Positions 1-64,000 of a stretch of DNA of 64,000 nt are shown here, in pieces. The stretch comes from Solidesulfovibrio magneticus RS-1 (GTDB lineage Bacteria; Desulfobacterota; Desulfovibrionia; Desulfovibrionales; Desulfovibrionaceae): NCBI RefSeq assembly GCF_000010665.1, contig NC_012796.1, positions 4,674,001-4,738,000 on the forward strand, given 5' to 3'. Position 1 is the first letter of the stretch, and each line of letters opens with the position of its first letter. Position numbers and translations under genes: made by a program. The notes beneath the pieces were generated by a model, which worked only from the letters and a program-made list of their open reading frames with translations, searched no databases and was not told the origin of the DNA.

Positions 1-763
1 GTTTTGTCGAGGCACCAAGCCCAGCCAGGCAGAAAACTCCCGTCCGTTCTTAAATTCCTTAGCCTGGCCCACCGCCGCCACAATTGCCGTGGCGGAAAGA
101 GGACCTATGCCGGGAACCTTCAACAACCTCATGCACTCTGCGGACTGCTTGCAGATGGCGGCGAGTTTGGCGTCGTAGGCAGCGACCTTCGCATCAAGTT
201 CGACCAATTCGGAGTAAAGGTCGGATAAATAGTCCTTCTCAAGGAGGGTCTGGTTGTTATCCATATCTTCAATGATTATGGGCAACATCGTTCGCAGATG
301 CCGTATTCCCTGCGGCATGGCGATTCCCAACTCAAGGAGCAGGCCCCTCGTTTGATTGGCCAGGGCCGTTCTGTTGCCTACCAACCGATCTCGGATACGG
401 TGTAAGGCCTGGATATCCTCTCAATGCTCTTGGTTGTGACGAAGCGCATGCTGGGACGACTGACAGCCTCGCAGATTGCTTCGGCATCATTGGCGTCGTT
501 CTTGTTCGACTTGACGTAGGGCTTCACGAACTGAGGGCTTATCTGCCTGACCGTGTGACCGAACTTCCCGATCTCCCTGGCCCAGTAGTGTGAGCCCCGC
601 AGGCTTCCATCCCCACAAGGCAAGGCGGAAGGTTGACGAAGAAGGAGAGCACTCCCTCCCGAGAAAGCTGTTTCTTGAGAACGACTTTGCCCTGCTTGTC
701 CACGCCATGCACCTGGAAATACCGCTTTGCCAGATCAAGACCAACAGTGGTAATAATTGCCAT
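1..763 (-). pseudogene. IS110-family transposase, frameshifted, runs off the window
   Basis: Decayed site-specific transposase of the IS110 family (RuvC-like DEDD type), read from an ATG at 763 with a GGAGG site upstream. The N-terminus (TTVGLDLAKRYFQVHG) is the family start, followed by MEACG. The next part, HYWAREIGKFGHTV then QFVKPYVKSNKNDANDAEAI, lies in another frame, so there is a frameshift near 598. A second shift near 420 leads to DIQALHRIRDRLVGNRTALANQ. The product ends at the window edge in the family motif WLGLVPRQ, so the C-terminal catalytic part is outside. With two frameshifts it is probably dead. Family assignment is firm; whether the shifts are real or sequencing errors cannot be told. 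Confidence 0.85.
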
Positions 764-1108
764 GGGCCCGCCTCCTTTCCTGTCTCGTTTGAGTGAAGTC
801 AGCCGAGACTAGGGGGTATAAGGGGGCGCGGTCCATACCATTATTACAAAACCGTCTTCAAAACAATTCATCCCGGCGGACCCTAACGACCAAGGCTGGG
901 CTTTTGGGCTTTTCAAGACAGCCCTCAATATTAAATTGGGCCGCAGCACGCTCCCCCCTCCTGCCTCTTCACATTGGCTTCCAACGCAGCGATCGACGTC
1001 GCAAATCCTATCTCTATCGCAAACTGCCAGGCCGACCGGCGCGCCGACGCCGCCTGCGACCTTCCACATTCCGTTCGGCTAACTTGGCGTTGCCTTCCAT
1101 TGATTCCG

Positions 1109-1272
1109 CCTCAGATCCCGCGTTCTCCATATTGGCGCAAATTAATTACCGGCCTGTTCTCCAGAAAAGTTGATGGGCACCTCCAATAATTAAACACAAA
1201 AAAAATCAGCAAGATAAAAATATTTTCTCTTCGCCACCCGAAAAGTCGCGATGCGCCCCTGTTTGTCGCGCT
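1109..1272. repeat. 164-bp direct repeat, left copy, abutting IS66 copy 1
   Basis: This non-coding 164-bp segment recurs at 3720-3883, by eye without mismatch, exactly on the two sides of the IS66 element. It starts CCTCAGATCC and ends TTTGTCGCGCT. The family normally makes an 8-bp target duplication, so this is not an ordinary insertion footprint. The rest of 764-1108 holds no gene that I can recognise. Confidence 0.9.
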
Positions 1273-1324
1273 GTAAGCGGTCAATCAGGCCCTTCTTGTG
1301 TGGGCCGCAGGCGGCAGGTTAAGC

Positions 1325-2896
1325 TCAGGCAAGTATGATAAGGCTTTGAGGATCGATGTACTGAGGTAGGAGGGCCTTGCGTTGGGCGTCAGTGGTTGCC
1401 GCCGGCAAGTGCTCGAAGAGGTGGCGCAGATAGCGGTATGGCTCCAGCCCGTTGGCCTTGGCCGTTTCGATGAGGGAGTAGATGGTGGCCGAGGCGTCGG
1501 CTCCGCGCGGATGGCCTGAGAACAGCCAGTTTTTGCGGCCCACGGCAAAGGGACGGATGGCGTTTTCGGCCAGGTTGTTGTCCGGACGCAGTCGGCCGTC
1601 TTCCAGATAGACGACGAGCCGGTCCCACCGCTTGAGGGCATAGCCGATGGCCTTGCCGAGCAGACTCTTGGGCGGGGTGGTGGCGGCGCGGGCATCGAGC
1701 AGCGCCTTAATCTTGTCCAGGATCGGCCTGGATTTTTCGGCTCGCAGGACCTTGATCTGCTCCGGATTGAGCTGCTGCTTTTCGGCTTGGTGCTCCACGC
1801 CGTAGAGTTTGCCGATCAGATCGAGGACGGCATGGGCCGTGCCGCCTTTGGCCTTCTTGCCAGTGGACTTCTCGACCTCGACGAACTTGCGCCGGACATG
1901 GGCCAAGCAGCCGAGATGGCGCAGGCCTTCCCGTTCGCCCAGGGCCTCATAGCCGCTATAGCCGTCGGTCTGCAGATAGCCTTTGAAGTCGCCCAGAATT
2001 TCCGCAGCCACATTGCCGGCCCGGCTCGGATGATAGCGAAAGAGCACGACCGGTTTTCCCGGTGTTCCGCCCCGGGCAACCCACATGAAGGATTTCGTGG
2101 TGTTGGCCCGGCCTGGTTCGGCAAGCACCTGGACCGTGGTTTCGTCCATGTTGACGATGGGACCGGAACGAATTGCAGTGATGATCATGTCAATGAGCGG
2201 CTCGCAGGCCTTGGCCACGCGGATCATCCAGCCAGCCAGGGTTCCCCGAGAGATGTCCAGCCCCAGTCGAGCGAACTGATCCTCCTGGCGGTACAGGGGC
2301 AGCGCGTCGGCATACTTGGCCACGGCGACATGGGCCAAAAGGCCCGGGGTGACGATACCTTGGGGGATAATCTGGGGCGGCATGGGCACGGTTTTTACCG
2401 TCGGCCCGTGGGCTTCCACGCCCTCGCAGGCCCGGCAGGCGTATTTGGGCCGGATGTGGCGGATGACCTGGATCTTGGCCGGCACGATGTCGAGCTTTTC
2501 GCTGACTTCCTCACCGATGCGGACCAGCTTAGCGCCGCAGGGGCAGGCCTTCTCCGATTCCGGCAGGTCGTGGATGATCTCCACCCGGGGCAGATCCGCA
2601 GGGATGGTGCGACGGCCGCGTTTGCGGCGGGTGCTCGCCGGGGCGCAGGCCTCCTCGAAGGTCTGCGGTTTGTGCTCCTCCGCAGTCTGCTCGGCCTCGT
2701 CGAACAGGGAGAGCTGCTGCTCCTGGCCGGTACGGGGCTTTTTCTCGGACTTCGGGCCGTAAATGATCAGGTTCAGGAGCTGAAGGCGCTGCTCAAGTTG
2801 GACGATGTGCTCTTGCTGGTCAGCCTGACTGGCAGCCATGTTGACAATGAGAGCTTTCAGTGCGGCAGGGTCGTCAGGGAGGGAATTGATGTCCAT
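1325..2896 (-). CDS. tnpC: IS66 transposase TnpC (DDE)
   Basis: Catalytic transposase of the IS66 element, 523 residues, full length. An N-terminal coiled-coil/leucine-zipper region (about 1-60) is followed by a Cys zinc-binding section (CPCGA, then YACRACEG) and the DDE nuclease core. The acidic residues sit in NMDETTVQVL, LQTDGYSGYEAL and NNLAENAIRPF. The IS66 C-terminal tail (ATIYSLIETAKANGLEPY) closes the protein. It is the third gene of the tnpABC set, about 50 bp after tnpB. It is nearly identical to the gene at 15779-17350, for example Thr versus Pro in RR(T/P)IPADLPR. Confidence 0.97.
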   Translation of the reverse strand: MDINSLPDDPAALKALIVNMAASQADQQEHIVQLEQRLQLLNLIIYGPKSEKKPRTGQEQQLSLFDEAEQTAEEHKPQTFEEACAPASTRRKRGRRTIPADLPRVEIIHDLPESEKACPCGAKLVRIGEEVSEKLDIVPAKIQVIRHIRPKYACRACEGVEAHGPTVKTVPMPPQIIPQGIVTPGLLAHVAVAKYADALPLYRQEDQFARLGLDISRGTLAGWMIRVAKACEPLIDMIITAIRSGPIVNMDETTVQVLAEPGRANTTKSFMWVARGGTPGKPVVLFRYHPSRAGNVAAEILGDFKGYLQTDGYSGYEALGEREGLRHLGCLAHVRRKFVEVEKSTGKKAKGGTAHAVLDLIGKLYGVEHQAEKQQLNPEQIKVLRAEKSRPILDKIKALLDARAATTPPKSLLGKAIGYALKRWDRLVVYLEDGRLRPDNNLAENAIRPFAVGRKNWLFSGHPRGADASATIYSLIETAKANGLEPYRYLRHLFEHLPAATTDAQRKALLPQYIDPQSLIILA

Positions 2897-2945
2897 GGCC
2901 CGAACAATCTCTCATTATTATTCAATTTAATCAAGGTAATACTGT

Positions 2946-3299
2946 CTAAAAGAGCGTCGAATACTCCAGGCGGGAGTGTCCCGTCACAGCCAGGGGATCG
3001 AGACCGTCAAGCAGCCAGGCGAGTTGCCGGGAGTCAATGGCAAGCACCTCCGCCTCGCGGGTTGGCCAGCGAAACACATGCCGCTCCAGACGCTTGTGCC
3101 ACAGACAAAAGCCGTTGCGATCCCAGTAGAGCAGCTTGATGATCGCCCGGCTGCGGTTGCAAAAGCCGAAAAGGTGACCGGAAAACGGATCGAGTTGCAG
3201 CTGCCGTGAAACCAGGATGGACAGCCCGTCGATGGACTTGCGCATGTCTGTAGCTCCCAGAGCCAAATAAACCCGGACGCCGCTTACCGGCGACATCAT
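2946..3299 (-). CDS. tnpB: IS66 accessory protein TnpB
   Basis: Small accessory protein (117 residues) needed for IS66 transposition. It shows the family signature: VYLALGATDMRKSIDGLS near the start, then FGFCNRSRAIIKLLYWDRNG and REAEVLAIDSRQLAWLLDG. The start codon overlaps the tnpA stop by four bases, which indicates translational coupling. Its biochemical role is not established in the family. It is virtually identical to the copy at 17400-17753. Confidence 0.96.
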   Translation of the reverse strand: MMSPVSGVRVYLALGATDMRKSIDGLSILVSRQLQLDPFSGHLFGFCNRSRAIIKLLYWDRNGFCLWHKRLERHVFRWPTREAEVLAIDSRQLAWLLDGLDPLAVTGHSRLEYSTLF

Positions 3300-3646
3300 A
3301 GCCGTGTCAGCGTGCGGACAAGCTTTTCCAGCACCGGCGCGGCGAAGTCGCCTCTGATCTCGATGCGAAAGCTGTCACCTAAATGTACCATCAGCGGTTC
3401 AGGTGCGGTTGCCATGTCTGCTTGAGCCGACGCGAGCAGCGGCACGGGGACGATGGTGACGAAAGACGCGACTTCCACGTCGTCCGTTGCTCCTAAACGC
3501 TTCCGCCAATAGCTCAGGGAACTCTGAGAAAGACCATGCCGCCGGCAGTATGCTCCTTGGCTCAGGCCGCTCTTGTGCCAAGCCGCAATATGTTCAGTCC
3601 AGTATGCCACCTTCTCGGAACATCCCTCTACTGCTGATGTGGTCAT
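3296..3646 (-). CDS. tnpA: IS66 protein TnpA (helix-turn-helix)
   Basis: First gene of the IS66 set, a small DNA-binding protein with the family motif WHKSGLSQGAYCRRHGLS followed by YWRKRLG. I choose the ATG at 3646 (MTTSAVEG), which has a strong AGGAGGA site seven bases upstream; the longer reading from 3673 lacks one. It overlaps tnpB by four bases. The copy at 17750-18100 has a more diverged N-terminus and middle, so tnpA is the least conserved gene of the pair of elements. Confidence 0.93.
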   Translation of the reverse strand: MTTSAVEGCSEKVAYWTEHIAAWHKSGLSQGAYCRRHGLSQSSLSYWRKRLGATDDVEVASFVTIVPVPLLASAQADMATAPEPLMVHLGDSFRIEIRGDFAAPVLEKLVRTLTRL

Positions 3647-3719
3647 GGTCTTCCTCCTGTAGGAATAAACCATGACACAAAACTCAAGCGGCGTAAGAAG
3701 GGCCTGATTGACCGCTTAC

Positions 3720-3883
3720 CCTCAGATCCCGCGTTCTCCATATTGGCGCAAATTAATTACCGGCCTGTTCTCCAGAAAAGTTGATGGGCACCTCCAATAA
3801 TTAAACACAAAAAAAATCAGCAAGATAAAAATATTTTCTCTTCGCCACCCGAAAAGTCGCGATGCGCCCCTGTTTGTCGCGCT
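3720..3883. repeat. 164-bp direct repeat, right copy
   Basis: Second copy of the 1109-1272 segment, starting at the first base after the right end of IS66 copy 1. After it the sequence continues TGGGTTTGTGAG, which differs from the left side, so the repeat is bounded by the element on one side in each copy. Confidence 0.9.
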
Positions 3884-3967
3884 TGGGTTTGTGAGGGCGA
3901 CGAAAACGCACTCCTCCGAAGCGACAGGCGCTCGGGGAACCCTCTTCCCAAACAGGAGGGTGTCAGA

Positions 3968-4186
3968 ATGTTAGATGCAACTGAGAAATTTCGAAATATA
4001 ATTGCAAAGGAGATAGAAAAATTTAACGCAACGTACGGCAGTAATTATCAACAGGAAAGAGACAACTTCCAGATATGGAAGGGAAAGCCCGGATATAGCA
4101 TTCTGGCAAGCCCGGATTTGGGCATAACAGCTGGCTTAGATGCCGGGTTTGTTCGCGACGATTTTCTAGCAGTTATCCTTAAATGA
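3968..4186 (+). CDS. hypothetical protein, 72 residues
   Basis: Small soluble acidic protein that I do not recognise. It has an N-terminal amphipathic stretch (EKFRNIIAKEIEKFNATYG) and ends in DDFLAVILK. A good GGAGGG site lies seven bases before the ATG. The site sits in the right arm of a possible hairpin (ACCCTC at 3939-3944 with GAGGGT at 3956-3961), which could limit translation. The base composition is AT-richer than its neighbours. It lies directly after the IS66-linked repeat and before a gene for an exported protein. It is probably a real gene; function unknown. Confidence 0.5.
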   Translation: MLDATEKFRNIIAKEIEKFNATYGSNYQQERDNFQIWKGKPGYSILASPDLGITAGLDAGFVRDDFLAVILK

Positions 4187-4221
4187 ACCCATGGTCGCGC
4201 CAGCCGCGCAGGAATCCCTCC

Positions 4222-4692
4222 ATGGACGACACGCCCGGTTCTCCCTTCGGTCCCAGGACGGCCCCTGGCCGAGTAGCCGGACTCACCGCGCTCCTCTCCC
4301 TGCTTTGCACCTTTGTCCTCGCTGCGCCCGTCCAGGCCGGAACCATCATCGCAGCTTCCTGCCCCTGCGGATACGCGGTAAAGGGGCTGCCGCTCTTTGG
4401 CGGGAATTCCAACTTCAAGACGGTCTGCAACTTTCCCGCCCTGTGCAAGGCCACAGGTCGACTGACCCTGGTCAATGCCTTGGACCCCACGGCTCCGCCC
4501 AAGGATTGCCCTTCCGGCGAGGTCGTATCCTACGAAAGCCCGATCATGCGAAAGGCGGACGGTGGGGAACCCATTGCTACCTGGAGAGTACCCGGCAAGG
4601 ACATGGTCCTTTCCCTTTTCGCCGGGCGCTATCTGTGCCCGCGCTGCCTCAAGTACTCGCTCCGATTCCAAGTGGTCGGTTACTGGGATTAA
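4222..4692 (+). CDS. exported Cys-rich protein, unknown function
   Basis: Likely periplasmic protein of about 156 residues. A hydrophobic signal segment (VAGLTALLSLLCTFVLA) ends in APVQA, a good signal peptidase I site. The mature part opens with CPCGY and has Cys in VCNFPALC and CPRC, spaced like a metal-binding site or disulfides. I prefer the ATG at 4222, which has an AGGAA site upstream, over the one at 4183, which has none and overlaps the previous gene. I recognise no named family. It does not share a strand with the exported protein at 4805-5287. Confidence 0.6.
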   Translation: MDDTPGSPFGPRTAPGRVAGLTALLSLLCTFVLAAPVQAGTIIAASCPCGYAVKGLPLFGGNSNFKTVCNFPALCKATGRLTLVNALDPTAPPKDCPSGEVVSYESPIMRKADGGEPIATWRVPGKDMVLSLFAGRYLCPRCLKYSLRFQVVGYWD

Positions 4693-4804
4693 CGCCTGGC
4701 TCCCTGAAGACTCCAGACGGAGTCGCCTTAAAAAGAAGCATGACTATGAATGTGCGCGGCATCGTGCCGCATATCGGGTTGCTGAGGATACAGGGCGAAA
4801 CGGC

Positions 4805-5287
4805 TCATTCCTTCTTCACGGCTATGACATGCACATATTCGCTCTCCGGCGGGGCGAAGGTGATGAAGAGTTTCTTCTTGCCCCCGACAAGCTCTACCGT
4901 AACCGGGACGCGCTCAGTGTCCCAAACGGCTTCACCTCGCAATATTCCGTCGTTCTCAAAGCGCAACCTCAAGACGGGCAGGTCCGGGGAATCAGGCCTA
5001 CCTACGAGAAGGCAGTTTTCCTCCACGAAGGTAATGACATCCTCGGTTTCGACATCCTGCGCCTCGTCGAGCGCTGCCCAGGCTCCGAGATAGGGTGCGT
5101 ATATGTCCGATGAGGCGTCGGGTGACGTGGCTTCTGGCGGTGGGACGGTTTCGGGCGTGGACGACAGGGCGTCATTGACAGCATCGAGGGCTCTTCGGCT
5201 CAGGGCGTCGGAAGCGGCGAACACAAGCCCCGGAGTCAGAAACAGGCACACGAGCGAAATCAAAACGGAATTGTTAAGTTTTTTCAT
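4805..5287 (-). CDS. exported hypothetical protein, 160 residues
   Basis: A clear signal peptide opens the protein: basic MKKLNN, a hydrophobic core (SVLISLVCLFLTPGLVF), and cleavage after AA-S or VFA. A Pro/Ser/Thr-rich linker follows at about residues 40-60, then a C-terminal domain of alternating beta-type segments (PVLRLRFENDGILRGEAVWD, VPVTVELVGGKKKLFITF). This suggests a small beta-barrel or beta-sandwich periplasmic domain. I do not recognise the family. It converges with the gene ending at 4692 and is followed by a tRNA-linked island boundary. Confidence 0.65.
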   Translation of the reverse strand: MKKLNNSVLISLVCLFLTPGLVFAASDALSRRALDAVNDALSSTPETVPPPEATSPDASSDIYAPYLGAWAALDEAQDVETEDVITFVEENCLLVGRPDSPDLPVLRLRFENDGILRGEAVWDTERVPVTVELVGGKKKLFITFAPPESEYVHVIAVKKE

Positions 5288-5579
5288 ACTCTACCTGTCG
5301 TGACGGAAAAGAGGAGCGATGTCGGAAGTATCGACCACTCTTCCCGAATTGGCGGAACGGTCCCATGGGTTGTTAAAATATAACAACGATGATTTTTCCC
5401 TGCCCACAATGGGCGTCGGGGGGTGTCGAAACCAGAAAGAGACCATCATTGTTGAGTATGACCGCTTGGCTTTGTTGGATCAAGCAGAAGTCGACGAGGC
5501 CGGGTAGACTAGGGAATCGTGCTTCCCCCGCCCTCACAGATCGGGGTGTGCCCCTTCAGGGTGCGCGATTCGGAGCAAG

Positions 5580-5690
5580 TCGGCCGGGGAATTCGGACGA
5601 AACCGGCCGGGTAATTCGGCTGAAACCGGCCACTTTTTCCGGAATTCCGGATTAGGTGGCCGAAATCCCCCGAAACGGGTGGCCGAATTG
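5580..5690. repeat. 23-bp tandem GGCCG/AATTCGG repeats, IS21-end-like
   Basis: Units starting GGCCGGGGAATTCGG and GGCCGGGTAATTCGG follow each other with a 23-bp period (about 5582, 5605, 5628), and looser versions continue as GGTGGCCGAAAT and GGTGGCCGAATTGACCG. Such clustered repeats resemble the multiple terminal transposase-binding sites of IS21-family elements. No istA/istB is present, so this would be a remnant. The rest of 5300-5920 has no gene that I can support. Confidence 0.4.
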
Positions 5691-5922
5691 ACCGTATTGC
5701 CTGTCAAAACAGATGGATAGGTTGAGATAGCACTGGATAAACCCTAGGCAGAGCTTCCTGAAGGAGGAAGCCATGCCGAGAAAGAGGTTACACCTGGGGC
5801 GCATTCAAGGTCACACGGCGGTCTTCCCCACTTGAGGGGGAGGGGCAACGCACCACAGCTATCCGGACTGGGTGAATTGCGCTCAATTTCGATGCTGGGT
5901 GTTGGGAATAGCGTTGGGTAAG

Positions 5923-5957
5923 AAAAAGGGCTTACAGCTGTTTTAGCTGTAAGCCCT
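5923..5957 (-). terminator. rho-independent terminator after tRNA-Glu fragment
   Basis: On the minus strand a 12-bp perfect stem (GGGCTTACAGCT with AGCTGTAAGCCC) and a 5-base loop are followed by TTTTT. It sits just downstream of the tRNA-Glu 3' half, as a tRNA terminator would. Confidence 0.85.
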
Positions 5958-5962
5958 TGAAC

Positions 5963-6011
5963 TTGCTTGGCGTCCCCAAGGGGATTTGAACCCCTGTTAC
6001 CGGCGTGAAAG
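5963..6011 (-). other. tRNA-Glu(TTC) 3' half, probable att site, left copy
   Basis: Read on the minus strand, this is the 3' half of tRNA-Glu. It begins in the anticodon loop (CTTTCAC, anticodon TTC) and has the 3' anticodon arm GCCGG. The T arm AGGGGTTCAAATCCCCT follows, and the acceptor strand ends TGGGGACGCCA with encoded CCA. The 5' half is absent: no GTCCCCA acceptor strand lies upstream. The same 49 bases occur at 40247-40295. A break inside the anticodon loop is a usual crossover point of tyrosine integrases, so I read it as an attachment-site scar. Confidence 0.85.
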
Positions 6012-6230
6012 GACCATACCCCTACGCGGATTTTGCTGACTTTTTCAATGATCCTGGGCAATTCGTAACGAGCTATGACTAGATATACCGAGCTATCCGC
6101 AACTCAATTTACTTCTCGGTTTACTTCTCCGACCAAACCTCGAAGCGCACATCAGGCTGGCAAGGAAAACAACTTGCCTGGTTTCGAATGGAGCGCTCGC
6201 CCCCATCCTCTTCCCTACCCTCTTCTCCAA

Positions 6231-6250
6231 ACCCACCCTGCTACCCACCC
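6231..6250. repeat. 20-bp motif shared with 40387-40406, possible integrase arm site
   Basis: ACCCACCCTGCTACCCACCC occurs here and again beside the right tRNA-Glu fragment. On the minus strand it contains GGGTGGGT twice, 12 bp apart, as expected of arm-type binding sites near att. Its function is inferred from position only. The surrounding 6012-6272 holds no gene. Confidence 0.4.
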
Positions 6251-6272
6251 CCAGGCAATCTTCGCGGGAGAT

Positions 6273-6806
6273 TCAGGGGCATGCACTGGCTGAGACGACA
6301 GTTTCCATATTCTCGGTCGCCATGCCCCCAGCATTCCGGGCCGTTGAAAGCTCCTCATTGGAAAAGACACGCCCAATGTCCAGGATCAAGACAAAGCGTT
6401 CGTTGAGCTTGCCCAAGCCAATGAGGAAACGAGTATCAACGGCTGACCCCATCCGAGGAGGCGGATCAATCCTGTCCTGTTCTAACTCCAGAACCTCCTG
6501 CACCGAATCCGCCAGGAGGCCGATGAGGATAAAATCTCCTTCGGTTCGAACCTCAGCGATGATGATGCAGGTATTTGTGGTGAATACCGTCCCCGACATT
6601 CCGAACTTGAGACGCAGATCTATCACCGGGATGGCCTTTTCCCTAACGTTGATCACGCCGCGTATAAAGTCAGGCATTCTCGGAATGCGGGTTATATTGG
6701 TATTGTCTAAAATTTCCTTGACCCAGCCGATATCCAAGGCAAAAAGCTCGTCACCGAGAGTAAACGTCAGGTATTGATGCATGGCCATAATATCAGCGCT
6801 GCTCAT
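6273..6806 (-). CDS. cheW: CheW chemotaxis coupling protein
   Basis: Adaptor linking chemoreceptors to the CheA kinase at the inner membrane. About 177 residues from the ATG at 6806, which has a GGGAGGA site seven bases upstream. The CheW fold is clear: YLTFTLGDELFALDI, EILDNTNITRIPRMPDFIRG, then VINVREKAIPVIDLRLKFG, the classic receptor/kinase contact region, and FLIGLGKLNERFVLILDI near the end. It is about 20 residues longer at the C-terminus than a minimal CheW. It follows the MCP gene by 19 bp on the same strand, so the two form an operon; no cheA is in the window. Confidence 0.95.
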   Translation of the reverse strand: MSSADIMAMHQYLTFTLGDELFALDIGWVKEILDNTNITRIPRMPDFIRGVINVREKAIPVIDLRLKFGMSGTVFTTNTCIIIAEVRTEGDFILIGLLADSVQEVLELEQDRIDPPPRMGSAVDTRFLIGLGKLNERFVLILDIGRVFSNEELSTARNAGGMATENMETVVSASACP

Positions 6807-6825
6807 GACGCTATCCTCCCGTCGA

Positions 6826-8841
6826 CTAGAACCGTTCAAAATCATCGTCAGCGTCGTGCATTTCTATAGCGACACCCTTGGATTTGACTGCCTTCGACCT
6901 GGCTGGGTTCGCCATGCGCCCTGCGGGGAGAGCCTTTGTGGCCCTATGACCTCTCGTCACTCCAGATCCTGTCACCTGAAAAAAGGAAATACTGCCTTGG
7001 AGTTGCTCAGCTTGTGCAGAAAGCTCTTCTGAGGTCGAGGCCATTTCTTCCGAAGCGGAGGCATTTTGCTGCACCACCTGATCAAGCTGCTGAATGGCCT
7101 TGTTGATTTGGCTGGCACCAGAATTTTGCTCATTGCTGGAGGCGGCAATCTCTTGAACCAACTCCGCCGTCCGCTGGATATCAGGCACCATCTTGGTCAG
7201 CATGTTGCCAGCTCTTTCAGCGATCTGGACACTTGAGGAAGATAAGTTGCTGATTTCGGCGGCAGCGGCCCCGCTCCGCTCGGCCAACTTCCGAACCTCG
7301 GCGGCAACCACAGCGAAGCCCTTGCCGTGTTCTCCGGCACGGGCTGCCTCAATAGCGGCGTTAAGGGCCAGCAGATTGGTTTGGCGGGCGATTTCCTCAA
7401 TGATGGATATTTTTTCGGCGATGTTTTTCATCGCGGCGACTGCTTGGGTTACGGCCACTCCGCCCTCTTCTGCATCCGTGGCAGCCTTTACCGCAATGGC
7501 CTGTGTTTGCTGGGCATTGTCGGCATTTTGCTTGATATTTGAGGACATCTGCTCCATAGACGAGGAAATCTCCTCAACACTAGCTGCCTGCTCGGTAGCC
7601 CCCTGGGACATGCTCTGCGCTGAAGCAGATAATTCTTCGCTGCCTGAGGCAACGTTCTCAGTTGCAGACTGAATTTCGGCTACGACCTCGCGCAGACGGT
7701 CGACCATGTCATTAAGGGCCGTAGCCAACACTCCGATTTCATCCTTTTGGTCAATGTCCAACTTTTGGGTGAAGTCCCCTCGGGACATGGCCTGGGCGAA
7801 ACCAACACCTTTGAGCACCGGCCCGGTAATAGCGCGGGTCAACGCCACAGCAATGATAACGCCGAGAAGAAGCGCGAAAGCCAAGCCAATAATCACGGTC
7901 GTGGAGGCCGAAGCCAAGCTTGAGACGGTATCATTGGCGATACTCTGCGTCTGCCCCATGCCGGCCTTGGCCGTTTCTTGGGCCGCTTCCAGTACCTGCT
8001 CGCCGACTTCGTTTCGTTTTGTTCCAAGCGTTTGCAACGTTTTCCAAGCGGCAACGTACTCAGTCATAGCGGCCTTGTACTTACCACCTGCCTCTTTTAT
8101 TGTGGCCAGTTGCCTAAGATTATTTTCTTGGCGAGTCACCGTCTTTAACTTATCAAGTAGTTCATCAATTTTTTTAAAATTATTGAGCGCATCGTCTACT
8201 AATTGAATATGCCCTGTAGCCTGTGCCTTAAAATTTTTGACGCGAACATCATTCCCTAAATCTATCACCTCGTTCGCCTCTTCTATTTTACTACGTCTCT
8301 CTTGGAGTTTCGCGACAGGGGCTCCTTCATTGATCTCCTTTTCGAAGGCAGCATCTTGGCTTTCCATAAAATCACTACAACTTTTCAAATACTCGCCTGC
8401 TGAGGCGTCCATCGTCTTACGCAAAGATTCCATTGCCTTAATACTGACAGTCGTCGCTTCAATCAGTTTTCCATACTCGTCCACTTTGCCTTGTGCCTTT
8501 GCGACGTCTTCCTTTAGCTTTGTCAGCTTGGGGAACTTGTCCGAATGCGCCTTGGCTTTGGCCAGTTGGGCGTTGACGTTGGCAAACTCTTTTTTCGCAG
8601 TTTCTAGAAATTTTTCATCTTCACTGAGTGCATAACCACGCATAGCATACATGGTCATCATCGAATCACGTTCAACGTCATTCGCCACAGCTACTTCTGG
8701 CACGTATTCTTGCGCCAATCGCGTGGCCCCCTGCTCCACTTTGCTCATGGCCACCACAGCCAAGCCCCCCAAGAGGCAAGCGATGAGGATAAGAGCTCCG
8801 AAGCCGCCCCCGATCTTAATGCCAAGCCTGATATTCTTCAT
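6826..8841 (-). CDS. methyl-accepting chemotaxis protein
   Basis: Membrane chemoreceptor, 671 residues. TM1 (about 10-30, [17 protein letters not shown]) is followed by a helical periplasmic sensor of roughly 270 residues, large enough for a helical bimodular (HBM-type) or long four-helix bundle. TM2 (about 312-335) and HAMP ([11 protein letters not shown]) come next. The cytoplasmic signalling hairpin tip is [19 protein letters not shown] followed by [17 protein letters not shown]. The C-terminus has no NWETF-like pentapeptide. An AGGAGG site precedes the ATG at 8841. It pairs with cheW downstream. The ligand cannot be predicted. Confidence 0.95.
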
Positions 8842-8934
8842 CAGTCCCTCCTGGTGGCAAAAGTAAAAAAAATTTTTTTAACCATACCGTATTTTTCAGA
8901 TCTTTGACAATGGGGAACAACACCTAGGCGGACA

Positions 8935-9320
8935 TGGCTATCCTCGGATGGTGACGGGTATGGCGTCTATGCTACGTGAAGTGAAGTGGGCGGGGCTGCG
9001 GCAGACTGCCAGGCGCACCTGATTCGGCAAGCCAAGGCACTCTCGGAACGGAAAGACACCGAAATAGCAAAGTGCGCACGTAGATGCACAAGGAGCGGAT
9101 GCGGTTTTGCCATATGGCGAAAAAGCCCCGCTCTCAGTCGGCGAATGGAACATGTTCTAAGCCCATTTGATTCTCCTCGTGAGCAAGTACTACGACCGGC
9201 AAAACGACGCCGGCAAACTGACCAGACGCTTAGTTCAGGAGATGGAATATCTGTGGCAGTTCCTCAAGGAAGCCGGGGTGGAGCCGGCGAATAATCACAC
9301 CGTGCGGATTCTGTGTATTC
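8935..9320 (+). pseudogene. IS66-like transposase fragment, frameshifted
   Basis: Remnant of a different IS66-type transposase from the two full elements. One frame reads WAGLRQTCQAHLIRQAKAL then SERKDTEIAKC. After a shift, MRFCHMAKKP appears, then VGEWNMF in yet another frame, and finally ILLVSKYYDRQNDAGKLT and WQFLKEAGVEPANNH, the region before the catalytic Glu. No start codon, upstream half or end is visible. It fills the gap between the MCP gene and the next kinase; nothing else is recognisable in 8842-9461. Confidence 0.65.
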
Positions 9321-9461
9321 CCCCCGGAGGTTTTGAATATATATTTGACCTTTAGCCGGACAGCACTGTATACCAAACTAGACTCCTTCTGCTTGACCAG
9401 ATATTTCGGTGGCCCAGATTTACACTTCCAGGATTTGCTGCATATATGAATGGTGGTATAT

Positions 9462-12368
9462 ATGAACAACTGGCTTACTGTCGCCCTTTTCGCCGGGACC
9501 GTCTGTTTTTCAATTGTCGGATTCCTGTATTGCTTCCTCTATGCCAAATATCGCAGTGCCTCGCTGATGCTATGGGGCATGGCGTGGCTGTCTCACGCGT
9601 TGCGCAATGTGACCATCCTTGTCAACACGACCTACGGCCCCATCGTCTACCTGGCCATCATGGAACAGATGCTGGTGGCCTGCACGGGATCGCTTCTGCT
9701 CCTGGGGTCGCTCTATTACGTCGGCAAGTCGCCAAGGAGATGGTTCTTCGCCGCAGTGGGAGGGGCCGTGCTGTGGCCCGTCGCGGCAGTGATGTTCGCC
9801 GTCCCCAATCCGTGGTTCTTCATCCCCAATTATTTTTTCTTCGGATCGAGCCAGATTTATAACGGCCTGGTCCTCATCCGAAAGTCGCGCGGCGAGAGCA
9901 TCGGCGGGCGCATTGCCGGATGCGCGATGATCCTGTGGGGCCTTCACCACTTCGACTATCCTTTCCTGCGTCCGATGGCCTGGTTTGCCCCATGGGGATT
10001 CCTCATCGGCGCGGTACTCGGACTTCTTGCCGCAGTGGCCATCATAATGGCCTACATGGAAGCGCTCCAAGCTGAATTGTCGCGCAGCGAGAAACGGTTT
10101 CGATCATTGTTTCACGGAAACAAGGCTCTATTCCTACTCATCGAACCGCTCTCCGGGAAAATCACGGACGCCAGCGCGGGTGCGGTCGATTTCTACGGAT
10201 ACAGCCTGGAAGAACTCAAGGGCATGAACATCAGCCAAATCAACATGCTCTCACCGGAAGAGATTGCATCCATGCGCGCCCTGGCCATGTCTGGATACAA
10301 GCAGCAGTTCATATTCCCCCACAAACTCAAGACCGGGGACGTCAAGACCGTTGAGGTAATTTCCACCCCCGTGGAGAGTGGGGGCAAGGAGCTATTGTTT
10401 TCCATCGTCCAGGACGTCACCGCGCGGCAAAAGGCGTTGGAAGACCTTGAGGAAAGCCGGGAGCGCCTGCGTGCCGTCGTGGAGAACGCGGCCGCCGCCA
10501 TCTACCTCGCAGATGAGAGCGGCCGGCTCGTGGAGGTCAACGCTGCGGCGGAACAGCAGACCGGCTATATGCGAGAAGAGCTCCTGGCAATGGCCATCCC
10601 GGATGTCGACGCGAATTCATCCAAGAACGACCCTGCTTTTTTCCAGGAAGTCATGCAGTCCGCAACCGGCATGACGTTTGAGTCGCGCCACAGGCACAAA
10701 GACGGCACAATTTTTCCGGTCGAGGTTCGTGCAGCCAAGCTGGAACTGCACAGCGTCCCGCATGTGCTGGGGATCGTGTCGGACCTTACGTCCCGAAAAG
10801 ATACCGAGCGCAAGCTGGCGGAAGCAAACAGGACCCTCGCCGCCGTCCTGGACGGCATCCCAGCCTTGGTAAACGTGGTGGATGTCTCCACCCGGGAAGT
10901 CTTGTTCATGAACCGGGCGCTGAAGGAGGCTCTGGGCAGGGATGGTGTCGGCGGAGTCTGCCATGCCATCTTCCGGGACAAGTCCTGCGTCTGTGAGAAC
11001 TGTCCCATCGAAAGGATGAGCGCGAATACGGAAGGGGAGGCCAACGCCAGCGTTTGGGAGGATCGCAACCCCATTTCAGGCAGATGGCAACTTAACCACG
11101 ACCGCATCCTGCCATGGTTCGACGGCAAGACTGTGCGCGTGCAGATCTCCCTGGACATCGGCCAGCGCAAACAGGCCGAAGAGGCCCTCAAGCAAAGCAA
11201 GGAAGAGGCGGAATCAGCCAACAAGGCAAAATCAGTATTTCTTGCCAACATGAGCCATGAAATACGCACCCCGCTCAACGGCATTCTCGGAATGCTTCAA
11301 TTGCTTAAGACTACTGATCCGAATGACGAACAGAAAGAGTACCTGTTGGGAGCGATCCGATCTACAAATAGACTGACCCGTCTTCTTTCTGATATTCTTG
11401 ACATCTCAAGGATTGAAGCAGGTAAGATGCAGATTGTTGAGTCAGAATTCGACATCAAGATGATTTGGGACTCCATTAGCGAACTTTTTGACATGGAGGC
11501 GCGTGGAAAAGGACTTCTTTTAGAGTTCAGGTGGGATAACATCCTGCCCATGCTATTGGTTGGAGACGAGGCTCGGCTTCGACAAATCCTTTTTAACCTT
11601 GTAGGAAACGCAATAAAATTTACTGAAAAAGGAAAAATCCGAATCGATGCTTCTTTATTGCCGAGATCAAGCGACTCTTCGGTCCGTGTGTTGGTGACAG
11701 TCAGTGACACGGGGATTGGGATTTCCGAGGAACAACTCAAGGACATTTTTGAGCCATTTGTTCAGGCTGAGGGCTCATATACTCGACGTTTCCAAGGGGC
11801 TGGCCTGGGACTTTCCATCGTTCGTCGGCTGGTGAAGCTCCTGGATGGAGACATATCGATCGATAGCACCCCTGGCGAAGGGACGACATTCTATCTCTCG
11901 CTGCCGTTCAAGCTTCCTGCAACTAAGCAGAAACCAGAGGAACTTGTCGCGCATGAAGTGTCATCCCCTGAACACAGTCCTTCGCGCATACTTCTCGCTG
12001 AGGATGATTCATTAAGCTCAATTACCTGCAAGAGGATGCTTGAAAAATCCGGCTACTCAGTCACTGCCGTAAAGGATGGCCAGGAAGCGCTACAACGACT
12101 GACTAAAGAGGACTTCGACCTGATCCTTATGGATGTCCAAATGCCTGTCATGGACGGCGTCGAAGCCACAAAGGCAATCAGGGGGGCAAGCAATCTTGGA
12201 GCGAAGTCGAGCATACCCATTGTAGCCATGACAGCATACGCAATGACTGGAGACAAAGAATCATTTTTGGCAGCGGGCATGGACGATTATATTTCGAAGC
12301 CTGTGGATAAGGCAGCGCTGGTTGAGGTGATTGAGAGAGTTATTTGCATGAAGGAAAAGATTCAATGA
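9462..12368 (+). CDS. membrane hybrid sensor histidine kinase (7TM-PAS-HK-REC)
   Basis: Inner-membrane hybrid kinase, about 968 residues from the ATG at 9462 (GGTGG upstream). The first 205 residues hold about six or seven hydrophobic segments. Two clear PAS domains follow (about 210-440). A third PAS-like unit has a Cys cluster (CHAIFRDKSCVCENCP), which might bind metal or sense redox. The H-box is [12 protein letters not shown] (His near 599), with N and G boxes NLVGNAIKFTEKG and [13 protein letters not shown] receiver has Asp near 891 in LILMDVQMPVMDG. There is no HPt domain, so phosphate must pass to another protein. The kinase-receiver half is closely related to the genes ending at 24524 and 40436. 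Confidence 0.93.
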   Translation: MNNWLTVALFAGTVCFSIVGFLYCFLYAKYRSASLMLWGMAWLSHALRNVTILVNTTYGPIVYLAIMEQMLVACTGSLLLLGSLYYVGKSPRRWFFAAVGGAVLWPVAAVMFAVPNPWFFIPNYFFFGSSQIYNGLVLIRKSRGESIGGRIAGCAMILWGLHHFDYPFLRPMAWFAPWGFLIGAVLGLLAAVAIIMAYMEALQAELSRSEKRFRSLFHGNKALFLLIEPLSGKITDASAGAVDFYGYSLEELKGMNISQINMLSPEEIASMRALAMSGYKQQFIFPHKLKTGDVKTVEVISTPVESGGKELLFSIVQDVTARQKALEDLEESRERLRAVVENAAAAIYLADESGRLVEVNAAAEQQTGYMREELLAMAIPDVDANSSKNDPAFFQEVMQSATGMTFESRHRHKDGTIFPVEVRAAKLELHSVPHVLGIVSDLTSRKDTERKLAEANRTLAAVLDGIPALVNVVDVSTREVLFMNRALKEALGRDGVGGVCHAIFRDKSCVCENCPIERMSANTEGEANASVWEDRNPISGRWQLNHDRILPWFDGKTVRVQISLDIGQRKQAEEALKQSKEEAESANKAKSVFLANMSHEIRTPLNGILGMLQLLKTTDPNDEQKEYLLGAIRSTNRLTRLLSDILDISRIEAGKMQIVESEFDIKMIWDSISELFDMEARGKGLLLEFRWDNILPMLLVGDEARLRQILFNLVGNAIKFTEKGKIRIDASLLPRSSDSSVRVLVTVSDTGIGISEEQLKDIFEPFVQAEGSYTRRFQGAGLGLSIVRRLVKLLDGDISIDSTPGEGTTFYLSLPFKLPATKQKPEELVAHEVSSPEHSPSRILLAEDDSLSSITCKRMLEKSGYSVTAVKDGQEALQRLTKEDFDLILMDVQMPVMDGVEATKAIRGASNLGAKSSIPIVAMTAYAMTGDKESFLAAGMDDYISKPVDKAALVEVIERVICMKEKIQ

Positions 12369-12547
12369 TGCAGCGGCAGAAGAGAGGCTACGTGATGACG
12401 GGGGACGGGGCGTGGCTTTGTCTAATTGGATGGGTGCTGGCGGGAATATATCACTGCCTGCTGAACGCCCCTTCCTGACTGTGAATCCAGTTGCCGTGGG
12501 ATTGGAGGTGAAGCGATGGAACTGGCCATCATCGGAGCAGTCACGAG

Positions 12548-15148
12548 TCTCATCCGAGTTTTGGAAATCTGATTGCCGCGTTTTGAAAAAGTACTTATAG
12601 AAACCATGCTTTTCAGCATTGATCTTCATGGGATATCCCCATGGCAGGAGGCTGTCCGATGCCGACCCCAAGCACCAATGCCCCCTCCCGCAGTCGGCCC
12701 TCATCTGACTCCAGCCTCCTCAATGATCTCAAGAAATCAAGCATATTGAATCCAACAAACTGGAGTCTCAGGCTTCGATTTTTGACTGTCCCCGCTGCTC
12801 TTCTTGGACTCGGCTGCTTGACCCTGGCCTTTATCTTCCAGCGATACCAGGATATGGTGGTCGTTGAATCCGTCGACAGTCGCCTGTCCGTGTTCCAACA
12901 CTGGATTCAAGACAAGATCACAAACGAATTCGACGTACTCTTGTCCGAAGTCTCGCCGCTCGCTGCCATGCCGGAAGTGATCGAGAGCATGCGCCAACGC
13001 GACAAGGACCACCTTGTCCGCTACATCCTACCCTATACCGAACGCCTGCGCGCCACCACCGGACGCGAATCACTCTATTTCCATTTTCATCTGCCACCGG
13101 CGGTTTCGTTTCTGCGCACTTGGGACGTGGATGCCGCCGGAGCCGACCTCACGGACATCCGGCCCATCGTGGTCAAAGCCAACAAGTACCGATCACCTTT
13201 TCGGGGCATCGAAGTCGGACCCGGCGGCGCAGCCATGCGGGCCATCATCCCCTTAAACGACGGGTCAGGCGAGCACATCGGCACAGTAGAAGCGGCCACC
13301 TCCCTTGAAAACCTGCTGGAGACCACGGCCCTGCCGCCTTATTTCGGAGCGATGCTTCTGCTCGACAAACGCTTTGAATCCGTGCTCGGCCAAAACCGCA
13401 TCCGGGGCGTTCACGGCAAATGGATCGTCGGGCGCGGTTTCAGCCTTCCCCAGGAAAACCGTGTCCTTGAAGCACTGGACAATGCAGGAGTACCCGAACG
13501 ACTAGGCAACGCCTTTTATCGCTTCCTGCCCCTGGAAGACTTCGAAGGCCGCGCCATCGGCGGCATCCTGCTCGGCTACGACTCCATGGCGTTGTTCAAA
13601 TCAACGGTCAGTGAGTCCCTGGTCTTCGGCCTTATCTTCCTGCTTGGGGCCATGGTGCTGTGGTTTCACATTTATTGGAACGTGGCCCGGGTGAAGCTGT
13701 TTCTCACGCATCTTGAACGCGTTCTCGGCAACACCGTCTCCGGAGACTTTACCGGACGCTTAGACACCACGCCTGTCCATTGCCTAGACATCCTGCACTG
13801 CACCAAAACAGACTGTCCGGTCTATCACGACCCCATGCGTATCTGTTATCTGGAAACAGGGTCCGAGGCTCTTTCGGCCGTCAGCCGCAACACCTGTATC
13901 TTTTTAAGCCGCTATAAACACTGCCGGCTCTGTCCAGTCTATGCCCGACGGCGCGGTGATGAACTTGTAGAGATGCGGCACACTGTCAACACCCTCGTGC
14001 GTCTCTGGGGCGGGTTTATGGGCCGGGTGGACCAGGTGGTCTCTGGGGTGCTGCAGACTTCGGAAGCCTCGCAAGGGCCGTCGTCACTGGGCCAAGTGAG
14101 CGCTTCCCTAGAATACATGGCCGGCCTGACCGCTTTTAGCCACGACATCCAGGGCGTTTATAACCGATGGGAAGTTTACAATATTTTAGGCGATGCCTGC
14201 CAACGCAGCCTGGGACTGGGGCAGTTCGCCATCCTGGAGTTCGCCGCCGACGGGCTTGCGACCAACGTCGCTGCCAACTGTTTCGCCGCCACCGACGCGC
14301 TATGTTCGGAGATGTTCGCCAGCCCTGAACTGTGCCGGGCCAAGCGCCTGGGCAAACCGGTCTTTTCCGAACCGACCCCGGCCCTATGCCCCTTTTTCCA
14401 TGTCGATCCAACTACCCATGTCCGATGCTGTCTGCCCATGGTCATGGGCGGGGCTGTGGGCGGCGTAATGACCTTTGTGACCGAGGCCGCAGCCTTTGCG
14501 AGCAAACGCTTGGCATTGTCCATCGTGCAGAAATACCTGACAGAATGTGCCCCGGTTCTTACTTCGCTCAATCTGTTGGAAATAACCCGAGAACAATCCC
14601 TGCGCGATCCGCTGACCGGCCTGCACAATCGCCGTTTCCTCGACAGCTACGTGCATCATTACGAAGAAATCTCACGGCGCACGGAAAAACGCGTCGGGTT
14701 TCTCATGGTTGATGTGGATTATTTCAAGCAGGTCAATGATAAATACGGACATCTGGCTGGAGACGCGGTCCTTAAGGAACTCTCCGGCCTAGTGCGCCAG
14801 ACGGTGCGGGCCGCCGATCTGGCGGTGCGCTTTGGCGGCGAGGAATTTCTCATTCTACTCCATGAAGTGCGCCCGAATTTCACCGCCGTGGTGGCGGAAA
14901 AGATCCGCCAGACTGTCGAAGCCCACGCTTTCCCCCTGCCAAATGGCACGACCATCCACAAAACCGTCAGCGTCGGTTTCGCCGAATACCCGACAGACGC
15001 CGCTTCCTTTTATAAGGCCATAAAATTTGCCGATGTGGCCCTGTACAAAGCCAAGGAAGGCGGGCGAAACAAAGTGCTTTGCTTTGAGCAGAGCATGTGG
15101 CGCGACCAGGAATACTAGCAGCAGCCTTTTAAAAACATATTTTCCTGA
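12548..15148 (+). repeat. duplicated diguanylate cyclase block, copy 1
   Basis: About 2.6 kb that closely matches 45500-48091. Similarity starts loosely near 12548 (GAGTTTTGGAA...), is strong from the start codon, and continues past the stop codon through CAGCCTTTTAAAAACATATT before ending abruptly. The left edge is approximate. Neighbouring genes at both copies are truncated at the block edge (recD2 here, a small ORF at 48062). Confidence 0.8.
12659..15118 (+). CDS. membrane diguanylate cyclase with Cys-rich linker, copy 1
   Basis: Predicted to make cyclic di-GMP from two GTP. 819 residues from the ATG at 12659 (AGGAGG upstream). TM1 (FLTVPAALLGLGCLTLAFIF) and TM2 (LVFGLIFLLGAMVLWFHIYW) enclose a periplasmic double-Cache-like sensor of about 270 residues. 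A HAMP-like stretch comes next, then a linker with seven Cys (CLDILHCTKTDCP, RICYLE, NTCIF, KHCRLCP) and a GAF-like region. The GGDEF domain has DPLTGLHNRRF, VDYFKQVNDKYGH and an intact RFGGEEF active site. No EAL domain is present. The seven Cys could hold a metal or Fe-S centre. It is nearly identical to 45606-48065. Confidence 0.93.
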   Translation: MPTPSTNAPSRSRPSSDSSLLNDLKKSSILNPTNWSLRLRFLTVPAALLGLGCLTLAFIFQRYQDMVVVESVDSRLSVFQHWIQDKITNEFDVLLSEVSPLAAMPEVIESMRQRDKDHLVRYILPYTERLRATTGRESLYFHFHLPPAVSFLRTWDVDAAGADLTDIRPIVVKANKYRSPFRGIEVGPGGAAMRAIIPLNDGSGEHIGTVEAATSLENLLETTALPPYFGAMLLLDKRFESVLGQNRIRGVHGKWIVGRGFSLPQENRVLEALDNAGVPERLGNAFYRFLPLEDFEGRAIGGILLGYDSMALFKSTVSESLVFGLIFLLGAMVLWFHIYWNVARVKLFLTHLERVLGNTVSGDFTGRLDTTPVHCLDILHCTKTDCPVYHDPMRICYLETGSEALSAVSRNTCIFLSRYKHCRLCPVYARRRGDELVEMRHTVNTLVRLWGGFMGRVDQVVSGVLQTSEASQGPSSLGQVSASLEYMAGLTAFSHDIQGVYNRWEVYNILGDACQRSLGLGQFAILEFAADGLATNVAANCFAATDALCSEMFASPELCRAKRLGKPVFSEPTPALCPFFHVDPTTHVRCCLPMVMGGAVGGVMTFVTEAAAFASKRLALSIVQKYLTECAPVLTSLNLLEITREQSLRDPLTGLHNRRFLDSYVHHYEEISRRTEKRVGFLMVDVDYFKQVNDKYGHLAGDAVLKELSGLVRQTVRAADLAVRFGGEEFLILLHEVRPNFTAVVAEKIRQTVEAHAFPLPNGTTIHKTVSVGFAEYPTDAASFYKAIKFADVALYKAKEGGRNKVLCFEQSMWRDQEY

Positions 15149-15569
15149 ATCCGTAGCCGCGTAGCTTGAAATCTCTCTTTGCCACCAACGAGGTGATTTT
15201 CAATGGTCCTTTCAGCCCTTTCTGCTCTTCCCAGGCCTGGCCGATCATCCCAACCCGTTTGGAGCCGACGCCCGACACATCGATGAGCTTCTGGATGTCT
15301 GCTTCAATGACGTCCAGAGTAGCCTCCCCGAACAGCTTGACGATCCTTTTTGCCATGACCGGGCCGATGCCCTTGATGAGCCAGATCCGAGGCACTTCTC
15401 AATTCCGTGGACAGAGGCAGGAGTAGTCGTCTTGTAATATGCAAGTTTGAACTGCTCGCCGAACTTGGGGTGATTGGACCACTCCCCCTTCATCTTGATG
15501 ATCTCACCCGGGAGAACGTCGTCCCAAGCAGCTAGAACTACCGCCCTAGCCCCATCGTCGGGGAGACGG
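15129..15569 (-). pseudogene. recD2: recD2-type helicase fragment, frameshifted
   Basis: Piece of the N-terminal part of a RecD2-like ATP-dependent DNA helicase. It reads DGARAVVLAAWDDVLPGEII, KGEWSNHPKFGEQFKLAYYK and VHGIEKCLGSG. A frameshift near 15395 then leads to LIKGIGPVMAKRIVKLFGEA and IDVSGVGSKRVGMIGQAWEE, the helix-hairpin-helix region of this family. All helicase motifs are missing. It starts right after the stop of the GGDEF regulator and is cut by the edge of the duplicated cyclase block, so the block probably landed in or replaced the gene. Confidence 0.75.
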
Positions 15570-15717
15570 TCAACGCACGAGTCTGTTGCGTCCGCCGGTT
15601 TTAGCGGCGTAGAGCTTCTCGTCGGCGACTTTGAGGAGATCCTCGAATCGCCCCAAATCCTCCTCGACCAGGCCGATACTGACAGTGAAGCATATCGTTG
15701 CGTCGGTCGTCTCCAGC

Positions 15718-15725
15718 TTTGATTC
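15718..15725. repeat. IS66 copy 2 target-site duplication, left
   Basis: TTTGATTC directly before the left end of the element; the same eight bases follow the right end at 18173-18180. Eight bp is the normal IS66 duplication length. Confidence 0.95.
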
Positions 15726-15778
15726 GTAAGCGCTCAATAAGGCGCGTCTTGTTAGGGCGAGCAGGAAGCAGGATAAGC

Positions 15779-17350
15779 TCAGGCAGGTATGATGAGGCTT
15801 TGAGGATCGCTGTACTGGGGCAGGAGGGCCTTGCGTTGGGCGTCAGTGGTTGCCGCCGGCAAGTGCTCGAAGAGGTGGCGCAGGTAGCGGTATGGCTCCA
15901 GCCCGTTGGCCTTGGCCGTTTCGATGAGGGAGTAGATGGTGGCCGAGGCGTCGGCTCCGCGCGGATGGCCTGAGAACAGCCAGTTTTTGCGGCCCACGGC
16001 AAAGGGGCGGATGGCGTTTTCGGCCAGGTTGTTGTCCGGACGCAGTCGGCCGTCTTCCAGGTAGACGACCAACCGCTCCCACTGTTTGATAGCATAGCCA
16101 ATGGCCTTGCCGAGCAGACTCTTGGGCGGGGTGGTGGCGGCGCGTGCATCGAGCAGCGCCTTAAGCTTGTCCAGGATCGGCCTGGATTTTTCGGCTCGCA
16201 GGACCTTGATCTGCTCCGGATTGAGCTGTTGCCTTTCGGCTTGGTGCTCCACGCCGTAGAGTTTGCCGATCAGATCGAGGACGGCATGGGCCGTGCCGCC
16301 TTTGGCCTTCTTGCCAGCGGACTTCTCGACCTCGACGAACTTGCGCCGGACATGGGCCAAACAGCCGAGATGGCGCAGGCCTTCCCGTTCGCCCAGGGCC
16401 TCATAGCCGCTGTAGCCGTCGGTCTGCAGATAGCCTTTGAAATCGCCAAGAATTTCCGCAGCCACGCTGCCGGCCCGGGTCGGATGATAGCGAAACAGGA
16501 CGACCGGTTTTCCCGGTGTTCCGCCCCGGGCGACCCACATAAATGATTTCGTGGTGTTGGCCCGGCCTGGTTCGGCAAGCACCTGGACCGTGGTTTCGTC
16601 CATGTTGACGATGGGGCCGGAACGAATTTCAGCGATGATCATGTCGATGAGCGGATCGCAGGACTTGGCTACGCGGATCATCCAGCCAGCCAGGGTTCCC
16701 CGGGAGATGTCCAGCCCCAGGCGAGCGAACTGATCCTCCTGGCGGTACAGGGGCAGCGCGTCGGCATACTTGGCCACGGCGACATGGGCCAAAAGGCCCT
16801 GAGTCACGATGCCCTGGGGGATGATTTGGGGTGGCATGGGCGCGGTTTTCACCGTCGGCCCATCGTCCTCCACACCTTCGCAGGTACGGCAGGCGTATTT
16901 TGGCCGGATGTGGCGGATGACCTGGATTTTGGCCGGCACGATGTCGAGCTTTTCGCTGACTTCCTCACCGATGCGGACCAGCTCAGCGCCGCAGGGGCAG
17001 GTCTTCTCCGATTCCGGCAGGTCGTGGATGATCTCCACCCGGGGCAGATCCGCAGGGATGGGGCGACGGCCGCGTTTGCGGCGGGTGCTCGCCGGGGCGC
17101 AGGCCTCCTCGAAGGTCTGCGGTTTGTGCTCCTCCGCAGTCTGCTCGGCCTCGTCGAACAGGGAGAGCTGCTGCTCCTGGCCGGTACGGGGCTTTTTCTC
17201 GGACTTCGGGCCGTAAATGATCAGGTTCAGGAGCTGAAGGCGCTGCTCAAGTTGGACGATGTGCTCTTGCTGGTCAGCCTGACTGGCAGCCATGTTGACA
17301 ATGAGAGCTTTCAGTGCGGCAGGGTCGTCAGGGAGGGAATTGATGTCCAC
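15779..17350 (-). CDS. tnpC: IS66 transposase TnpC (DDE), copy 2
   Basis: Same 523-residue length and motifs as the gene at 1325-2896: NMDETTVQVL, LQTDGYSGYEAL and NNLAENAIRPF carry the DDE residues. Scattered substitutions (for example KSCDPLIDMIIAEIRSGP here versus KACEPLIDMIITAIRSGP) show that the two copies are separate arrivals or have diverged slightly. The gene is open and probably functional. Confidence 0.97.
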   Translation of the reverse strand: MDINSLPDDPAALKALIVNMAASQADQQEHIVQLEQRLQLLNLIIYGPKSEKKPRTGQEQQLSLFDEAEQTAEEHKPQTFEEACAPASTRRKRGRRPIPADLPRVEIIHDLPESEKTCPCGAELVRIGEEVSEKLDIVPAKIQVIRHIRPKYACRTCEGVEDDGPTVKTAPMPPQIIPQGIVTQGLLAHVAVAKYADALPLYRQEDQFARLGLDISRGTLAGWMIRVAKSCDPLIDMIIAEIRSGPIVNMDETTVQVLAEPGRANTTKSFMWVARGGTPGKPVVLFRYHPTRAGSVAAEILGDFKGYLQTDGYSGYEALGEREGLRHLGCLAHVRRKFVEVEKSAGKKAKGGTAHAVLDLIGKLYGVEHQAERQQLNPEQIKVLRAEKSRPILDKLKALLDARAATTPPKSLLGKAIGYAIKQWERLVVYLEDGRLRPDNNLAENAIRPFAVGRKNWLFSGHPRGADASATIYSLIETAKANGLEPYRYLRHLFEHLPAATTDAQRKALLPQYSDPQSLIIPA

Positions 17351-17399
17351 GGCCCGAACAATCTCTCATTATTATTCAATTTAATCAAGGCAATACTGT

Positions 17400-17753
17400 C
17401 TAAAAGAGCGTCGAATACTCCAGACGGGAGTGTCCCGTCACGGCCAGGGGATCGAGACCATCAAGCAGCCAGGCCAGTTGCCGGGAGTCAATGGCAAGCA
17501 CCTCCGCCTCGCGGGTTGGCCAGCGAAACACATGCCGCTCCAGACGCTTGTGCCACAGACAAAAGCCGTTGCGATCCCAGTAGAGCAGCTTGATGATCGT
17601 CCGGCTGCGGTTGCAAAAGCCGAAAAGGTGACCGGCAAACGGATCGAGTTGCAGCTGCCGTGAAACCAGGATGGACAGCCCGTCGATGGACTTGCGCATG
17701 TCTGTGGCTCCCAGAGCCAAATAAACCCGGACGCCGCTTACCGGCGACATCAT
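17400..17753 (-). CDS. tnpB: IS66 accessory protein TnpB, copy 2
   Basis: 117-residue accessory protein that differs from copy 1 at only a few positions (DPFAGHLFGFCNRSRTI). I start it at 17753 (MMSPVSG), where it overlaps the tnpA stop by four bases as in copy 1. A longer upstream reading in this frame is tnpA sequence out of frame. Confidence 0.96.
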   Translation of the reverse strand: MMSPVSGVRVYLALGATDMRKSIDGLSILVSRQLQLDPFAGHLFGFCNRSRTIIKLLYWDRNGFCLWHKRLERHVFRWPTREAEVLAIDSRQLAWLLDGLDPLAVTGHSRLEYSTLF

Positions 17754-18100
17754 AGCCGTGTCAGCGTGCGGACAAGCTTTTCCAGCACCGGCGCGGCGAA
17801 GTTGCCTCTGATCTCGATGCGAAAGGCGTTGCCCACGTGCACTAGGATCGGTGCCGGCACGGTTGCCATGTCCGCCTGGGCCGACGCCGGCAGAGGCACG
17901 GGAACGAGGGTGACGCAGGACGCGCCCTCCTTGCCAGTCGCTGCCTCCAAACGCTTCCGCCAATAGCCCATGGAACTTTGGGAAAGACCCTGCCGCCGGC
18001 AGTAAGCCCCCTGGCTCAGGCCGCTACGATGCCAAGCCTCAATATGTTCAGACCAGTACGCCGCCTTCTCGAAACTGAGCTCTGCTGATGACGCTGCCAT
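17750..18100 (-). CDS. tnpA: IS66 protein TnpA, copy 2
   Basis: 116-residue helix-turn-helix protein with WHRSGLSQGAYCRRQGLS and YWRKRLEA. An AGGAGG site precedes the ATG at 18100. Compared with copy 1 it differs more than the other two genes do, chiefly in the first 15 residues and in the region around 45-80. Confidence 0.95.
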   Translation of the reverse strand: MAASSAELSFEKAAYWSEHIEAWHRSGLSQGAYCRRQGLSQSSMGYWRKRLEAATGKEGASCVTLVPVPLPASAQADMATVPAPILVHVGNAFRIEIRGNFAAPVLEKLVRTLTRL

Positions 18101-18172
18101 GGTCGCCCTCCTGTGGGATAAACCATGACAGAAAACTCAAGCGGCGTAAGAAGGGGTTGATTGACCGGTTAC

Positions 18173-18180
18173 TTTGATTC
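18173..18180. repeat. IS66 copy 2 target-site duplication, right
   Basis: TTTGATTC directly after the right end of the element, matching 15718-15725. Confidence 0.95.
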
Positions 18181-19541
18181 CTCCACCGCGTGACGCAGGG
18201 CCTCACACGCTTCGGGCATGACCTGGGCGGCCGCGCCCGTCGCGACGACGCAGAATTCCTCTCCGCCGATGCGCCCCACATGGCGGCTGCCGTCTGGTGT
18301 GGCGAAATGGCTTTTGAGCAGGCCAGCCAGATGCCGCAAGGTCATGTCGCCCACATCATGGCCGTGGGTGTCGTTGATCCGTTTGAAATGGTCGATGTCA
18401 AGCATAGCCACGGCGACCGGCAGGCGCTGGCGACCTGCTTCGGCTAAGGTTGCTTCGGCCAGTTCGAACAACCGCCGCCTGTTGCACACACCGGCCAGGA
18501 AGTCGGTGTAGGCCAGGGTCCTGATGGTTTCAAATTGCAGCACCATGTCGATATTCAAGGATATTCGGCAATAAAATTCTTCTATCTGGAAAGGTTTTTT
18601 AATGTAATCGTTCGCTCCACTCTTGAGAAATCGTATGGATGTAGATGGCACGTCGGCATTTGACACACCAACAATAGCCAACTTGTCAGGACTGTATATC
18701 TTTCGCACCTCCTGTGCTAACGTGGCTCCGTCCATCTCTTGCATTGTGCAATCAACGAGCAATAGCCTAATGTCCTGATGATCATTAAGGGCTGCCAAGG
18801 CTTCTTTGCCGTTGGCTGCCGTGAGCACTTTGTAGCCTTGAGCGCACAGCAGCGTTTCGATATAGTGGAGTGTTGTTCGTGAATCATCAACCACAAGACA
18901 GGTGGTGTTGGCGTTTCGTAGTATCCGTCGTGTCATGTTCACGGCATTGTCGATGCATTGAACTGAATCTTTTGGGATGTAGTCCGCTATGCGTTTTTCC
19001 CATAGTCTTTCCCGCAAGTTTGGGTCATAAGAACCAGTGAGGATAATGGACGGCACGCCCCTGGAAAGCACGAGATCAATGATTTCGCCATTAGGCGCGT
19101 CCGGCAGGTTCACATCGAGAACCGCCGCGTCAAACCGCGCGTCATCCTGGTTGAGCGCCGCCAAATAATCGGCTTTGGACTCTTTCCACGTCACTGAAAC
19201 ATGCAGATCGTTTTCAAGGCGACGCTTCATGATGCGGCCAAATGTCTTGCTGTCCTCGACAAGCAAGACCTGTTCGCTGCTATCTGAGAAACTCTTTTGG
19301 ATCATAGGTCCTTACTGTCCAATTAACAAAAGGCTTGACACCTGAAAGAGACATATGAAGTTGGTCACAATATACTCCAAGCATCAAAGGTTATTCTTAC
19401 GCCACCTTCACCAGTCTATCGATAATCACAATAGATATGCATACAATTTCGTCCAAGATCCTTGCTCTCACAAAATTTGCTGATCGGCCCGAGCAATAAC
19501 ATTTTGGGTATCCCCAGAATTCCGAACCGCCCTTTATGCCT

Positions 19542-22481
19542 CTATGCGATCAGGGGCAACTCAAAGAAGAAAACGCTGCCTACTCCTTGGGTGGACTCGA
19601 CCCAAATGGCCCCATCGTAATGCTCCACGATCTGCTTGCAGATGGCCAGCCCTAAGCCAGTCCCCTTCTCCGCCACCAGAGTGTCATCACCTACCTGATA
19701 AAACTTGTCGAAGATCATCGGAAGCTCGTCGGGAGGGATTCCCATCCCAGTATCCGCAACACTTACTCTAATGCTCCCTGTACTGGCCCTGGCTGTGAGT
19801 GTTACAGTTCCTTCGGAGGTAAACTTGATGGCATTGGAGAGCAGGTTGGTCAGCACCTGAGCTATGCGATCAGGATCCACCCAAAGAGCGGGGAGATGCG
19901 AGTCAGCGTCCACCCGTATCTGGACGCCGTGCTTCTGAAGCAGTGCCCCCTTCATTGAAGAAACCGCCCCCCTGATGAGCACGCCCAAGTCCGTCGTTTT
20001 GTCCTTCCAAACATAGCGCCCATCCTCAATGCGGGACAGGTCCAGAAAGTCGCTCACCAGCCGGGTCAGGCGCTCTCCCTCGGATACGATTACCCCCAGA
20101 TTGTCCAGTATCTTGCTGGCTTTGTTGCGCAGGACCGAGTCGCCCTCGGCCAGAGGCAGGAAACGACGGGTAAAGTCGCGCTGAATGATCTTGGAAAAAC
20201 CCAGGATGGATGTGAGGGGGGTGCGGAGGTCATGGGAAACAGTATTAAGGAACGCGCTTTTGAGATTGTCCAGTTCGGTAAGGCGGGCGTTGGCTTCAGT
20301 CAGTTCCCTGGTGCGCTCGGCCACCCGTTCCTCCAGTTCATCGCGAGACTTCTTCAGGGCCTCCTCCCCCCGCTTGCGCTCGGTAATGTCGCGGAATATA
20401 CCTTCTACGCCCAGCACGTTGCCTTCGTCATCGTGATAGTATGCACTTGTGGCAGAAACGAGGAGCGGCTTTCCATCCTTGGCCTTGAGGAGCACCTCGT
20501 AGTCCTTCACAACTCCTTCGGTCTTGATACGGAGCAGCAATTCCTGTCTGAGTTCAGGCTGCATCCAGAAGTCCGATGCCAGACATCCGAGCACCTCGTC
20601 AACCGAATCGTAGCCGAGTTGCTTTGGCGTGGAGGGACTGAGGAGCACGAGCCGCCCTTGGACGTCAGTGCGGTAGTACATGTCCTGAATATTTTCAATG
20701 ATCGAGCGGTAGCGAGCCTCACTTTCGCGTAGCGCCACCCCAGCCCTTTTCAGGTCGGAAATATCCACGATGACACCGATGATACCGCCGGGGGTGCCAT
20801 CTGCCTGGCGGAAGCCATTGACAGAGTACAGGGTCTGGTGGATCAGTCCATCAACAAACGGAATTGCCATCTCTTTGCGCACATACCCAACGCTGGCGAT
20901 GGTGGCCTCGTCTTCAGCTTGGTAGATATGGCGGTCCTGCTCTGGCAGGTATTCAAGATCCAACACACGCTTGCCTATAAAATCCTCACGCTTGATGCCG
21001 AAGGTCTCCTCGTAGGCAATATTGCATCCCATAAATCGGGTTTCAGCGTCCTTGTAGAACACCGCGTAGGGTATAGTGTCCATGAGCGCCTGTTTGAAGG
21101 CCAACTGGTCGGCCAAACGCATTTCCAGGCGTTTGCGTTCAGTTATGTCTATCCCAGACGCCAGGATTCTTTCCACTCCGTTTATGACAACGGGACTTAA
21201 GTGAACATGTTCCCAGAATAATTCACCCGTCACTCGCCGACTAAGCCACTCGAATCGTTGTGGGCCCTGGTCAGCGGCTTTCCGGATCCAGGCCAAGGCT
21301 TCTTCGAGAGAATAGGGCCTCTCCAACCAAAATTTTCCAGCCTTCAACTCCTCAACCGAGGAGTACCCGTATGAGACAAAGGCGGCAGTGTTGGCGTCGA
21401 TGATTTCGCCGCTGTCCTTGTCGTGTATCAGATTCGAGATCGGCGACTGACTGAACAGGCTCTTGAATTGACTTTCGCTTGCTCGCAGTGCCTCCTCCGC
21501 CTGCTTGCGCTCGGAAATGTCCTGGATCAGTGTGCAGATCAACAGAGGGTGATTCGCATCGTCGCGAGCGATGGGGAACATGCTGATGTGCCAGTACCGG
21601 GGAGTCCCGTTTGTTTCGAAACGCACTTCCCGCTCAACCTTGAGCGCTCCGGAGAAGACTTGCCTTTGCAGCATGGACAAAGCCACGGATGCCTCAGGGA
21701 ACGCTCGGCTGAGAACCGACTCCAGGGTGGCGTTCTCACCTGGGTGGCCGGCCATCTTCCCGAGTTCGGCGCTGTGGGCCAGAAGGCGGCTGCGATTGTC
21801 GCAGATGGCCACGCCAATCGGAGCGTGGCCAAGTATCCCTTGCAACTGCCAGCCAAGCACCTGCATGGCCCCGCCAAAACGACGGCTCAGGAAGTAGACG
21901 GCGGCGATGGCAAAGGCCGTGAGCGCCGCCACCAACACGAGAAGCTTGTACAGAGTGGCCTGCTGTGCCAGGCGCGTGGCCTCGACTTGCACGCCCACGC
22001 GCACTGTCCCGACCGTCTGGGCGTCGAAGCCGCCTTTGTAGGGAACCACTATTTCCTTTATCACCCCGTTGGCCGTTTTTTGCTCCGAGAGCACCGACCG
22101 ACCGGTCTTAAGGCTTTTAATCGCGTTATCCCGCTCCTCCCCCAACACGCTGGAATCGTTCAGAGCCGGGTTGCTATGCGCGAGCACTCTGCCGTCCTCG
22201 GTCTCCACACTGATGTAGGCCAGTTCAGGAACGCGTGCGAGCATGTCCTCCACGAGCAGGCGGGAGTGATGCTTGCCGGAGAAGGCGACCCGATTGATTG
22301 CCTCACTGAGGATCGTGGTGATGGCCCCCGCCAGCCGATTTTCCTCCTGCATCTGAAGGCTTAAATAGAGATGGCTGGCAACCCATGCGGTAGTCAGACT
22401 GAGAAGCAGTACCACCGCGCCGAAACTTGCGGCGATCCGGCGGTCGATCTGGTCGGGTGAGGTATTGTCCTTGCGCATCAT
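19542..22481 (-). CDS. membrane PAS sensor histidine kinase
   Basis: 979-residue inner-membrane kinase without a receiver. TM1 (about 19-38, FGAVVLLLSLTTAWVASHLY), a periplasmic region of about 140 residues and TM2 (about 184-205) are followed by four PAS units, each closing with a C-terminal motif such as DISERKQAEEAL, DITERKRLEMRL, DISDLKRAGVAL or DITERKRGEEAL. A coiled coil then leads to the H-box (NTVSHDLRTPLTSILGF), N-box (LTNLLSNAIKFTSEG) and G-boxes (DTGMGIPPDELP, GTGLGLAICKQI). The gene begins 18 bp after a periplasmic binding protein gene, so the pair probably works as binding protein plus sensor, as in the TorT/TorS and LuxP/LuxQ systems. No response regulator is adjacent. 19306-19541 holds no gene. 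Confidence 0.92.
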   Translation of the reverse strand: MMRKDNTSPDQIDRRIAASFGAVVLLLSLTTAWVASHLYLSLQMQEENRLAGAITTILSEAINRVAFSGKHHSRLLVEDMLARVPELAYISVETEDGRVLAHSNPALNDSSVLGEERDNAIKSLKTGRSVLSEQKTANGVIKEIVVPYKGGFDAQTVGTVRVGVQVEATRLAQQATLYKLLVLVAALTAFAIAAVYFLSRRFGGAMQVLGWQLQGILGHAPIGVAICDNRSRLLAHSAELGKMAGHPGENATLESVLSRAFPEASVALSMLQRQVFSGALKVEREVRFETNGTPRYWHISMFPIARDDANHPLLICTLIQDISERKQAEEALRASESQFKSLFSQSPISNLIHDKDSGEIIDANTAAFVSYGYSSVEELKAGKFWLERPYSLEEALAWIRKAADQGPQRFEWLSRRVTGELFWEHVHLSPVVINGVERILASGIDITERKRLEMRLADQLAFKQALMDTIPYAVFYKDAETRFMGCNIAYEETFGIKREDFIGKRVLDLEYLPEQDRHIYQAEDEATIASVGYVRKEMAIPFVDGLIHQTLYSVNGFRQADGTPGGIIGVIVDISDLKRAGVALRESEARYRSIIENIQDMYYRTDVQGRLVLLSPSTPKQLGYDSVDEVLGCLASDFWMQPELRQELLLRIKTEGVVKDYEVLLKAKDGKPLLVSATSAYYHDDEGNVLGVEGIFRDITERKRGEEALKKSRDELEERVAERTRELTEANARLTELDNLKSAFLNTVSHDLRTPLTSILGFSKIIQRDFTRRFLPLAEGDSVLRNKASKILDNLGVIVSEGERLTRLVSDFLDLSRIEDGRYVWKDKTTDLGVLIRGAVSSMKGALLQKHGVQIRVDADSHLPALWVDPDRIAQVLTNLLSNAIKFTSEGTVTLTARASTGSIRVSVADTGMGIPPDELPMIFDKFYQVGDDTLVAEKGTGLGLAICKQIVEHYDGAIWVESTQGVGSVFFFELPLIA

Positions 22482-22499
22482 GGCCGGTCCGTAGTCCCT

Positions 22500-23537
22500 T
22501 TAAGGCTTCACGACTTTAAGGGACCCGCTCCAGGTGGGCGTGCCACTCGGCCAGGGCTTGGAATAGGATTCAGGGATGGGGCCGAGCCAACCCGGATAGA
22601 GAGCGAGCGTTTCGCGCGTGACAGGGAATACCGGGACCAGGGCGTGATACGGGGTACTTTCACCTGTGAGCAGGGCGTATGCAGCCGACATGGCTGCGGC
22701 CCCGAGCGGCCCGCAAAATTGAGCGGAGTCAATCACGGTCAGCCGTCCCACACGAATGTTCTCCACCGAAGCGGGATCGCCATCGACGCTGGCCACTGAA
22801 ATTTCGTCTCGTCCGGCCGCCTTCAGTCCTTCCACCACGGCAAGGCCCCCACCGTCGTTGACGGTAAAAATGACGTCGATACTCCCCTTAGCAGGAAAGT
22901 CCTTGAGAATTTCTTTCGCAGCCTTGCGCCCTCCCACAGCCTCTACAGCTGAATATGTCTTGAGCACCTTGTACGACCTCTTCGACTGACGCAGGGCATC
23001 CAGGAAACCGTTGACCCGCTCCACGGTCGAGGAGACGTGGGGGTACTCCACGAGAACCAGCCGGATTTCCCGGTCGGGCTGCACAAGGGAGGCGATGTAT
23101 TCCCCGTCCAGAAATCCAGCCTGAAAGTTGTCCGAAGTACGGTATGCGGCCAGGGTCCCTCCGCTGATGTACTGGTCGTAGGCCACCACCGGAATGCCCA
23201 CGTTGTTGGCCTCCTTGAGCGGTCTGGAGAGAGCGGCGTTATCCGTGGGCTGGACAATGATTATGTCAACCTGCTGCCCGATGAGTTCGCGCATCTGACG
23301 AATCTGGTTCTCAATGCCCGTCTCGCCGTCTCCGGCGACCTGAACAGTAAGGACCACGCCGGGTTTGCCCTCACGCTTAGCCTGCGCGTTGATCCGCGCC
23401 GCCTCGGCCTCCAAGCCATGTCGCATAGCCACCTGGCCGGGGATGTTCATGGACCAGAAGAGTACGCCCACGTTGAAATTTTCCGCCATGGCCGGAAGAG
23501 CAGCCAGACACAGGATGGCAGCGCAGAAGAATCTCAT
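22500..23537 (-). CDS. periplasmic sugar-binding-type protein (TorT-like)
   Basis: Type I periplasmic binding protein of 345 residues (Peripla_BP_4 class). It has a signal peptide (FFCAAILCLAALPAMA, cleavage before EN) and the family core: NFNVGVLFWSMNIPGQV, QVDIIIVQPTDNAAL, GIPVVAYDQYISGG and VDVIFTVNDGGGLAVVEGLK-like segments. No ABC permease or ATPase genes are nearby; instead a sensor kinase follows 18 bp downstream. I infer that it presents a small ligand to that kinase. The ligand is unknown. The start at 23537 has GGGGAA upstream. 23538-23890 has no recognisable gene. Confidence 0.85.
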   Translation of the reverse strand: MRFFCAAILCLAALPAMAENFNVGVLFWSMNIPGQVAMRHGLEAEAARINAQAKREGKPGVVLTVQVAGDGETGIENQIRQMRELIGQQVDIIIVQPTDNAALSRPLKEANNVGIPVVAYDQYISGGTLAAYRTSDNFQAGFLDGEYIASLVQPDREIRLVLVEYPHVSSTVERVNGFLDALRQSKRSYKVLKTYSAVEAVGGRKAAKEILKDFPAKGSIDVIFTVNDGGGLAVVEGLKAAGRDEISVASVDGDPASVENIRVGRLTVIDSAQFCGPLGAAAMSAAYALLTGESTPYHALVPVFPVTRETLALYPGWLGPIPESYSKPWPSGTPTWSGSLKVVKP

Positions 23538-23890
23538 AGGAGTTCCCCGAATTTCATGACCTCAGACTGTTTGCGTCCCAATATAAAATATCATCGACAG
23601 GGACTTGTGTCGAGAGGCCATTGAATTGGACGCGCCAACACGATATGATTGGTAATAGAGCCAGCCCCGCGAAGCCTCTTGTAAACAAAAACTTCTACGC
23701 GACGAAACAACTACATATGACATCCGAACTTTTAGGCCGCCTTACTTCACTAAAGCGGGACGAATAAAACAAGCTCCTAGATAATTTAACGAGGTAGGCT
23801 TTCTGGAGACGACAATACATTACCGAATCAGTGGTTCCTTAATCCTAAAAAACGACCGCAAATTTTCAAATGGACTATATAATAAACCGC

Positions 23891-24241
23891 TCAATTAAAA
23901 CTCTCCCCTTCAAAATCGTGCCCTGACAAGTCGCACATCAGCCCTTCCCAACCATAGACCATACCACTGTCTTTGCACTTTGGGCATTGCCAATAGATCA
24001 CTTTCCCAGCAACTCCCTGCACATTATCTTCCGTCATAGTCCTCAAAGGACTTTTGCACGGCTTACGCCCAGGCCGCTTTCTACATATCGGCAAAGGAAA
24101 ATTTTCCATTCCGGCTTCAAATGCAGTTTTATAAGCAATCAACTCCTTCAAGAAGTCGACTTTGCTCTTTAGCTGGGGGACACCCGGTTCTTCATTTTCA
24201 TCAAGCCAATGCCGTATATCCACAACCAAATACCCTGACAT
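23891..24241 (-). CDS. hypothetical Cys-containing protein, cassette copy 1
   Basis: 116-residue soluble protein of unknown function, about 93 percent identical by eye to the protein at 61591-61941. The N-terminus is acidic and Trp-rich (VVDIRHWLDENEEPGVPQL). The middle has a basic CRKRPGRKPC segment. The C-terminus has QCPKCKDSGMVY followed by a further Cys and His in LMCDLSGHDFE, which looks like a zinc ribbon-type knuckle. Both copies are followed upstream by a YD-repeat gene, complete in copy 2 and broken here. The conserved pairing suggests a linked role. Confidence 0.6.
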   Translation of the reverse strand: MSGYLVVDIRHWLDENEEPGVPQLKSKVDFLKELIAYKTAFEAGMENFPLPICRKRPGRKPCKSPLRTMTEDNVQGVAGKVIYWQCPKCKDSGMVYGWEGLMCDLSGHDFEGESFN

Positions 24242-24262
24242 ACTAACTGCTCCACTATTAGC

Positions 24263-24489
24263 TAATACTTCTTCGCCCGACCCTGGTACTTTCCCTTACT
24301 GTCGTATATCTTATACTCGCCACCATCCCGACTCTCCTTCACGCGCCCCTCATAATGCCCTTTTGAATCATAGATCTTATCGTCTTTTATGCGTCCATGG
24401 TAGTATCCCTTGCTATTGTAAACCTTGACTGTCTCACCGCCTCGACTTTCCTTCAGACGTCCTTCATACTAACCACGAGAATCATACCC
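24263..24489 (-). pseudogene. YDxxGxYxGR-repeat protein, 3' fragment
   Basis: C-terminal part of a gene equivalent to 61962-62348. It reads YEGRLKESRGGETVKVY-like sequence, then YDSKGHYEGRVKESRDGG and IYDSKGKYQGR. A nonsense change (TAG where copy 2 has CAG) interrupts RG-YEGR near 24468. Homology with copy 2 stops abruptly at 24489. The 5' end of the same gene lies at 31468-31527, almost 7 kb away. Confidence 0.7.
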
Positions 24490-24523
24490 ATCCTGGTAGA
24501 GTTTGCGAGTGAGCACCCTGGCT

Positions 24524-27118
24524 TCAGTTGGTGGTGACAGCCTTTTCCATCACCCTCTCGATAACTTCCTTGAGCGTCTCCATCTCCACTGGCTTGGAAA
24601 TGTAATCATTCATACCGGCCTCCAGGAACTTTTCCTTGTCACCTGTCATGGCGTAGGCGGTCATGGCGATGATCGGGATACTTGCCTTGTCTTCGCCTGC
24701 CCTACCTTCCCTAATCGCTCTTGTGGCATCAACGCCGTCCATGGTGGGCAACTGGACGTCCATGAGGATCAGGTCAAAGTCCTGCTCAGTGAGGAACTGG
24801 AGCGCTTCCAAGCCATCCTTGGCAGCGGTGACTGAGTAGCCAGATTTCTCAAGCATCCGTTTGCCGCTGAGAAGGCTTACAGGGTCGTCTTCAGCGATGA
24901 GTATGCGCAAGGAGGGTTCAGCATCTGGAGCGGTGACACGAACTTCCCGATTCATCTGACCCTGGTTACCACTGGAGAGCTTGAATGGCAGCGAGATATA
25001 GAAGGCCGTCCCTTCACCAGGGGTGCTATCAATCGCTATTTCGCCTCCCAAGAGCTTCACCAAGCGACTAACGATGGAAAGCCCTAGGCCTGCCCCCTGA
25101 AAGCGCCGGGTGTATGAACCATCAGCTTGGACAAAAGGCTCGAAAATGTCTTTAATGTATTCCTCGGGGATCCCGACCCCCGTGTCGTGTACAGTTATCA
25201 ATACTCGAATGGCAGAACTTTTTGAGCTTGGGAGCAATGGAAGCAATGAGGCATCAATCCGGATTTTTCCCTTTTCTGTGAATTTGACGGCATTCCCGAC
25301 AAGGTTAAAAAGGATTTGCCTTAGCCGCACCTCATCTCCGATCAATAATAGTGGGAGATCTTTAACACATCCAAACTCGAGGATGAGACCCTTTCTCCTC
25401 GCCTCCAGGGCGAAAAGTTCTTTGATGGAATCCCATGTATTCTGAATGTTGAATTCCAACTCAACGATATCCATCCTACCCGCCTCGATCCTTGAGATGT
25501 CGAGAATGTCCGAAAGCAGCCGAGCCAGTCGATTTGTGGATTGAACTGCTCCCAGCAGGTACTCTTTCTGCTCATCATTCGGGGCTGTGGTGTCGAGCAA
25601 TTGGAGCATTCCTAGCACACCATTGAGCGGAGTTCTTATCTCATGGCTCATGTTGGCTAGAAACACGGATTTCGCCTTATTGGCTGACTCAGCGGCAATT
25701 TTCGCCGACTGAAGAGCCTCTTCAGCCTGAAGGCGTTCAAGTTCCCCGCCGGCTCGAACTCCAGCCAATTGCAGAATGGATTCAGCCAGCCAGGGATCCT
25801 TCAAGGGGGTACGACCGATGACCGCAATAAGCCCGTTGGGTCGACCGGCAGAATCCCACAAGGTAATGCCCACGTAGCTCTCAGCCTGCATGCCTTGGAG
25901 CACAGCGTCCTTGGGGAAAAGGCCCCGTACGTCATGGGGAAAACAGCAGGACTCCTTTCCCACCACATCCCCGCAGGGGGTGTCTTTCAATGCATAGGTG
26001 ATGTTGTCTTCGAAATGCCCATCGAAATAGACGGCCAAGGTCCTGGCGTTAAGCCCATCCCCCTCCAGTCGGTCAATGCAAACGAAATCCATTCCCAGGG
26101 TCTCAGCCAAATACCTGGCAAGCGACTCGAAGAATGCCACCCCCGAACGGGCACTGCAGCAGGTTGCCAGAAAGGTCAGAGCCTTCTCTATGGTCTTTCG
26201 TGCTGTGATGTCACGGTTGCAGACCCGGCGTCCTAGGTACACACCTTCCCTGCTGTATATAGGCTTACATATATGATTGATCCAAACAACATCACCGGAT
26301 CGTTTGATTATTCTGAATTCCAATTCAAGATGAGGAGGCTCTTGGGTGTCTAACTGCTTGAGGTGCTCCAACCATAGACCCTGGTCCTCAGGATAGACAA
26401 TCTGTTGGATGGCAAGAGGGCTCTCCCCCATGAACTCTTCTGGTGTGTATTCGGTAATTTCTTTGCACGAGGGCGAGACCCACTTGAGCTTTCCATCTGG
26501 GCCGCGCCAGTACTCCCAATCGGTGGCGTTGTCGGAGACAATGCGGAGGTGCTCTTCACTCTTACGCAGCGCATCTTCAGCCTGCTTACGTTCGGTAATG
26601 TCGTTTATTGCGATGTGGATTTCTGCCTGTCCATCAGAATCATGTCCGATGGTGGCCGACAGATGAACCCAGAATTCAGACCCGTCAGACCTCATCATCC
26701 TCAAATCACGCGCCTCCGGCATATTCGTCGCAACTAGATTATTGTGCAATTTGAAGTAGATAGACTGGTCTTGCTTGAGGATCAATGAGCTAAACGGCTT
26801 TCGAAAAAGGTCGCTGCGGTTAGTGCTGAACATGGTCGCCGCAGTTAGGTTGGTTTCAAGGAGGAGTCCCCCCCCCGCTAATCGTGACATAACCAACCGG
26901 AGCTAGGTCATAGAGGTCAAAATAGCGTTCCTTTGCAGTGTTTTTAGGGCAATCTGGGACCGTCGTAACTCCTCGTTCTGCATCTCAAGCTCGATCTGAT
27001 GCACGCGCAGTTCGTGGAGAACCTTTCGCCCATCTTCAGGAGACATGGAGACACATTCTCCCTGGGCATCATTTGCCAAAGTCTGCTCTTCCGCCCTTTG
27101 GCGCAATGTGTCTTTCAT
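24524..27118 (-). pseudogene. PAS-GAF hybrid histidine kinase with two frameshifts
   Basis: Cytoplasmic hybrid kinase. From the ATG at 27118 it reads KDTLRQRAEEQTLAND and LHELRVHQIELEMQNEELRR, the usual start of this PAS-kinase type. A shift near 26935 is needed to reach [17 protein letters not shown]. Another in a run of nine G (26869-26877) is needed to reach [13 protein letters not shown]. From there the frame is open: PAS, PAS, a GAF-like unit ([20 protein letters not shown]), H-box [15 protein letters not shown], ATPase boxes, and a receiver with [14 protein letters not shown]. It follows the CheB-CheR gene by 11 bp. The shifts may be decay, phase variation at the G tract, or sequencing errors. 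Confidence 0.8.
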
Positions 27119-27129
27119 ACCCCTCACCC

Positions 27130-30100
27130 TCAGACAACTCGTTCCAGTGTCGCGATAGCGTAAATCCGGCCTGTCTCATCGACCAAAGGCGTGGTTGCAA
27201 ATTCTACCGGTATGCGTTTTCCACTCTTATCAAGGCGAACTGAGGCATGCGGGCCCTGACTTTTACCTAGAGCGATTTCTCGGAATTTTCCCGTCTCTGC
27301 ATCGCGTACTTCTTCCGGGATCAGGTCACGAATGTTCATGGTCAAGGCATCGGATTCATCCCATCCGTAAGCTTTGTGAGCCGCGTGATTCCAGGCCAAG
27401 ATATTTCCATCCGAATTCATGATCAGGACGGCATCTCGAGCATCACGCCCAAGCTGCACGTAGCGGAGCTGATCATTGGCCACGGCGAGCAGATGCTGCG
27501 CGCTCTTCAATTCGGTGACGTCGTAAAATGAGATTACCACGCCCTCTATCATATTTTCGAGCGTACGGTAGGGCCGGATGCGCATATTGTACTGCTTTCC
27601 ATCCTTCGCCTCGACGTCGATGGCTTTTGGGGTCAGAGTATCCAAAACGGCCTGCGCATCTACCACAAGACTGTCATAGCCAATAAGGTTGGAAACGATA
27701 TGCTGAACAGGACGTCCGACATCACTCGAAATCAAGTTTATGATTTGAGTGGCGGCGGGGGTGAACCGTAGGATGCGAAGTTGAGTGTCCACAAAGACGG
27801 TGGCAACACCCATTCCGGCTAGAAGGTTGTTCATGTCGTTGTTAGCCCGAGACAAATCCGCAACCTTGTTCTGAAGCTCGGCGTTGACCGTGGCCAGCTC
27901 CTCATTGACTGATTGTAACTCCTCTTTTGAAGTCTCAAGCTCCTCGTTAGTTGACTGAAGCTCCTCATTAACAGATTGCATCTCTTCATTAGAAGATTTG
28001 AGCTCTTCGTTTGATGTTTCCAGCTCTTCTAAAGTTGTCTGAAGATATTCTTCTTTATTGCGCAGTTCTTGCTTGAGGGCCGTTATATGAGTGTCGCTTT
28101 GCGTATTATCAAATGTCTCTTGGCATATTGCATCCTGAGTCATATGCTCCTGTTTCGCCTCCATAGCTGGAGTAACACGCTCAAGAATGACAAGATACAG
28201 GTTTGTTTCAACTTCTTCGCCGCTATCTATAGCCACGGGGCGAACGGTCATATTGACAGTAGTGAAATCTCCATTAGTTTTAACGCGGAGACCTGCACAC
28301 TGCACTAACTCTTTTGTCTTAGCTGCTCTATGCAAAGCTGTGGTTAGGTCTCGCTGCAACCCTTCGCGTGCTATCTTGAAAATGTTCACGGCACCAACTT
28401 CACCGGGAGCAAGTTCCAGATACAAGCCGGAACGACCATGAAGATAGAAGATTACGCCTTTGTCGTTGACAAGGGCGGCGACGGGGTCGAACTGCTTCAA
28501 GAGTGTCTGTTCAGTTAACTCGCGAAGAGGCAGTTTCCCGACGGGTGATGTCTTTCCCGCTGATTTGGGCGCGCCTGCATCCCCCACCGCCATTGATGGA
28601 AGGAATTGGGCCAATGGCAAACGCTGGGCGTTGAAAACGTCTTTTCGTTGATAAATTTTCTGTTTCCGGTCCAGTGTTGCAAATAAGTCGCCGAACTCGC
28701 CTACCGTTTCAGAGGTCCCCAGGAAAAGATAGCCACCAGGATTCAAGGCATAGTGGAAGAGAGGGATCAGTTTCTTTTGCAAGTCCCCGTTCAAATAGAT
28801 GAGTAGGTTGCGGCAACAAATCAGGTCGAGTTTGGAGAATGGGGGGTCTTTGATCACGCTCTGCTCGGAAAAGACCAGCATGTCGCGAAGGACCTTTTGG
28901 ATACGCAACCCGCCCCCGTCTGGCTCAGTTGAGAAAAAGCGGTTCAAACGTTCCGGCGAGATGTCTGCGGCGATGGTGGACGGGTAAACGCCATTCCGGC
29001 AGTAGCAATCGCGTTGCTGTCAATGTCCGTGGCGAAGAGTTGCACCTTGTAGCTCTGCTTTAGCGCCTCAATGTGCTCTTGGAAAAGTATGGCGAGCGAA
29101 TAAGCTTCCTCGCCGGTGGAACACCCCGGTGTCCAGACTCGCAAAATGGAACCCGCAGGCTTACCCGAGAAGAGTTTGGGGATGACCTGCTCCTCAAGAA
29201 TCCTGAACGCTTCCGGATCACGGAAAAAGTTGGTCACGCCGATCAACAGATCACGAAATAATGCTGCCACTTCTGATGGAGTTTGTTGCAAAAATTTTAC
29301 GTATGCTTCCATTGATTCAATGTGGTTGACAGCCATACGCCGTTCAATGCGCCGAAGAATAGTGCTCGGCTTGTACTGAGAGAAGTCGTGACTAGTTTGA
29401 CCGCGCAACAAAATGAAAATCTTTTTTAATGAGTTATCTGGTTTAATTATAAGGTGCGACTTGTGCAAACCGTGATTATCATACATCTGTTTTACATAGA
29501 GGATTAACTTGCTGGGCATCTCAGTTGGCGGCAATTCATAGTCAACCAGGCCAGTCCCAATGGCGCTTCGGGGCATGCCATCATACTCAGTTGTTTCTGG
29601 GGTCTGGACTAAAACCAAGCCCCCTTCACCTTTGATAGCCCGAATTCCCAGAGTGCCGTCACTCCCTGTCCCAGAGAGTACGATGCCAATGGCCTTGTCA
29701 GTTTGATCCTGGGCCAGGGAGCGGAAGAAGAAGTCAATAGGCAGACGTTGACCTCGGGGAGCAGACGGCTCCAGTAATTGGAGCGCGCCATCTATGAAGG
29801 CCATGTCCCGGTTGGGCGGGATGATGTAAGTGCAGTTTGGTTTGACCACCATCCCGTCCACCACTTCGAAAACCTTCATGCGGGTATAGCGCTGAATGAG
29901 ATCTGTGAGGATGCTCTTGTGGTCAGGGGCAAGATGTTGCACCAGCACAAAGGCCATGCCAGGATCGGTATCGGTAGGCATGCCAGAAAAGAAGGCCTCA
30001 AAAGCCACCAGCCCACCTGCGGAAGCACCTATCCCGATTATAGGGAAAGATGATCCAGAGGCCTGCACAGGGTCTGTGGCGGATGTTTCTACCGAGGAAT

Positions 30101-30149
30101 CTCGGCCTGTCTTTGGCTTTGACTTCGATGGGGCCTTTTTCTTGGCCAT
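27130..30149 (-). pseudogene. CheB-CheR-PAS fusion protein, one frameshift
   Basis: Fusion of chemotaxis methylesterase and methyltransferase with PAS domains. From the ATG at 30149, the CheB domain shows GIGASAGGL (Ser), QHLAPDHKS (His) and SGTGSDGTLG (Asp). The CheR domain follows with TNFFRDPEAF and the SAM motif WTPGCSTGEEAYSL. Near 29000 the frame breaks (AIATAGMAFTR instead of AIATARNGVYPSTI). It resumes as SPERLNRFF and FSKLDLICCRNLLIYL, a long heptad coiled coil (SNEEMQSVNEELQSTNEEL) and two PAS units. One missing base explains the break. The partner kinase is the next gene. A sequencing error is as likely as real decay. Confidence 0.85.
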
Positions 30150-30362
30150 AGGACGATCTCCCCGAGGGTGATGTGAACACAAGATCACGAAAATTATGAT
30201 GTCGCAACAGTCGCAATTGTAGCCTATTTTGCCATCATGCCACTTAAGATGATTTGAGACAAGCGAAACTGTGCGGCACCATGAACCTAGCGTCAACAGC
30301 AGCCAGATACTTTGCAGCCAGATGATATTGTTATAAATATATTCATTCGCATTTCTGTCCGG

Positions 30363-30800
30363 CTAAGCTAGGAGTGATAGCTGTCTAGGATTATTTGATT
30401 TTACTCGTTTTCGTTGAGGCTCAACGAGGTCGAGGATGTTGCAGCACTGTAAGAGATTTCGTTGCACCAGCCGAGCCAGATAGTGCAGACTGATGCCGAT
30501 CTTTGACATGAACTTCTGATAGGCCAGAAGCAGATACCCGATCAGCGCCACGTAGACTTGTGACAGAACGGCAATTTACGAGTTGCCAAGGAAAGATTTG
30601 ATCTTGAGGTTCTGCTTGATGAACCGAAAGAAGATTTCGATCTGCCAACGCTCATTGTAGATATCGGCGATGGCGCGGCCGGCAGCGTCATGTGGTTGGT
30701 CAGGAAATCGAAGCACTCCCCGGTTTCCTGATCCCGATAGCCGACGCGGCGCAAGGTCAAGGTTTTTTCGCCATCGGCGACCTGGATGATGTGATTGTCC
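30363..30800 (-). pseudogene. IS4-family transposase 3' fragment
   Basis: Minus-strand pieces of an IS4-type transposase in shifting frames: LTLRRVGYRDQETGECFDFL and TNHMTLPA, then a frame change through the YNERW region, then ALIGYLLLAYQKFMSKIGIS and LARLVQRNLLQCCNILDLVE at the C-terminus. The 5' half is gone and the fragment abuts an IS256 fragment on the other strand near 30800. It is clearly inactive. Confidence 0.7.
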
Positions 30801-31467
30801 CCAGCGAAGCCGAGCCGTTCTGGTCTTTTTTCCTCAAAGGCCTTCTTCGTCGAGGACTCACCGGCGTGAAGCTGGTCGTCTCCGATGCCCATGAAGGTCT
30901 CAAAACCGCCATTGCCAAGACGTTCGGGGCCACATGGCAGCGCTGCCGGGTCCACTGGATGCGAAACGCCTTGGCTCGCGTCCCTAAATCGCAGCACGCC
31001 ATGGTTTCCGCCGCCCTACGTCAGGCCTTTTTGCAGCCAGACGCAGCCAGCGCCAGTCAGACCTGGCGGCATGTCGCTGACCAGCTTCGCGGCAAATGGC
31101 CAAAACTCGCCAGTTTCATGGACGAAACCGAGCACGACGTGCTGGCCTACATGACCTTCCCGGCACAGCACCGGGTCAAGCTGCACAGTACCAATCCGCT
31201 GGAAAGGCTGAACAAAGAGGTGAAGCGGCGAGCGGACGTGGTCGGCATCTTCCCCAACGAGCAGTCCATCATCCGGCTCATCGGGGCCATCTTGCTGGAG
31301 CAAAAAGACGAGTGGCAGCTGCAAAGCCGCTACATGCAGGTCGAGGCCATGGCCGAACTCAACACCCAACCCAATGAGGCGCAGCCAGCCCAAATCCCAC
31401 CCAGGGCAGCCTGACCGATTGCCACCTCAAGCACACCGGAATTTACACCACGTTGACGGACGTGACC
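30800..31467 (+). pseudogene. IS256-family (Mutator) transposase, C-terminal part
   Basis: The C-terminal half of a Mutator-type transposase ends at 31414. It contains SEAEPFWSFFLKGLLRRGLT, VKLVVSDAHEGLKTAIAKTF, WQRCRVHWMRNALARVP and the acidic residue region STNPLERLNKEVKRR. The N-terminal half, with the first catalytic Asp, is missing. After the stop, GGAATTTACACCACGTTGAC and GGACGTGACCC look like the IS256 right terminal repeat, so the element end is about 31466. It is a truncated remnant that joins an IS4 fragment at one side and a broken YD-repeat gene at the other. Confidence 0.8.
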
Positions 31468-31527
31468 CAGGGCGCAAAGCTAGACGACAAATAACACCAC
31501 AAACTTCAGCAACCATTTGATATACAT
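31468..31527 (-). pseudogene. YD-repeat protein, 5' fragment (signal peptide)
   Basis: The ATG at 31527 begins MYIKWLLKFVVLFVV followed by an in-frame TAG, where copy 2 (62348) reads MHIKWLMKFVVFFVVLLCA. Only the signal peptide is left before the IS256 end. The 3' part of the gene lies at 24263-24489. Upstream sequence to about 31790 matches the region before the intact copy. Confidence 0.7.
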
Positions 31528-31750
31528 AGAAATCCTAAAAACTTGCGCCACCCCACGTTAAGCACCACACCTCGTCACCTTCTGCACAACAAGCTACAAG
31601 CAGCCCCGTGGGGTAAAATGCAAAAAAAATGGCCAAGATGCTGCGTAGGGTGGTAAATCAAAAAAACAAACCCCGCAATTTCCCGCACTAACCCTCAAAA
31701 ACCAGCCCTCAAGTGGTAAACAAGCCCTTCTCTGCCCTGCCCTATCATCA

Positions 31751-31780
31751 AGCCCCACTCCCTTCCAAGAATGGGGCTTT
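31751..31780 (-). terminator. terminator after the DUF932 gene, copy 1
   Basis: On the minus strand AAAAGCCCCATTC, a short loop and GAGTGGGGCTT form a GC-rich hairpin just downstream of the DUF932 stop. The run of T is short, so termination strength is uncertain. A similar hairpin lies at 62568-62597 after copy 2. The stretch 31530-31750 has no gene. Confidence 0.55.
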
Positions 31781-31787
31781 TCCTAAC

Positions 31788-32720
31788 TCAGTTGACCATC
31801 CCCAGGATCATCCCGCCAACCCGCTGCAGCCGATAGCCACTCTCCACCGTCAGCCGAGGGTACTGGGCCGCCTTGGTGTACGCGTTAATCACATGGAACA
31901 TGGTCTCGCCCTGCTCCTGCGGCCACGCCCACTCAACGGCTTCAACTTCGGGCTTTCCCAATTGAAACTGGAGGTTGAATGACTTCATGGTCGCAATCGG
32001 CTCCTTCACTTCCGACTCCAGGGAGAACTGGAGCCTTTGTTTCTCATCCAACAGCTTGGCACCGACATCGCCAATGGCCGTGGGGAACTCATCCAGTATC
32101 CGCGTCGAAATGTGGCGATACGAAGCCTCGACTTCCGTCTTCGAAATGAGTCCATTGGTGCACACCAGCCGCAACAGGAACGCCGAAATGGACAAGGCCG
32201 CCAACCCGATCTCCGAATTGCCAAAGGAAATACCGGGCCTTACGCGATCGTTTCCATTAACAGCAAATTCCTGCCCTTGGTCAAGGATGGAGAGCGACAT
32301 GAACTCGTGATCCAGGTGACATTGCACCTCAAGCTCCTCGCCAAAGCCCATCTCGGCAAGCTTATTCAAAACCGTCATGTTATCCACAGGCACGTAGCGA
32401 GGGGTGAACACAGCCCTGACATCATCACCGTCGAACCGAAGGTACAGATCCTCATTGCGTTCCCGGGCCAGCCAATGGTTCAGGTTCTGCGCTTGCAACT
32501 CGGGTGGGCACTTCTTCAGATATTGCAGCGGCACACCTAACCGATACGACAACGATCGCTGGGCCATGTGCCGCAACTCATGCACCTCAGTGCCGATTCG
32601 AATCGATTCCAGGTCATTGAATTCGATATGGCGCACCGGCACAATCTGGTCATGGCAGTTTACGGACATCCGTTCCACCTTCTCCATCACCTTCCCAAGG
32701 GTCGTCAGCTTGCCATTCAC
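31788..32720 (-). CDS. DUF932-type phage/plasmid-related protein, copy 1
   Basis: 310-residue protein of the DUF932 group, often found on phages and plasmids; biochemical role unknown. Typical stretches are LSYRLGVPLQYLKKCPPELQ, NLNHWLARERNEDLYLRFDG, VRAVFTPRYVPVDNMTVL and LVCTNGLISKTEVEASYRHI. I use the GTG at 32720, which overlaps the previous stop (GTGA) and has GGAGGT upstream. The second copy at 63538 starts the same way. The gene is last in the set helicase - predicted nuclease - DUF932 and is followed by a hairpin. It is about 97 percent identical to copy 2. Confidence 0.85.
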   Translation of the reverse strand: MNGKLTTLGKVMEKVERMSVNCHDQIVPVRHIEFNDLESIRIGTEVHELRHMAQRSLSYRLGVPLQYLKKCPPELQAQNLNHWLARERNEDLYLRFDGDDVRAVFTPRYVPVDNMTVLNKLAEMGFGEELEVQCHLDHEFMSLSILDQGQEFAVNGNDRVRPGISFGNSEIGLAALSISAFLLRLVCTNGLISKTEVEASYRHISTRILDEFPTAIGDVGAKLLDEKQRLQFSLESEVKEPIATMKSFNLQFQLGKPEVEAVEWAWPQEQGETMFHVINAYTKAAQYPRLTVESGYRLQRVGGMILGMVN

Positions 32721-33262
32721 GACCGCACCTCCTGGCTGCTCGACGGCACGACACCATGCCCATGCACCTCCACCACCGGTTCGCAAGGAATGGCCACGAC
32801 CGACGCTTCGATGTCGAAGATGGCCACGGCCACCGGCATCGAAATGGTCGGGTACAGGGACTCGACTTCCCGAATCACCAATTCCTTTGTCGAACCAAAC
32901 GGGCTCTTGGCGCTGCGTTCACCTGTGAGCAGCAACAAGCCGACATCGATTTTCCCCAGGTCGTACCCGAGCTGTAGCCGAACGAGCCCTTCAAGGATGT
33001 ATTCATAGGCGTGGAAGTTTGCCTCGATGGCGATGCGCTGCAAACAGCCCTTGTACTGATACCGGCGGCCTTCGATGATGGGCAGGTTCCCGTTGTCGCG
33101 CCAGCCGCAATCTTCCAGGCTGCTCTTGAGCCGACGCCCTTTGAACGGCGACTCAGGAAGCCAATCATCGACGTACCCCAGGGTATCCTTGACAATATTG
33201 GTCATCCCCTTTTCCTCGATGACCATCTTGGAATCTCTGAAATGGAGCAATTCATAAGACAT
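32717..33262 (-). CDS. predicted BglII/BstYI-like nuclease-fold protein, copy 1
   Basis: 181-residue soluble protein. The segment IEANFHAYEYILEGLVRLQL followed by GKIDVGLLLL resembles the core of BglII/BstYI-type restriction endonucleases, in which an acidic strand is followed by a KIDVGIEI-like strand. The rest (DWLPESPFKGRRLKSSLEDC, STKELVIREVESLYPTISMP) fits a compact alpha/beta protein. This is recognition by pattern, not a firm assignment. I start it at 33262 (MSYELLHF), which has GGAGG upstream. It overlaps the DUF932 start by four bases and follows the helicase by 32 bp. No DNA methylase lies nearby, so a simple restriction-modification pair is unlikely. Confidence 0.55.
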   Translation of the reverse strand: MSYELLHFRDSKMVIEEKGMTNIVKDTLGYVDDWLPESPFKGRRLKSSLEDCGWRDNGNLPIIEGRRYQYKGCLQRIAIEANFHAYEYILEGLVRLQLGYDLGKIDVGLLLLTGERSAKSPFGSTKELVIREVESLYPTISMPVAVAIFDIEASVVAIPCEPVVEVHGHGVVPSSSQEVRS

Positions 33263-33294
33263 AGAAGCCTCCATCATGGGCTTGGGATCTGTTT

Positions 33295-35148
33295 TCAGGA
33301 GTCGATGGCAGCCAGGTCGCCGGTCATCTCATCGATGAAGATGGACCTTTTGGCGGGCTGCCCCAGGTGGTTGTGCGAGTAGGTCACGTAGAGCCGATCC
33401 ATGGCGCGGGATAAGGCGACGAAGCAGATCCTTCTCTCTTCCTCCAAGTCGCCGCGCTTGGTGGGCATGATGCCTTCGACCAACCCGACCACGAACACCA
33501 CGGGAAATTCGAGTCCCTTGGCCTTGTGGATGGTCATGAGCTTCACGCCACTGGGGTCACGGCTGCAGGTTTCGTCTTCAACCGTAGCCACATAGGTCAG
33601 GAACTCACTGATGGATGCGTACCGGGCCGCCGACTGCAGCAGCTGGTTCAGGTTGAGCACGGCCTGGTTGTCAGGAGAGGGAATATCCTTGTCAGTGACG
33701 AACCGGTCGTAATCCAGCCGCTGGCGCAGCTTCGCCAACACCTCGGCCGGCCCCATCTCCCCTTCATTCTGAATGAATGATTCCATAAGCCGCACGAACT
33801 CATGGACATTTCTCCTGATATAGGGGCTGTCGAAGCTCATCTCCCGAAGGGCTTGATACAGGCTGCAGGATGCCTCATTGGCCACCCCTGCCACCTGCTC
33901 CATGAACTTCTTCCCCAGGTATCTGTTGGGAGCGTTGATGATCCGTTGCAAAGATTCATCTCCGACCACCGAACCGGGATCTTCAATGAACCGCAGATAA
34001 TCGAGCAGGATTCTAACCTCACGGCGCTTGTAGAAGCTCATGCCGTTGTCGATGTAGAAGGGAATGCCAGCTCTCACAAAGACGTTTTGCAATATTTCCG
34101 ACTGGAAGTTGGCTCGGTAAAGCACCGCCATATCGCTGTACGCTGTGCCATCAGACAGATGAAGGTGCTTGATCTCATTGGCGACCAGACACGCTTCCTC
34201 TTCCTCATTGAAGGTGTCGATGACAAACAGGTCATGGTTGCCGCCTGGCTTGTGTGCGATAAGCTCCTTGGGGATCTTCCGCTGGTTGTGATCGATGAGC
34301 TTCTGACACGCGGCCAGGATCGCCGGGGTGGAACGGTAATTGACGTTGAGCACGATCTCCTGAGCCGAGGGGAATATCTGCTTGAACCGAAGGATGTTCC
34401 CGATGCTGGCTCCGTTGAACGCGTAGATGCTCTGCCAATCGTCGCCGCAAGCCCAAAACGAGCCCCGGCCACTCTCCGCAATCAGCGCCTGGAGCACGGC
34501 CAACTGCGCCGGATTGGTATCCTGGTACTCGTCAACGAGGATGTGGGGATACACGTCATGGTATTTTTCAGCGCCGCCCTCATGGGCAAGGAAACGATGC
34601 GCCTGAAGGAGCAGGTCATCGAAATCGTAGAGATACCGGATGGCCTTTTGCTCCTCATACTCCTTGAACACCATGGCCGTTTTCTGCTTCGACTGGTCTT
34701 CACCGTAGAGTTCAATGAACTCTTCAGGGCTGATAAGGTTGCTCTTGGCCAAGCTGATATCTTGCAACACCCCACCGATGGCCAAGTCTTTGACCCCCAA
34801 TGAGCGCATAATCGTCGACACCATGGTCATCTGCTCGGAGCCTGAGACGATATTGAAGTATCGGCCTTCGGACTTGAGCAGCCGCAGACAAAACGAATGG
34901 ATGGTATACAAGTGGACTCGACTGGCTTCTCCATGGAGAACCAACTCCAATCGTTCCCGCATCTGCTCGGCAGCCTGACGGGTGTAGGTCAGCCCCAGAA
35001 TGTTCTCCGGGGCGATCCCATGGTCATTGACAAGCCGGCCAATTCGTTCCGTCATCGTCTTGGTCTTTCCGGAACCAGGGACAGCGACAACCAATGCGAT
35101 CCCGGTATGAAACTGCGCCGCCTCCAACTGTTTGGCGTTAAGGGACAT
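33295..35148 (-). CDS. UvrD/Rep-type superfamily 1 DNA helicase
   Basis: 3'-5' DNA helicase-like ATPase, 617 residues from the ATG at 35148 (AAGGAGG upstream). Motifs in order: AVPGSGKTKTM (Walker A), LGLTYTRQAAEQM (Ia), HILVDEYQDTNPAQ (Walker B), CGDDWQSIYAFNGA (III), LNVNYRSTPAIL (IV), LMTIHKAKGLEFPVV (V) and CFVALSRAMDRLYVTYS (VI). It is about 100 residues shorter than UvrD/PcrA, mainly at the C-terminus. Directly upstream is the end of a RecB-like nuclease gene, and downstream are a predicted nuclease and a DUF932 protein, all on one strand. The context suggests a recombination or defence cassette rather than housekeeping repair. Confidence 0.92.
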   Translation of the reverse strand: MSLNAKQLEAAQFHTGIALVVAVPGSGKTKTMTERIGRLVNDHGIAPENILGLTYTRQAAEQMRERLELVLHGEASRVHLYTIHSFCLRLLKSEGRYFNIVSGSEQMTMVSTIMRSLGVKDLAIGGVLQDISLAKSNLISPEEFIELYGEDQSKQKTAMVFKEYEEQKAIRYLYDFDDLLLQAHRFLAHEGGAEKYHDVYPHILVDEYQDTNPAQLAVLQALIAESGRGSFWACGDDWQSIYAFNGASIGNILRFKQIFPSAQEIVLNVNYRSTPAILAACQKLIDHNQRKIPKELIAHKPGGNHDLFVIDTFNEEEEACLVANEIKHLHLSDGTAYSDMAVLYRANFQSEILQNVFVRAGIPFYIDNGMSFYKRREVRILLDYLRFIEDPGSVVGDESLQRIINAPNRYLGKKFMEQVAGVANEASCSLYQALREMSFDSPYIRRNVHEFVRLMESFIQNEGEMGPAEVLAKLRQRLDYDRFVTDKDIPSPDNQAVLNLNQLLQSAARYASISEFLTYVATVEDETCSRDPSGVKLMTIHKAKGLEFPVVFVVGLVEGIMPTKRGDLEEERRICFVALSRAMDRLYVTYSHNHLGQPAKRSIFIDEMTGDLAAIDS

Positions 35149-35161
35149 GATCCCTCCTTGT

Positions 35162-35329
35162 TCAATTTGCGAACCAATCCCGACAGCACTGCTGATACGA
35201 ACAGCCCTTGCACTTCCAGGACGTGTCATTGGGGATGAACACGCCTTGCATGATTCCACGATAGACAGCCTGAATCTTCTTCATGGCTCGGGACGAAATG
35301 TGTCGAGATAATACGGTGGTGCGACGCAT
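35162..35329 (-). pseudogene. RecB/Cas4-like PD-(D/E)XK nuclease C-terminal remnant
   Basis: A 55-residue reading frame ends 13 bp before the helicase start. It contains KKIQAVYRGIMQGVFIPN, then TSWKCKGCSYQQCC and RDWFAN. The pattern of an Arg/Gly/Phe segment followed by CxxCxYQxxC is the C-terminal Cys region of RecB-family/Cas4-like nucleases. The catalytic part is missing, so this is either a truncated gene or a small remnant. Identification rests on one short motif. Confidence 0.5.
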
Positions 35330-35486
35330 TTTATAATGCGCAGACGCCTACGGGTGTGGTATAGGCTAGGTTAAGGAGCCACCGGAGGAGAGACAGAATG
35401 CTGTTGCAGGATGGGGGTTGACTAACACCAGAGTTGTTTACTTACAGTAATTATTAGTACACATATGCATTTTGAAGGTGAATCGT

Positions 35487-35954
35487 ATGGGCAGGATCGA
35501 ATGGACACCAGCGCTAAGTATTGGCTTAGAAAACATTGATGAAGAGCACAAAAAGCTAATCGCAATATGCAACAAGCTGGCCCACAATATAAAAGGACCA
35601 AGCAATAGCCAAGTTATTACTGAAGAATTTAAAGATCTCCGAGCATATACTGTTTACCACTTTAGCAACGAAGAGAAGTACCAAAAAACAATTCATTATC
35701 CAGAAGCAAATGCACATGCTCAAGAACATGCCCGGCTAAGAAAAAGCGTCAAAGATTTCCAACAATCTCTATACAAAGAGGGTTACATACCGCAGCAGAC
35801 TGTCATTAATTTTTTAAAAGACTGGCTAATCAACCACGTTCTTCGTGAAGACATGAAAATAGGACAGTTCGCAAGGTCAAAGATGACCACCGGAACCTCT
35901 CAAGAGCTAAGGTCGCAACCAAAAGAGAATGTTGATCCTAGCATTGTATCATAA
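35487..35954 (+). CDS. bacteriohemerythrin
   Basis: Cytoplasmic O2-binding di-iron protein of 155 residues from the ATG at 35487 (AAGGTG upstream). All seven iron ligands of the family are in place: His21 (IDEEHKKL), His58 and Glu62 (YHFSNEEKY), His77 and His81 (HAQEH), His117 and Asp122 (NHVLREDM). Probable role: oxygen storage, delivery or sensing. It opens an AT-rich set of same-strand genes with a REC-PP2C protein, a V4R protein and a histidine kinase. The spacing to the next gene is about 225 bp, so it may have its own promoter. The AT-rich composition contrasts with the helicase side. Confidence 0.95.
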   Translation: MGRIEWTPALSIGLENIDEEHKKLIAICNKLAHNIKGPSNSQVITEEFKDLRAYTVYHFSNEEKYQKTIHYPEANAHAQEHARLRKSVKDFQQSLYKEGYIPQQTVINFLKDWLINHVLREDMKIGQFARSKMTTGTSQELRSQPKENVDPSIVS

Positions 35955-36179
35955 ACACATTCGACAGACCAACTCACAATCTCTATCTATGCATAATGCA
36001 AATATCCTTTAAAGCTATGACATCGAGCGCTAAGGTCTTGATGGATGCAAAATAACTCAAACCCCGTGGTGTTCAAACATCAAATCTTAGTTGTTTTTTT
36101 GAAACCCGCGACAGGCCAGCTTTGCAGGTATAAGTTAGAAATTAATTCATAGGGACATTCGCTCAATGGGGACACAAAA

Positions 36180-37334
36180 GTGGGCAAAGTATTAATTGTT
36201 GACGACGAAAGAATTAATATTCACATCCTAAGTGCTGCTTTAAAGAATGATCATTCCGTAATTATTGCCATAGACGGGACAACCGCCATAGACCTTGCAC
36301 TGTCAGAACGCCCAGATTTGATTTTATTAGATATCATGATGCCAGGCATGGACGGATATGAAGCTTGTTCAAAGCTCAAAGCATCACCAGCAACTCGAGA
36401 CATCCCTATAATTTTCATCACAGCTTTAAGTGATGCCAAGAGTGAATCACACGGACTTGAGTGTGGTGCCATTGATTATATCACAAAACCCTTTAATGTT
36501 GCACTGGTAAAATCTAGAGTCAAAAACCATGTTGAGCTAAAAATTGCTAGAGATCTGCTGGCATTAAAGCAAGTTGCAATTGACGAAGCCCTTAGATCTG
36601 CAGGACTAATCCAGAAAAGCTTACTCCCCAAAAAACTCCCAAATTTTAAATCTGTAGAGTTCTCATATAAATTTCAACCATGCAATGCAATCGGAGGCGA
36701 CATTCTAAATGTTTTATGCCTTGACGACTCGCACATTGGCTTTTACTTGGTTGATGTCTCTGGCCATGGTCCATCTTCGGCCATGATTGCAGTATTGGTT
36801 TATCAGCTAATGAATCCATTCACAGGAATACTTTTGGATAACTTTACTATTCCGCCTCGAGTTAGATCGCCAGAAGAAGTCTTGAACATCCTTGATAAAG
36901 AATTTCCACTCATGCGTTTTAAGAAACACTTTACAATTATCTATGCCATCTTAAATATTACAACCGGTCTTTTGACGTACAGCAACGCAGCCCACTGTTC
37001 TCCCTTAGTTTTATCTAAAGACGGAGCACTTAAAACTCTTGACGTTTCAGGAACAGTTATTGGTCTTGCTGCCATGCCTTTTAACCAAGAAAATGTGACT
37101 ATTCACCCAGGAAGCAAAGTAGTTTTCGTTAGTGATGGTGTCGAGGAGCGCGAGGATGTTAATAAAAAGTTTTATGGCCAGGAAAGACTTCACAAAACCC
37201 TGCAAGACAGCTGTTCTTTACCGACGAATGAATTAGTTCAGGGACTTTATGATGATGTGAACCGTTTTGCTGGAACACAGCCACCATCTGATGACTTGAG
37301 CATCTTGGCTTTGGAATACAAAGGACTAAATTAA
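36180..37334 (+). CDS. response regulator with PP2C (SpoIIE/RsbU-like) phosphatase
   Basis: 384 residues, starting at a GTG with GGGGA upstream. The N-terminal receiver (1-120) has acidic pocket VDDE, phospho-acceptor Asp51 (LILLDIMMPGMDGYE) and the switch Lys in YITKPF. After a short helix linker, the PP2C-type Ser phosphatase domain has NAIGGDILNV, LVDVSGHGPSSAMIA and VFVSDGVEER, which carry metal-binding Asp residues. Such proteins dephosphorylate anti-sigma-factor antagonists. No STAS or anti-sigma gene is adjacent, so the target is unknown. The histidine kinase at 38070 is the likely phosphodonor. Confidence 0.93.
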   Translation: MGKVLIVDDERINIHILSAALKNDHSVIIAIDGTTAIDLALSERPDLILLDIMMPGMDGYEACSKLKASPATRDIPIIFITALSDAKSESHGLECGAIDYITKPFNVALVKSRVKNHVELKIARDLLALKQVAIDEALRSAGLIQKSLLPKKLPNFKSVEFSYKFQPCNAIGGDILNVLCLDDSHIGFYLVDVSGHGPSSAMIAVLVYQLMNPFTGILLDNFTIPPRVRSPEEVLNILDKEFPLMRFKKHFTIIYAILNITTGLLTYSNAAHCSPLVLSKDGALKTLDVSGTVIGLAAMPFNQENVTIHPGSKVVFVSDGVEEREDVNKKFYGQERLHKTLQDSCSLPTNELVQGLYDDVNRFAGTQPPSDDLSILALEYKGLN

Positions 37335-37524
37335 CTTATGTTTATTTTTTTAAATATGAACAACACGATATAAATTGTTGACCAAGTTAAACGAAGATGT
37401 TCTAGACAAATCTCAATCCAGGATTAAGACATACCTAACACCTGACCCTGGACAGCCCACAGTTTAATATTTGAAAGTCGGAGCCAATCAAACACACCAG
37501 TTTTTAATCTTCAAAGGGGTAATC

Positions 37525-38052
37525 ATGTTTAAAGAAGAAAGGTCCAAGCCTACTTTCAGTTGGGATCTTCTCGGCGATGTTGAACTAGGACGACCCAACC
37601 TTGGCAGGACAACAGACGTTGCAGTATATCGTCTCATGCAATTTACACTTCGTGACATTCTTATCTCTAAGCACGGTGTCCAGTCAGCAGATGAAATTTT
37701 TTACGAAGCAGGACTTTTAGCTGGAAAACAATTTTACATCAATGTTATTCGAGCCAAAGAAGATTTCAATTCATTTGTTGCAGATCTTCAAATGGCGCTA
37801 AAGACTTTAAATATAGGGATATTACGGGTTGAGTCATTTAGCACTGATGGCAAGTCTTTAACTTTGACCGTTGCTGAGGACTTGGACTGCTCAGGACTCC
37901 CTCTGTGCGAAGAACAAATATGTACCTACGATGAAGGTTTTATAGCTGGATTATTATCTGAACACACTGGACATTCTTGGGCAGTCAAAGAGGTCGATTG
38001 CTGGTGCTCTGGCGATAGAGTTTGCCGCTTTAAGGCAAACCAAATTGACTAA
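37525..38052 (+). CDS. V4R-domain protein
   Basis: 175 residues from the ATG at 37525 (AAGGGG upstream; the longer reading starts at a TTG without a site). It shows the V4R (4-vinyl reductase) small-molecule-binding fold: DVAVYRLMQFTLRDIL, AGLLAGKQFYIN, a central strand region, CTYDEGFIAGLLSEHTG, and the C-terminal Cys motif DCWCSGDRVCRF. V4R domains bind hydrocarbon or tetrapyrrole-type ligands and often sit next to signalling proteins. Here it lies 17 bp before a histidine kinase, so it probably acts as the sensor for that kinase. Confidence 0.85.
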   Translation: MFKEERSKPTFSWDLLGDVELGRPNLGRTTDVAVYRLMQFTLRDILISKHGVQSADEIFYEAGLLAGKQFYINVIRAKEDFNSFVADLQMALKTLNIGILRVESFSTDGKSLTLTVAEDLDCSGLPLCEEQICTYDEGFIAGLLSEHTGHSWAVKEVDCWCSGDRVCRFKANQID

Positions 38053-38069
38053 AAGAAGGAACTATTTCT

Positions 38070-39608
38070 GTGATAGAGTTGTCAGAAGATCTAGTTGATT
38101 CTCTTTCTGAGGTCATATTCAACCTGATACACGGGAAGAAAACTCCTCCTATCGTGCTTCCTGACTCTTATCCTGAAAATGAATTCCGACAGTTGGTAGG
38201 ATATGTTAACAAGTTCATAGTGTCATACGACGACTTTGCTGAATACATGTACGCGCTATCACGAGGTGAACTTGACAAGACTCCACCAAAGTCGGGACTT
38301 AAGGTTTTGCACTCCTACAAAAGTCTTCAAAGTCATTTGCTGCACTTGACGTGGATAGCTCAGCAGATCGCCGCTGGTGATTTTTCTCAACGCGTCGACT
38401 TTATGGGAGATTTTTCAGTTGCCTTTAATCAGATGGCTGAAGATCTGTCCAAGGCTTTCCATCGCATCGAATGTCAAAACAAAGAACTTTCAGATTTAAA
38501 TTTTTCTTTGGAGCGAAACATTAAGGATTTGATCCAAGCCAAACAAAAATTAACAGAAAACGAAAATAAATTGGATGCAATAGTTTCAGCTGCTAGCGAT
38601 GCTATTGTATTATTTAATTCACGCGGCCTTGTCGTGCATTGGAATCGATCCGCCGAAAAGCTTTTTGGATTTTCCGCGCATGAGATTATAGGACACTCGC
38701 TTGCAGACCACATCTTGCCACCAACTGACCGCAAGGTACTGGCTGATCTGATACCTGAATTATTAAATCAATCCGGAGACAACAAAGACAGACGATTTGA
38801 AATGACTGCAATGCGTCGTGATTCATCACTTTTGCCTATCGAAATAGCATTTACATCAACACGTTACGGACATGAGAATTATGGGCTTGCCATTATCCGC
38901 GACATAACAGAGCGCTTTAGACTCGAAGCACTTAAACGTGATGTCGAGAGAATAACGAGACATGATCTAAAAGCACCCCTTAATGGCATTATCGGCCTAC
39001 CTCAGATAATCTTAGATGACTACGATTTACCCCAAGAAGTCCGCGAATTCTTAATCTTAATCAAAGACAGTGGCTACGCGATGCTCAAAATGATAGAGCT
39101 TTCTCTCGATTTATACAAAATGGAGACAGGTACTTATATTTTCAGTCCAGATTCTGTAGATATTACAGCCACCCTCAAGCAAATAACCAATGAATTGCTA
39201 CCATATTTCACTGCTAAGCAACTAAAAATTAATTACAAATGGGAGCAACAAGGCCCCCTTTCAAACTCCCCCATCTTCGTTGAGGGCGAAAGGCTTTTGT
39301 GCTACTCAATGTTTTCAAATTTAATTAAGAATGCACTAGAAGCTGCACCTGCAAACAGCGAAATAATGATCAACATCACAGCAGGCAATAAAGTCTTAAC
39401 AGAAATTCACAACTTTGGAGTTATCCCAAACAAAATACATGATGTATTCTTTGATAAATACGTAACAGAAGGCAAAAAACAAGGAACAGGACTAGGCACG
39501 TATTCAGCAAGATTATTCGCAAAGACTCAAAATGGAGATATTGGGTTTACGTCTACTGAAGAACTAGGGACTACTGTCTGGGTATCTATGATGCCTGCAA
39601 GTAAATAA
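38070..39608 (+). CDS. soluble HAMP-PAS histidine kinase
   Basis: 512 residues starting at a GTG with AAGGA upstream. No membrane segment is visible. A HAMP-like region (IAAGDFSQRVDFMGDFSVAF) and coiled coil precede one PAS domain (about 165-285, IVLFNSRGLVVHWNRSAEKL, closing with IRDITERFRLEAL). The H-box is the less usual ERITRHDLKAPLNGI, followed by N-box FSNLIKNALEAAP and G-box QGTGLGTYSARLF. It is the last gene of the AT-rich set and is closely coupled to the V4R gene. Probable phosphotransfer to the REC-PP2C protein is an inference from adjacency. 39609-40210 has no gene that I recognise. Confidence 0.9.
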   Translation: MIELSEDLVDSLSEVIFNLIHGKKTPPIVLPDSYPENEFRQLVGYVNKFIVSYDDFAEYMYALSRGELDKTPPKSGLKVLHSYKSLQSHLLHLTWIAQQIAAGDFSQRVDFMGDFSVAFNQMAEDLSKAFHRIECQNKELSDLNFSLERNIKDLIQAKQKLTENENKLDAIVSAASDAIVLFNSRGLVVHWNRSAEKLFGFSAHEIIGHSLADHILPPTDRKVLADLIPELLNQSGDNKDRRFEMTAMRRDSSLLPIEIAFTSTRYGHENYGLAIIRDITERFRLEALKRDVERITRHDLKAPLNGIIGLPQIILDDYDLPQEVREFLILIKDSGYAMLKMIELSLDLYKMETGTYIFSPDSVDITATLKQITNELLPYFTAKQLKINYKWEQQGPLSNSPIFVEGERLLCYSMFSNLIKNALEAAPANSEIMINITAGNKVLTEIHNFGVIPNKIHDVFFDKYVTEGKKQGTGLGTYSARLFAKTQNGDIGFTSTEELGTTVWVSMMPASK

Positions 39609-40210
39609 AATTTTCTAAAACAGAAACTTTTTAAGAAATAAGTCATGACCTCCCCTCCGGCTCCAGCGTATCCTACTAGGGTAGAGACTCATAAGGAACG
39701 GTTCGGAACGACAAGTACTTATTTCATACCGAATTACGATGAAATTGCTGCGTTGCAATTCAAGACCATTATTCGCAAGTAGGAAAATTTCTGCCCGCTG
39801 TCTGAGGAGATTTAACTCATGTGGTATCTAGAAAGTTTTAAGTGTTTTCCTAGGGTAGACAGCGACCAATAGCCCAAATCACCCCGAGAAGGCCAGAGAC
39901 CGTCGAATGGGGCCATGGACCTCACTTCTCCGACAAACCGCCGTGTATGGGCATTTTTACGGCCCTGGTGACGTTGCCCAAGCCGAACACTCCGACCCAA
40001 CATGCCGGGCCAACCAAATCGACGGCTCAGCTTCATCTTATTTGTCCAAGACAACAGGCAAATACGCCAGATTTTCACGCGCACCACACGAATTATTGCC
40101 CTGACTCACGGCAGAATTATCAGTAGCGCTCCCAGCCCACTAATATGTTGGACAATTTCCCCGGGACACCGGCGGGATATTGAGAAATGTGCCGATTGTG
40201 TGTCCACAAC

Positions 40211-40242
40211 AAAAAAAGGGCTATCCCGGAAGGATAACCCTT
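40211..40242 (-). terminator. rho-independent terminator after right tRNA-Glu fragment
   Basis: On the minus strand AGGGTTATCC and GGATAGCCCT pair with one mismatch around a five-base loop and are followed by seven T. Its sequence differs from the terminator at 5923-5957 although both follow the same tRNA half. Confidence 0.8.
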
Positions 40243-40246
40243 TGAT

Positions 40247-40295
40247 TTGCTTGGCGTCCCCAAGGGGATTTGAACCCCTGTTACCGGCGTGAAAG
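40247..40295 (-). other. tRNA-Glu(TTC) 3' half, probable att site, right copy
   Basis: The same 49 bases as at 5963-6011, in the same orientation: anticodon-loop end CTTTCAC, T arm AGGGGTTCAAATCCCCT, acceptor strand and CCA. Sequence on the element side is different (GTGTCTTTCAC here, GGTCCTTTCAC on the left), and no 5' half exists. Two such scars in direct order fit two elements integrated one after another at one tRNA-Glu gene that would lie beyond the right edge. Confidence 0.85.
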
Positions 40296-40386
40296 ACACG
40301 CGTCTGCCCGGCTCCACTCAATGATTTTCGCTAGTTATCCCTGCACCTAGGTACATCCAGATACATGGGGATACATCCCGAAAGCT

Positions 40387-40406
40387 ACCCACCCTGCTAC
40401 CCACCC
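40387..40406. repeat. 20-bp motif shared with 6231-6250, possible integrase arm site
   Basis: ACCCACCCTGCTACCCACCC, preceded by GCT, so that on the minus strand GGGTGGGTAGC occurs twice in tandem. Just before it are three GATACAT/TACATCC-type repeats (about 40350-40378). The cluster lies 92 bp from the tRNA fragment, as arm-type sites of a tyrosine integrase would. Confidence 0.4.
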
Positions 40407-40435
40407 GGAGGAGTTGGCGAGTGAGCACCCTGGCT

Positions 40436-43400
40436 TCAGTTGGTTGCGGCCGCCTTTTCCATCACCCTCTCGATGACCTCTTTGAGAGCAGCCATGTCCA
40501 CTGGCTTGGAGATGTAATCGTTCATCCCAGCCGCAAGGAACTTTTCCTTGTCACCTGTCATGGCGTAGGCGGTCATGGCGATGATCGGAATATCGGCATA
40601 AGATGCGCCTGAAGCCCGTATCAACTTTGTCGCCTCCACTCCATCTAGGACAGGCATTTGGACATCCATAAGGATCAGATCGAAATCTGGATCAGAAAGG
40701 CACCCAATGGCTATTTGGCCGTCCTGGGCTGTACTGACAGCATATCCCGACTTCTCAAGCATACGCTTAACGGTATGAAGGCTAATTTCGTCATCTTCAA
40801 CCAGCAGTACCCGATGCATGTCATGGACTTTTTGGTTGTCCAGTCGCCTGGATATAGTTCTATTCATATCTGAAGGAGCCGAATGCTTTAATGGAAGCGA
40901 GAGATAGAATGTAGTCCCTGTGCCTTCTGTACTGTCGATTGCCAGACTCCCTCCCATTTGAGTGACGAGTTTCCGCACAATTGAGAGTCCCAGTCCCGCC
41001 CCCTGAAAGCGCCGAGTATATGAACCTTCCGCCTGGGTGAAAGGCTCGAAAACCTGCGCGATCATCCCTTGAGCAATTCCAATCCCAGTATCACTAACAA
41101 TGAATAAAACCCGTTGTATGTCGTCATTCGAGCATGGTAAGTGGCAGGCTTCGACCCGAACGTCTCCCGTCTCAGTGAATTTAATCGCATTCCCAACAAG
41201 ATTAAAAAGTATTTGTTGAAGCCTGATTTGGTCGCCAACGAGTCTGGCGGGCAACAGTTCGTCAATCACGAAATCCAGTTTGAGCCCTTTCTCTTTAACA
41301 GCCAATTCGAACAAACCGAGCGTGGATTCCTTCAGATCCACAAAGCTAAAGTCGGCCTCCTCCAAGATCATCTTTCCGGCTTCAATCTTCGAAAGATCCA
41401 AAATGTCAGCGAGTAGTCTAGTCAGACGAGTAGAGGATTTTTTTGCAGCCTCGATATACTCATCTTGTTCGGCATCCTTTGATGTTGATTCGAGTAATTG
41501 GAGCATGCCCAATACGCCGTTGAGTGGAGTCCTTATCTCGTGACTCATATTGGCAAGGAATTCAGATTTTGCCTTGCTGGCAGCCTCGGCTTTTAACCTG
41601 GCATTATTCAACTCAAGCTCAACCTTTTTTCGCTCGTCAATGTCTTGAAAAGTGCCTAACACCAAAGATTGACCTTTCTCCACTATACGACCAACGGCGC
41701 GTAAGTGCGTCCATTTCCGTGTACCTCTCCCCGTGATGACCTCGCATTCCAACTCAGCGGAACTGCCCTCATTCAATACCTTCTTAAGCATCTCTCTGAT
41801 TTCCGGAAGGAACTCTGGGGCATAGAAGGAAAGACCTTCCGACAAACTAGGTTTATAACCTGTCGGCATCTCTATGATGCGGTTAACTTCATCTGTCCAA
41901 AACAAAAAATTAGTCTCAATGTTTGCCTTCCATCCCCCCACTCGAGCTATTCGTTGAGTTTCAAGAAGGAATAATTCTCTTTCCCGAAGAACTTCTTCCG
42001 CTTGCTTGCGTTCGGTGATGTCTTCAACAATGGCCAAGCCTCCAAGGCAGTTGCCGTCTTGAGCAAAAATCCCCTTGAACATACAGCGCACGGGGGTGGT
42101 TTTCCGTCCTGTAACCGATGTGTAATTCCCTTCAAATATCCCAAGAGTTCCAGCGAGGGCTGTATTGACCGCTTCAATCAGCTTTAGGTCAGTCAAGTCT
42201 TTTGGCATATTCAGACCGATCAATTTATCTTTTGGAGCTCCAATGATCTCTGCAAACTTTGAATTGAGATCAAAAATGGTACCTACATTGTCGAAATTAA
42301 CGATTCCAATGGGCGACTGGTCGAAGAGTAAGCGGTAACGTTCTTCACTTTCCCTAATTGCCTCTTCAGAACGCTTCCGCTCAGTTGTGTCGCGATTACA
42401 ACCACGACGCCCTAAAAACAAACCATCGTCACTGAAGATAGGCTTGCAGGTATGGCCGATCCAAACGACTTCCCCAGTTGGTTTTACAATCCGAAAATCT
42501 AATTCTTGATGGTCAGGATTGTAGCTATCAACAACTTTGACATGTTCGGCCCATATGTCATGATCATCGGGGTGGACAATATTTCGGATTAATGTAGCAG
42601 CATCTCCCGTGAAATCTTCCGGTGAGTATCCTGAGACTGTTTTGCATGAGGGAGAAACCCAGAGGTAGCTACCGTCCGGGGCTCTCCAGTATTCCCAATC
42701 ATAAGTATTATCAGAGATTATGCGGAGTCTCTCTTCGCTACTCCTCAACGATTCTTCAGCCTTTTTGTGTTCAGCTATATCCCAAGCTAAATCAGCGAGC
42801 AAGGTAATGGCTTCGATATCCGCGTTATCGTAGTCGATCGGTTTGTTTCCCACGCCCAGGATGGCCACAATTTGGTTCTGTCGGAACACAGGAACTACCA
42901 ATTCACGAATGACGGGAGGGTGCCCTTCTGGCATACCCTTTTTATGGGTCAATGCTTCGTAATCGTTGTGAATAACAGCTTGGCGGCTGAGTATACAATC
43001 TACCCAGACTCCTGCTTTTGCTACATCGTAATGAAGTCCAATCCCCTCAGCCTGACACATCTCACGGATCGTGCGCGTTGACCACGCCTGGAGCAGAAGC
43101 GTCTTCTGATCCTCATCAAGGTAGTGGTAAAATCCGACCTTGCTGTTTGTAAGAACTTCAGCTTCATCGACTGTAGCAATCAACAACTCTTCAAGAGAAC
43201 AAGATGCTGCAAGTTGCATCAAGCGCAATCTAGCCTGAATTATATTTTCAGCTCGCTTGCGATCTGTTATGTCTGTAAACATTGCAAATGAGCCCGCGAA
43301 GCTCCCTCCACTATCTTTAAGAGCTTTCGCTGAAACTAGGGTCCAAAGTTGAGAGCCGTCCTTGCGTTTGAAACGTCGCTCGTAGACCTCATCCCCACCA

Positions 43401-44563
43401 GATTGGCGTACCTTCATTCTCTGCGCATGAAACACCATGTCCTCATCGAAAAAGAAATCATCCACCCGCTTGCCCAGCATCTCTTCGACAGAATATCCAA
43501 GCATTTTAGCCATTGCTGAGTTGACAAAAGCTGTGTGATAGTCGGCATCCATCGACCAAATGCCTTCGTTGGCAGTGTCAATAATTAAACGGTATCGCTC
43601 TTCACTCATTTTAAGAGCATCTTCAGTCAACTTGCGCTCGGTTATATCGGTCATTACCCCGACCAACCCACAGGCGTCATTCAGAAAATCGTGGCATTTA
43701 GCTTTATGGAACAATATGTTGCGTAACGAGCCCTCAGCGTTAGCCATATGCCCTTCGTATTCCTGAACTCCGCCCTGTTGAAGCAACTCTCGATCCATAC
43801 GGTCGTAAACTTCAGCCTGGGCTCGAGGGTATATGTCAAACACGGACTTCCCTAGGAGACTTGCAGGTTTAGCACCTAGGAGTTTTTCCAGAGCGGTATT
43901 GCATGTGGTGTAACGAAGGTCCTCGTCCTTGGCGAAGATGGGGCTTGGGATTGCGTCAATTATGCCCTGTAGCATGTTGGCGCGTCGTTGAAGTTCTCTC
44001 TCAGCCTCGACCCGGCGAGTTTCCTCTTCAAACTGGATCAGATGACTCTCGGCTAAATTGCCGATGAAGTCCGCGAAGGCTTGATTATAGGCCAACATGT
44101 CGTCAACCCAGGCCTTCTCACATACGGGAACTCGCGCCAGAGCCTCCAGGTAAGCATTCTCTTCAAAACCATATTTACTAGCCTGCTCGCGAAAGAATTC
44201 GATATCAGGGTTCTCGCCAACGTAGAAAAACTGGCCCAGAAATAGGGTGGCGACCTGTTCTCCCCTGACCATCACGGGGATTCCGATGTCCCACAGACCA
44301 TTTGCGCAGCGGCAGGCATGGCTTTTTCCGGTCAGTTCGATGCCAGCAGAGATTTGAAGGTTGCTTTCCTGACACTTTTTCATCGTCTCAGGGTGAATCC
44401 GATGAAATTTGGAGCAAATGTCTTGCCAACCCGTCCCCCCAAGGACAGTGCCATCTTTAGCGTCAACCAGTCCAAAAGGAACTCCTGAGACCTTGTGGTA
44501 GGCCTCTGCCATTGCCATGACCTGAGTCATGTCAACAAGTTCCGCAAGTGAGTGATGGGCCAT
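40436..44563 (-). CDS. PocR-PAS-GAF giant hybrid histidine kinase
   Basis: 1375-residue cytoplasmic hybrid kinase. The N-terminal PocR sensory domain (about 1-180) shows ICSKFHRIHPETMKKCQES and CRCANGLWDIGIPV. Two PAS units follow, then a GAF-like unit (SRQAVIHNDYEALTHKKGMP). Three or four further PAS units end in motifs such as DTTERKRSEEAI and [13 protein letters not shown]-box [21 protein letters not shown]-box NLVGNAIKFTETG, G-box [12 protein letters not shown] and a C-terminal receiver ([17 protein letters not shown]) complete it. There is no HPt. A GAGGAA site precedes the ATG at 44563. The receiver end and 25 bp beyond the stop match the kinase at 24524, so these genes share a recent ancestor. 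Confidence 0.93.
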   Translation of the reverse strand: MAHHSLAELVDMTQVMAMAEAYHKVSGVPFGLVDAKDGTVLGGTGWQDICSKFHRIHPETMKKCQESNLQISAGIELTGKSHACRCANGLWDIGIPVMVRGEQVATLFLGQFFYVGENPDIEFFREQASKYGFEENAYLEALARVPVCEKAWVDDMLAYNQAFADFIGNLAESHLIQFEEETRRVEAERELQRRANMLQGIIDAIPSPIFAKDEDLRYTTCNTALEKLLGAKPASLLGKSVFDIYPRAQAEVYDRMDRELLQQGGVQEYEGHMANAEGSLRNILFHKAKCHDFLNDACGLVGVMTDITERKLTEDALKMSEERYRLIIDTANEGIWSMDADYHTAFVNSAMAKMLGYSVEEMLGKRVDDFFFDEDMVFHAQRMKVRQSGGDEVYERRFKRKDGSQLWTLVSAKALKDSGGSFAGSFAMFTDITDRKRAENIIQARLRLMQLAASCSLEELLIATVDEAEVLTNSKVGFYHYLDEDQKTLLLQAWSTRTIREMCQAEGIGLHYDVAKAGVWVDCILSRQAVIHNDYEALTHKKGMPEGHPPVIRELVVPVFRQNQIVAILGVGNKPIDYDNADIEAITLLADLAWDIAEHKKAEESLRSSEERLRIISDNTYDWEYWRAPDGSYLWVSPSCKTVSGYSPEDFTGDAATLIRNIVHPDDHDIWAEHVKVVDSYNPDHQELDFRIVKPTGEVVWIGHTCKPIFSDDGLFLGRRGCNRDTTERKRSEEAIRESEERYRLLFDQSPIGIVNFDNVGTIFDLNSKFAEIIGAPKDKLIGLNMPKDLTDLKLIEAVNTALAGTLGIFEGNYTSVTGRKTTPVRCMFKGIFAQDGNCLGGLAIVEDITERKQAEEVLRERELFLLETQRIARVGGWKANIETNFLFWTDEVNRIIEMPTGYKPSLSEGLSFYAPEFLPEIREMLKKVLNEGSSAELECEVITGRGTRKWTHLRAVGRIVEKGQSLVLGTFQDIDERKKVELELNNARLKAEAASKAKSEFLANMSHEIRTPLNGVLGMLQLLESTSKDAEQDEYIEAAKKSSTRLTRLLADILDLSKIEAGKMILEEADFSFVDLKESTLGLFELAVKEKGLKLDFVIDELLPARLVGDQIRLQQILFNLVGNAIKFTETGDVRVEACHLPCSNDDIQRVLFIVSDTGIGIAQGMIAQVFEPFTQAEGSYTRRFQGAGLGLSIVRKLVTQMGGSLAIDSTEGTGTTFYLSLPLKHSAPSDMNRTISRRLDNQKVHDMHRVLLVEDDEISLHTVKRMLEKSGYAVSTAQDGQIAIGCLSDPDFDLILMDVQMPVLDGVEATKLIRASGASYADIPIIAMTAYAMTGDKEKFLAAGMNDYISKPVDMAALKEVIERVMEKAAATN

Positions 44564-44705
44564 GAAGTAATTTCCTCAAACTTCAGATGATACACAGCGA
44601 TGCAACACTCCAGCAAGCTGTGAAGAATCGTAAAAATCTAACACTATACAGCTCTATAGCTAGCCTTGCTTGTGATTATTTTTTTTGTTATCCCAAAAGT
44701 GATAC

Positions 44706-44942
44706 TCAGTCAAACAAGAAGGTGTCGACCACTTTATAATTTTTCAGGACATCGAGGAGACTACGGAATTCGTGGTCACCGAAGTCTTTCGACTAGACTT
44801 CAACACACTGTCGAACTATGAGACGCTAGCGTGTATGTCAAAACTGATCTAAAACTTCGAGAACAATAAAGTCATTCTCCTCGAACTCAAAGAAGGTCAG
44901 TTAGCCTTCCTCGAGAATCATCGCCTTTGCGCCGACCGCTAG
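44706..44942 (+). pseudogene. unrecognised gene remnant with in-frame stop
   Basis: One frame reads HFIIFQDIEETTEFVVTEVF and RLDFNTLSNYETLACMSKLI, then TAA, and continues in the same frame as NFENNKVILLELKEGQLAFL and ENHRLCADR before a stop at 44942. It looks protein-like but has no start codon or ribosome site. A hairpin terminator follows at 44979. I cannot name it. Confidence 0.35.
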
Positions 44943-45489
44943 AATACTATTTTGAACAAATGAGCACCTATTAGACATGGGGAGGGTCGCAAGGCCCTCC
45001 TTTTTCTGTTCCTCACTCTACCTACCTGAAAAAGTTCGACAAGCTTCTGCCCCCGGAACTCGAAAATCTGCTCCAGCCTTTTCGCGACGACCAGCTTGTG
45101 AACGGCAAGGCCGAGGACGCCGTAGGGCGTGGCATAGTGGACGATATTGGTCATCTCGACGCCCTCGCCTACTTCACGAGAATGATGCTGGTGGTGCCAG
45201 AACCGATATGGTCCGAAACGCTGCTCAGTTCGGCGCGGCAACCTGGGTGATCTCCGTCACCCAGGCCATGGGCAATCCGGCAAACGCCTTGATCCGATAC
45301 TCGATGATGAGGCCGGGGTACATGCACGTCGGCACTTCCGAGCGGATGTCGAAACATAGCCAGTCCGGGGTGATCGCACTCAGGTTTCTCGGATCGCAGA
45401 AAAAGGTCCACGCCTCGACAATTGTGATCGGCAGCACCTGGACTTGTTTGATCGGGAGAAATTGCACCGTCACTCCAACTTCCTTCATT
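44939..45489 (-). pseudogene. SRPBCC-family ligand-binding protein, frameshifted
   Basis: START/SRPBCC fold protein of the cyclase/dehydrase-like type. From the ATG at 45489 it reads VQFLPIKQVQVLPITIVEAW, FFCDPRNLSAITPDWLCFDI and GLPMAWVTEITQVAAPN, then a stop. The expected continuation RFGPYRFWHHQHHSREV, VEMTNIVHYATPYGVLGL and VVAKRLEQIFEFRGQKL is in another frame beginning near 45230. A single indel therefore breaks it. The last 30 residues (after LVELFQ) look like read-through. It diverges from the cyclase block copy 2. Confidence 0.75.
44979..45006 (+). terminator. rho-independent terminator
   Basis: GGGGAGGGTC, loop GCAA, GGCCCTCC and then TTTTT on the plus strand, directly after the gene remnant ending at 44942. 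It overlaps the 3' end of the SRPBCC pseudogene. Confidence 0.65.
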
Positions 45490-45499
45490 CGCTTCTTTC

Positions 45500-48091
45500 G
45501 GCTGGAGTTTGGAATTCCAATTGCAGCTCCTGAAAAAAACACTTATAGATTCCATCCTGTACAGCATGGGCATTATTGCGGTTTTCCCAGAGCAGGAGGC
45601 TTCCGATGCCGACCAAAAGTACCACTGCCCCCTCCAACGGTCGACTCTCATCGAACTCCAGCCTTCTCAGTGCTCTCAAGAAATCAAGCGTATTCAACCC
45701 AACCAACTGGAGCCTCAGGCTTCGATTTCTGACTGTACCCGCTGTTCTTCTGGGACTCGGTTGTCTAACTCTGGCTTTTATCTTCCAGCGGTATCAGGAT
45801 ATGGTGGTCGTTGAATCCGTTGACAGTCGCCTGTCAGTGTTCCAACACTGGATTCAAGACAAGATCACAAACGAATTCGACGTACTCTTGTCCGAAGTCT
45901 CGCCGCTCGCTGCCATGCCGGAAGTGATCGAGAGCATGCGCCAACACGACAGGGACCACCTGGTCCACTACATCCTGCCTTACACCGAACGCCTGCGCGC
46001 CACCACTGGGCGTGAATCACTCTATTTCCATTTTCATCTGCCGCCGGCGGTCTCGTTTCTGCGCACCTGGGACGTGGACGCCACCGGATCCGATCTTACG
46101 GACATACGGCCCATCGTGGTCAAAGCCAACAAGTACCGATCACCATTTCGGGGCATCGAAGTCGGCCCCGGCGGCGCGGCCATGCGGGCCATCATCCCCT
46201 TAAACGATGGGTCAGGCGAGCACATCGGCACAGTAGAAGCGGCCACCTCCCTTGAAAACCTGCTGGAGACCACGGCCCTGCCGCCTTATTTCGGAGCGAT
46301 GCTTCTGCTCGACAAACGCTTTGAATCCGTGCTCGGCCAAAACCGCATCCGGGGCGTTCACGGCAAATGGATCGTCGGGCGCGGTTTCAGCCTCCCCCAG
46401 GAAAACCGTGTCCTTGAAGCACTGGACAATTCAGGAGCACCCGAACGGCTAGGCAACGCTTTTTATCGCTTCCTGCCACTGGAAGACTTCGAAGGCCGCG
46501 CCATCGGCGGCATCCTGCTCGCCTACGACTCCATGGCGTTGTTCAAATCAACGGTCAGCGAGTCCCTGGTCTTCGGCCTAATCTTCCTGCTCGGGGCCAT
46601 GGTGCTGTGGTTTCACATTTATTGGAACGTGGCCCGGGTGAAGTTGTTTCTCACGCATCTTGGGCGCGTTCTCGGCGACACTGTCTCTGGAGACTTTACC
46701 GGACGATTAGACACTACGCCGGTCCATTGCCTGGACATCCTACACTGCACCAAGACAGACTGTCCGGTCTATCACGACCCCATGCGTATCTGTTATCTGG
46801 AAACAGGGTCCGAGGCTCTTTCGAGTGCCGGCCGCAATACCTGCATCTTTTTAAGCCGCTATAAGCACTGCCGACTCTGTCCGGTCTATGCCCGACGGCG
46901 CGGCGATGAACTGGTAGAGATGCGTCACACTGTCAACACCCTCGTGCGTCTCTGGGGCGGGTTCACGGGCCGGGTGAATCAGGTGGTCTCCGGGGTGCTG
47001 CAAACTTCGGAAGCCTCGCAAGGCCCGTCGTCACTAGGCCAGGTGAGCGCCTCCCTAGAGTACATGGCAGGCCTGACCGCTTTTAGCCACGACATCCAGG
47101 GCGTTTATAACCGATGGGAAGTTTACAATATCTTAGGCGATGCCTGCCAACGCAGCCTGGGACTGGGGCAGTTCGCCATCCTGGAGTTCGCCGCCGACGG
47201 GCTTGCGGCCAACGTCGCTGCCAACTGCTTCGCCGCCACCGACGCGCTGTGTTCGGAGATGTTCGCCAGCCCTGAACTGTGCCGGGCCAAGCGCCTGGGC
47301 AAACCGGTCTTTTCCGAACCAACCCCGGCTCTATGCCCCTTTTTCCATGTCGATCCAACTACCCATGTCCGATGCTGTCTGCCCATGGTAATGGGCGGGG
47401 CTGTGGGCGGCGTAATGACCTTTGTGGTCGAGGCCGCAGCCTTTGCGAGCAAGCGGTTGGCGTTGTCCATCGTGCAGAAATACTTGACTGAATGTGCCCC
47501 GGTTCTGACTTCGCTCAATCTGTTGGAAATAACCCGGGAACAATCCTTGCGCGATCCCCTGACCGGCCTGCACAATCGCCGTTTTCTCGACAGCTACATG
47601 CACCAGTACGAAGAAATCTCGCGGCGCACGGAAAAACGCGTTGGTTTCCTCATGGTGGATGTGGATTATTTCAAGCAGGTCAATGATAAATACGGACACC
47701 TGGCTGGAGACGCGGTCCTTAAGGAACTATCCGGTCTGCTGCGCCAGACGGTGCGGGCCGCCGATCTGGCGGTGCGCTTTGGCGGCGAGGAATTTCTCAT
47801 TCTACTCCACGAAGTGCGCCCGGATTTCACCTCCGTGGTGGCGGAAAAGATCCGCCAGACCGTCGAAACCCACGCCTTCCCCCTGCCCGATGGCTCGACC
47901 ATCCACAAAACCGTCAGCGTCGGTTTCGCCGAATACCCGACAGACGCCGCCTCCTTTTACAAGGCCATAAAATTTGCCGACGTGGCCCTGTACAAAGCCA
48001 AAGAAAGCGGGCGCAACAAAGTTCTATGCTTTGAACAAAGCATGTGGCGCGACCAGGAATATTAGCTGCAGCCTTTTAAAAACATATTTTC
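45500..48091 (+). repeat. duplicated diguanylate cyclase block, copy 2
   Basis: Counterpart of 12548-15148. Similarity runs from upstream of the ribosome site (AGCAGGAGGCTTCCG versus GGCAGGAGGCTGTCCG) to the shared tail CAGCCTTTTAAAAACATATT after the stop, then ends sharply at about 48091. The left edge is approximate. Confidence 0.8.
45606..48065 (+). CDS. membrane diguanylate cyclase with Cys-rich linker, copy 2
   Basis: 819 residues from the ATG at 45606 (AGGAGG upstream), about 96-97 percent identical by eye to the protein at 12659-15118. It has the same architecture: TM1, Cache-like periplasmic sensor, TM2, seven-Cys linker, GAF-like part, and GGDEF domain with intact RFGGEEF. Differences are scattered, for example SALKKSSVFNPTNW versus NDLKKSSILNPTNW, SSAGRNTCIF versus SAVSRNTCIF, and SYMHQYEE versus SYVHHYEE. 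All Cys and active-site residues are kept, so both copies appear to be under selection. Each sits in a different tRNA-bounded segment. Confidence 0.93.
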   Translation: MPTKSTTAPSNGRLSSNSSLLSALKKSSVFNPTNWSLRLRFLTVPAVLLGLGCLTLAFIFQRYQDMVVVESVDSRLSVFQHWIQDKITNEFDVLLSEVSPLAAMPEVIESMRQHDRDHLVHYILPYTERLRATTGRESLYFHFHLPPAVSFLRTWDVDATGSDLTDIRPIVVKANKYRSPFRGIEVGPGGAAMRAIIPLNDGSGEHIGTVEAATSLENLLETTALPPYFGAMLLLDKRFESVLGQNRIRGVHGKWIVGRGFSLPQENRVLEALDNSGAPERLGNAFYRFLPLEDFEGRAIGGILLAYDSMALFKSTVSESLVFGLIFLLGAMVLWFHIYWNVARVKLFLTHLGRVLGDTVSGDFTGRLDTTPVHCLDILHCTKTDCPVYHDPMRICYLETGSEALSSAGRNTCIFLSRYKHCRLCPVYARRRGDELVEMRHTVNTLVRLWGGFTGRVNQVVSGVLQTSEASQGPSSLGQVSASLEYMAGLTAFSHDIQGVYNRWEVYNILGDACQRSLGLGQFAILEFAADGLAANVAANCFAATDALCSEMFASPELCRAKRLGKPVFSEPTPALCPFFHVDPTTHVRCCLPMVMGGAVGGVMTFVVEAAAFASKRLALSIVQKYLTECAPVLTSLNLLEITREQSLRDPLTGLHNRRFLDSYMHQYEEISRRTEKRVGFLMVDVDYFKQVNDKYGHLAGDAVLKELSGLLRQTVRAADLAVRFGGEEFLILLHEVRPDFTSVVAEKIRQTVETHAFPLPDGSTIHKTVSVGFAEYPTDAASFYKAIKFADVALYKAKESGRNKVLCFEQSMWRDQEY

Positions 48092-48217
48092 CTTTCGAGG
48101 AATTCTCACAAGAATCTCTACAACATCTTCGCCCAGAACAATTGTTGTCGTTGTTTTCAGCCCGTCGAAATCGACCTCATGCCGTCTACCCTTAGTAGTC
48201 CGGATAATTGCATGCAT
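48062..48217 (-). CDS. small hypothetical protein, C-terminus formed by duplication junction
   Basis: 51 residues from the ATG at 48217 with GGAG five bases upstream: MHAIIRTTKGRRHEVDFDG, LKTTTTIVLGEDVVEILVRI. The last ten residues (ENMFLKGCS) are encoded by the tail of the duplicated cyclase block, read backwards, so the original C-terminus was lost when the block joined. It may be a truncated gene that still makes a short product. I recognise no family. Confidence 0.4.
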   Translation of the reverse strand: MHAIIRTTKGRRHEVDFDGLKTTTTIVLGEDVVEILVRIPRKENMFLKGCS

Positions 48218-48311
48218 ATGATCTCCAAAGTCAGAGAGCAAACACCCGTTGATCGCCCCTGATTCGCTGACAAAAGGGCATCTACAAGTCAATAAAAAAC
48301 TCACAAATAAA

Positions 48312-48971
48312 CTATGGCTTGCACATTTGACACGGCTTATATCCAGCACTTACAGCTTCTTCACGAGACCGAAAGTCTTCTGTGCAGTTTTTGCAGTTAT
48401 AATGCTTACACTCCGGGGAATGAAACACCCTGCTCTGCGTATTTCCACGAAATGTCGCAGCTTTTGGGCTGACGTTGGTGGGCGCATCCGTCGCCTTTCC
48501 TGCTGCCCCATGCCTCCATTCCCAAGGTGGGGTTGGTTTTGGATCAGCCCAGAGTCCGATCTTTGAGACCTGGGCTTGACGTTCGACTTCGGCCCATTGT
48601 GAGCAAAAACTCTGTTTACAGTATTGCGGGTAGACCCAGGCAAACCCTGCGCGAAGAATCTCCTCGTTCAGAATCGCGCCACTCGGAAGCTTCACTATAC
48701 CGACAGTGCGCCCATAACGATCCCTGTCAATCTCCTGGACGTTCACTTCTTGAAGCGCAGCTCTCTCCTTGGTGAAATCTGCTGCCTTAGAGCCAAAGGC
48801 TTGGCCCTTCTCGGGTGTATCGATACCGTAGAGGCGCACTTTTACTTGGGATTTCTCCGGAGTCAGGATGGTTATCGTATCTCCATCGGCTACATTGACG
48901 ACCTTCCCCGTAAACGCCCAGCACCAGCACGGGAAAAACATGAGAACGGCAAGCATGACGAATCGATACAT
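48312..48971 (-). CDS. exported thermonuclease (SNase-like) with Cys-rich tail
   Basis: 219-residue staphylococcal-nuclease-type Ca-dependent nuclease, probably periplasmic. The signal peptide (FVMLAVLMFFPCWCWA) precedes the OB-fold nuclease domain with active-site segments VADGDT (about 28-32), VRLYGIDTPEKGQ (Arg46, Asp51, Glu54) and DRYGRTVG. After a Pro-rich linker the C-terminus has VFHSPECKHYNCKNC and GYKPCQMCKP, an Ada-type/zinc-ribbon Cys pattern seen on some SNase relatives. Role: probably degrades extracellular or incoming nucleic acid. It is divergently placed relative to the MerR-like/VWA pair. 48972-49306 has no clear gene. Confidence 0.88.
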   Translation of the reverse strand: MYRFVMLAVLMFFPCWCWAFTGKVVNVADGDTITILTPEKSQVKVRLYGIDTPEKGQAFGSKAADFTKERAALQEVNVQEIDRDRYGRTVGIVKLPSGAILNEEILRAGFAWVYPQYCKQSFCSQWAEVERQAQVSKIGLWADPKPTPPWEWRHGAAGKATDAPTNVSPKAATFRGNTQSRVFHSPECKHYNCKNCTEDFRSREEAVSAGYKPCQMCKP

Positions 48972-49306
48972 AGAAAGTTATCCGTTTTTTGGCGGTTATG
49001 ATCTTCACCAACCAGTTAGCAGCACAACAAGTCCATGTCAAAGCTCAGCTTCTGCAGACACACTTACCCTCGCCTTCTGGTTCGCCTTCGAGAACACCCA
49101 CACCAAATCAAGACTATTCAGGTCAATTTAGTAAGGTTTAAAATCAGTGGCGAGCGAAGTTATTTTCACACGAAGCATTGACATCAATTGATGAACGTTT
49201 ACACTAACATCTGTCCTTGACTACTTTTGGGACGCACGCCACATGGCGATGGGCGGAGATATTTGACTCGTGCAGCGTTAGCGTCAGACGACCGAGCCGG
49301 AGACCC

Positions 49307-49960
49307 ATGAAAGACTTACTCCAAAAATTCTCTCGATGGGAGGGAACCGCCGCCGAGTTGGCCGCACTCCTACTCACCCTCACACCCGAAACGGGCCTGG
49401 AAAACGACTCAATTACTGCTAACGAACGACTGGTGAGAAACTATGTCCAACTCGGTATCTTACGGAAGCCTGAACGCCGTGGAAAAGAAGCATACTTTGG
49501 TGTGCGCCAAATAATCGAGTACTTGGCCGCCAGAATTCTTCTCAACGATGGCTGGCCTTTAGCTAAAATAGCAGAAATGACGTCCGAAGCAAGCATAGAT
49601 GAACTTACCGACCTACTACCTCGGCAAAATATAAAGAATAGAGCGCAGAATCTTGTAGAACAATTCAAACAACGATCAGGAATTATAGACAACGATACAT
49701 GCCGCCACCCTATATCTTATTGCAGGAAGCGGCCAACAGTTATATCGAGCAGCCACAACAACGACCTACCGTCACCGTTACCAAACAAACTAATACACTC
49801 TAAACGGAGAGATGTCGTTTGCCTTGAATTAACTTCTTGGTGCCACTTGTACGCCGACATTGAGGGCATCGAAAACATGGAACCAGACACTGCAGAATTA
49901 CTAGGGAACGCCTTAACTGAACTTCTCAAAATCGAGCACGCGAAGAAAGGGGATCGTTAA
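49307..49960 (+). CDS. MerR-like DNA-binding regulator
   Basis: 217 residues from the ATG at 49307 (GGAG upstream; the longer reading from 49217 has no site). Residues about 30-100 resemble a MerR winged helix: ERLVRNYVQLGILRKPERRG, AYFGVRQIIEYLAARILLND, GWPLAKIAEMTSEASIDEL. The MerR consensus arm is recognisable, but the N-terminus has an extra 30 residues (LLQKFSRWEGTAAELAALLL). The C-terminal region has Cys and Trp (VCLELTSWCHLYADIEGIEN) and may sense a signal. The stop overlaps the start of the VWA gene (TAATG), so the two are co-translated. Target DNA unknown. Confidence 0.7.
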   Translation: MKDLLQKFSRWEGTAAELAALLLTLTPETGLENDSITANERLVRNYVQLGILRKPERRGKEAYFGVRQIIEYLAARILLNDGWPLAKIAEMTSEASIDELTDLLPRQNIKNRAQNLVEQFKQRSGIIDNDTCRHPISYCRKRPTVISSSHNNDLPSPLPNKLIHSKRRDVVCLELTSWCHLYADIEGIENMEPDTAELLGNALTELLKIEHAKKGDR

Positions 49961-51279
49961 TGAACACGCCTAATGTTCTATTGACACCGAGACGTCCTGC
50001 TCTTGTTGCTGGATTTGACAACACTTTGGATGTCCTTGTCCGCATTCAAGCTCCGAATACGCCCGAAGGAGAAACGAAAGAAAGAACTCGTCTGAACTTA
50101 GCTCTGGCCATAGACCGATCTGGCTCTATGGCTGGGCGTCCTTTAGAAGAAGCAAAGCGTTGTGCATCGTTTGTTGTTGACAAGCTAAAAAACACTGATC
50201 GCGTCAGTCTTATAGCATACGACAGTTCTATAGAAACCCGTGTGCCGTCGGTCAAAGTCGAAGACAAAGCCATATTCCACAGGGCGATCGAAGGAATTGA
50301 TGACGGTGGTTGCACAAACCTCCACGGCGGCTGGCTCAAGGGCGCTGAGCAAATATCACCATACATCGATCCATCTACCATTTCGCGCATCATATTGCTT
50401 TCAGATGGTCAGGCCAACGAAGGCCTGACAGATGAAGCAGAGATTTTTAAACAATGCAGAGAACTAGCAGATGCCGGAGTCACAACATCGACTTATGGTC
50501 TAGGGAGCAACTTCAACGAAACGCTTATGATCGGGATGGCGAAGAATGGCCAAGGAAACTCCTATTACGGCCGGACAGCAGACGACTTAATGGATCCATT
50601 CCAAGAAGAACTTTCACTCCTCGAAGCTCTCTTTGCCAAGCAAGTTCGCGCTTCAATTTCGGCTAGCGCTGGAATTTTGTTCGAAATTCTCAACAAGTAC
50701 TCAACAGATAGACAAGGAAAAATCCAACTGCCAGACTTAGCCTATGAAGGCGAAGCGTGGATGCTTGTTCGGTGCTTTATTCCAAGAACCCAAACAGGTG
50801 AAGGCGACGGCACTGACTTGATAGATCTCTTCTCCGTTGAGTTCACTTATCAGGATCTCAATGGCGAATCTTTTAACATTCCTCCGATCAAGTTGGCCTT
50901 ACCTTCACTCCCTGCGAAAGCTTGGGAATCCGTCACAGAAGACTCTTTGACCGTGCGCCGGGCCAATGAGCTAGAAGCAGCTGATATTCAAGAAAAAGCG
51001 CAGCAGGCGGCCAAACGCGGAGACTGGCCAGAAGTCAAAAGACTTCTCAAAAATGCCAAAAACCGCGCCAAGGATGACAAGTGGCTTACAGAAGTATGCA
51101 TCAACCTTGAAAAATTGGCAGACAGTGAAGACGAAGCGTCCATTGTCAAAGAAACAAGCTACCAAATGAAGTTTATGCGGACGAGACTTGCAAGTCTAGA
51201 TGAGACCAAAGACAATGGGCTGGAAATTGCCCGGCCAATGTACTTGCGGAAAAAGAGAGAGCAAGGCAAGAAGGCATAA
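49960..51279 (+). CDS. VWA-domain protein
   Basis: 439-residue cytoplasmic protein without a signal or TM segment. A von Willebrand A domain occupies about 45-235 with a complete MIDAS metal site: Asp52, Ser54 and Ser56 in LAIDRSGSMAG, Thr119 in GGCTNLHGG, Asp149 in ILLSDGQANEGL. This predicts a Mg-dependent protein-binding surface. Beta-rich and helical C-terminal parts follow (ITVRRANELEAADIQEKAQQ-type, then a Lys/Arg-rich end KKREQGKKA). It is one unit with the MerR-like gene and is convergent with the CRISPR array, 77 bp from the last repeat. Such VWA proteins often act as scaffolds or chaperones; the partner is not evident here. Confidence 0.85.
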   Translation: MNTPNVLLTPRRPALVAGFDNTLDVLVRIQAPNTPEGETKERTRLNLALAIDRSGSMAGRPLEEAKRCASFVVDKLKNTDRVSLIAYDSSIETRVPSVKVEDKAIFHRAIEGIDDGGCTNLHGGWLKGAEQISPYIDPSTISRIILLSDGQANEGLTDEAEIFKQCRELADAGVTTSTYGLGSNFNETLMIGMAKNGQGNSYYGRTADDLMDPFQEELSLLEALFAKQVRASISASAGILFEILNKYSTDRQGKIQLPDLAYEGEAWMLVRCFIPRTQTGEGDGTDLIDLFSVEFTYQDLNGESFNIPPIKLALPSLPAKAWESVTEDSLTVRRANELEAADIQEKAQQAAKRGDWPEVKRLLKNAKNRAKDDKWLTEVCINLEKLADSEDEASIVKETSYQMKFMRTRLASLDETKDNGLEIARPMYLRKKREQGKKA

Positions 51280-51290
51280 GCAATATTACA

Positions 51291-51326
51291 TACGCCCCGC
51301 AAGGACGCGACTTCAAGCGGGGCGTA
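51291..51326. other. 10-bp stem-loop between VWA gene and CRISPR array
   Basis: TACGCCCCGC and GCGGGGCGTA are perfectly complementary with a 16-base loop. There is no run of T on either side, so it is not a classical terminator. It lies between two converging transcripts and could still stop either of them. Confidence 0.5.
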
Positions 51327-51356
51327 ATCGCCGTTGAGGGGTTGCTTCGCCTCCAT

Positions 51357-52585
51357 TGTCTGAGCTGCCTATGCGGCAGTGAACTCCACCAGCAGCCGTA
51401 GCCACTCGGGCGCGTTTTTCTGAGCTGCCTATGCGGCAGTGAACATACTTCGTCGTCCATTTCGGCGTCCCGTCTTTTTCTGAGCTGCCTATGCGGCAGT
51501 GAACTCCGACCGCGACCGGCTTGCCGGCGTCGTAAATTTCTGAGCTGCCTATGCGGCAGTGAACCCGAAAACCTGCTGACACTACACGCCGATGGTTTTC
51601 TGAGCTGCCTATGCGGCAGTGAACGGCAGGGCCAAGAACCCGGCGCGGGCTGAAGTTTTCTGAGCTGCCTATGCGGCAGTGAACTCCGTAAAGACGGTAG
51701 CATCTGGTTTTCAATTTTTCTGAGCTGCCTATGCGGCAGTGAACCTTGATGGCCATCCCCTGGCGGCCTGCATTGTTTTCTGAGCTGCCTATGCGGCAGT
51801 GAACATCCGGCTACCCGGCCGGGCAGTCGTCGCACTTTTCTGAGCTGCCTATGCGGCAGTGAACTGCCACGGGGTCCTCCTGGGGTTTTGCTTGATTTTC
51901 TGAGCTGCCTATGCGGCAGTGAACTCGAAATGCGGGCAGTCCTGGGCGCTCTCAATTTTCTGAGCTGCCTATGCGGCAGTGAACTTGAGGCGGCGCACCT
52001 CGTTGCGGCGCTCGTTTTTCTGAGCTGCCTATGCGGCAGTGAACGTCTTTTTCGGTCTATTCCTTGTGGCACTGGTTTTCTGAGCTGCCTATGCGGCAGT
52101 GAACGTAGCAAACCCGGAACTGGTGCTGCCGCCACATTTCTGAGCTGCCTATGCGGCAGTGAACTTCATCCAAAAGCGCGCCGGTCCTCACTTTGTATTT
52201 CTGAGCTGCCTATGCGGCAGTGAACTCGTCGATTACGATAAGGTCAAGCGACGGCATTTTCTGAGCTGCCTATGCGGCAGTGAACGCCTCCAGCGCGGCG
52301 CGGTAGGTGGTGAGGGTTTTCTGAGCTGCCTATGCGGCAGTGAACAACGCCCTTGAGGAAACCGTGGAACTCATCATTTTCTGAGCTGCCTATGCGGCAG
52401 TGAACGCCAAGTTCTTCGACCAGCAGGACGGCGAACATTTCTGAGCTGCCTATGCGGCAGTGAACGGCAAGGCGTTGACCATCGTCAACGTGCAGCATTT
52501 CTGAGCTGCCTATGCGGCAGTGAACGCTACCGCCCAGGCCGCCGCAGATGCAGTGTCTTTCTGAGCTGCCTATGCGGCAGTGAAC
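51357..52585 (-). CRISPR. type I-F CRISPR array, 21 repeats, 20 spacers
   Basis: Repeats are 28 bp. On the minus strand they begin GTTCACTGCC and end CTCAGAAA, with the I-F hairpin CTGCC-GCATA-GGCAG. Repeats start every 60 bp from 51357, and spacers are 32 bp, except one of 33 bp (52165-52197). The leader is at the high-coordinate side. The last repeat (51357-51384) carries one change near its end (GACA for GAAA), the usual decay at the leader-distal end. All others look identical, so the array is probably in use. No spacer is repeated. One spacer (52226-52257), read on the minus strand, encodes MPSLDLIVID, a helicase Walker B-like sequence, suggesting a phage helicase target. Confidence 0.98.
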
Positions 52586-52712
52586 TGGACACAATTTGCT
52601 GAAAATACAGCAATCATAACGAGTTTTGGACTATTTAACCCAAATACCTTTTTCCTGGCCGACAAGCAATGGGTTGTAATTAAATAGTTTTTTAAACGAA
52701 ACAAAAAAAAGG
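52586..52712 (-). promoter_or_regulatory. CRISPR leader
   Basis: AT-rich 127-bp stretch between cas6f and the first repeat, with A and T runs (AAAAAAAA, TTTTTT) typical of I-F leaders. It should hold the array promoter and the sites used when new spacers are added. I do not see a certain -35/-10 pair. Confidence 0.75.
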
Positions 52713-53276
52713 TCAAAACCACGGGATGGAAGCTGTCTGACTCAACCCGTAGGATGAAAATGTTCCCGAGGACGCAACAGACTGAAGCGGACCGTGGCTG
52801 ACGAACAACTTGAAGTCCTGCCCCGTACTGATGCTTTTGACATTGATGAAAGGCAGTTTTGTCCTTTGCGCAATACTGTTTGGAATTCGCTGTTTGGCTT
52901 CATCCTCACCTACCCCATGACGTTTCATCAATCTCCGTTGAAGCCTCTCCGGATTGCTTTTCACCTGTACACGATGGACTATTCGATAGTTTACCTTGCT
53001 TGGAGTGCACAAAATGGGGCTTGCCACGGCATAATCATGTAACCGCATCATCCAATTCGTCGCCATAAGCGTCACCAACTCGTGCTTGCTACCATGAACA
53101 CGAATACTGCGGCCCAAGGTGTATTTTGTCTCGTCTACTTCGGGGAAACTGACTCCAACACCTCCCGAATTCAACGCGGAAAGCTGGAGGTGCAGCTTGG
53201 AATATACAGTGTTCAGAATGTGGGTATCCACCAGTTCCGTCATCGATTGAACGCGAATATCAATGTAGCTGTCCAT
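52713..53276 (-). CDS. csy4: Cas6f (Csy4) crRNA endoribonuclease
   Basis: 187 residues from the ATG at 53276. It cuts the pre-crRNA at the repeat hairpin and stays bound to the crRNA 3' handle in the Csy complex. The fold is easily aligned with Pseudomonas Csy4: MDSYIDIRVQ at the start, catalytic His29 in YSKLHLQL, VGVSFPEVDETKYTLG, and the Arg-rich helix KSNPERLQRRLMKRHG that grips the hairpin. ISTGQDFKLFVSHGPLQ covers the catalytic Ser region, and SIPWF closes the protein. The start follows the cas7f stop by two bases. The longer reading from 53375 lacks family sequence. Confidence 0.97.
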   Translation of the reverse strand: MDSYIDIRVQSMTELVDTHILNTVYSKLHLQLSALNSGGVGVSFPEVDETKYTLGRSIRVHGSKHELVTLMATNWMMRLHDYAVASPILCTPSKVNYRIVHRVQVKSNPERLQRRLMKRHGVGEDEAKQRIPNSIAQRTKLPFINVKSISTGQDFKLFVSHGPLQSVASSGTFSSYGLSQTASIPWF

Positions 53277-53278
53277 GG

Positions 53279-54304
53279 CTAGGCATCCTTTTCTCCGAAC
53301 ACACCGCCGCGAATGAGCACAGCCATGACATAATGCTGATCTTCCAGGGTAGGTACTTTGTCCTTTATGACCCACGCGTCAAGCAGGTTGTAGAAGTCCT
53401 GTTTCTGCTGGGGTTGCCGGCAGGCTTTCCCCATAGTGGTAACGGAACCGTAAGGCTCCACAGCGATGGGTCCGATTATTTCGGCCTCAGGGTGCCAGTC
53501 GTCAATGGTACGAATGGCATTGCCGATCTTCTGAGAATGCATACCGGCAACCGCATTGACGGTATACAAAGTCCGGCTCTTGTCCCCACGCCCACGGTCC
53601 AGGATCAATTCCTGAGAGGGAAATACCTCCTGCCCCGCGCCCATGCGGGTGAAGGCCGTCACTTCCAACAACACATGCCCCGTGCCGGAGAGGCCGGACT
53701 CTATAACAGCAGCCAAGGTATCCAGCCCGTCGCCTACTGGCGTGTCGGAGGCAAATGAACGAAGTGATAACGCAAGGCTGTCAAAGGTCCAGGTGCTCTG
53801 TGTCTCGCCGTTAACCAAGTGGCAGACAACTACTTCAACAGCCTCCGCGCCGATTCGGTTCCGCCACAGAAAACGACCATTAGCCAAGTTACATGCATAT
53901 CGTCTAGCCAGGATGCCTAAGCCGTTGGATTTCACATATCCGGCCACTGTGCTCTGCAATTTCTGATGGTAATCTGCGTTGTTACATGCAGAAGGCACGC
54001 CAACGCCGCCAAGCACGCGGAGAGTGAAGCGGACCATGAGCGTATCAGTGGCTGGGGACAGGGTCGCCACATCCACCGTTTGTAGGTTAGGCTTTTCAAT
54101 CTGTGCATCCAACTTCGCCGGATCCTGTTCCCCAGCCTTGAGTCGGTTCGATATTGTGCCACGCACGGATTTTTCCCGCACTTCAACAGGCTTCCATCTA
54201 TTGCACTGTGAGCGATCATTCCAATTTCCGGCAAAAAACAACCCATCCGAAGGGTCCATCTTTCGCTCAAAAGCCAGAACAGACGCGGTTTTCAATGTGG
54301 CCAT
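53279..54304 (-). CDS. csy3: Cas7f (Csy3) backbone subunit
   Basis: 341-residue RAMP-type protein that polymerises along the crRNA spacer as the Csy complex backbone. It begins [20 protein letters not shown] and has family stretches [57 protein letters not shown] and [16 protein letters not shown]. The start overlaps the cas5f stop (TAATG), so six-fold excess would have to come from translation level or RNA stability. Length is normal for the family. Confidence 0.97.
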
Positions 54305-55311
54305 TACTCACACTCCTTTTCTGCGCCTCGCAGATCGCCATATATGTTGTAGCAGCGGTATAAACCTTTTTGATCATCCACGTGGGCAAACCACAACAGT
54401 TCTCCCACTTCCTGTAATCGGTGTGGGCCGATCCACTGGCCCATAGAATAAACGCTCTCTACAAAACGAAATGGCGTAGATGCATCACGGGCATTGAGCA
54501 CCTCGCCAGCCTGATACAGTTCGGAAATAGAAGCATATCCAACCGGAATAGGAACAATCCAGCCTTCGCGCTTCTCCCGCTTCCACTCGACGCGCCCCGC
54601 AGCAAGTCCTGTATCTCCTACCACTTCTTCCTGTTTTTCAGCGCGAGAATTCCAGCGGGATAGGTCCAGCCACGCGTCAAGCAGCGACGAATCAGGATCT
54701 TGCCCGCGTAGATACAACAAATGCTCGGCGAGTAGGTCGTCGCGGGATACGAGAGCAAATCCCGGAAGGAACCGGCGGCGTTCAACGACGAACTGCGTCC
54801 GAAGATTCTCTGCTTCGGCTAGGCCAATGAAACGAGGTTCCTGGCTTTTGTATCTTGGCGGCAGAATGGTCCCCCCAGCCACGCGCATTGCGACTAATGC
54901 ATCCCGCACAATTCGCAACATCGCATCTCGGTATTTGTTAGGAAAGTCGTGTGCCTCACCTTCGTAGGCCAACAGCAGGGAAATATTTAGGTGTGCACGT
55001 CCTTCCTCCACGATGGGTGCTGTCTTACCTTGGTGGTCAAGAGGATTGCGGGTAAGATTAAATGTATGAATAAAATTGTTTTTATGTACTTGAGGGGAAA
55101 GATCATGACAAACAACGCCGACCCCTTTAAACAGAACATCCTCAAACATTATCTCCTTATCACGGCAGTTGCGCTGCATGGCCCACATGAAACCCATTAA
55201 TGCTGTAACGGATGGGAATCCCCAAGTGAAGGATGAAGAAATACAGTTTACGTTTTGTATCATCATTCGGGGCAACACCAGGACGCCATCATACTTCGGC
55301 AGCTCAGTCAT
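54304..55311 (-). CDS. csy2: Cas5f (Csy2) subunit
   Basis: 335 residues from the ATG at 55311, which has GGGAGG seven bases upstream; the longer reading starts with TTG and has no site. It pairs with Cas8f to cap the crRNA 5' handle. Family stretches are [40 protein letters not shown] and [20 protein letters not shown]. The start lies inside the cas8f stop region with eight bases of overlap. Length and motifs are normal. Confidence 0.96.
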
Positions 55312-56668
55312 GACCGTCCTCCCGACTCTTTTTGCGTTCAAAATTCAGCAGCCTGGGAGGATAATTGACGAGCTCTTCGAATTCATCCGACCAGAAAAGG
55401 ACCTCGGCATCGCCCATGGGCAGTTTTTTACTCAACTGACCGTTAAGCCATTGGCCAAAACACTTAGCGATGTCGTCATGCCAACAAGATTTATCTCTTA
55501 TTGCGGCAAATTCCGGGTCACTGTCGACCCTGCCCGGATCAATAAGCAGCATCTCAATATAAGGAATTTGACATTCCGGATTTGAGGTCCAGCCGGGTTC
55601 GAGCTTGAGCAGCCTGTCCACGTATAAAATGAACTCACCCACAATCCGGTCTATGAGTTCATCCCTCTTATTGCGGGTGTGGACATTGTTTGGCGGAAAG
55701 GACTCAAGAAACTCTTTGAGTTTGGCAACAAGGTTTACGCATACCATTTGCTTCCCGAAACGCTCGAAAAGGGAAGCGGTTCCTTTAAGCGGCCTAGTCT
55801 CACGTTGGGGCCAATGAGGGGGACGCGAGTCAAGAAGATAGTTTCTGCCACCTCGTTCGGAATTAAGCTGGCTCACGTTTTGGGGTTTTGTTCCGCCTAA
55901 TTTCTGCACGGCCAAGCCGAAATACTCATGCAAAACTTGATCGGAGTATTGGCCTTTTCGTTTTGCATCGCGAGCCTCTTTGGCCGCATCGCCAAATAAA
56001 TTTCCCTGCACTATACTGTAGACAGTGTGCGCAAGTGAACTGGCGTATAGCGGAGAAAGAAGATGATATTGACCGTCATCGCAAGGATCATCTCCGACAA
56101 GCCAGTAGATTTGTTTTGCCAGTTTGTGAGATGCCATCGGCCCTTTGAGAACACGTATGCCTGCGAAAGCATCAGCCCAGCTTTTTGCAGTATCATCTCC
56201 ACCCATGACGGCAAGCAGGTCCGTGTCGCCCTCATCAAGCCAGCGAAGTATGGTTTTGCCTTCGAATTCAAGACGGAGAAACGCGTACACATCCAGTGCC
56301 GCCGCATTGCCCACAACGTCTAATGGCACGTTGCCGCACGAAAGGACATGGCTACCAACCTCCTGTAATATGGGCAACTTCTCGATTGGACAATAAAAAT
56401 TTGTTCCTTTGGCATTGGGATTAACTGCTTTGATCGTGTGTGTGACCATGGTCAGTTGCGCAACACGCCGCGCTGCATCCTCTACCCAGTTTCGGAGCTT
56501 GAACTTGTCGAGCACCTCTTTTTTTTGAGTAAGGACCTTTTCAATCTTTTCACCCTCAGCCTTGGCTTCCTCCGCTACTAGGGGTTTAAGCTTCGACTCT
56601 AAGCGTTCTGCAAGAAAATCCTCTATGAGTTTACAAAATCTTATTTGCCGTGTATCCTGTTCATCCAT
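55304..56668 (-). CDS. csy1: Cas8f (Csy1) large subunit
   Basis: 454 residues from the ATG at 56668 with GAGGAGG upstream. This subunit binds the crRNA 5' handle, reads the PAM and recruits Cas2-3. It has the Csy1 features: IRFCKLIEDFLAERLESKLK, NPNAKGTNFYC, SHVLSCGNVPLDVVGNAAAL, SLAHTVYSIVQGNLFGDAAK and LNSERGGRNYLLDSRPPHW. A 236-bp gap separates it from cas2-3, so the Csy complex genes may have their own promoter there. Length is normal for the family. Confidence 0.96.
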   Translation of the reverse strand: MDEQDTRQIRFCKLIEDFLAERLESKLKPLVAEEAKAEGEKIEKVLTQKKEVLDKFKLRNWVEDAARRVAQLTMVTHTIKAVNPNAKGTNFYCPIEKLPILQEVGSHVLSCGNVPLDVVGNAAALDVYAFLRLEFEGKTILRWLDEGDTDLLAVMGGDDTAKSWADAFAGIRVLKGPMASHKLAKQIYWLVGDDPCDDGQYHLLSPLYASSLAHTVYSIVQGNLFGDAAKEARDAKRKGQYSDQVLHEYFGLAVQKLGGTKPQNVSQLNSERGGRNYLLDSRPPHWPQRETRPLKGTASLFERFGKQMVCVNLVAKLKEFLESFPPNNVHTRNKRDELIDRIVGEFILYVDRLLKLEPGWTSNPECQIPYIEMLLIDPGRVDSDPEFAAIRDKSCWHDDIAKCFGQWLNGQLSKKLPMGDAEVLFWSDEFEELVNYPPRLLNFERKKSREDGHD

Positions 56669-56904
56669 AGACACCTCCTCAGAATCGCCACCGTTCAATT
56701 TCTATCGGTCTGTTTTTCATTATTATTAATAATCACGCTATAAATCCAGCTACTACATTGATCAACAAAAAAGCAATCAGGCTTACTGCATTTTATTTTC
56801 TGCAGGCAAAAAATTGAACAAATACCGTTATCCAAGCGGGAACTTAAAATTTGATTTCGCATTAATTTCGCCGAAGCTCCGTACAACTCTCAGTACACAC
56901 AGCA
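56669..56904 (-). promoter_or_regulatory. intergenic gap before csy1, possible promoter region
   Basis: A 236-bp AT-rich gap is the only real spacing inside the cas operon. It could hold a promoter for the csy1-csy4 genes, which would separate interference from adaptation genes. At its upstream edge lies a perfect palindrome (56907-56926, ATTCACTA-TAAA-TAGTGAAT) that overlaps the end of cas2-3 and could be an operator or hairpin. I cannot identify a definite -35/-10. Confidence 0.35.
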
Positions 56905-59900
56905 CTATTCACTATAAATAGTGAATCCAAGAAGTGGATGAAACCGCCATCCATTCACACTTTCAGGAAGCGTAACAACGCCGAAACGACGTGCGCAGGA
57001 TTCCAACTCCATCTCCAAATCTTCAGCCAACTCCCGTAGCGCCTGCATGTAGTCGGTCTCTCCCCACGGACTGATGCGTACGCCGTGACATGAATCGTCT
57101 GGCACACGTCGATTTCTTGTCTCGGTGGCAACATCGAGATTTCGGCCATCACTCTGAGGCAATATCCACTGCAAAGTGTAATTATTTGCTTCGTCGTCTG
57201 GCTTGAGCCAAACATCAACCTCTTTTCTGGTCGTTCTCCGGAAAGGAAAAGCCCGCTGTAAAATTCCGCTAAGCATGCCCTTCGAGACATCCCAACAGGA
57301 ATATGCACCAATTGATTTTTCATCTTGTTTGAGCATAAGCCTGCACAGCCTGTAATGCTCTAGGTCCACCAAACTATGGCACTGTGATAATTTTACGCGC
57401 ATGACAATTCGCGGCTGCGCGTCAATGATTTCGTATTCCTCTCTGACCAGGAGGTCGGCCAAATTGTGACTCTTAAGCTTCATCTCCGGCGTGTCCACCT
57501 CGAATCCAGGCCGACAAAATGCAGCTTTCCCCGGCTGCTTCAAGGCCCGCACATTCGTGTGTAACAGGGCGACATTGGGGTGCTCCCAGGGGGTGTCACG
57601 GTGACGCCTAATACGACCGGCAAGTTGGATGATGGAACGCATGGAGGAGGGCTCCACAATGGCCCAATCGTAGTCGTGGTCGCGCCCGACCTCGGCGACA
57701 GGGGAAGCAAGGACTATGAATAGCTGATCTTGCTCAGGATTTCCGTCGATGCATCGGCGTATATCCGGCTGGTCGAATACTGCCTGGGGATCTTTTCTGT
57801 CGAGAATACGATCCAACCGCTGCTCAATTACTGACCTCAGAAGCAAGGGGAATTGTGAATGATAGACGCATAGATGGATACGTACGCCTTCTGGCGCTCC
57901 GATGGCGAACAGCTTAAGAGCGACTTCATAGAGAGATTTAATATTAGCCATGCGAACGAGACCAAAACTGATTCGCTTACGACTGTATATATCTGTGTTA
58001 TTGTTATCGTTGTGGATAAAAATGGCATGCTTTAAAATTGTAACTGTGAATTGCTGGAAAATGTCATGACCATTACACTGTAATTGTACTATGCTTCCAT
58101 GCCGCAACACAAGAGCCTTTTTAAGTTTTTCCAAGCGTTTTTCCACAAACTTTTCATGACACTCCTGGAATTCTGTATCAACCACACAATCTTTTGCCGA
58201 ACAATGAAATTCATCAACCCACATACAGCACACTGGGAGATTTCGGCCTGGAGCCGCCCCACGATTTCGTTGGAAAATCAGACGCCCTTGCTTGTATGCA
58301 ATAAACATTCCCAAAACGAGTGCAGGAGGAAGAGTGGCCGAAGAAATCAGAATACGGCTACCCAACAACCCCGCCCAGTAGACCAAGCGTGTTACGGCGT
58401 GCAGATCTTCAATGCCGTAGTCATCCAGTTCATCTAGGACCAAATCGCCGCTAAGCAACCGCAGCATAGGCGCTATTTGATGGCCACCGCGCAGACTTTC
58501 CGTAGCAGGAACAAGATGGTCGATAGTACAGACTAGTAGGGGCGCAAGGAGCAGGGCACGGACACGCGAGTCTTCCAATAAGTGGCTCATTCCGCTCAGC
58601 GCATCCAGATCACCGCCATATCGTACATAGCTGTTTTCAGGCATGATGGGACTGGAGGATTCGCTCCCATTTATTTCGGCCTCCTGCTGATAGTGGTCGA
58701 AAAGCTCCCTACTGGCGGCAGCTCCCACACGAATAGCGACCTCGTCCTCCCCAAGGTCTAATAATTTCCGAAACTCCCGCCCTGTCTGCAACGTCAGGGT
58801 GCGCAGCCCGAGGGCAAAAGCACAACGCATTCCTCGGGATTCGTCCGAAATGTTGTGCATGATCCGACCATTTCCAAGTGTTTTTCCGCAACCTGTAGAA
58901 GCCATATTAACGATAAAAGCACCTTGCTCCGCACTACGGAGGCGTATGGATGTAGCTATGTCCCCAGCCTTGTCTTGCCATTGATATTTCTGTATGGTTG
59001 TTCGTTTGCGAAACAACTTATGCAACGCAAGTCGCGGCAGTTCATCCGCCACACGCGGCAGCATTTTAACCGCCCGATGGCCTAACCGCTCCACACCCAG
59101 AAGATGCTCCTCCAGAAGCTGGTCTAACTGGCCTGCTTTAGTGTTAGCATATAGAGAGGATCTAATTTTCTTTTTGACTACGCTATAACGTCGGGAAAAT
59201 CCATGGTCTGCAAGCATCAAGCACATCCGAGAAAGATGCATTATGTAGGGATCCATAAGGCATGCGTCGAGTTCCCCTTTGGGAAGACTCAAAGCCCTTT
59301 CCGCGATGTCTGCGGCGCGCTTACGCCATGACTCCCATTGATGGGGCAACCCTTTAGGAAAAGCCCAATATGGGCCTGTCTTATCAGAACTAGGCAATGG
59401 GTCGGGAAGGATCTCATTCCATCCGCAATCTATCCAGTCCGGTATATTGTTAAGTAGACGTTTTCCCACGGCTTTCGTCTTGTCCCCATCCTCTAGTTTG
59501 ACCGGTAACCGGTGGTGGGAGACAATGAGCCACCCCACAGCCTTGGCGAAGGGCGGTAGATCTTCAAATGGCAAGAACTCGGGACATTTTATGCTTGAAT
59601 CGAGGGCAGCTCCCAATGGGTCATCCACGCTGGGCAGTGTCGCAAGCCTCTTCAGCCACTGCTCGTCGCTCTCATTACCGACAAATGCGGAAAGAAGACA
59701 AAGCGAAACCCACTCATGCCGGAAGAGATTGCGCTCCTTACGAGGAGCGCTAAGACGGTTTTGAAAATCTACATTAGCTTTGCCGAAATCATGAAAAAGG
59801 GCGGCAAGACCGACCAATGTATCGACGATCGACAGGCTGTGCCAAGTGTTCTCGTCATCGGTGCGGAGAAGGTCGCGTTCCGTCGTGTTGGTTGGAACAG

Positions 59901-60159
59901 CACCGACCGGATTGAATCTATCGGGATTGCCAACGATCCACAAAAGTTTTGTACGGCTGTCCTTCTTCAGCCAATGGCAAGCCACTGAGGTGTTCTTTCT
60001 GGCGGTCTTACGCAATAGCCTGTAGAGTGTCTCCAGGCCATCCTTGGTTATAGATGTTTGCCAAGTTCCTTCGCCGCGCCTTTCTGCAAATTGATCGATA
60101 ATTCGCCTAGTTTCAGCAACAGCTCGACCTGAGCACTGGGAAACAAGAAGAATATTCAT
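56905..60159 (-). CDS. cas3: Cas2-Cas3 fusion nuclease-helicase
   Basis: 1084-residue type I-F fusion. The N-terminal 90 residues are Cas2-like (MNILLVSQCSGRAVAETRRI). The HD nuclease follows with LAALFHDFGKANVDFQ and WLIVSHHRLPV. The SF2 helicase has Walker A ASTGCGKTLGNGRIM, Walker B DLVLDELDDYG, SSATLPP, and motif VI SIIQLAGRIRRHRD. It degrades target DNA after Csy recruitment and joins Cas1 in spacer acquisition. Its ATG overlaps the cas1 stop (ATGA). All key motifs are present, so it should be active. Confidence 0.97.
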   Translation of the reverse strand: MNILLVSQCSGRAVAETRRIIDQFAERRGEGTWQTSITKDGLETLYRLLRKTARKNTSVACHWLKKDSRTKLLWIVGNPDRFNPVGAVPTNTTERDLLRTDDENTWHSLSIVDTLVGLAALFHDFGKANVDFQNRLSAPRKERNLFRHEWVSLCLLSAFVGNESDEQWLKRLATLPSVDDPLGAALDSSIKCPEFLPFEDLPPFAKAVGWLIVSHHRLPVKLEDGDKTKAVGKRLLNNIPDWIDCGWNEILPDPLPSSDKTGPYWAFPKGLPHQWESWRKRAADIAERALSLPKGELDACLMDPYIMHLSRMCLMLADHGFSRRYSVVKKKIRSSLYANTKAGQLDQLLEEHLLGVERLGHRAVKMLPRVADELPRLALHKLFRKRTTIQKYQWQDKAGDIATSIRLRSAEQGAFIVNMASTGCGKTLGNGRIMHNISDESRGMRCAFALGLRTLTLQTGREFRKLLDLGEDEVAIRVGAAASRELFDHYQQEAEINGSESSSPIMPENSYVRYGGDLDALSGMSHLLEDSRVRALLLAPLLVCTIDHLVPATESLRGGHQIAPMLRLLSGDLVLDELDDYGIEDLHAVTRLVYWAGLLGSRILISSATLPPALVLGMFIAYKQGRLIFQRNRGAAPGRNLPVCCMWVDEFHCSAKDCVVDTEFQECHEKFVEKRLEKLKKALVLRHGSIVQLQCNGHDIFQQFTVTILKHAIFIHNDNNNTDIYSRKRISFGLVRMANIKSLYEVALKLFAIGAPEGVRIHLCVYHSQFPLLLRSVIEQRLDRILDRKDPQAVFDQPDIRRCIDGNPEQDQLFIVLASPVAEVGRDHDYDWAIVEPSSMRSIIQLAGRIRRHRDTPWEHPNVALLHTNVRALKQPGKAAFCRPGFEVDTPEMKLKSHNLADLLVREEYEIIDAQPRIVMRVKLSQCHSLVDLEHYRLCRLMLKQDEKSIGAYSCWDVSKGMLSGILQRAFPFRRTTRKEVDVWLKPDDEANNYTLQWILPQSDGRNLDVATETRNRRVPDDSCHGVRISPWGETDYMQALRELAEDLEMELESCARRFGVVTLPESVNGWRFHPLLGFTIYSE

Positions 60160-61187
60160 GTATTTTTTGCGCTTATGCTTCCAGAGATCTTTTTAAGTGA
60201 ATCAATTATATAGTCAAGTGCTTCAGATTGCATAATATTTTCAATGCACGTTTGGCGAAATTCCTGCTCCGTGTCGCCCTTCATAGACGACAAAAAAGCC
60301 TGCGGCAGTATGAGCGCGTCCTTGATCAGGTCCGCAGCGTCGAAAACTAGCCCGCCACGGCGGGTCTTGCCATGAAGAACGGACAAACCGTGAGGAAGCC
60401 CGAGAACCCATGTGGCAGTTGCTCCCAGTCCATAGGCTAGATAATTTCCATGGTCGAGGAAACGGTTTGCTGGGTCTATTCCCGCTCCGCGTTTAACGCG
60501 ACTAAACTCTCCATATCCAGTGGCCAGGGCGGCAAATTTGTAAAGCGCTTTTGTCAGGCGGCCTTCTTCTGTCAGCAGCACGTCCACATCGGGTGCAGCC
60601 TGGACGCGCCTTTCGGATTGCTCGGCAGTAGCAAGTAGATCATCGAGTGGAATGTCGAACCCAGTCTTGGCAACGGCACGCCGTGTCCATTCTTTGCAAA
60701 GATACTTTAGCCGAAGTACTTGCAGCTTTTGCGCAGCTTGAAGTCGCATATTATCATTAAGCCAGAGCTTGACCCACGACTGTAGGTACTGGGTCGGGCG
60801 ATACTCACTTTGTGGAGAAAACCAAGCTACTTCGATGTCGAATTCATTGGCGCTGTACAATGGCGTACCGCCAGTTCCGCAAAAACCGACCAAAACTCCA
60901 GATTTAGCCAATTCGCGCATAGCGGCTTGCGTTACAGAAGTTCCGCTACCAAGCAGAACAGTGGTTGTATTTGCTATTGGTATGTTCCAGTACATGGAAC
61001 GTTTTCCCTGTTCTGTTACGTATTCAACTCTTCCGCCGTTGACAAGTACACGGCAGTGCTCAAGATAGTAGATATTTGCCCGTTTGGAATGAAGGATTGT
61101 TTTGAGGTCGGAAGAGGAAAATGGTTTTGTGGATTTTGAGGCGCTCATAGGATTTCCGCTCACAGCACACACCAGTTTCTTTTTCAT
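60156..61187 (-). CDS. cas1: Cas1 integrase (type I-F)
   Basis: Spacer integrase, first gene of the operon. Family sequence starts at FSSSDLKTILHSKRANIYYL and continues with VEYVTEQGKRSMYWNIPIAN. The metal-binding residues are Glu in LLTEEGRLTKALYKF, His in VLGLPHGLSVLHGKTRRG and Asp in FDAADLIKDALILP. Two starts are possible: 61187 (MKKKLVCAVSG, no clear site) and 61148 (MSASKSTKP, GGAAA upstream). The second gives 330 residues, closer to the family. The stop overlaps the cas2-3 start. 61188-61590 holds the presumed operon promoter but no recognisable gene. Confidence 0.96.
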   Translation of the reverse strand: MKKKLVCAVSGNPMSASKSTKPFSSSDLKTILHSKRANIYYLEHCRVLVNGGRVEYVTEQGKRSMYWNIPIANTTTVLLGSGTSVTQAAMRELAKSGVLVGFCGTGGTPLYSANEFDIEVAWFSPQSEYRPTQYLQSWVKLWLNDNMRLQAAQKLQVLRLKYLCKEWTRRAVAKTGFDIPLDDLLATAEQSERRVQAAPDVDVLLTEEGRLTKALYKFAALATGYGEFSRVKRGAGIDPANRFLDHGNYLAYGLGATATWVLGLPHGLSVLHGKTRRGGLVFDAADLIKDALILPQAFLSSMKGDTEQEFRQTCIENIMQSEALDYIIDSLKKISGSISAKNT

Positions 61188-61590
61188 ATTGGATTTCAGA
61201 TTTGGAAAGCAAAAACCTGAAGTAGCAAGGACTCAATCTCGTCCCCGCTAACCCTTTTAGCTAACATATTGATAGATCTTCCGTCTCCGATGGTCCTCGT
61301 CACGTGTCTAAGACGAATGGGATATCCAGTGTCACACCAAAAAGAAGGACCAACATCAACCAACCAGACAAACGACAAAATAGTCATTTGAGCTTATTAA
61401 CAGCACATACTTCTCGACTGATAGGTTCTAGCTGAACGTCTTAAATGCACATCTTTAGCCTGAAAAGATTCACAGCACTCTCTTACAAATTTACAACCTT
61501 CCGGAACCCAAGCCAAGCAAAAACGCACGACACAACAGAACCCCCGCGAACATCGCGCACCTTGATTTTGCAAAAAAATTATCACAACCC

Positions 61591-61941
61591 TCAGTTAATA
61601 CTCTCCTCTTCAAAATCATGCCCTGACAAGTCACACATCAGGCCCTCCCATCCATAGACCATGCCACTGTCTTTGCACTTCGGACATTGCCAATAGATCA
61701 CTTTCCCAGTTATCCCCTGCACCTTCTCTTCCGTCATAGTTCTCAAAGGACTTTTGCACGGCTTACGCCCAGGACGTTTTCTACATATCGGCAAAGGGAA
61801 ATTTTCCATTCCGGCTTCAAATGCAGTCTCATAAGTGATCAGTTCCTTTAGAAACTCGACCTTATTCTTTAACTGGGGGACACCCGGTTCTTCATTTTCA
61901 TCAAGCCAATGCCGTATATCCACGACTAAATACCCTGACAT
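61591..61941 (-). CDS. hypothetical Cys-containing protein, cassette copy 2
   Basis: 116 residues, nearly the same as 23891-24241, with changes such as NKVEFLKELITYETAF for SKVDFLKELIAYKTAF. Both copies keep the CRKRPGRKPC segment and the CPKC...C...H ribbon, which argues for a functional protein. It is placed 20 bp after the YD-repeat gene and probably co-transcribed with it. Function unknown. Confidence 0.65.
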   Translation of the reverse strand: MSGYLVVDIRHWLDENEEPGVPQLKNKVEFLKELITYETAFEAGMENFPLPICRKRPGRKPCKSPLRTMTEEKVQGITGKVIYWQCPKCKDSGMVYGWEGLMCDLSGHDFEEESIN

Positions 61942-61961
61942 ACTAACTGCTCCACTGTTAG

Positions 61962-62348
61962 CTAATACTTCTTCGCCCGACCCTGGTACTTTCTTTTACT
62001 GTCGTATATCTTATACTCGCCACCATCCCGACTTTCTTTTACGCGTCCCTCATAATGCCCTTTTGAATCATAGATCTTATCGTCTTTTATGCGTCCCTGG
62101 TAGTATCCCTTGCTATCGTAAATCTTGACTGTCTCACCATCTCGACTTTCCTTCAGGCGTCCTTCATACTGACCACGAGAATCATACATCTTCCCGTTAT
62201 TTACTCGGCCTTGGTATCGGCCTCTCTCATCATAAATCTTGTAGTTATCTTTGTCGCCATTGCCGCGAGCCCATGCTGCTTCACCATACAGGGCACAAAG
62301 CAAGACGACAAAAAACACCACAAATTTCATCAACCATTTGATATGCAT
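61962..62348 (-). CDS. exported YDxxGxYxGR-repeat protein
   Basis: 128 residues from the ATG at 62348. A signal peptide (WLMKFVVFFVVLLCALYGEA, cleavage near AWA-R) precedes five repeats: YDERGRYQGR, YDSRGQYEGR, YDSKGYYQGR, YDSKGHYEGR and YDSKRKYQGR, separated by short charged links. Such beta-hairpin repeats resemble MORN/YD-type surface or periplasmic repeats; function unknown. Its broken counterpart is split between 24263-24489 and 31468-31527. The longer reading from 62387 has no ribosome site. Confidence 0.65.
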   Translation of the reverse strand: MHIKWLMKFVVFFVVLLCALYGEAAWARGNGDKDNYKIYDERGRYQGRVNNGKMYDSRGQYEGRLKESRDGETVKIYDSKGYYQGRIKDDKIYDSKGHYEGRVKESRDGGEYKIYDSKRKYQGRAKKY

Positions 62349-62567
62349 AGAAATCCTAAAAACTTGCGCCCCCCCCACGTTAAGCACTCATCTCGTCACC
62401 TTCTGCACAACAAGCTACAAACATCCCGTGGGGTAAAATGCCAAAAAAAACGACCAAAATGCTGTGCAGGGTGGGAAATCCAAAAATCAAACCCCGGGCT
62501 TTTTCGCACCCACCCTCAAAAATCAGGCCTCAAGTGGTAAACAAGCCCTTCTCGCCCTGCCCTATCA

Positions 62568-62597
62568 TCAAGCCCCACTCCTTTTCAGAATGGGGCT
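62568..62597 (-). terminator. terminator after the DUF932 gene, copy 2
   Basis: AAGCCCCACTCC and a mostly complementary GAATGGGGCT form a hairpin in the same place as at 31751-31780, just after the DUF932 stop. 62349-62567 matches the region beside copy 1 and has no gene. Confidence 0.5.
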
Positions 62598-62605
62598 CTT
62601 CCAAC

Positions 62606-63538
62606 TCAGTTGACCATCCCCAGGATCATCCCGCCGACCCGCTGCAGCCGATAGCCACTCTCTGCCGTCAGCCGAGGATACTGGGCCGCCTTGGTGTAGG
62701 CGTTAATCACATGAAACATGGTCTCGCCCTGCTCCTGCGGCCATGCCCATTCAACGGCCTCAACTTCGGGCTTTCCCAATTGAAACTGGCGGTTGAATGA
62801 CTTCATGGTCGCAATCGGCTCCCGCACTTCCGACTCCAGGGAGAACTGGAGCCTTTGCTTCTCATCCAACAGCTTGGCACCGACATCGCCAATGGCCGTG
62901 GGGAACTCATCCAGAATCCGCGTCGAGATGTGGCGATACGAAGCCTCGACCTCTGTCTTCGAAATGAGTCCGTTGGTGCACACCAGCCGCAACAGGAACG
63001 CCGAAATGGATAAAGCCGCCAATCCGATCTCGGAATTGCCAATGGAAATCCCGGGCCTTACGCGATCGTTTCCATTAACAGCAAATTCCTGCCCTTGGTC
63101 AAGGATGGAGAGCGACATGAACTCGTGATCCAGGTGGCATTGCACCTCAAGCTCCTCACCAAAGCCCATCTCGGCGAGTTTGTGCAAAACCGTCATGTTA
63201 TCCACAGGGACGTAGCGAGGGGTGAACACGGCCCGGACATCATCGCCGTCGAACCGAAGGTACAGATCCTCATTGCGTTCCCTAGCCAGCCAATGGTTCA
63301 GGTTCTGCGCTTGCAAATCGGGTGGGCACTTCTTCAGATATTGCAGCGGCACCCCCAACCGATACGACAACGAGCGCTGGGCCATGTGCCGCAACTCATG
63401 CACCTCCGTGCCGATTCGAATCGATTCCAAGTCGTTGAATTCAATATGGCGCACCGGTACAATCTGGTCATGGCAGTTTACGGACATCCGTTCCACCTTC
63501 TCCATCACCTTCCCCAGGGTCGTCAGCTTGCCCTTCAC
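62606..63538 (-). CDS. DUF932-type phage/plasmid-related protein, copy 2
   Basis: 310 residues from a GTG that overlaps the previous stop (GTGA) and has GGAGGT upstream. It differs from 31788-32720 in a handful of residues (NRQFQLGKPEVE for NLQFQLGKPEVE, TVLHKLAEMG for TVLNKLAEMG). Length and gene order match copy 1. Conservation of both copies suggests that the protein still has a job. Confidence 0.85.
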   Translation of the reverse strand: MKGKLTTLGKVMEKVERMSVNCHDQIVPVRHIEFNDLESIRIGTEVHELRHMAQRSLSYRLGVPLQYLKKCPPDLQAQNLNHWLARERNEDLYLRFDGDDVRAVFTPRYVPVDNMTVLHKLAEMGFGEELEVQCHLDHEFMSLSILDQGQEFAVNGNDRVRPGISIGNSEIGLAALSISAFLLRLVCTNGLISKTEVEASYRHISTRILDEFPTAIGDVGAKLLDEKQRLQFSLESEVREPIATMKSFNRQFQLGKPEVEAVEWAWPQEQGETMFHVINAYTKAAQYPRLTAESGYRLQRVGGMILGMVN

Positions 63539-64000
63539 GACCGCACCTCCTGGCTGCTCGACGGCACGACACCATGCCCATGAACCTCCACCACCGGCTC
63601 GCAGGGGAGCATGGAATTGGCCGCCGACGCTTCGATGTTGAAAATGGCCACGGCCACCGGCATCGAAATGGTCGGGTACAGCGACTCGACTTCCCGGATT
63701 ACCAGTTCCTTTGTCGAACCGAACGGACTCTTGGCGCTTCGTTCACCGGTCAGCAGCAACAAGCCGACATCGATTTTCCCCAGGTCGTACCCGAGCTGCA
63801 GCCGAACGAGCCCTTCAAGGATGTACTCATAGGCGTGGAAGTTGGCCTCGATAGCGATCCGCTGGAGACAGCCCTTGTACTGATATCGGCGGCCTTCGAT
63901 GATGGGCAGGTTCCCGTTGTCACGCCAGCCGCAATCTTCCAGGCTGCTCTTGAGCCGACGCCCTTTGAACGGTGACTCAGGAAGCCAATCATCGACGTAC
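63535..64000 (-). CDS. predicted BglII/BstYI-like protein, copy 2, cut by window edge
   Basis: C-terminal 154 residues of the counterpart of 32717-33262; the first part lies beyond 64000. It keeps IEANFHAYEYILEGLVRLQL and GKIDVGLLLL. Near the C-terminus it has a small insertion (IEASAANSMLPCEPVVEV against IEASVVAIPCEPVVEV). The frame is open to the window edge. A helicase gene is expected just outside if the cassette is complete. Confidence 0.6.
   Translation of the reverse strand, partial: YVDDWLPESPFKGRRLKSSLEDCGWRDNGNLPIIEGRRYQYKGCLQRIAIEANFHAYEYILEGLVRLQLGYDLGKIDVGLLLLTGERSAKSPFGSTKELVIREVESLYPTISMPVAVAIFNIEASAANSMLPCEPVVEVHGHGVVPSSSQEVRS

What the first reader, a model, noticed from the sequence alone, without database searches (positions are those of the whole stretch)
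5963..40295. Two tRNA-Glu 3' halves in direct order: stacked integrative elements
An identical 49-bp segment that starts in the tRNA-Glu anticodon loop and ends with the encoded CCA occurs at 5963-6011 and 40247-40295. Both are on the minus strand, both are followed by a (different) terminator, and neither has a 5' half. By the known mechanism of tyrosine integrases at tRNA genes, each is the far-end scar of an element, and the intact tRNA should lie to the right of 64 kb. The CRISPR-Cas locus would then sit in the element nearest the tRNA.
Basis: partly seen in the sequence, partly recalled or inferred. Interest (0 to 1): 0.75.

Follow-up and report, generated by a model that had tools for sequence, protein, structure and literature searches.

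The report
Stacked mobile elements beside tRNA gene
Several pieces of mobile DNA, the outermost one carrying a CRISPR immune system, have been inserted one after another into the same tRNA gene of a sulfate-reducing bacterium, each leaving a copied tRNA end as a scar; a known process, here confirmed with a relative that lacks the newest insertion.

Summary
In detail: an identical 49-bp tRNA-Glu 3' segment lies at 5963-6011 (A) and 40247-40295 (B), and no intact tRNA was found in the window. The main prediction holds: an intact tRNA-Glu(TTC) lies 18 kb right of the window with a convergent tyrosine integrase beside it. Between B and this tRNA lies a 41.75-kb element (el1) with a complete type I-F CRISPR-Cas locus. 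Both its ends carry the same tandem arm-type repeat, and relative G012 aligns continuously (1,739 bp, 92.9%) across the site with el1 removed. The stack goes on to the left: four co-oriented fragments in 152 kb; tRNA-Glu(CTC) has a second stack. A looks like the far-end scar of an element with another arm repeat, but the A-B stretch has no integrase and no near-end arm sites: a remnant, not a clean element. Two more copies of the fragment lie away from any tRNA-Glu, one in an IS66 composite transposon with 8-bp target duplications, one inside an element at tRNA-Leu; so a lone fragment is not always an in-place scar. The integrase belongs to a clade found mostly at tRNA-Glu/Asp 3' ends, whose arm repeats vary with the N-terminal domain. 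Known kind, well resolved here.

The parts
5963..6011 (-). Fragment A: displaced tRNA-Glu 3' half (far-end attachment-site scar), plus 5 bp beyond the CCA
40247..40295 (-). Fragment B: displaced tRNA-Glu 3' half, attR of element 1
   Evidence: uninterrupted site in G012
40296..64000 (.). Left 23.7 kb of element 1 (41.75 kb in all; it ends 18 kb right of the window at the intact tRNA-Glu(TTC), contig position 4756047)
40385..40405 (+). Arm-type tandem repeat 'alpha' (CTACCCACC twice, 12 bp apart) at the far end of element 1; the same pair (13 bp apart) lies between the integrase and the tRNA at the near end
6108..6129 (+). Arm-type tandem repeat 'beta' (TTTACTTCTC twice, 12 bp apart) right of fragment A; the same pair lies next to the truncated integrase 71 kb to the left
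6012..40246 (.). A-B interval ('element 2'): far end of a beta-type element plus signalling cargo; no integrase and no near-end arm sites found
6273..15118 (.). Module CheW - MCP - hybrid histidine kinase - dCache/GGDEF next to fragment A; the GGDEF protein has 4 copies in the genome at E 1e-60 or better, each 5-9 kb from a displaced tRNA-Glu fragment
15725..18172 (-). IS66-family insertion sequence inside the A-B interval, with 8-bp target duplication TTTGATTC
31788..35259 (-). DUF932 - 186 aa - UvrD helicase module; most of it recurs in element 1 and in two other islands of this genome
40436..48065 (.). Hybrid histidine kinase (PocR/PAS/GAF) and dCache/GGDEF protein next to fragment B
51357..52585 (-). 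CRISPR array of element 1: 21 repeats of 28 bp, 20 spacers (strand recalled from the usual I-F repeat orientation)
52713..61187 (-). Type I-F cas genes: Csy4, Csy3, Csy2, Csy1, Cas3 with Cas2 domain, Cas1
62606..63538 (-). DUF932 protein, start of element 1's DNA-processing block (UvrD, PD-(D/E)XK, SSB, two DUF927-type primase/helicases and a D5-type protein lie right of the window)

Best explanation
Repeated site-specific integration at the 3' half of tRNA-Glu(TTC). A tyrosine integrase recombines an element's attP, which carries a copy of the tRNA 3' half from the anticodon loop to just past the CCA, with the tRNA gene. The tRNA is rebuilt with the element's 3' half, and the old 3' half with its terminator is pushed to the far end. 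The next element does the same, so scars accumulate in tandem on the 3' side. B is the far end (attR) of the most recent, structurally intact element (el1), which carries the integrase, replication genes and the type I-F CRISPR-Cas locus. A is most likely the far end of an older element with different arm sites, whose near end and integrase are gone. Shown by sequence: att cores, arm repeats, integrase, uninterrupted site in a relative, order and orientation. Inferred: that the integrase is active, and everything about the order of events left of B.
For: Intact tRNA-Glu(TTC) at contig 4756050-4756127, 18 kb right of the window, same strand as A and B. A 393-aa integrase ends 78 bp from its 3' end, on the opposite strand; six residues recalled as the recombinase active site are present (R214, K239, H315, R318, H341, Y350). 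All 4 displaced halves of the TTC stack and both of the CTC stack lie on the 3' side in the tRNA's orientation. The 9-mer CTACCCACC occurs 5 times in 180 kb (0.5 expected, 10 first-order simulations): 2 at each end of el1, 1 right of A. Relative G012 aligns over 1,739 bp at 92.9% through the join of B's left flank with the tRNA: 430 bp left of the junction, against 142, 58 and 48 bp when the flank of the outermost fragment, of A or of the 4608769 fragment is used instead. G008 shares both outer flanks, the left one ending at the outermost fragment (4604067), with only short matches (395 bp at most) in between. Of the 80 related integrase loci kept of 152, 60 have an intact convergent tRNA within 600 bp (53 Glu, 7 Asp) and 11 more a Glu/Asp 3' half. 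Of 13 genus relatives, 11 have an intact tRNA-Glu(TTC) by ARAGORN, 8 of these also a displaced TTC-type half.
Against: The A-B interval and the interval left of A have no integrase or remnant that the searches found and no near-end arm repeats. Orphan fragments in an IS66 composite transposon and in a tRNA-Leu element show that fragments also move by other routes. The left limit of the stack rests on one relative (G008); a gene of that flank was not found in 10 others at E 1e-20 (which held no positive control; G008 has it). No clear uninterrupted site for A: the longest run left of that junction among 11 relatives was 116 bp (G011), about the tRNA half plus a terminator. The seven integrases used for the clade search were partly chosen because they lie at tRNA-Glu, so the Glu preference of the clade is partly built in.
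Confidence: 0.93

Rival explanations
1. Fragment A (and what follows it) was brought to its place by IS66 transposition or homologous recombination between repeats, not by integration at the tRNA; only B is an in-place scar.
For: The right flank of A is 95.7% identical over 3.07 kb to a copy inside an IS66 composite transposon at 3.04 Mb (8-bp duplications). The A-B interval lacks an integrase and near-end arms, holds an IS66 copy, and its beta arm pair matches the near end of the remnant 71 kb to the left. The 430 bp left of B follow the tRNA directly in G012, so B's left side may be the original chromosomal flank.
Against: A lies on the correct side, strand and order for a scar, shares a 48-bp block with the tRNA and keeps its own terminator and a beta arm pair at a distance like that of other far ends. 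The IS66 copy in the interval is a simple insertion with its own 8-bp duplication.
Confidence: 0.25
2. The fragments are decayed tandem duplicates of the tRNA gene, unrelated to mobile elements.
For: Several copies in direct order near the gene.
Against: The aligned halves begin in the anticodon loop and ARAGORN finds no tRNA at any of the eight; three of the four in the TTC stack keep a 47-48-bp exact block with the tRNA while neighbours differ, the outermost is decayed; integrases and arm repeats lie at the junctions; G012 shows a 41.75-kb insertion with breakpoints in the core.
Confidence: 0.01
3. Element 1 is a prophage or a self-transmissible conjugative element rather than an integrative element of the integrase-plus-primase kind.
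For: Its helicase, nuclease, SSB, primases and integrase match phage protein families.
Against: No capsid, tail, relaxase or type IV secretion domain among the 25 el1 ORFs scanned with Pfam; a few short ORFs were not scanned.
Confidence: 0.12

Closest known systems
tRNA-gene genomic islands as defined by Islander (PMC4383910; passages seen)
   Same: Intact tDNA, displaced 3' fragment, integrase, anticodon-centred site; that paper lists 2083 of 3919 islands as anticodon-centred
   Different: Only el1 meets the full definition; older members of the stack have lost their integrases or ends
Tandem island arrays at one tDNA (Islander table: 125 tandems of two or more, 4 of three or more)
   Same: Four displaced halves in direct order beside one tRNA gene
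   Different: Islander asks that each member keep its own integrase; here one member has an intact integrase, one a truncated one and two have none found
Integrases with an N-terminal arm-binding domain that recognises arm sites near the core (PMC8138268; passages seen)
   Same: Tandem repeats flanking the core at both ends of el1; repeat sequence varies with the N-terminal domain
   Different: A clade mostly in sulfate reducers and relatives, mostly at tRNA-Glu/Asp; 35 of the 47 repeats found start 64-72 bp from the tRNA end and 44 of 47 are 12-13 bp apart
IS66-type composite transposons (family by Pfam; the 8-bp duplication rule is recalled)
   Same: Two identical direct IS copies and an 8-bp target duplication around the orphan fragment at 3.04 Mb
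   Different: The cargo is a 30-kb slice of a tRNA-Glu element with its tRNA scar
Type I-F CRISPR-Cas on genomic islands of Vibrio (PMC6360697; search listing with start of abstract only)
   Same: Full I-F gene set inside an integrative element
   Different: Host group; no spacer target found here

Membership tests
tRNA-gene integrative element (element 1) | Intact tRNA gene at one end | tested here: met
   tRNA-Glu(TTC)
tRNA-gene integrative element (element 1) | Displaced 3' fragment in the same orientation on the 3' side | tested here: met
   Fragment B, 47-bp core
tRNA-gene integrative element (element 1) | Tyrosine integrase inside, next to the tRNA | tested here: met
   393 aa, PF00589 E 1.1e-18
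tRNA-gene integrative element (element 1) | Uninterrupted site in a relative | tested here: met
   G012, 1,739-bp continuous alignment
tRNA-gene integrative element (element 1) | Excision and integration activity | not testable with these tools
   needs a bench assay
tRNA-gene integrative element (A-B interval) | Integrase inside | tested here: not met
   none in the PF00589 search or tblastn with 11 integrases at E 0.1
tRNA-gene integrative element (A-B interval) | Matching arm repeats at both ends | tested here: not met
   beta pair at the far end only
Tandem island array in the strict Islander sense | Each member has its own integrase and fragment | tested here: not met
   four fragments, one intact and one N-terminally truncated integrase
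IS66 composite transposon (orphan fragment at 3.04 Mb) | Two IS copies and a target-site duplication at the outer ends | tested here: met
   2452-bp identical direct copies, 8-bp duplication; flanks of the insert lie close together in G007, G008, G013
Integrative and conjugative element | Relaxase and type IV secretion genes | tested here: inconclusive
   none in the 25 el1 ORFs scanned; not every ORF scanned
Prophage | Capsid and tail genes | tested here: inconclusive
   none among the 25 ORFs with Pfam, nor among 10 el1 proteins with PHROGs
Type I-F CRISPR-Cas | Cas1, Cas2-3, Csy1-4 and an array | tested here: met

The most novel reading that the evidence does not exclude
A clade of tRNA-Glu/Asp-specific integrases uses arm sites of fixed geometry (two direct repeats 12-13 bp apart, mostly starting 64-72 bp from the tRNA end) whose sequence is set by the N-terminal domain. 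This works as a barcode for pairing the true ends of elements in a stack. Read this way, the stack here is scrambled: a beta-type near end with a truncated integrase lies left of, and a beta-type far end right of, an unrelated 71-kb block. tRNA scars also hitch-hike to other places by IS66 transposition and inside elements at another tRNA.
Probability: 0.6. Interest if true: 0.45.

Novelty: new member of a known kind. Interest (0 to 1): 0.36.

Why it matters
Finders of tRNA-gene islands pair a tRNA with a downstream fragment. This genome and its relatives show when that works (element 1, with an uninterrupted site in a relative) and when it misleads: fragments carried off by a composite transposon or inside another island, and intervals without an integrase. 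The arm-repeat barcode gives an independent way to pair element ends and a testable recognition code for the arm-binding domain of a widespread integrase clade.

Tried and rejected
Rejected: tandem tRNA duplication (G012 site). Considered: every fragment an in-place scar; not so for two of eight. Considered: a CRISPR-associated transposon; the I-F locus has Cas1 and a Cas3 with Cas2 domain and el1 has a tyrosine integrase; Tns proteins were not searched for as such. Spacer targets: none among the loci held apart from the array itself (best other match 16 bp); in the phage collection 13 records, all weak (best E 3e-3); in plasmids 42 records, 15 seen, long low-identity or many-piece matches that look like other CRISPR arrays (not examined further); exact scans of viral contigs with 3 of the 20 spacers found nothing. 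Uninterrupted site for A or for the whole stack: none clear among the 11 relatives compared. The left flank gene was not found in 10 relatives (no positive control in that call), so the outer limit rests on G008. The left boundary of the orphan copy at 2.09 Mb could not be fixed from relatives; its tRNA-Leu setting comes. Arm-motif correlation: one search used a script that cut many proteins short (partial correlation 0.28, 0 of 500); one search replaces it. It was given 36 of the 60 loci, picked for a repeat near 64-72 bp plus L290; two that fit (L244, L300) were left out by oversight; 35 passed, 32 entered pairs. Such matrix permutation tests can be too liberal when sequences are related. 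The number of integrase-internal control windows was not printed. Papers: searches; passages also seen of PMC11434368 and PMC9897764; no description of this stack in the listings seen, which is not proof of absence.
Full report
The observation. The 49-bp block at 5963-6011 and 40247-40295 is real and identical. It is a tRNA-Glu 3' half on the minus strand, from the anticodon loop to 5 bp past the CCA. ARAGORN finds no tRNA in the window. In the whole genome (5.3 Mb, 3 contigs; window = contig C2 4674001-4738000) 10 of 19 matches to a 75-nt query are strong (E 2e-10 or better): two intact genes, tRNA-Glu(TTC) at 4756050-4756127 and tRNA-Glu(CTC) at 4079976-4080051, and eight displaced halves.

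The prediction. The intact TTC gene lies 18 kb right of the window on the same strand, next to tRNA-Gln(CTG). A 393-aa tyrosine integrase (4754791-4755972, plus strand) ends 78 bp from its 3' end. Six residues recalled as the recombinase's active site are present. Four displaced halves lie on its 3' side, all in its orientation: at 4604010, 4608769, A and B. The CTC gene has an integrase beside it and two displaced halves at 4156655 and 4186931.

Element 1. Between B and the tRNA lie 41.75 kb. The 9-mer CTACCCACC occurs five times in the 180 kb examined (0.5 expected): twice, 12 bp apart, starting 89 and 101 bp inside B; twice, 13 bp apart, 63 and 50 bp inside the tRNA end; and once right of A. 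These look like arm-type sites of one integrase at both ends of one element. Relative G012 has the tRNA followed directly by the sequence that here lies left of B. With el1 removed in a script, the joined flanks align to G012 over 1,739 bp at 92.9% without a break, 430 bp of it left of the junction (first seen). As a comparison, the flanks left of the outermost fragment, of A and of the 4608769 fragment give 142, 58 and 48 bp left of the junction in G012. tblastn with 11 integrases finds none in the 20 kb of G012 read. El1 holds a complete type I-F CRISPR-Cas locus with 21 repeats and 20 spacers, a hybrid kinase and a GGDEF protein next to B, and a DNA-processing block: DUF932, UvrD, PD-(D/E)XK, SSB, Prim-Pol/DUF927, D5-type and AEP-TOTE/DUF927 proteins and a Ros/MucR-type regulator. 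No capsid, relaxase or secretion domain was seen among 25 ORFs scanned with Pfam.

The A-B interval. It holds chemotaxis and signalling genes (CheW, MCP, hybrid kinases, GGDEF, CheB/CheR, hemerythrin, V4R), a UvrD module and an IS66-family copy (Pfam) with its own 8-bp duplication, but no integrase was found. Right of A lies another tandem repeat, TTTACTTCTC, 12 bp apart. Its only other copies in the 180 kb lie next to the 299-aa integrase at 4607807, which lacks the N-terminal part and abuts an IS66 copy. Right of the fragment at 4608769 lies a third tandem repeat, AACCGTTT. No arm pair was found left of A or left of B. So A is most likely the far end of a beta-type element whose near end is gone; the two beta ends belong either to two damaged elements or to one that was split. 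The 430 bp left of B are the tRNA's direct downstream sequence in G012, so they may be older chromosomal flank rather than element.

Outer limit. Relative G008 (right flank 95.4% over 7.6 kb) matches in two blocks from 4597257 to the outermost fragment (4604067) and again from the tRNA onward; between them it has 83 kb with one inner fragment and only short matches to this genome (395 bp at most of those listed), against 152 kb here. A gene of that left flank was not found in 10 other relatives (no positive control in the call), so that flank may be accessory too.

Fragments that moved. The copy at 3040218 lies between two identical direct IS66 copies (3037633-3040084 and 3070519-3072970) with CGACAAAC at both outer ends. 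In G007, G008 and G013 the two outer flanks lie within 2 kb of each other. The copy at 2086254 lies between a tRNA-Leu(GAG) at 2048361, with a recombinase gene beside it, and a 23-bp copy of that tRNA's 3' end at 2092782: by inference a 44-kb element at tRNA-Leu. The dCache-GGDEF gene near A has four copies in the genome at E 1e-60 or better, each 5-9 kb from one of the fragments A, B and these two.

The integrase clade. A scan of genome contigs with an alignment of 7 integrases (partly chosen for lying at tRNA-Glu) gave 152 relatives, of which the best 80 were kept. Within 600 bp of the integrase, 60 of 80 have an intact convergent tRNA: 53 tRNA-Glu and 7 tRNA-Asp. Of the other 20, 11 have a Glu/Asp 3' half, 2 have no sequence left, 7 show nothing. 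Of the 60, 47 have a 7-mer tandem repeat 11-14 bp apart within 110 bp of the tRNA end, against 0.9 expected from shuffles and 2 in windows inside the integrase genes; 35 of the 47 start 64-72 bp from the tRNA. Among 32 sequences (496 pairs) the similarity of the repeat follows the N-terminal domain (partial rank correlation 0.36, 0 of 1000 permutations as high) and not the core-binding (0.03, 320 of 1000) or catalytic part (0.01, 465 of 1000). Of 14 element intervals in this genome and relatives, 5 share a 9-mer arm motif at both ends (el1, the tRNA-proximal CTC element, two in G003, one in G011), G010 shares a shorter one, 8 do not.

The genus. Of 13 relatives, 11 have an intact tRNA-Glu(TTC) confirmed by ARAGORN (run on the 30 loci fetched of 52 matches); 8 of these also have at least one displaced TTC-type half (G003, G005, G007, G008, G009, G010, G011, G013), and in G001, G004 and G012 none was found. 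The G011 half was found by BLAST only. In G005 and G007 the halves lie on other contigs, so linkage is not shown. G002 has a half cut by a contig end and G006 no TTC match.

Judgement. The kind is known (Islander, PMC4383910, passages; arm-binding domains, PMC8138268, passages). What is added is an uninterrupted site, the limits of the fragment-equals-scar rule, and the arm-repeat barcode.

Noticed in passing
genome contig C2, e.g. 3447583/3449037, 1664518/1665952, 998934/997449, 3424953/3426432, 1065757/1064525: About ten places have two tyrosine recombinase genes roughly 1.2-1.5 kb apart, one with an open frame of about 354-475 aa and one of about 186-240 aa; a multi-copy two-recombinase unit.
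   Followed up: no
window 1109-1272 and 3720-3883: Identical 164-bp direct repeats flank an IS66 copy (93% to the others), far longer than an 8-bp target duplication.
   Followed up: no
contig C2 3037633-3072970: 35-kb IS66 composite transposon carrying the far end of a tRNA-Glu element.
   Followed up: yes
contig C2 2048361-2092804: Probable 44-kb element at tRNA-Leu(GAG) with a tRNA-Glu fragment and some of the same cargo inside.
   Followed up: partly
G003 585487-586704, G011 191798-193015, G008 569326-570546: Integrase frames of 406-407 aa lie beside the displaced fragment at the far end of the interval instead of beside the tRNA.
   Followed up: no
contig C2 4079976-4186988: Second stack at tRNA-Glu(CTC): two displaced halves and an integrase beside the intact gene.
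   Followed up: partly
window 30692-31414: Partial Mutator-family transposase (profile positions 202-377 of 379) within the A-B interval.
   Followed up: no
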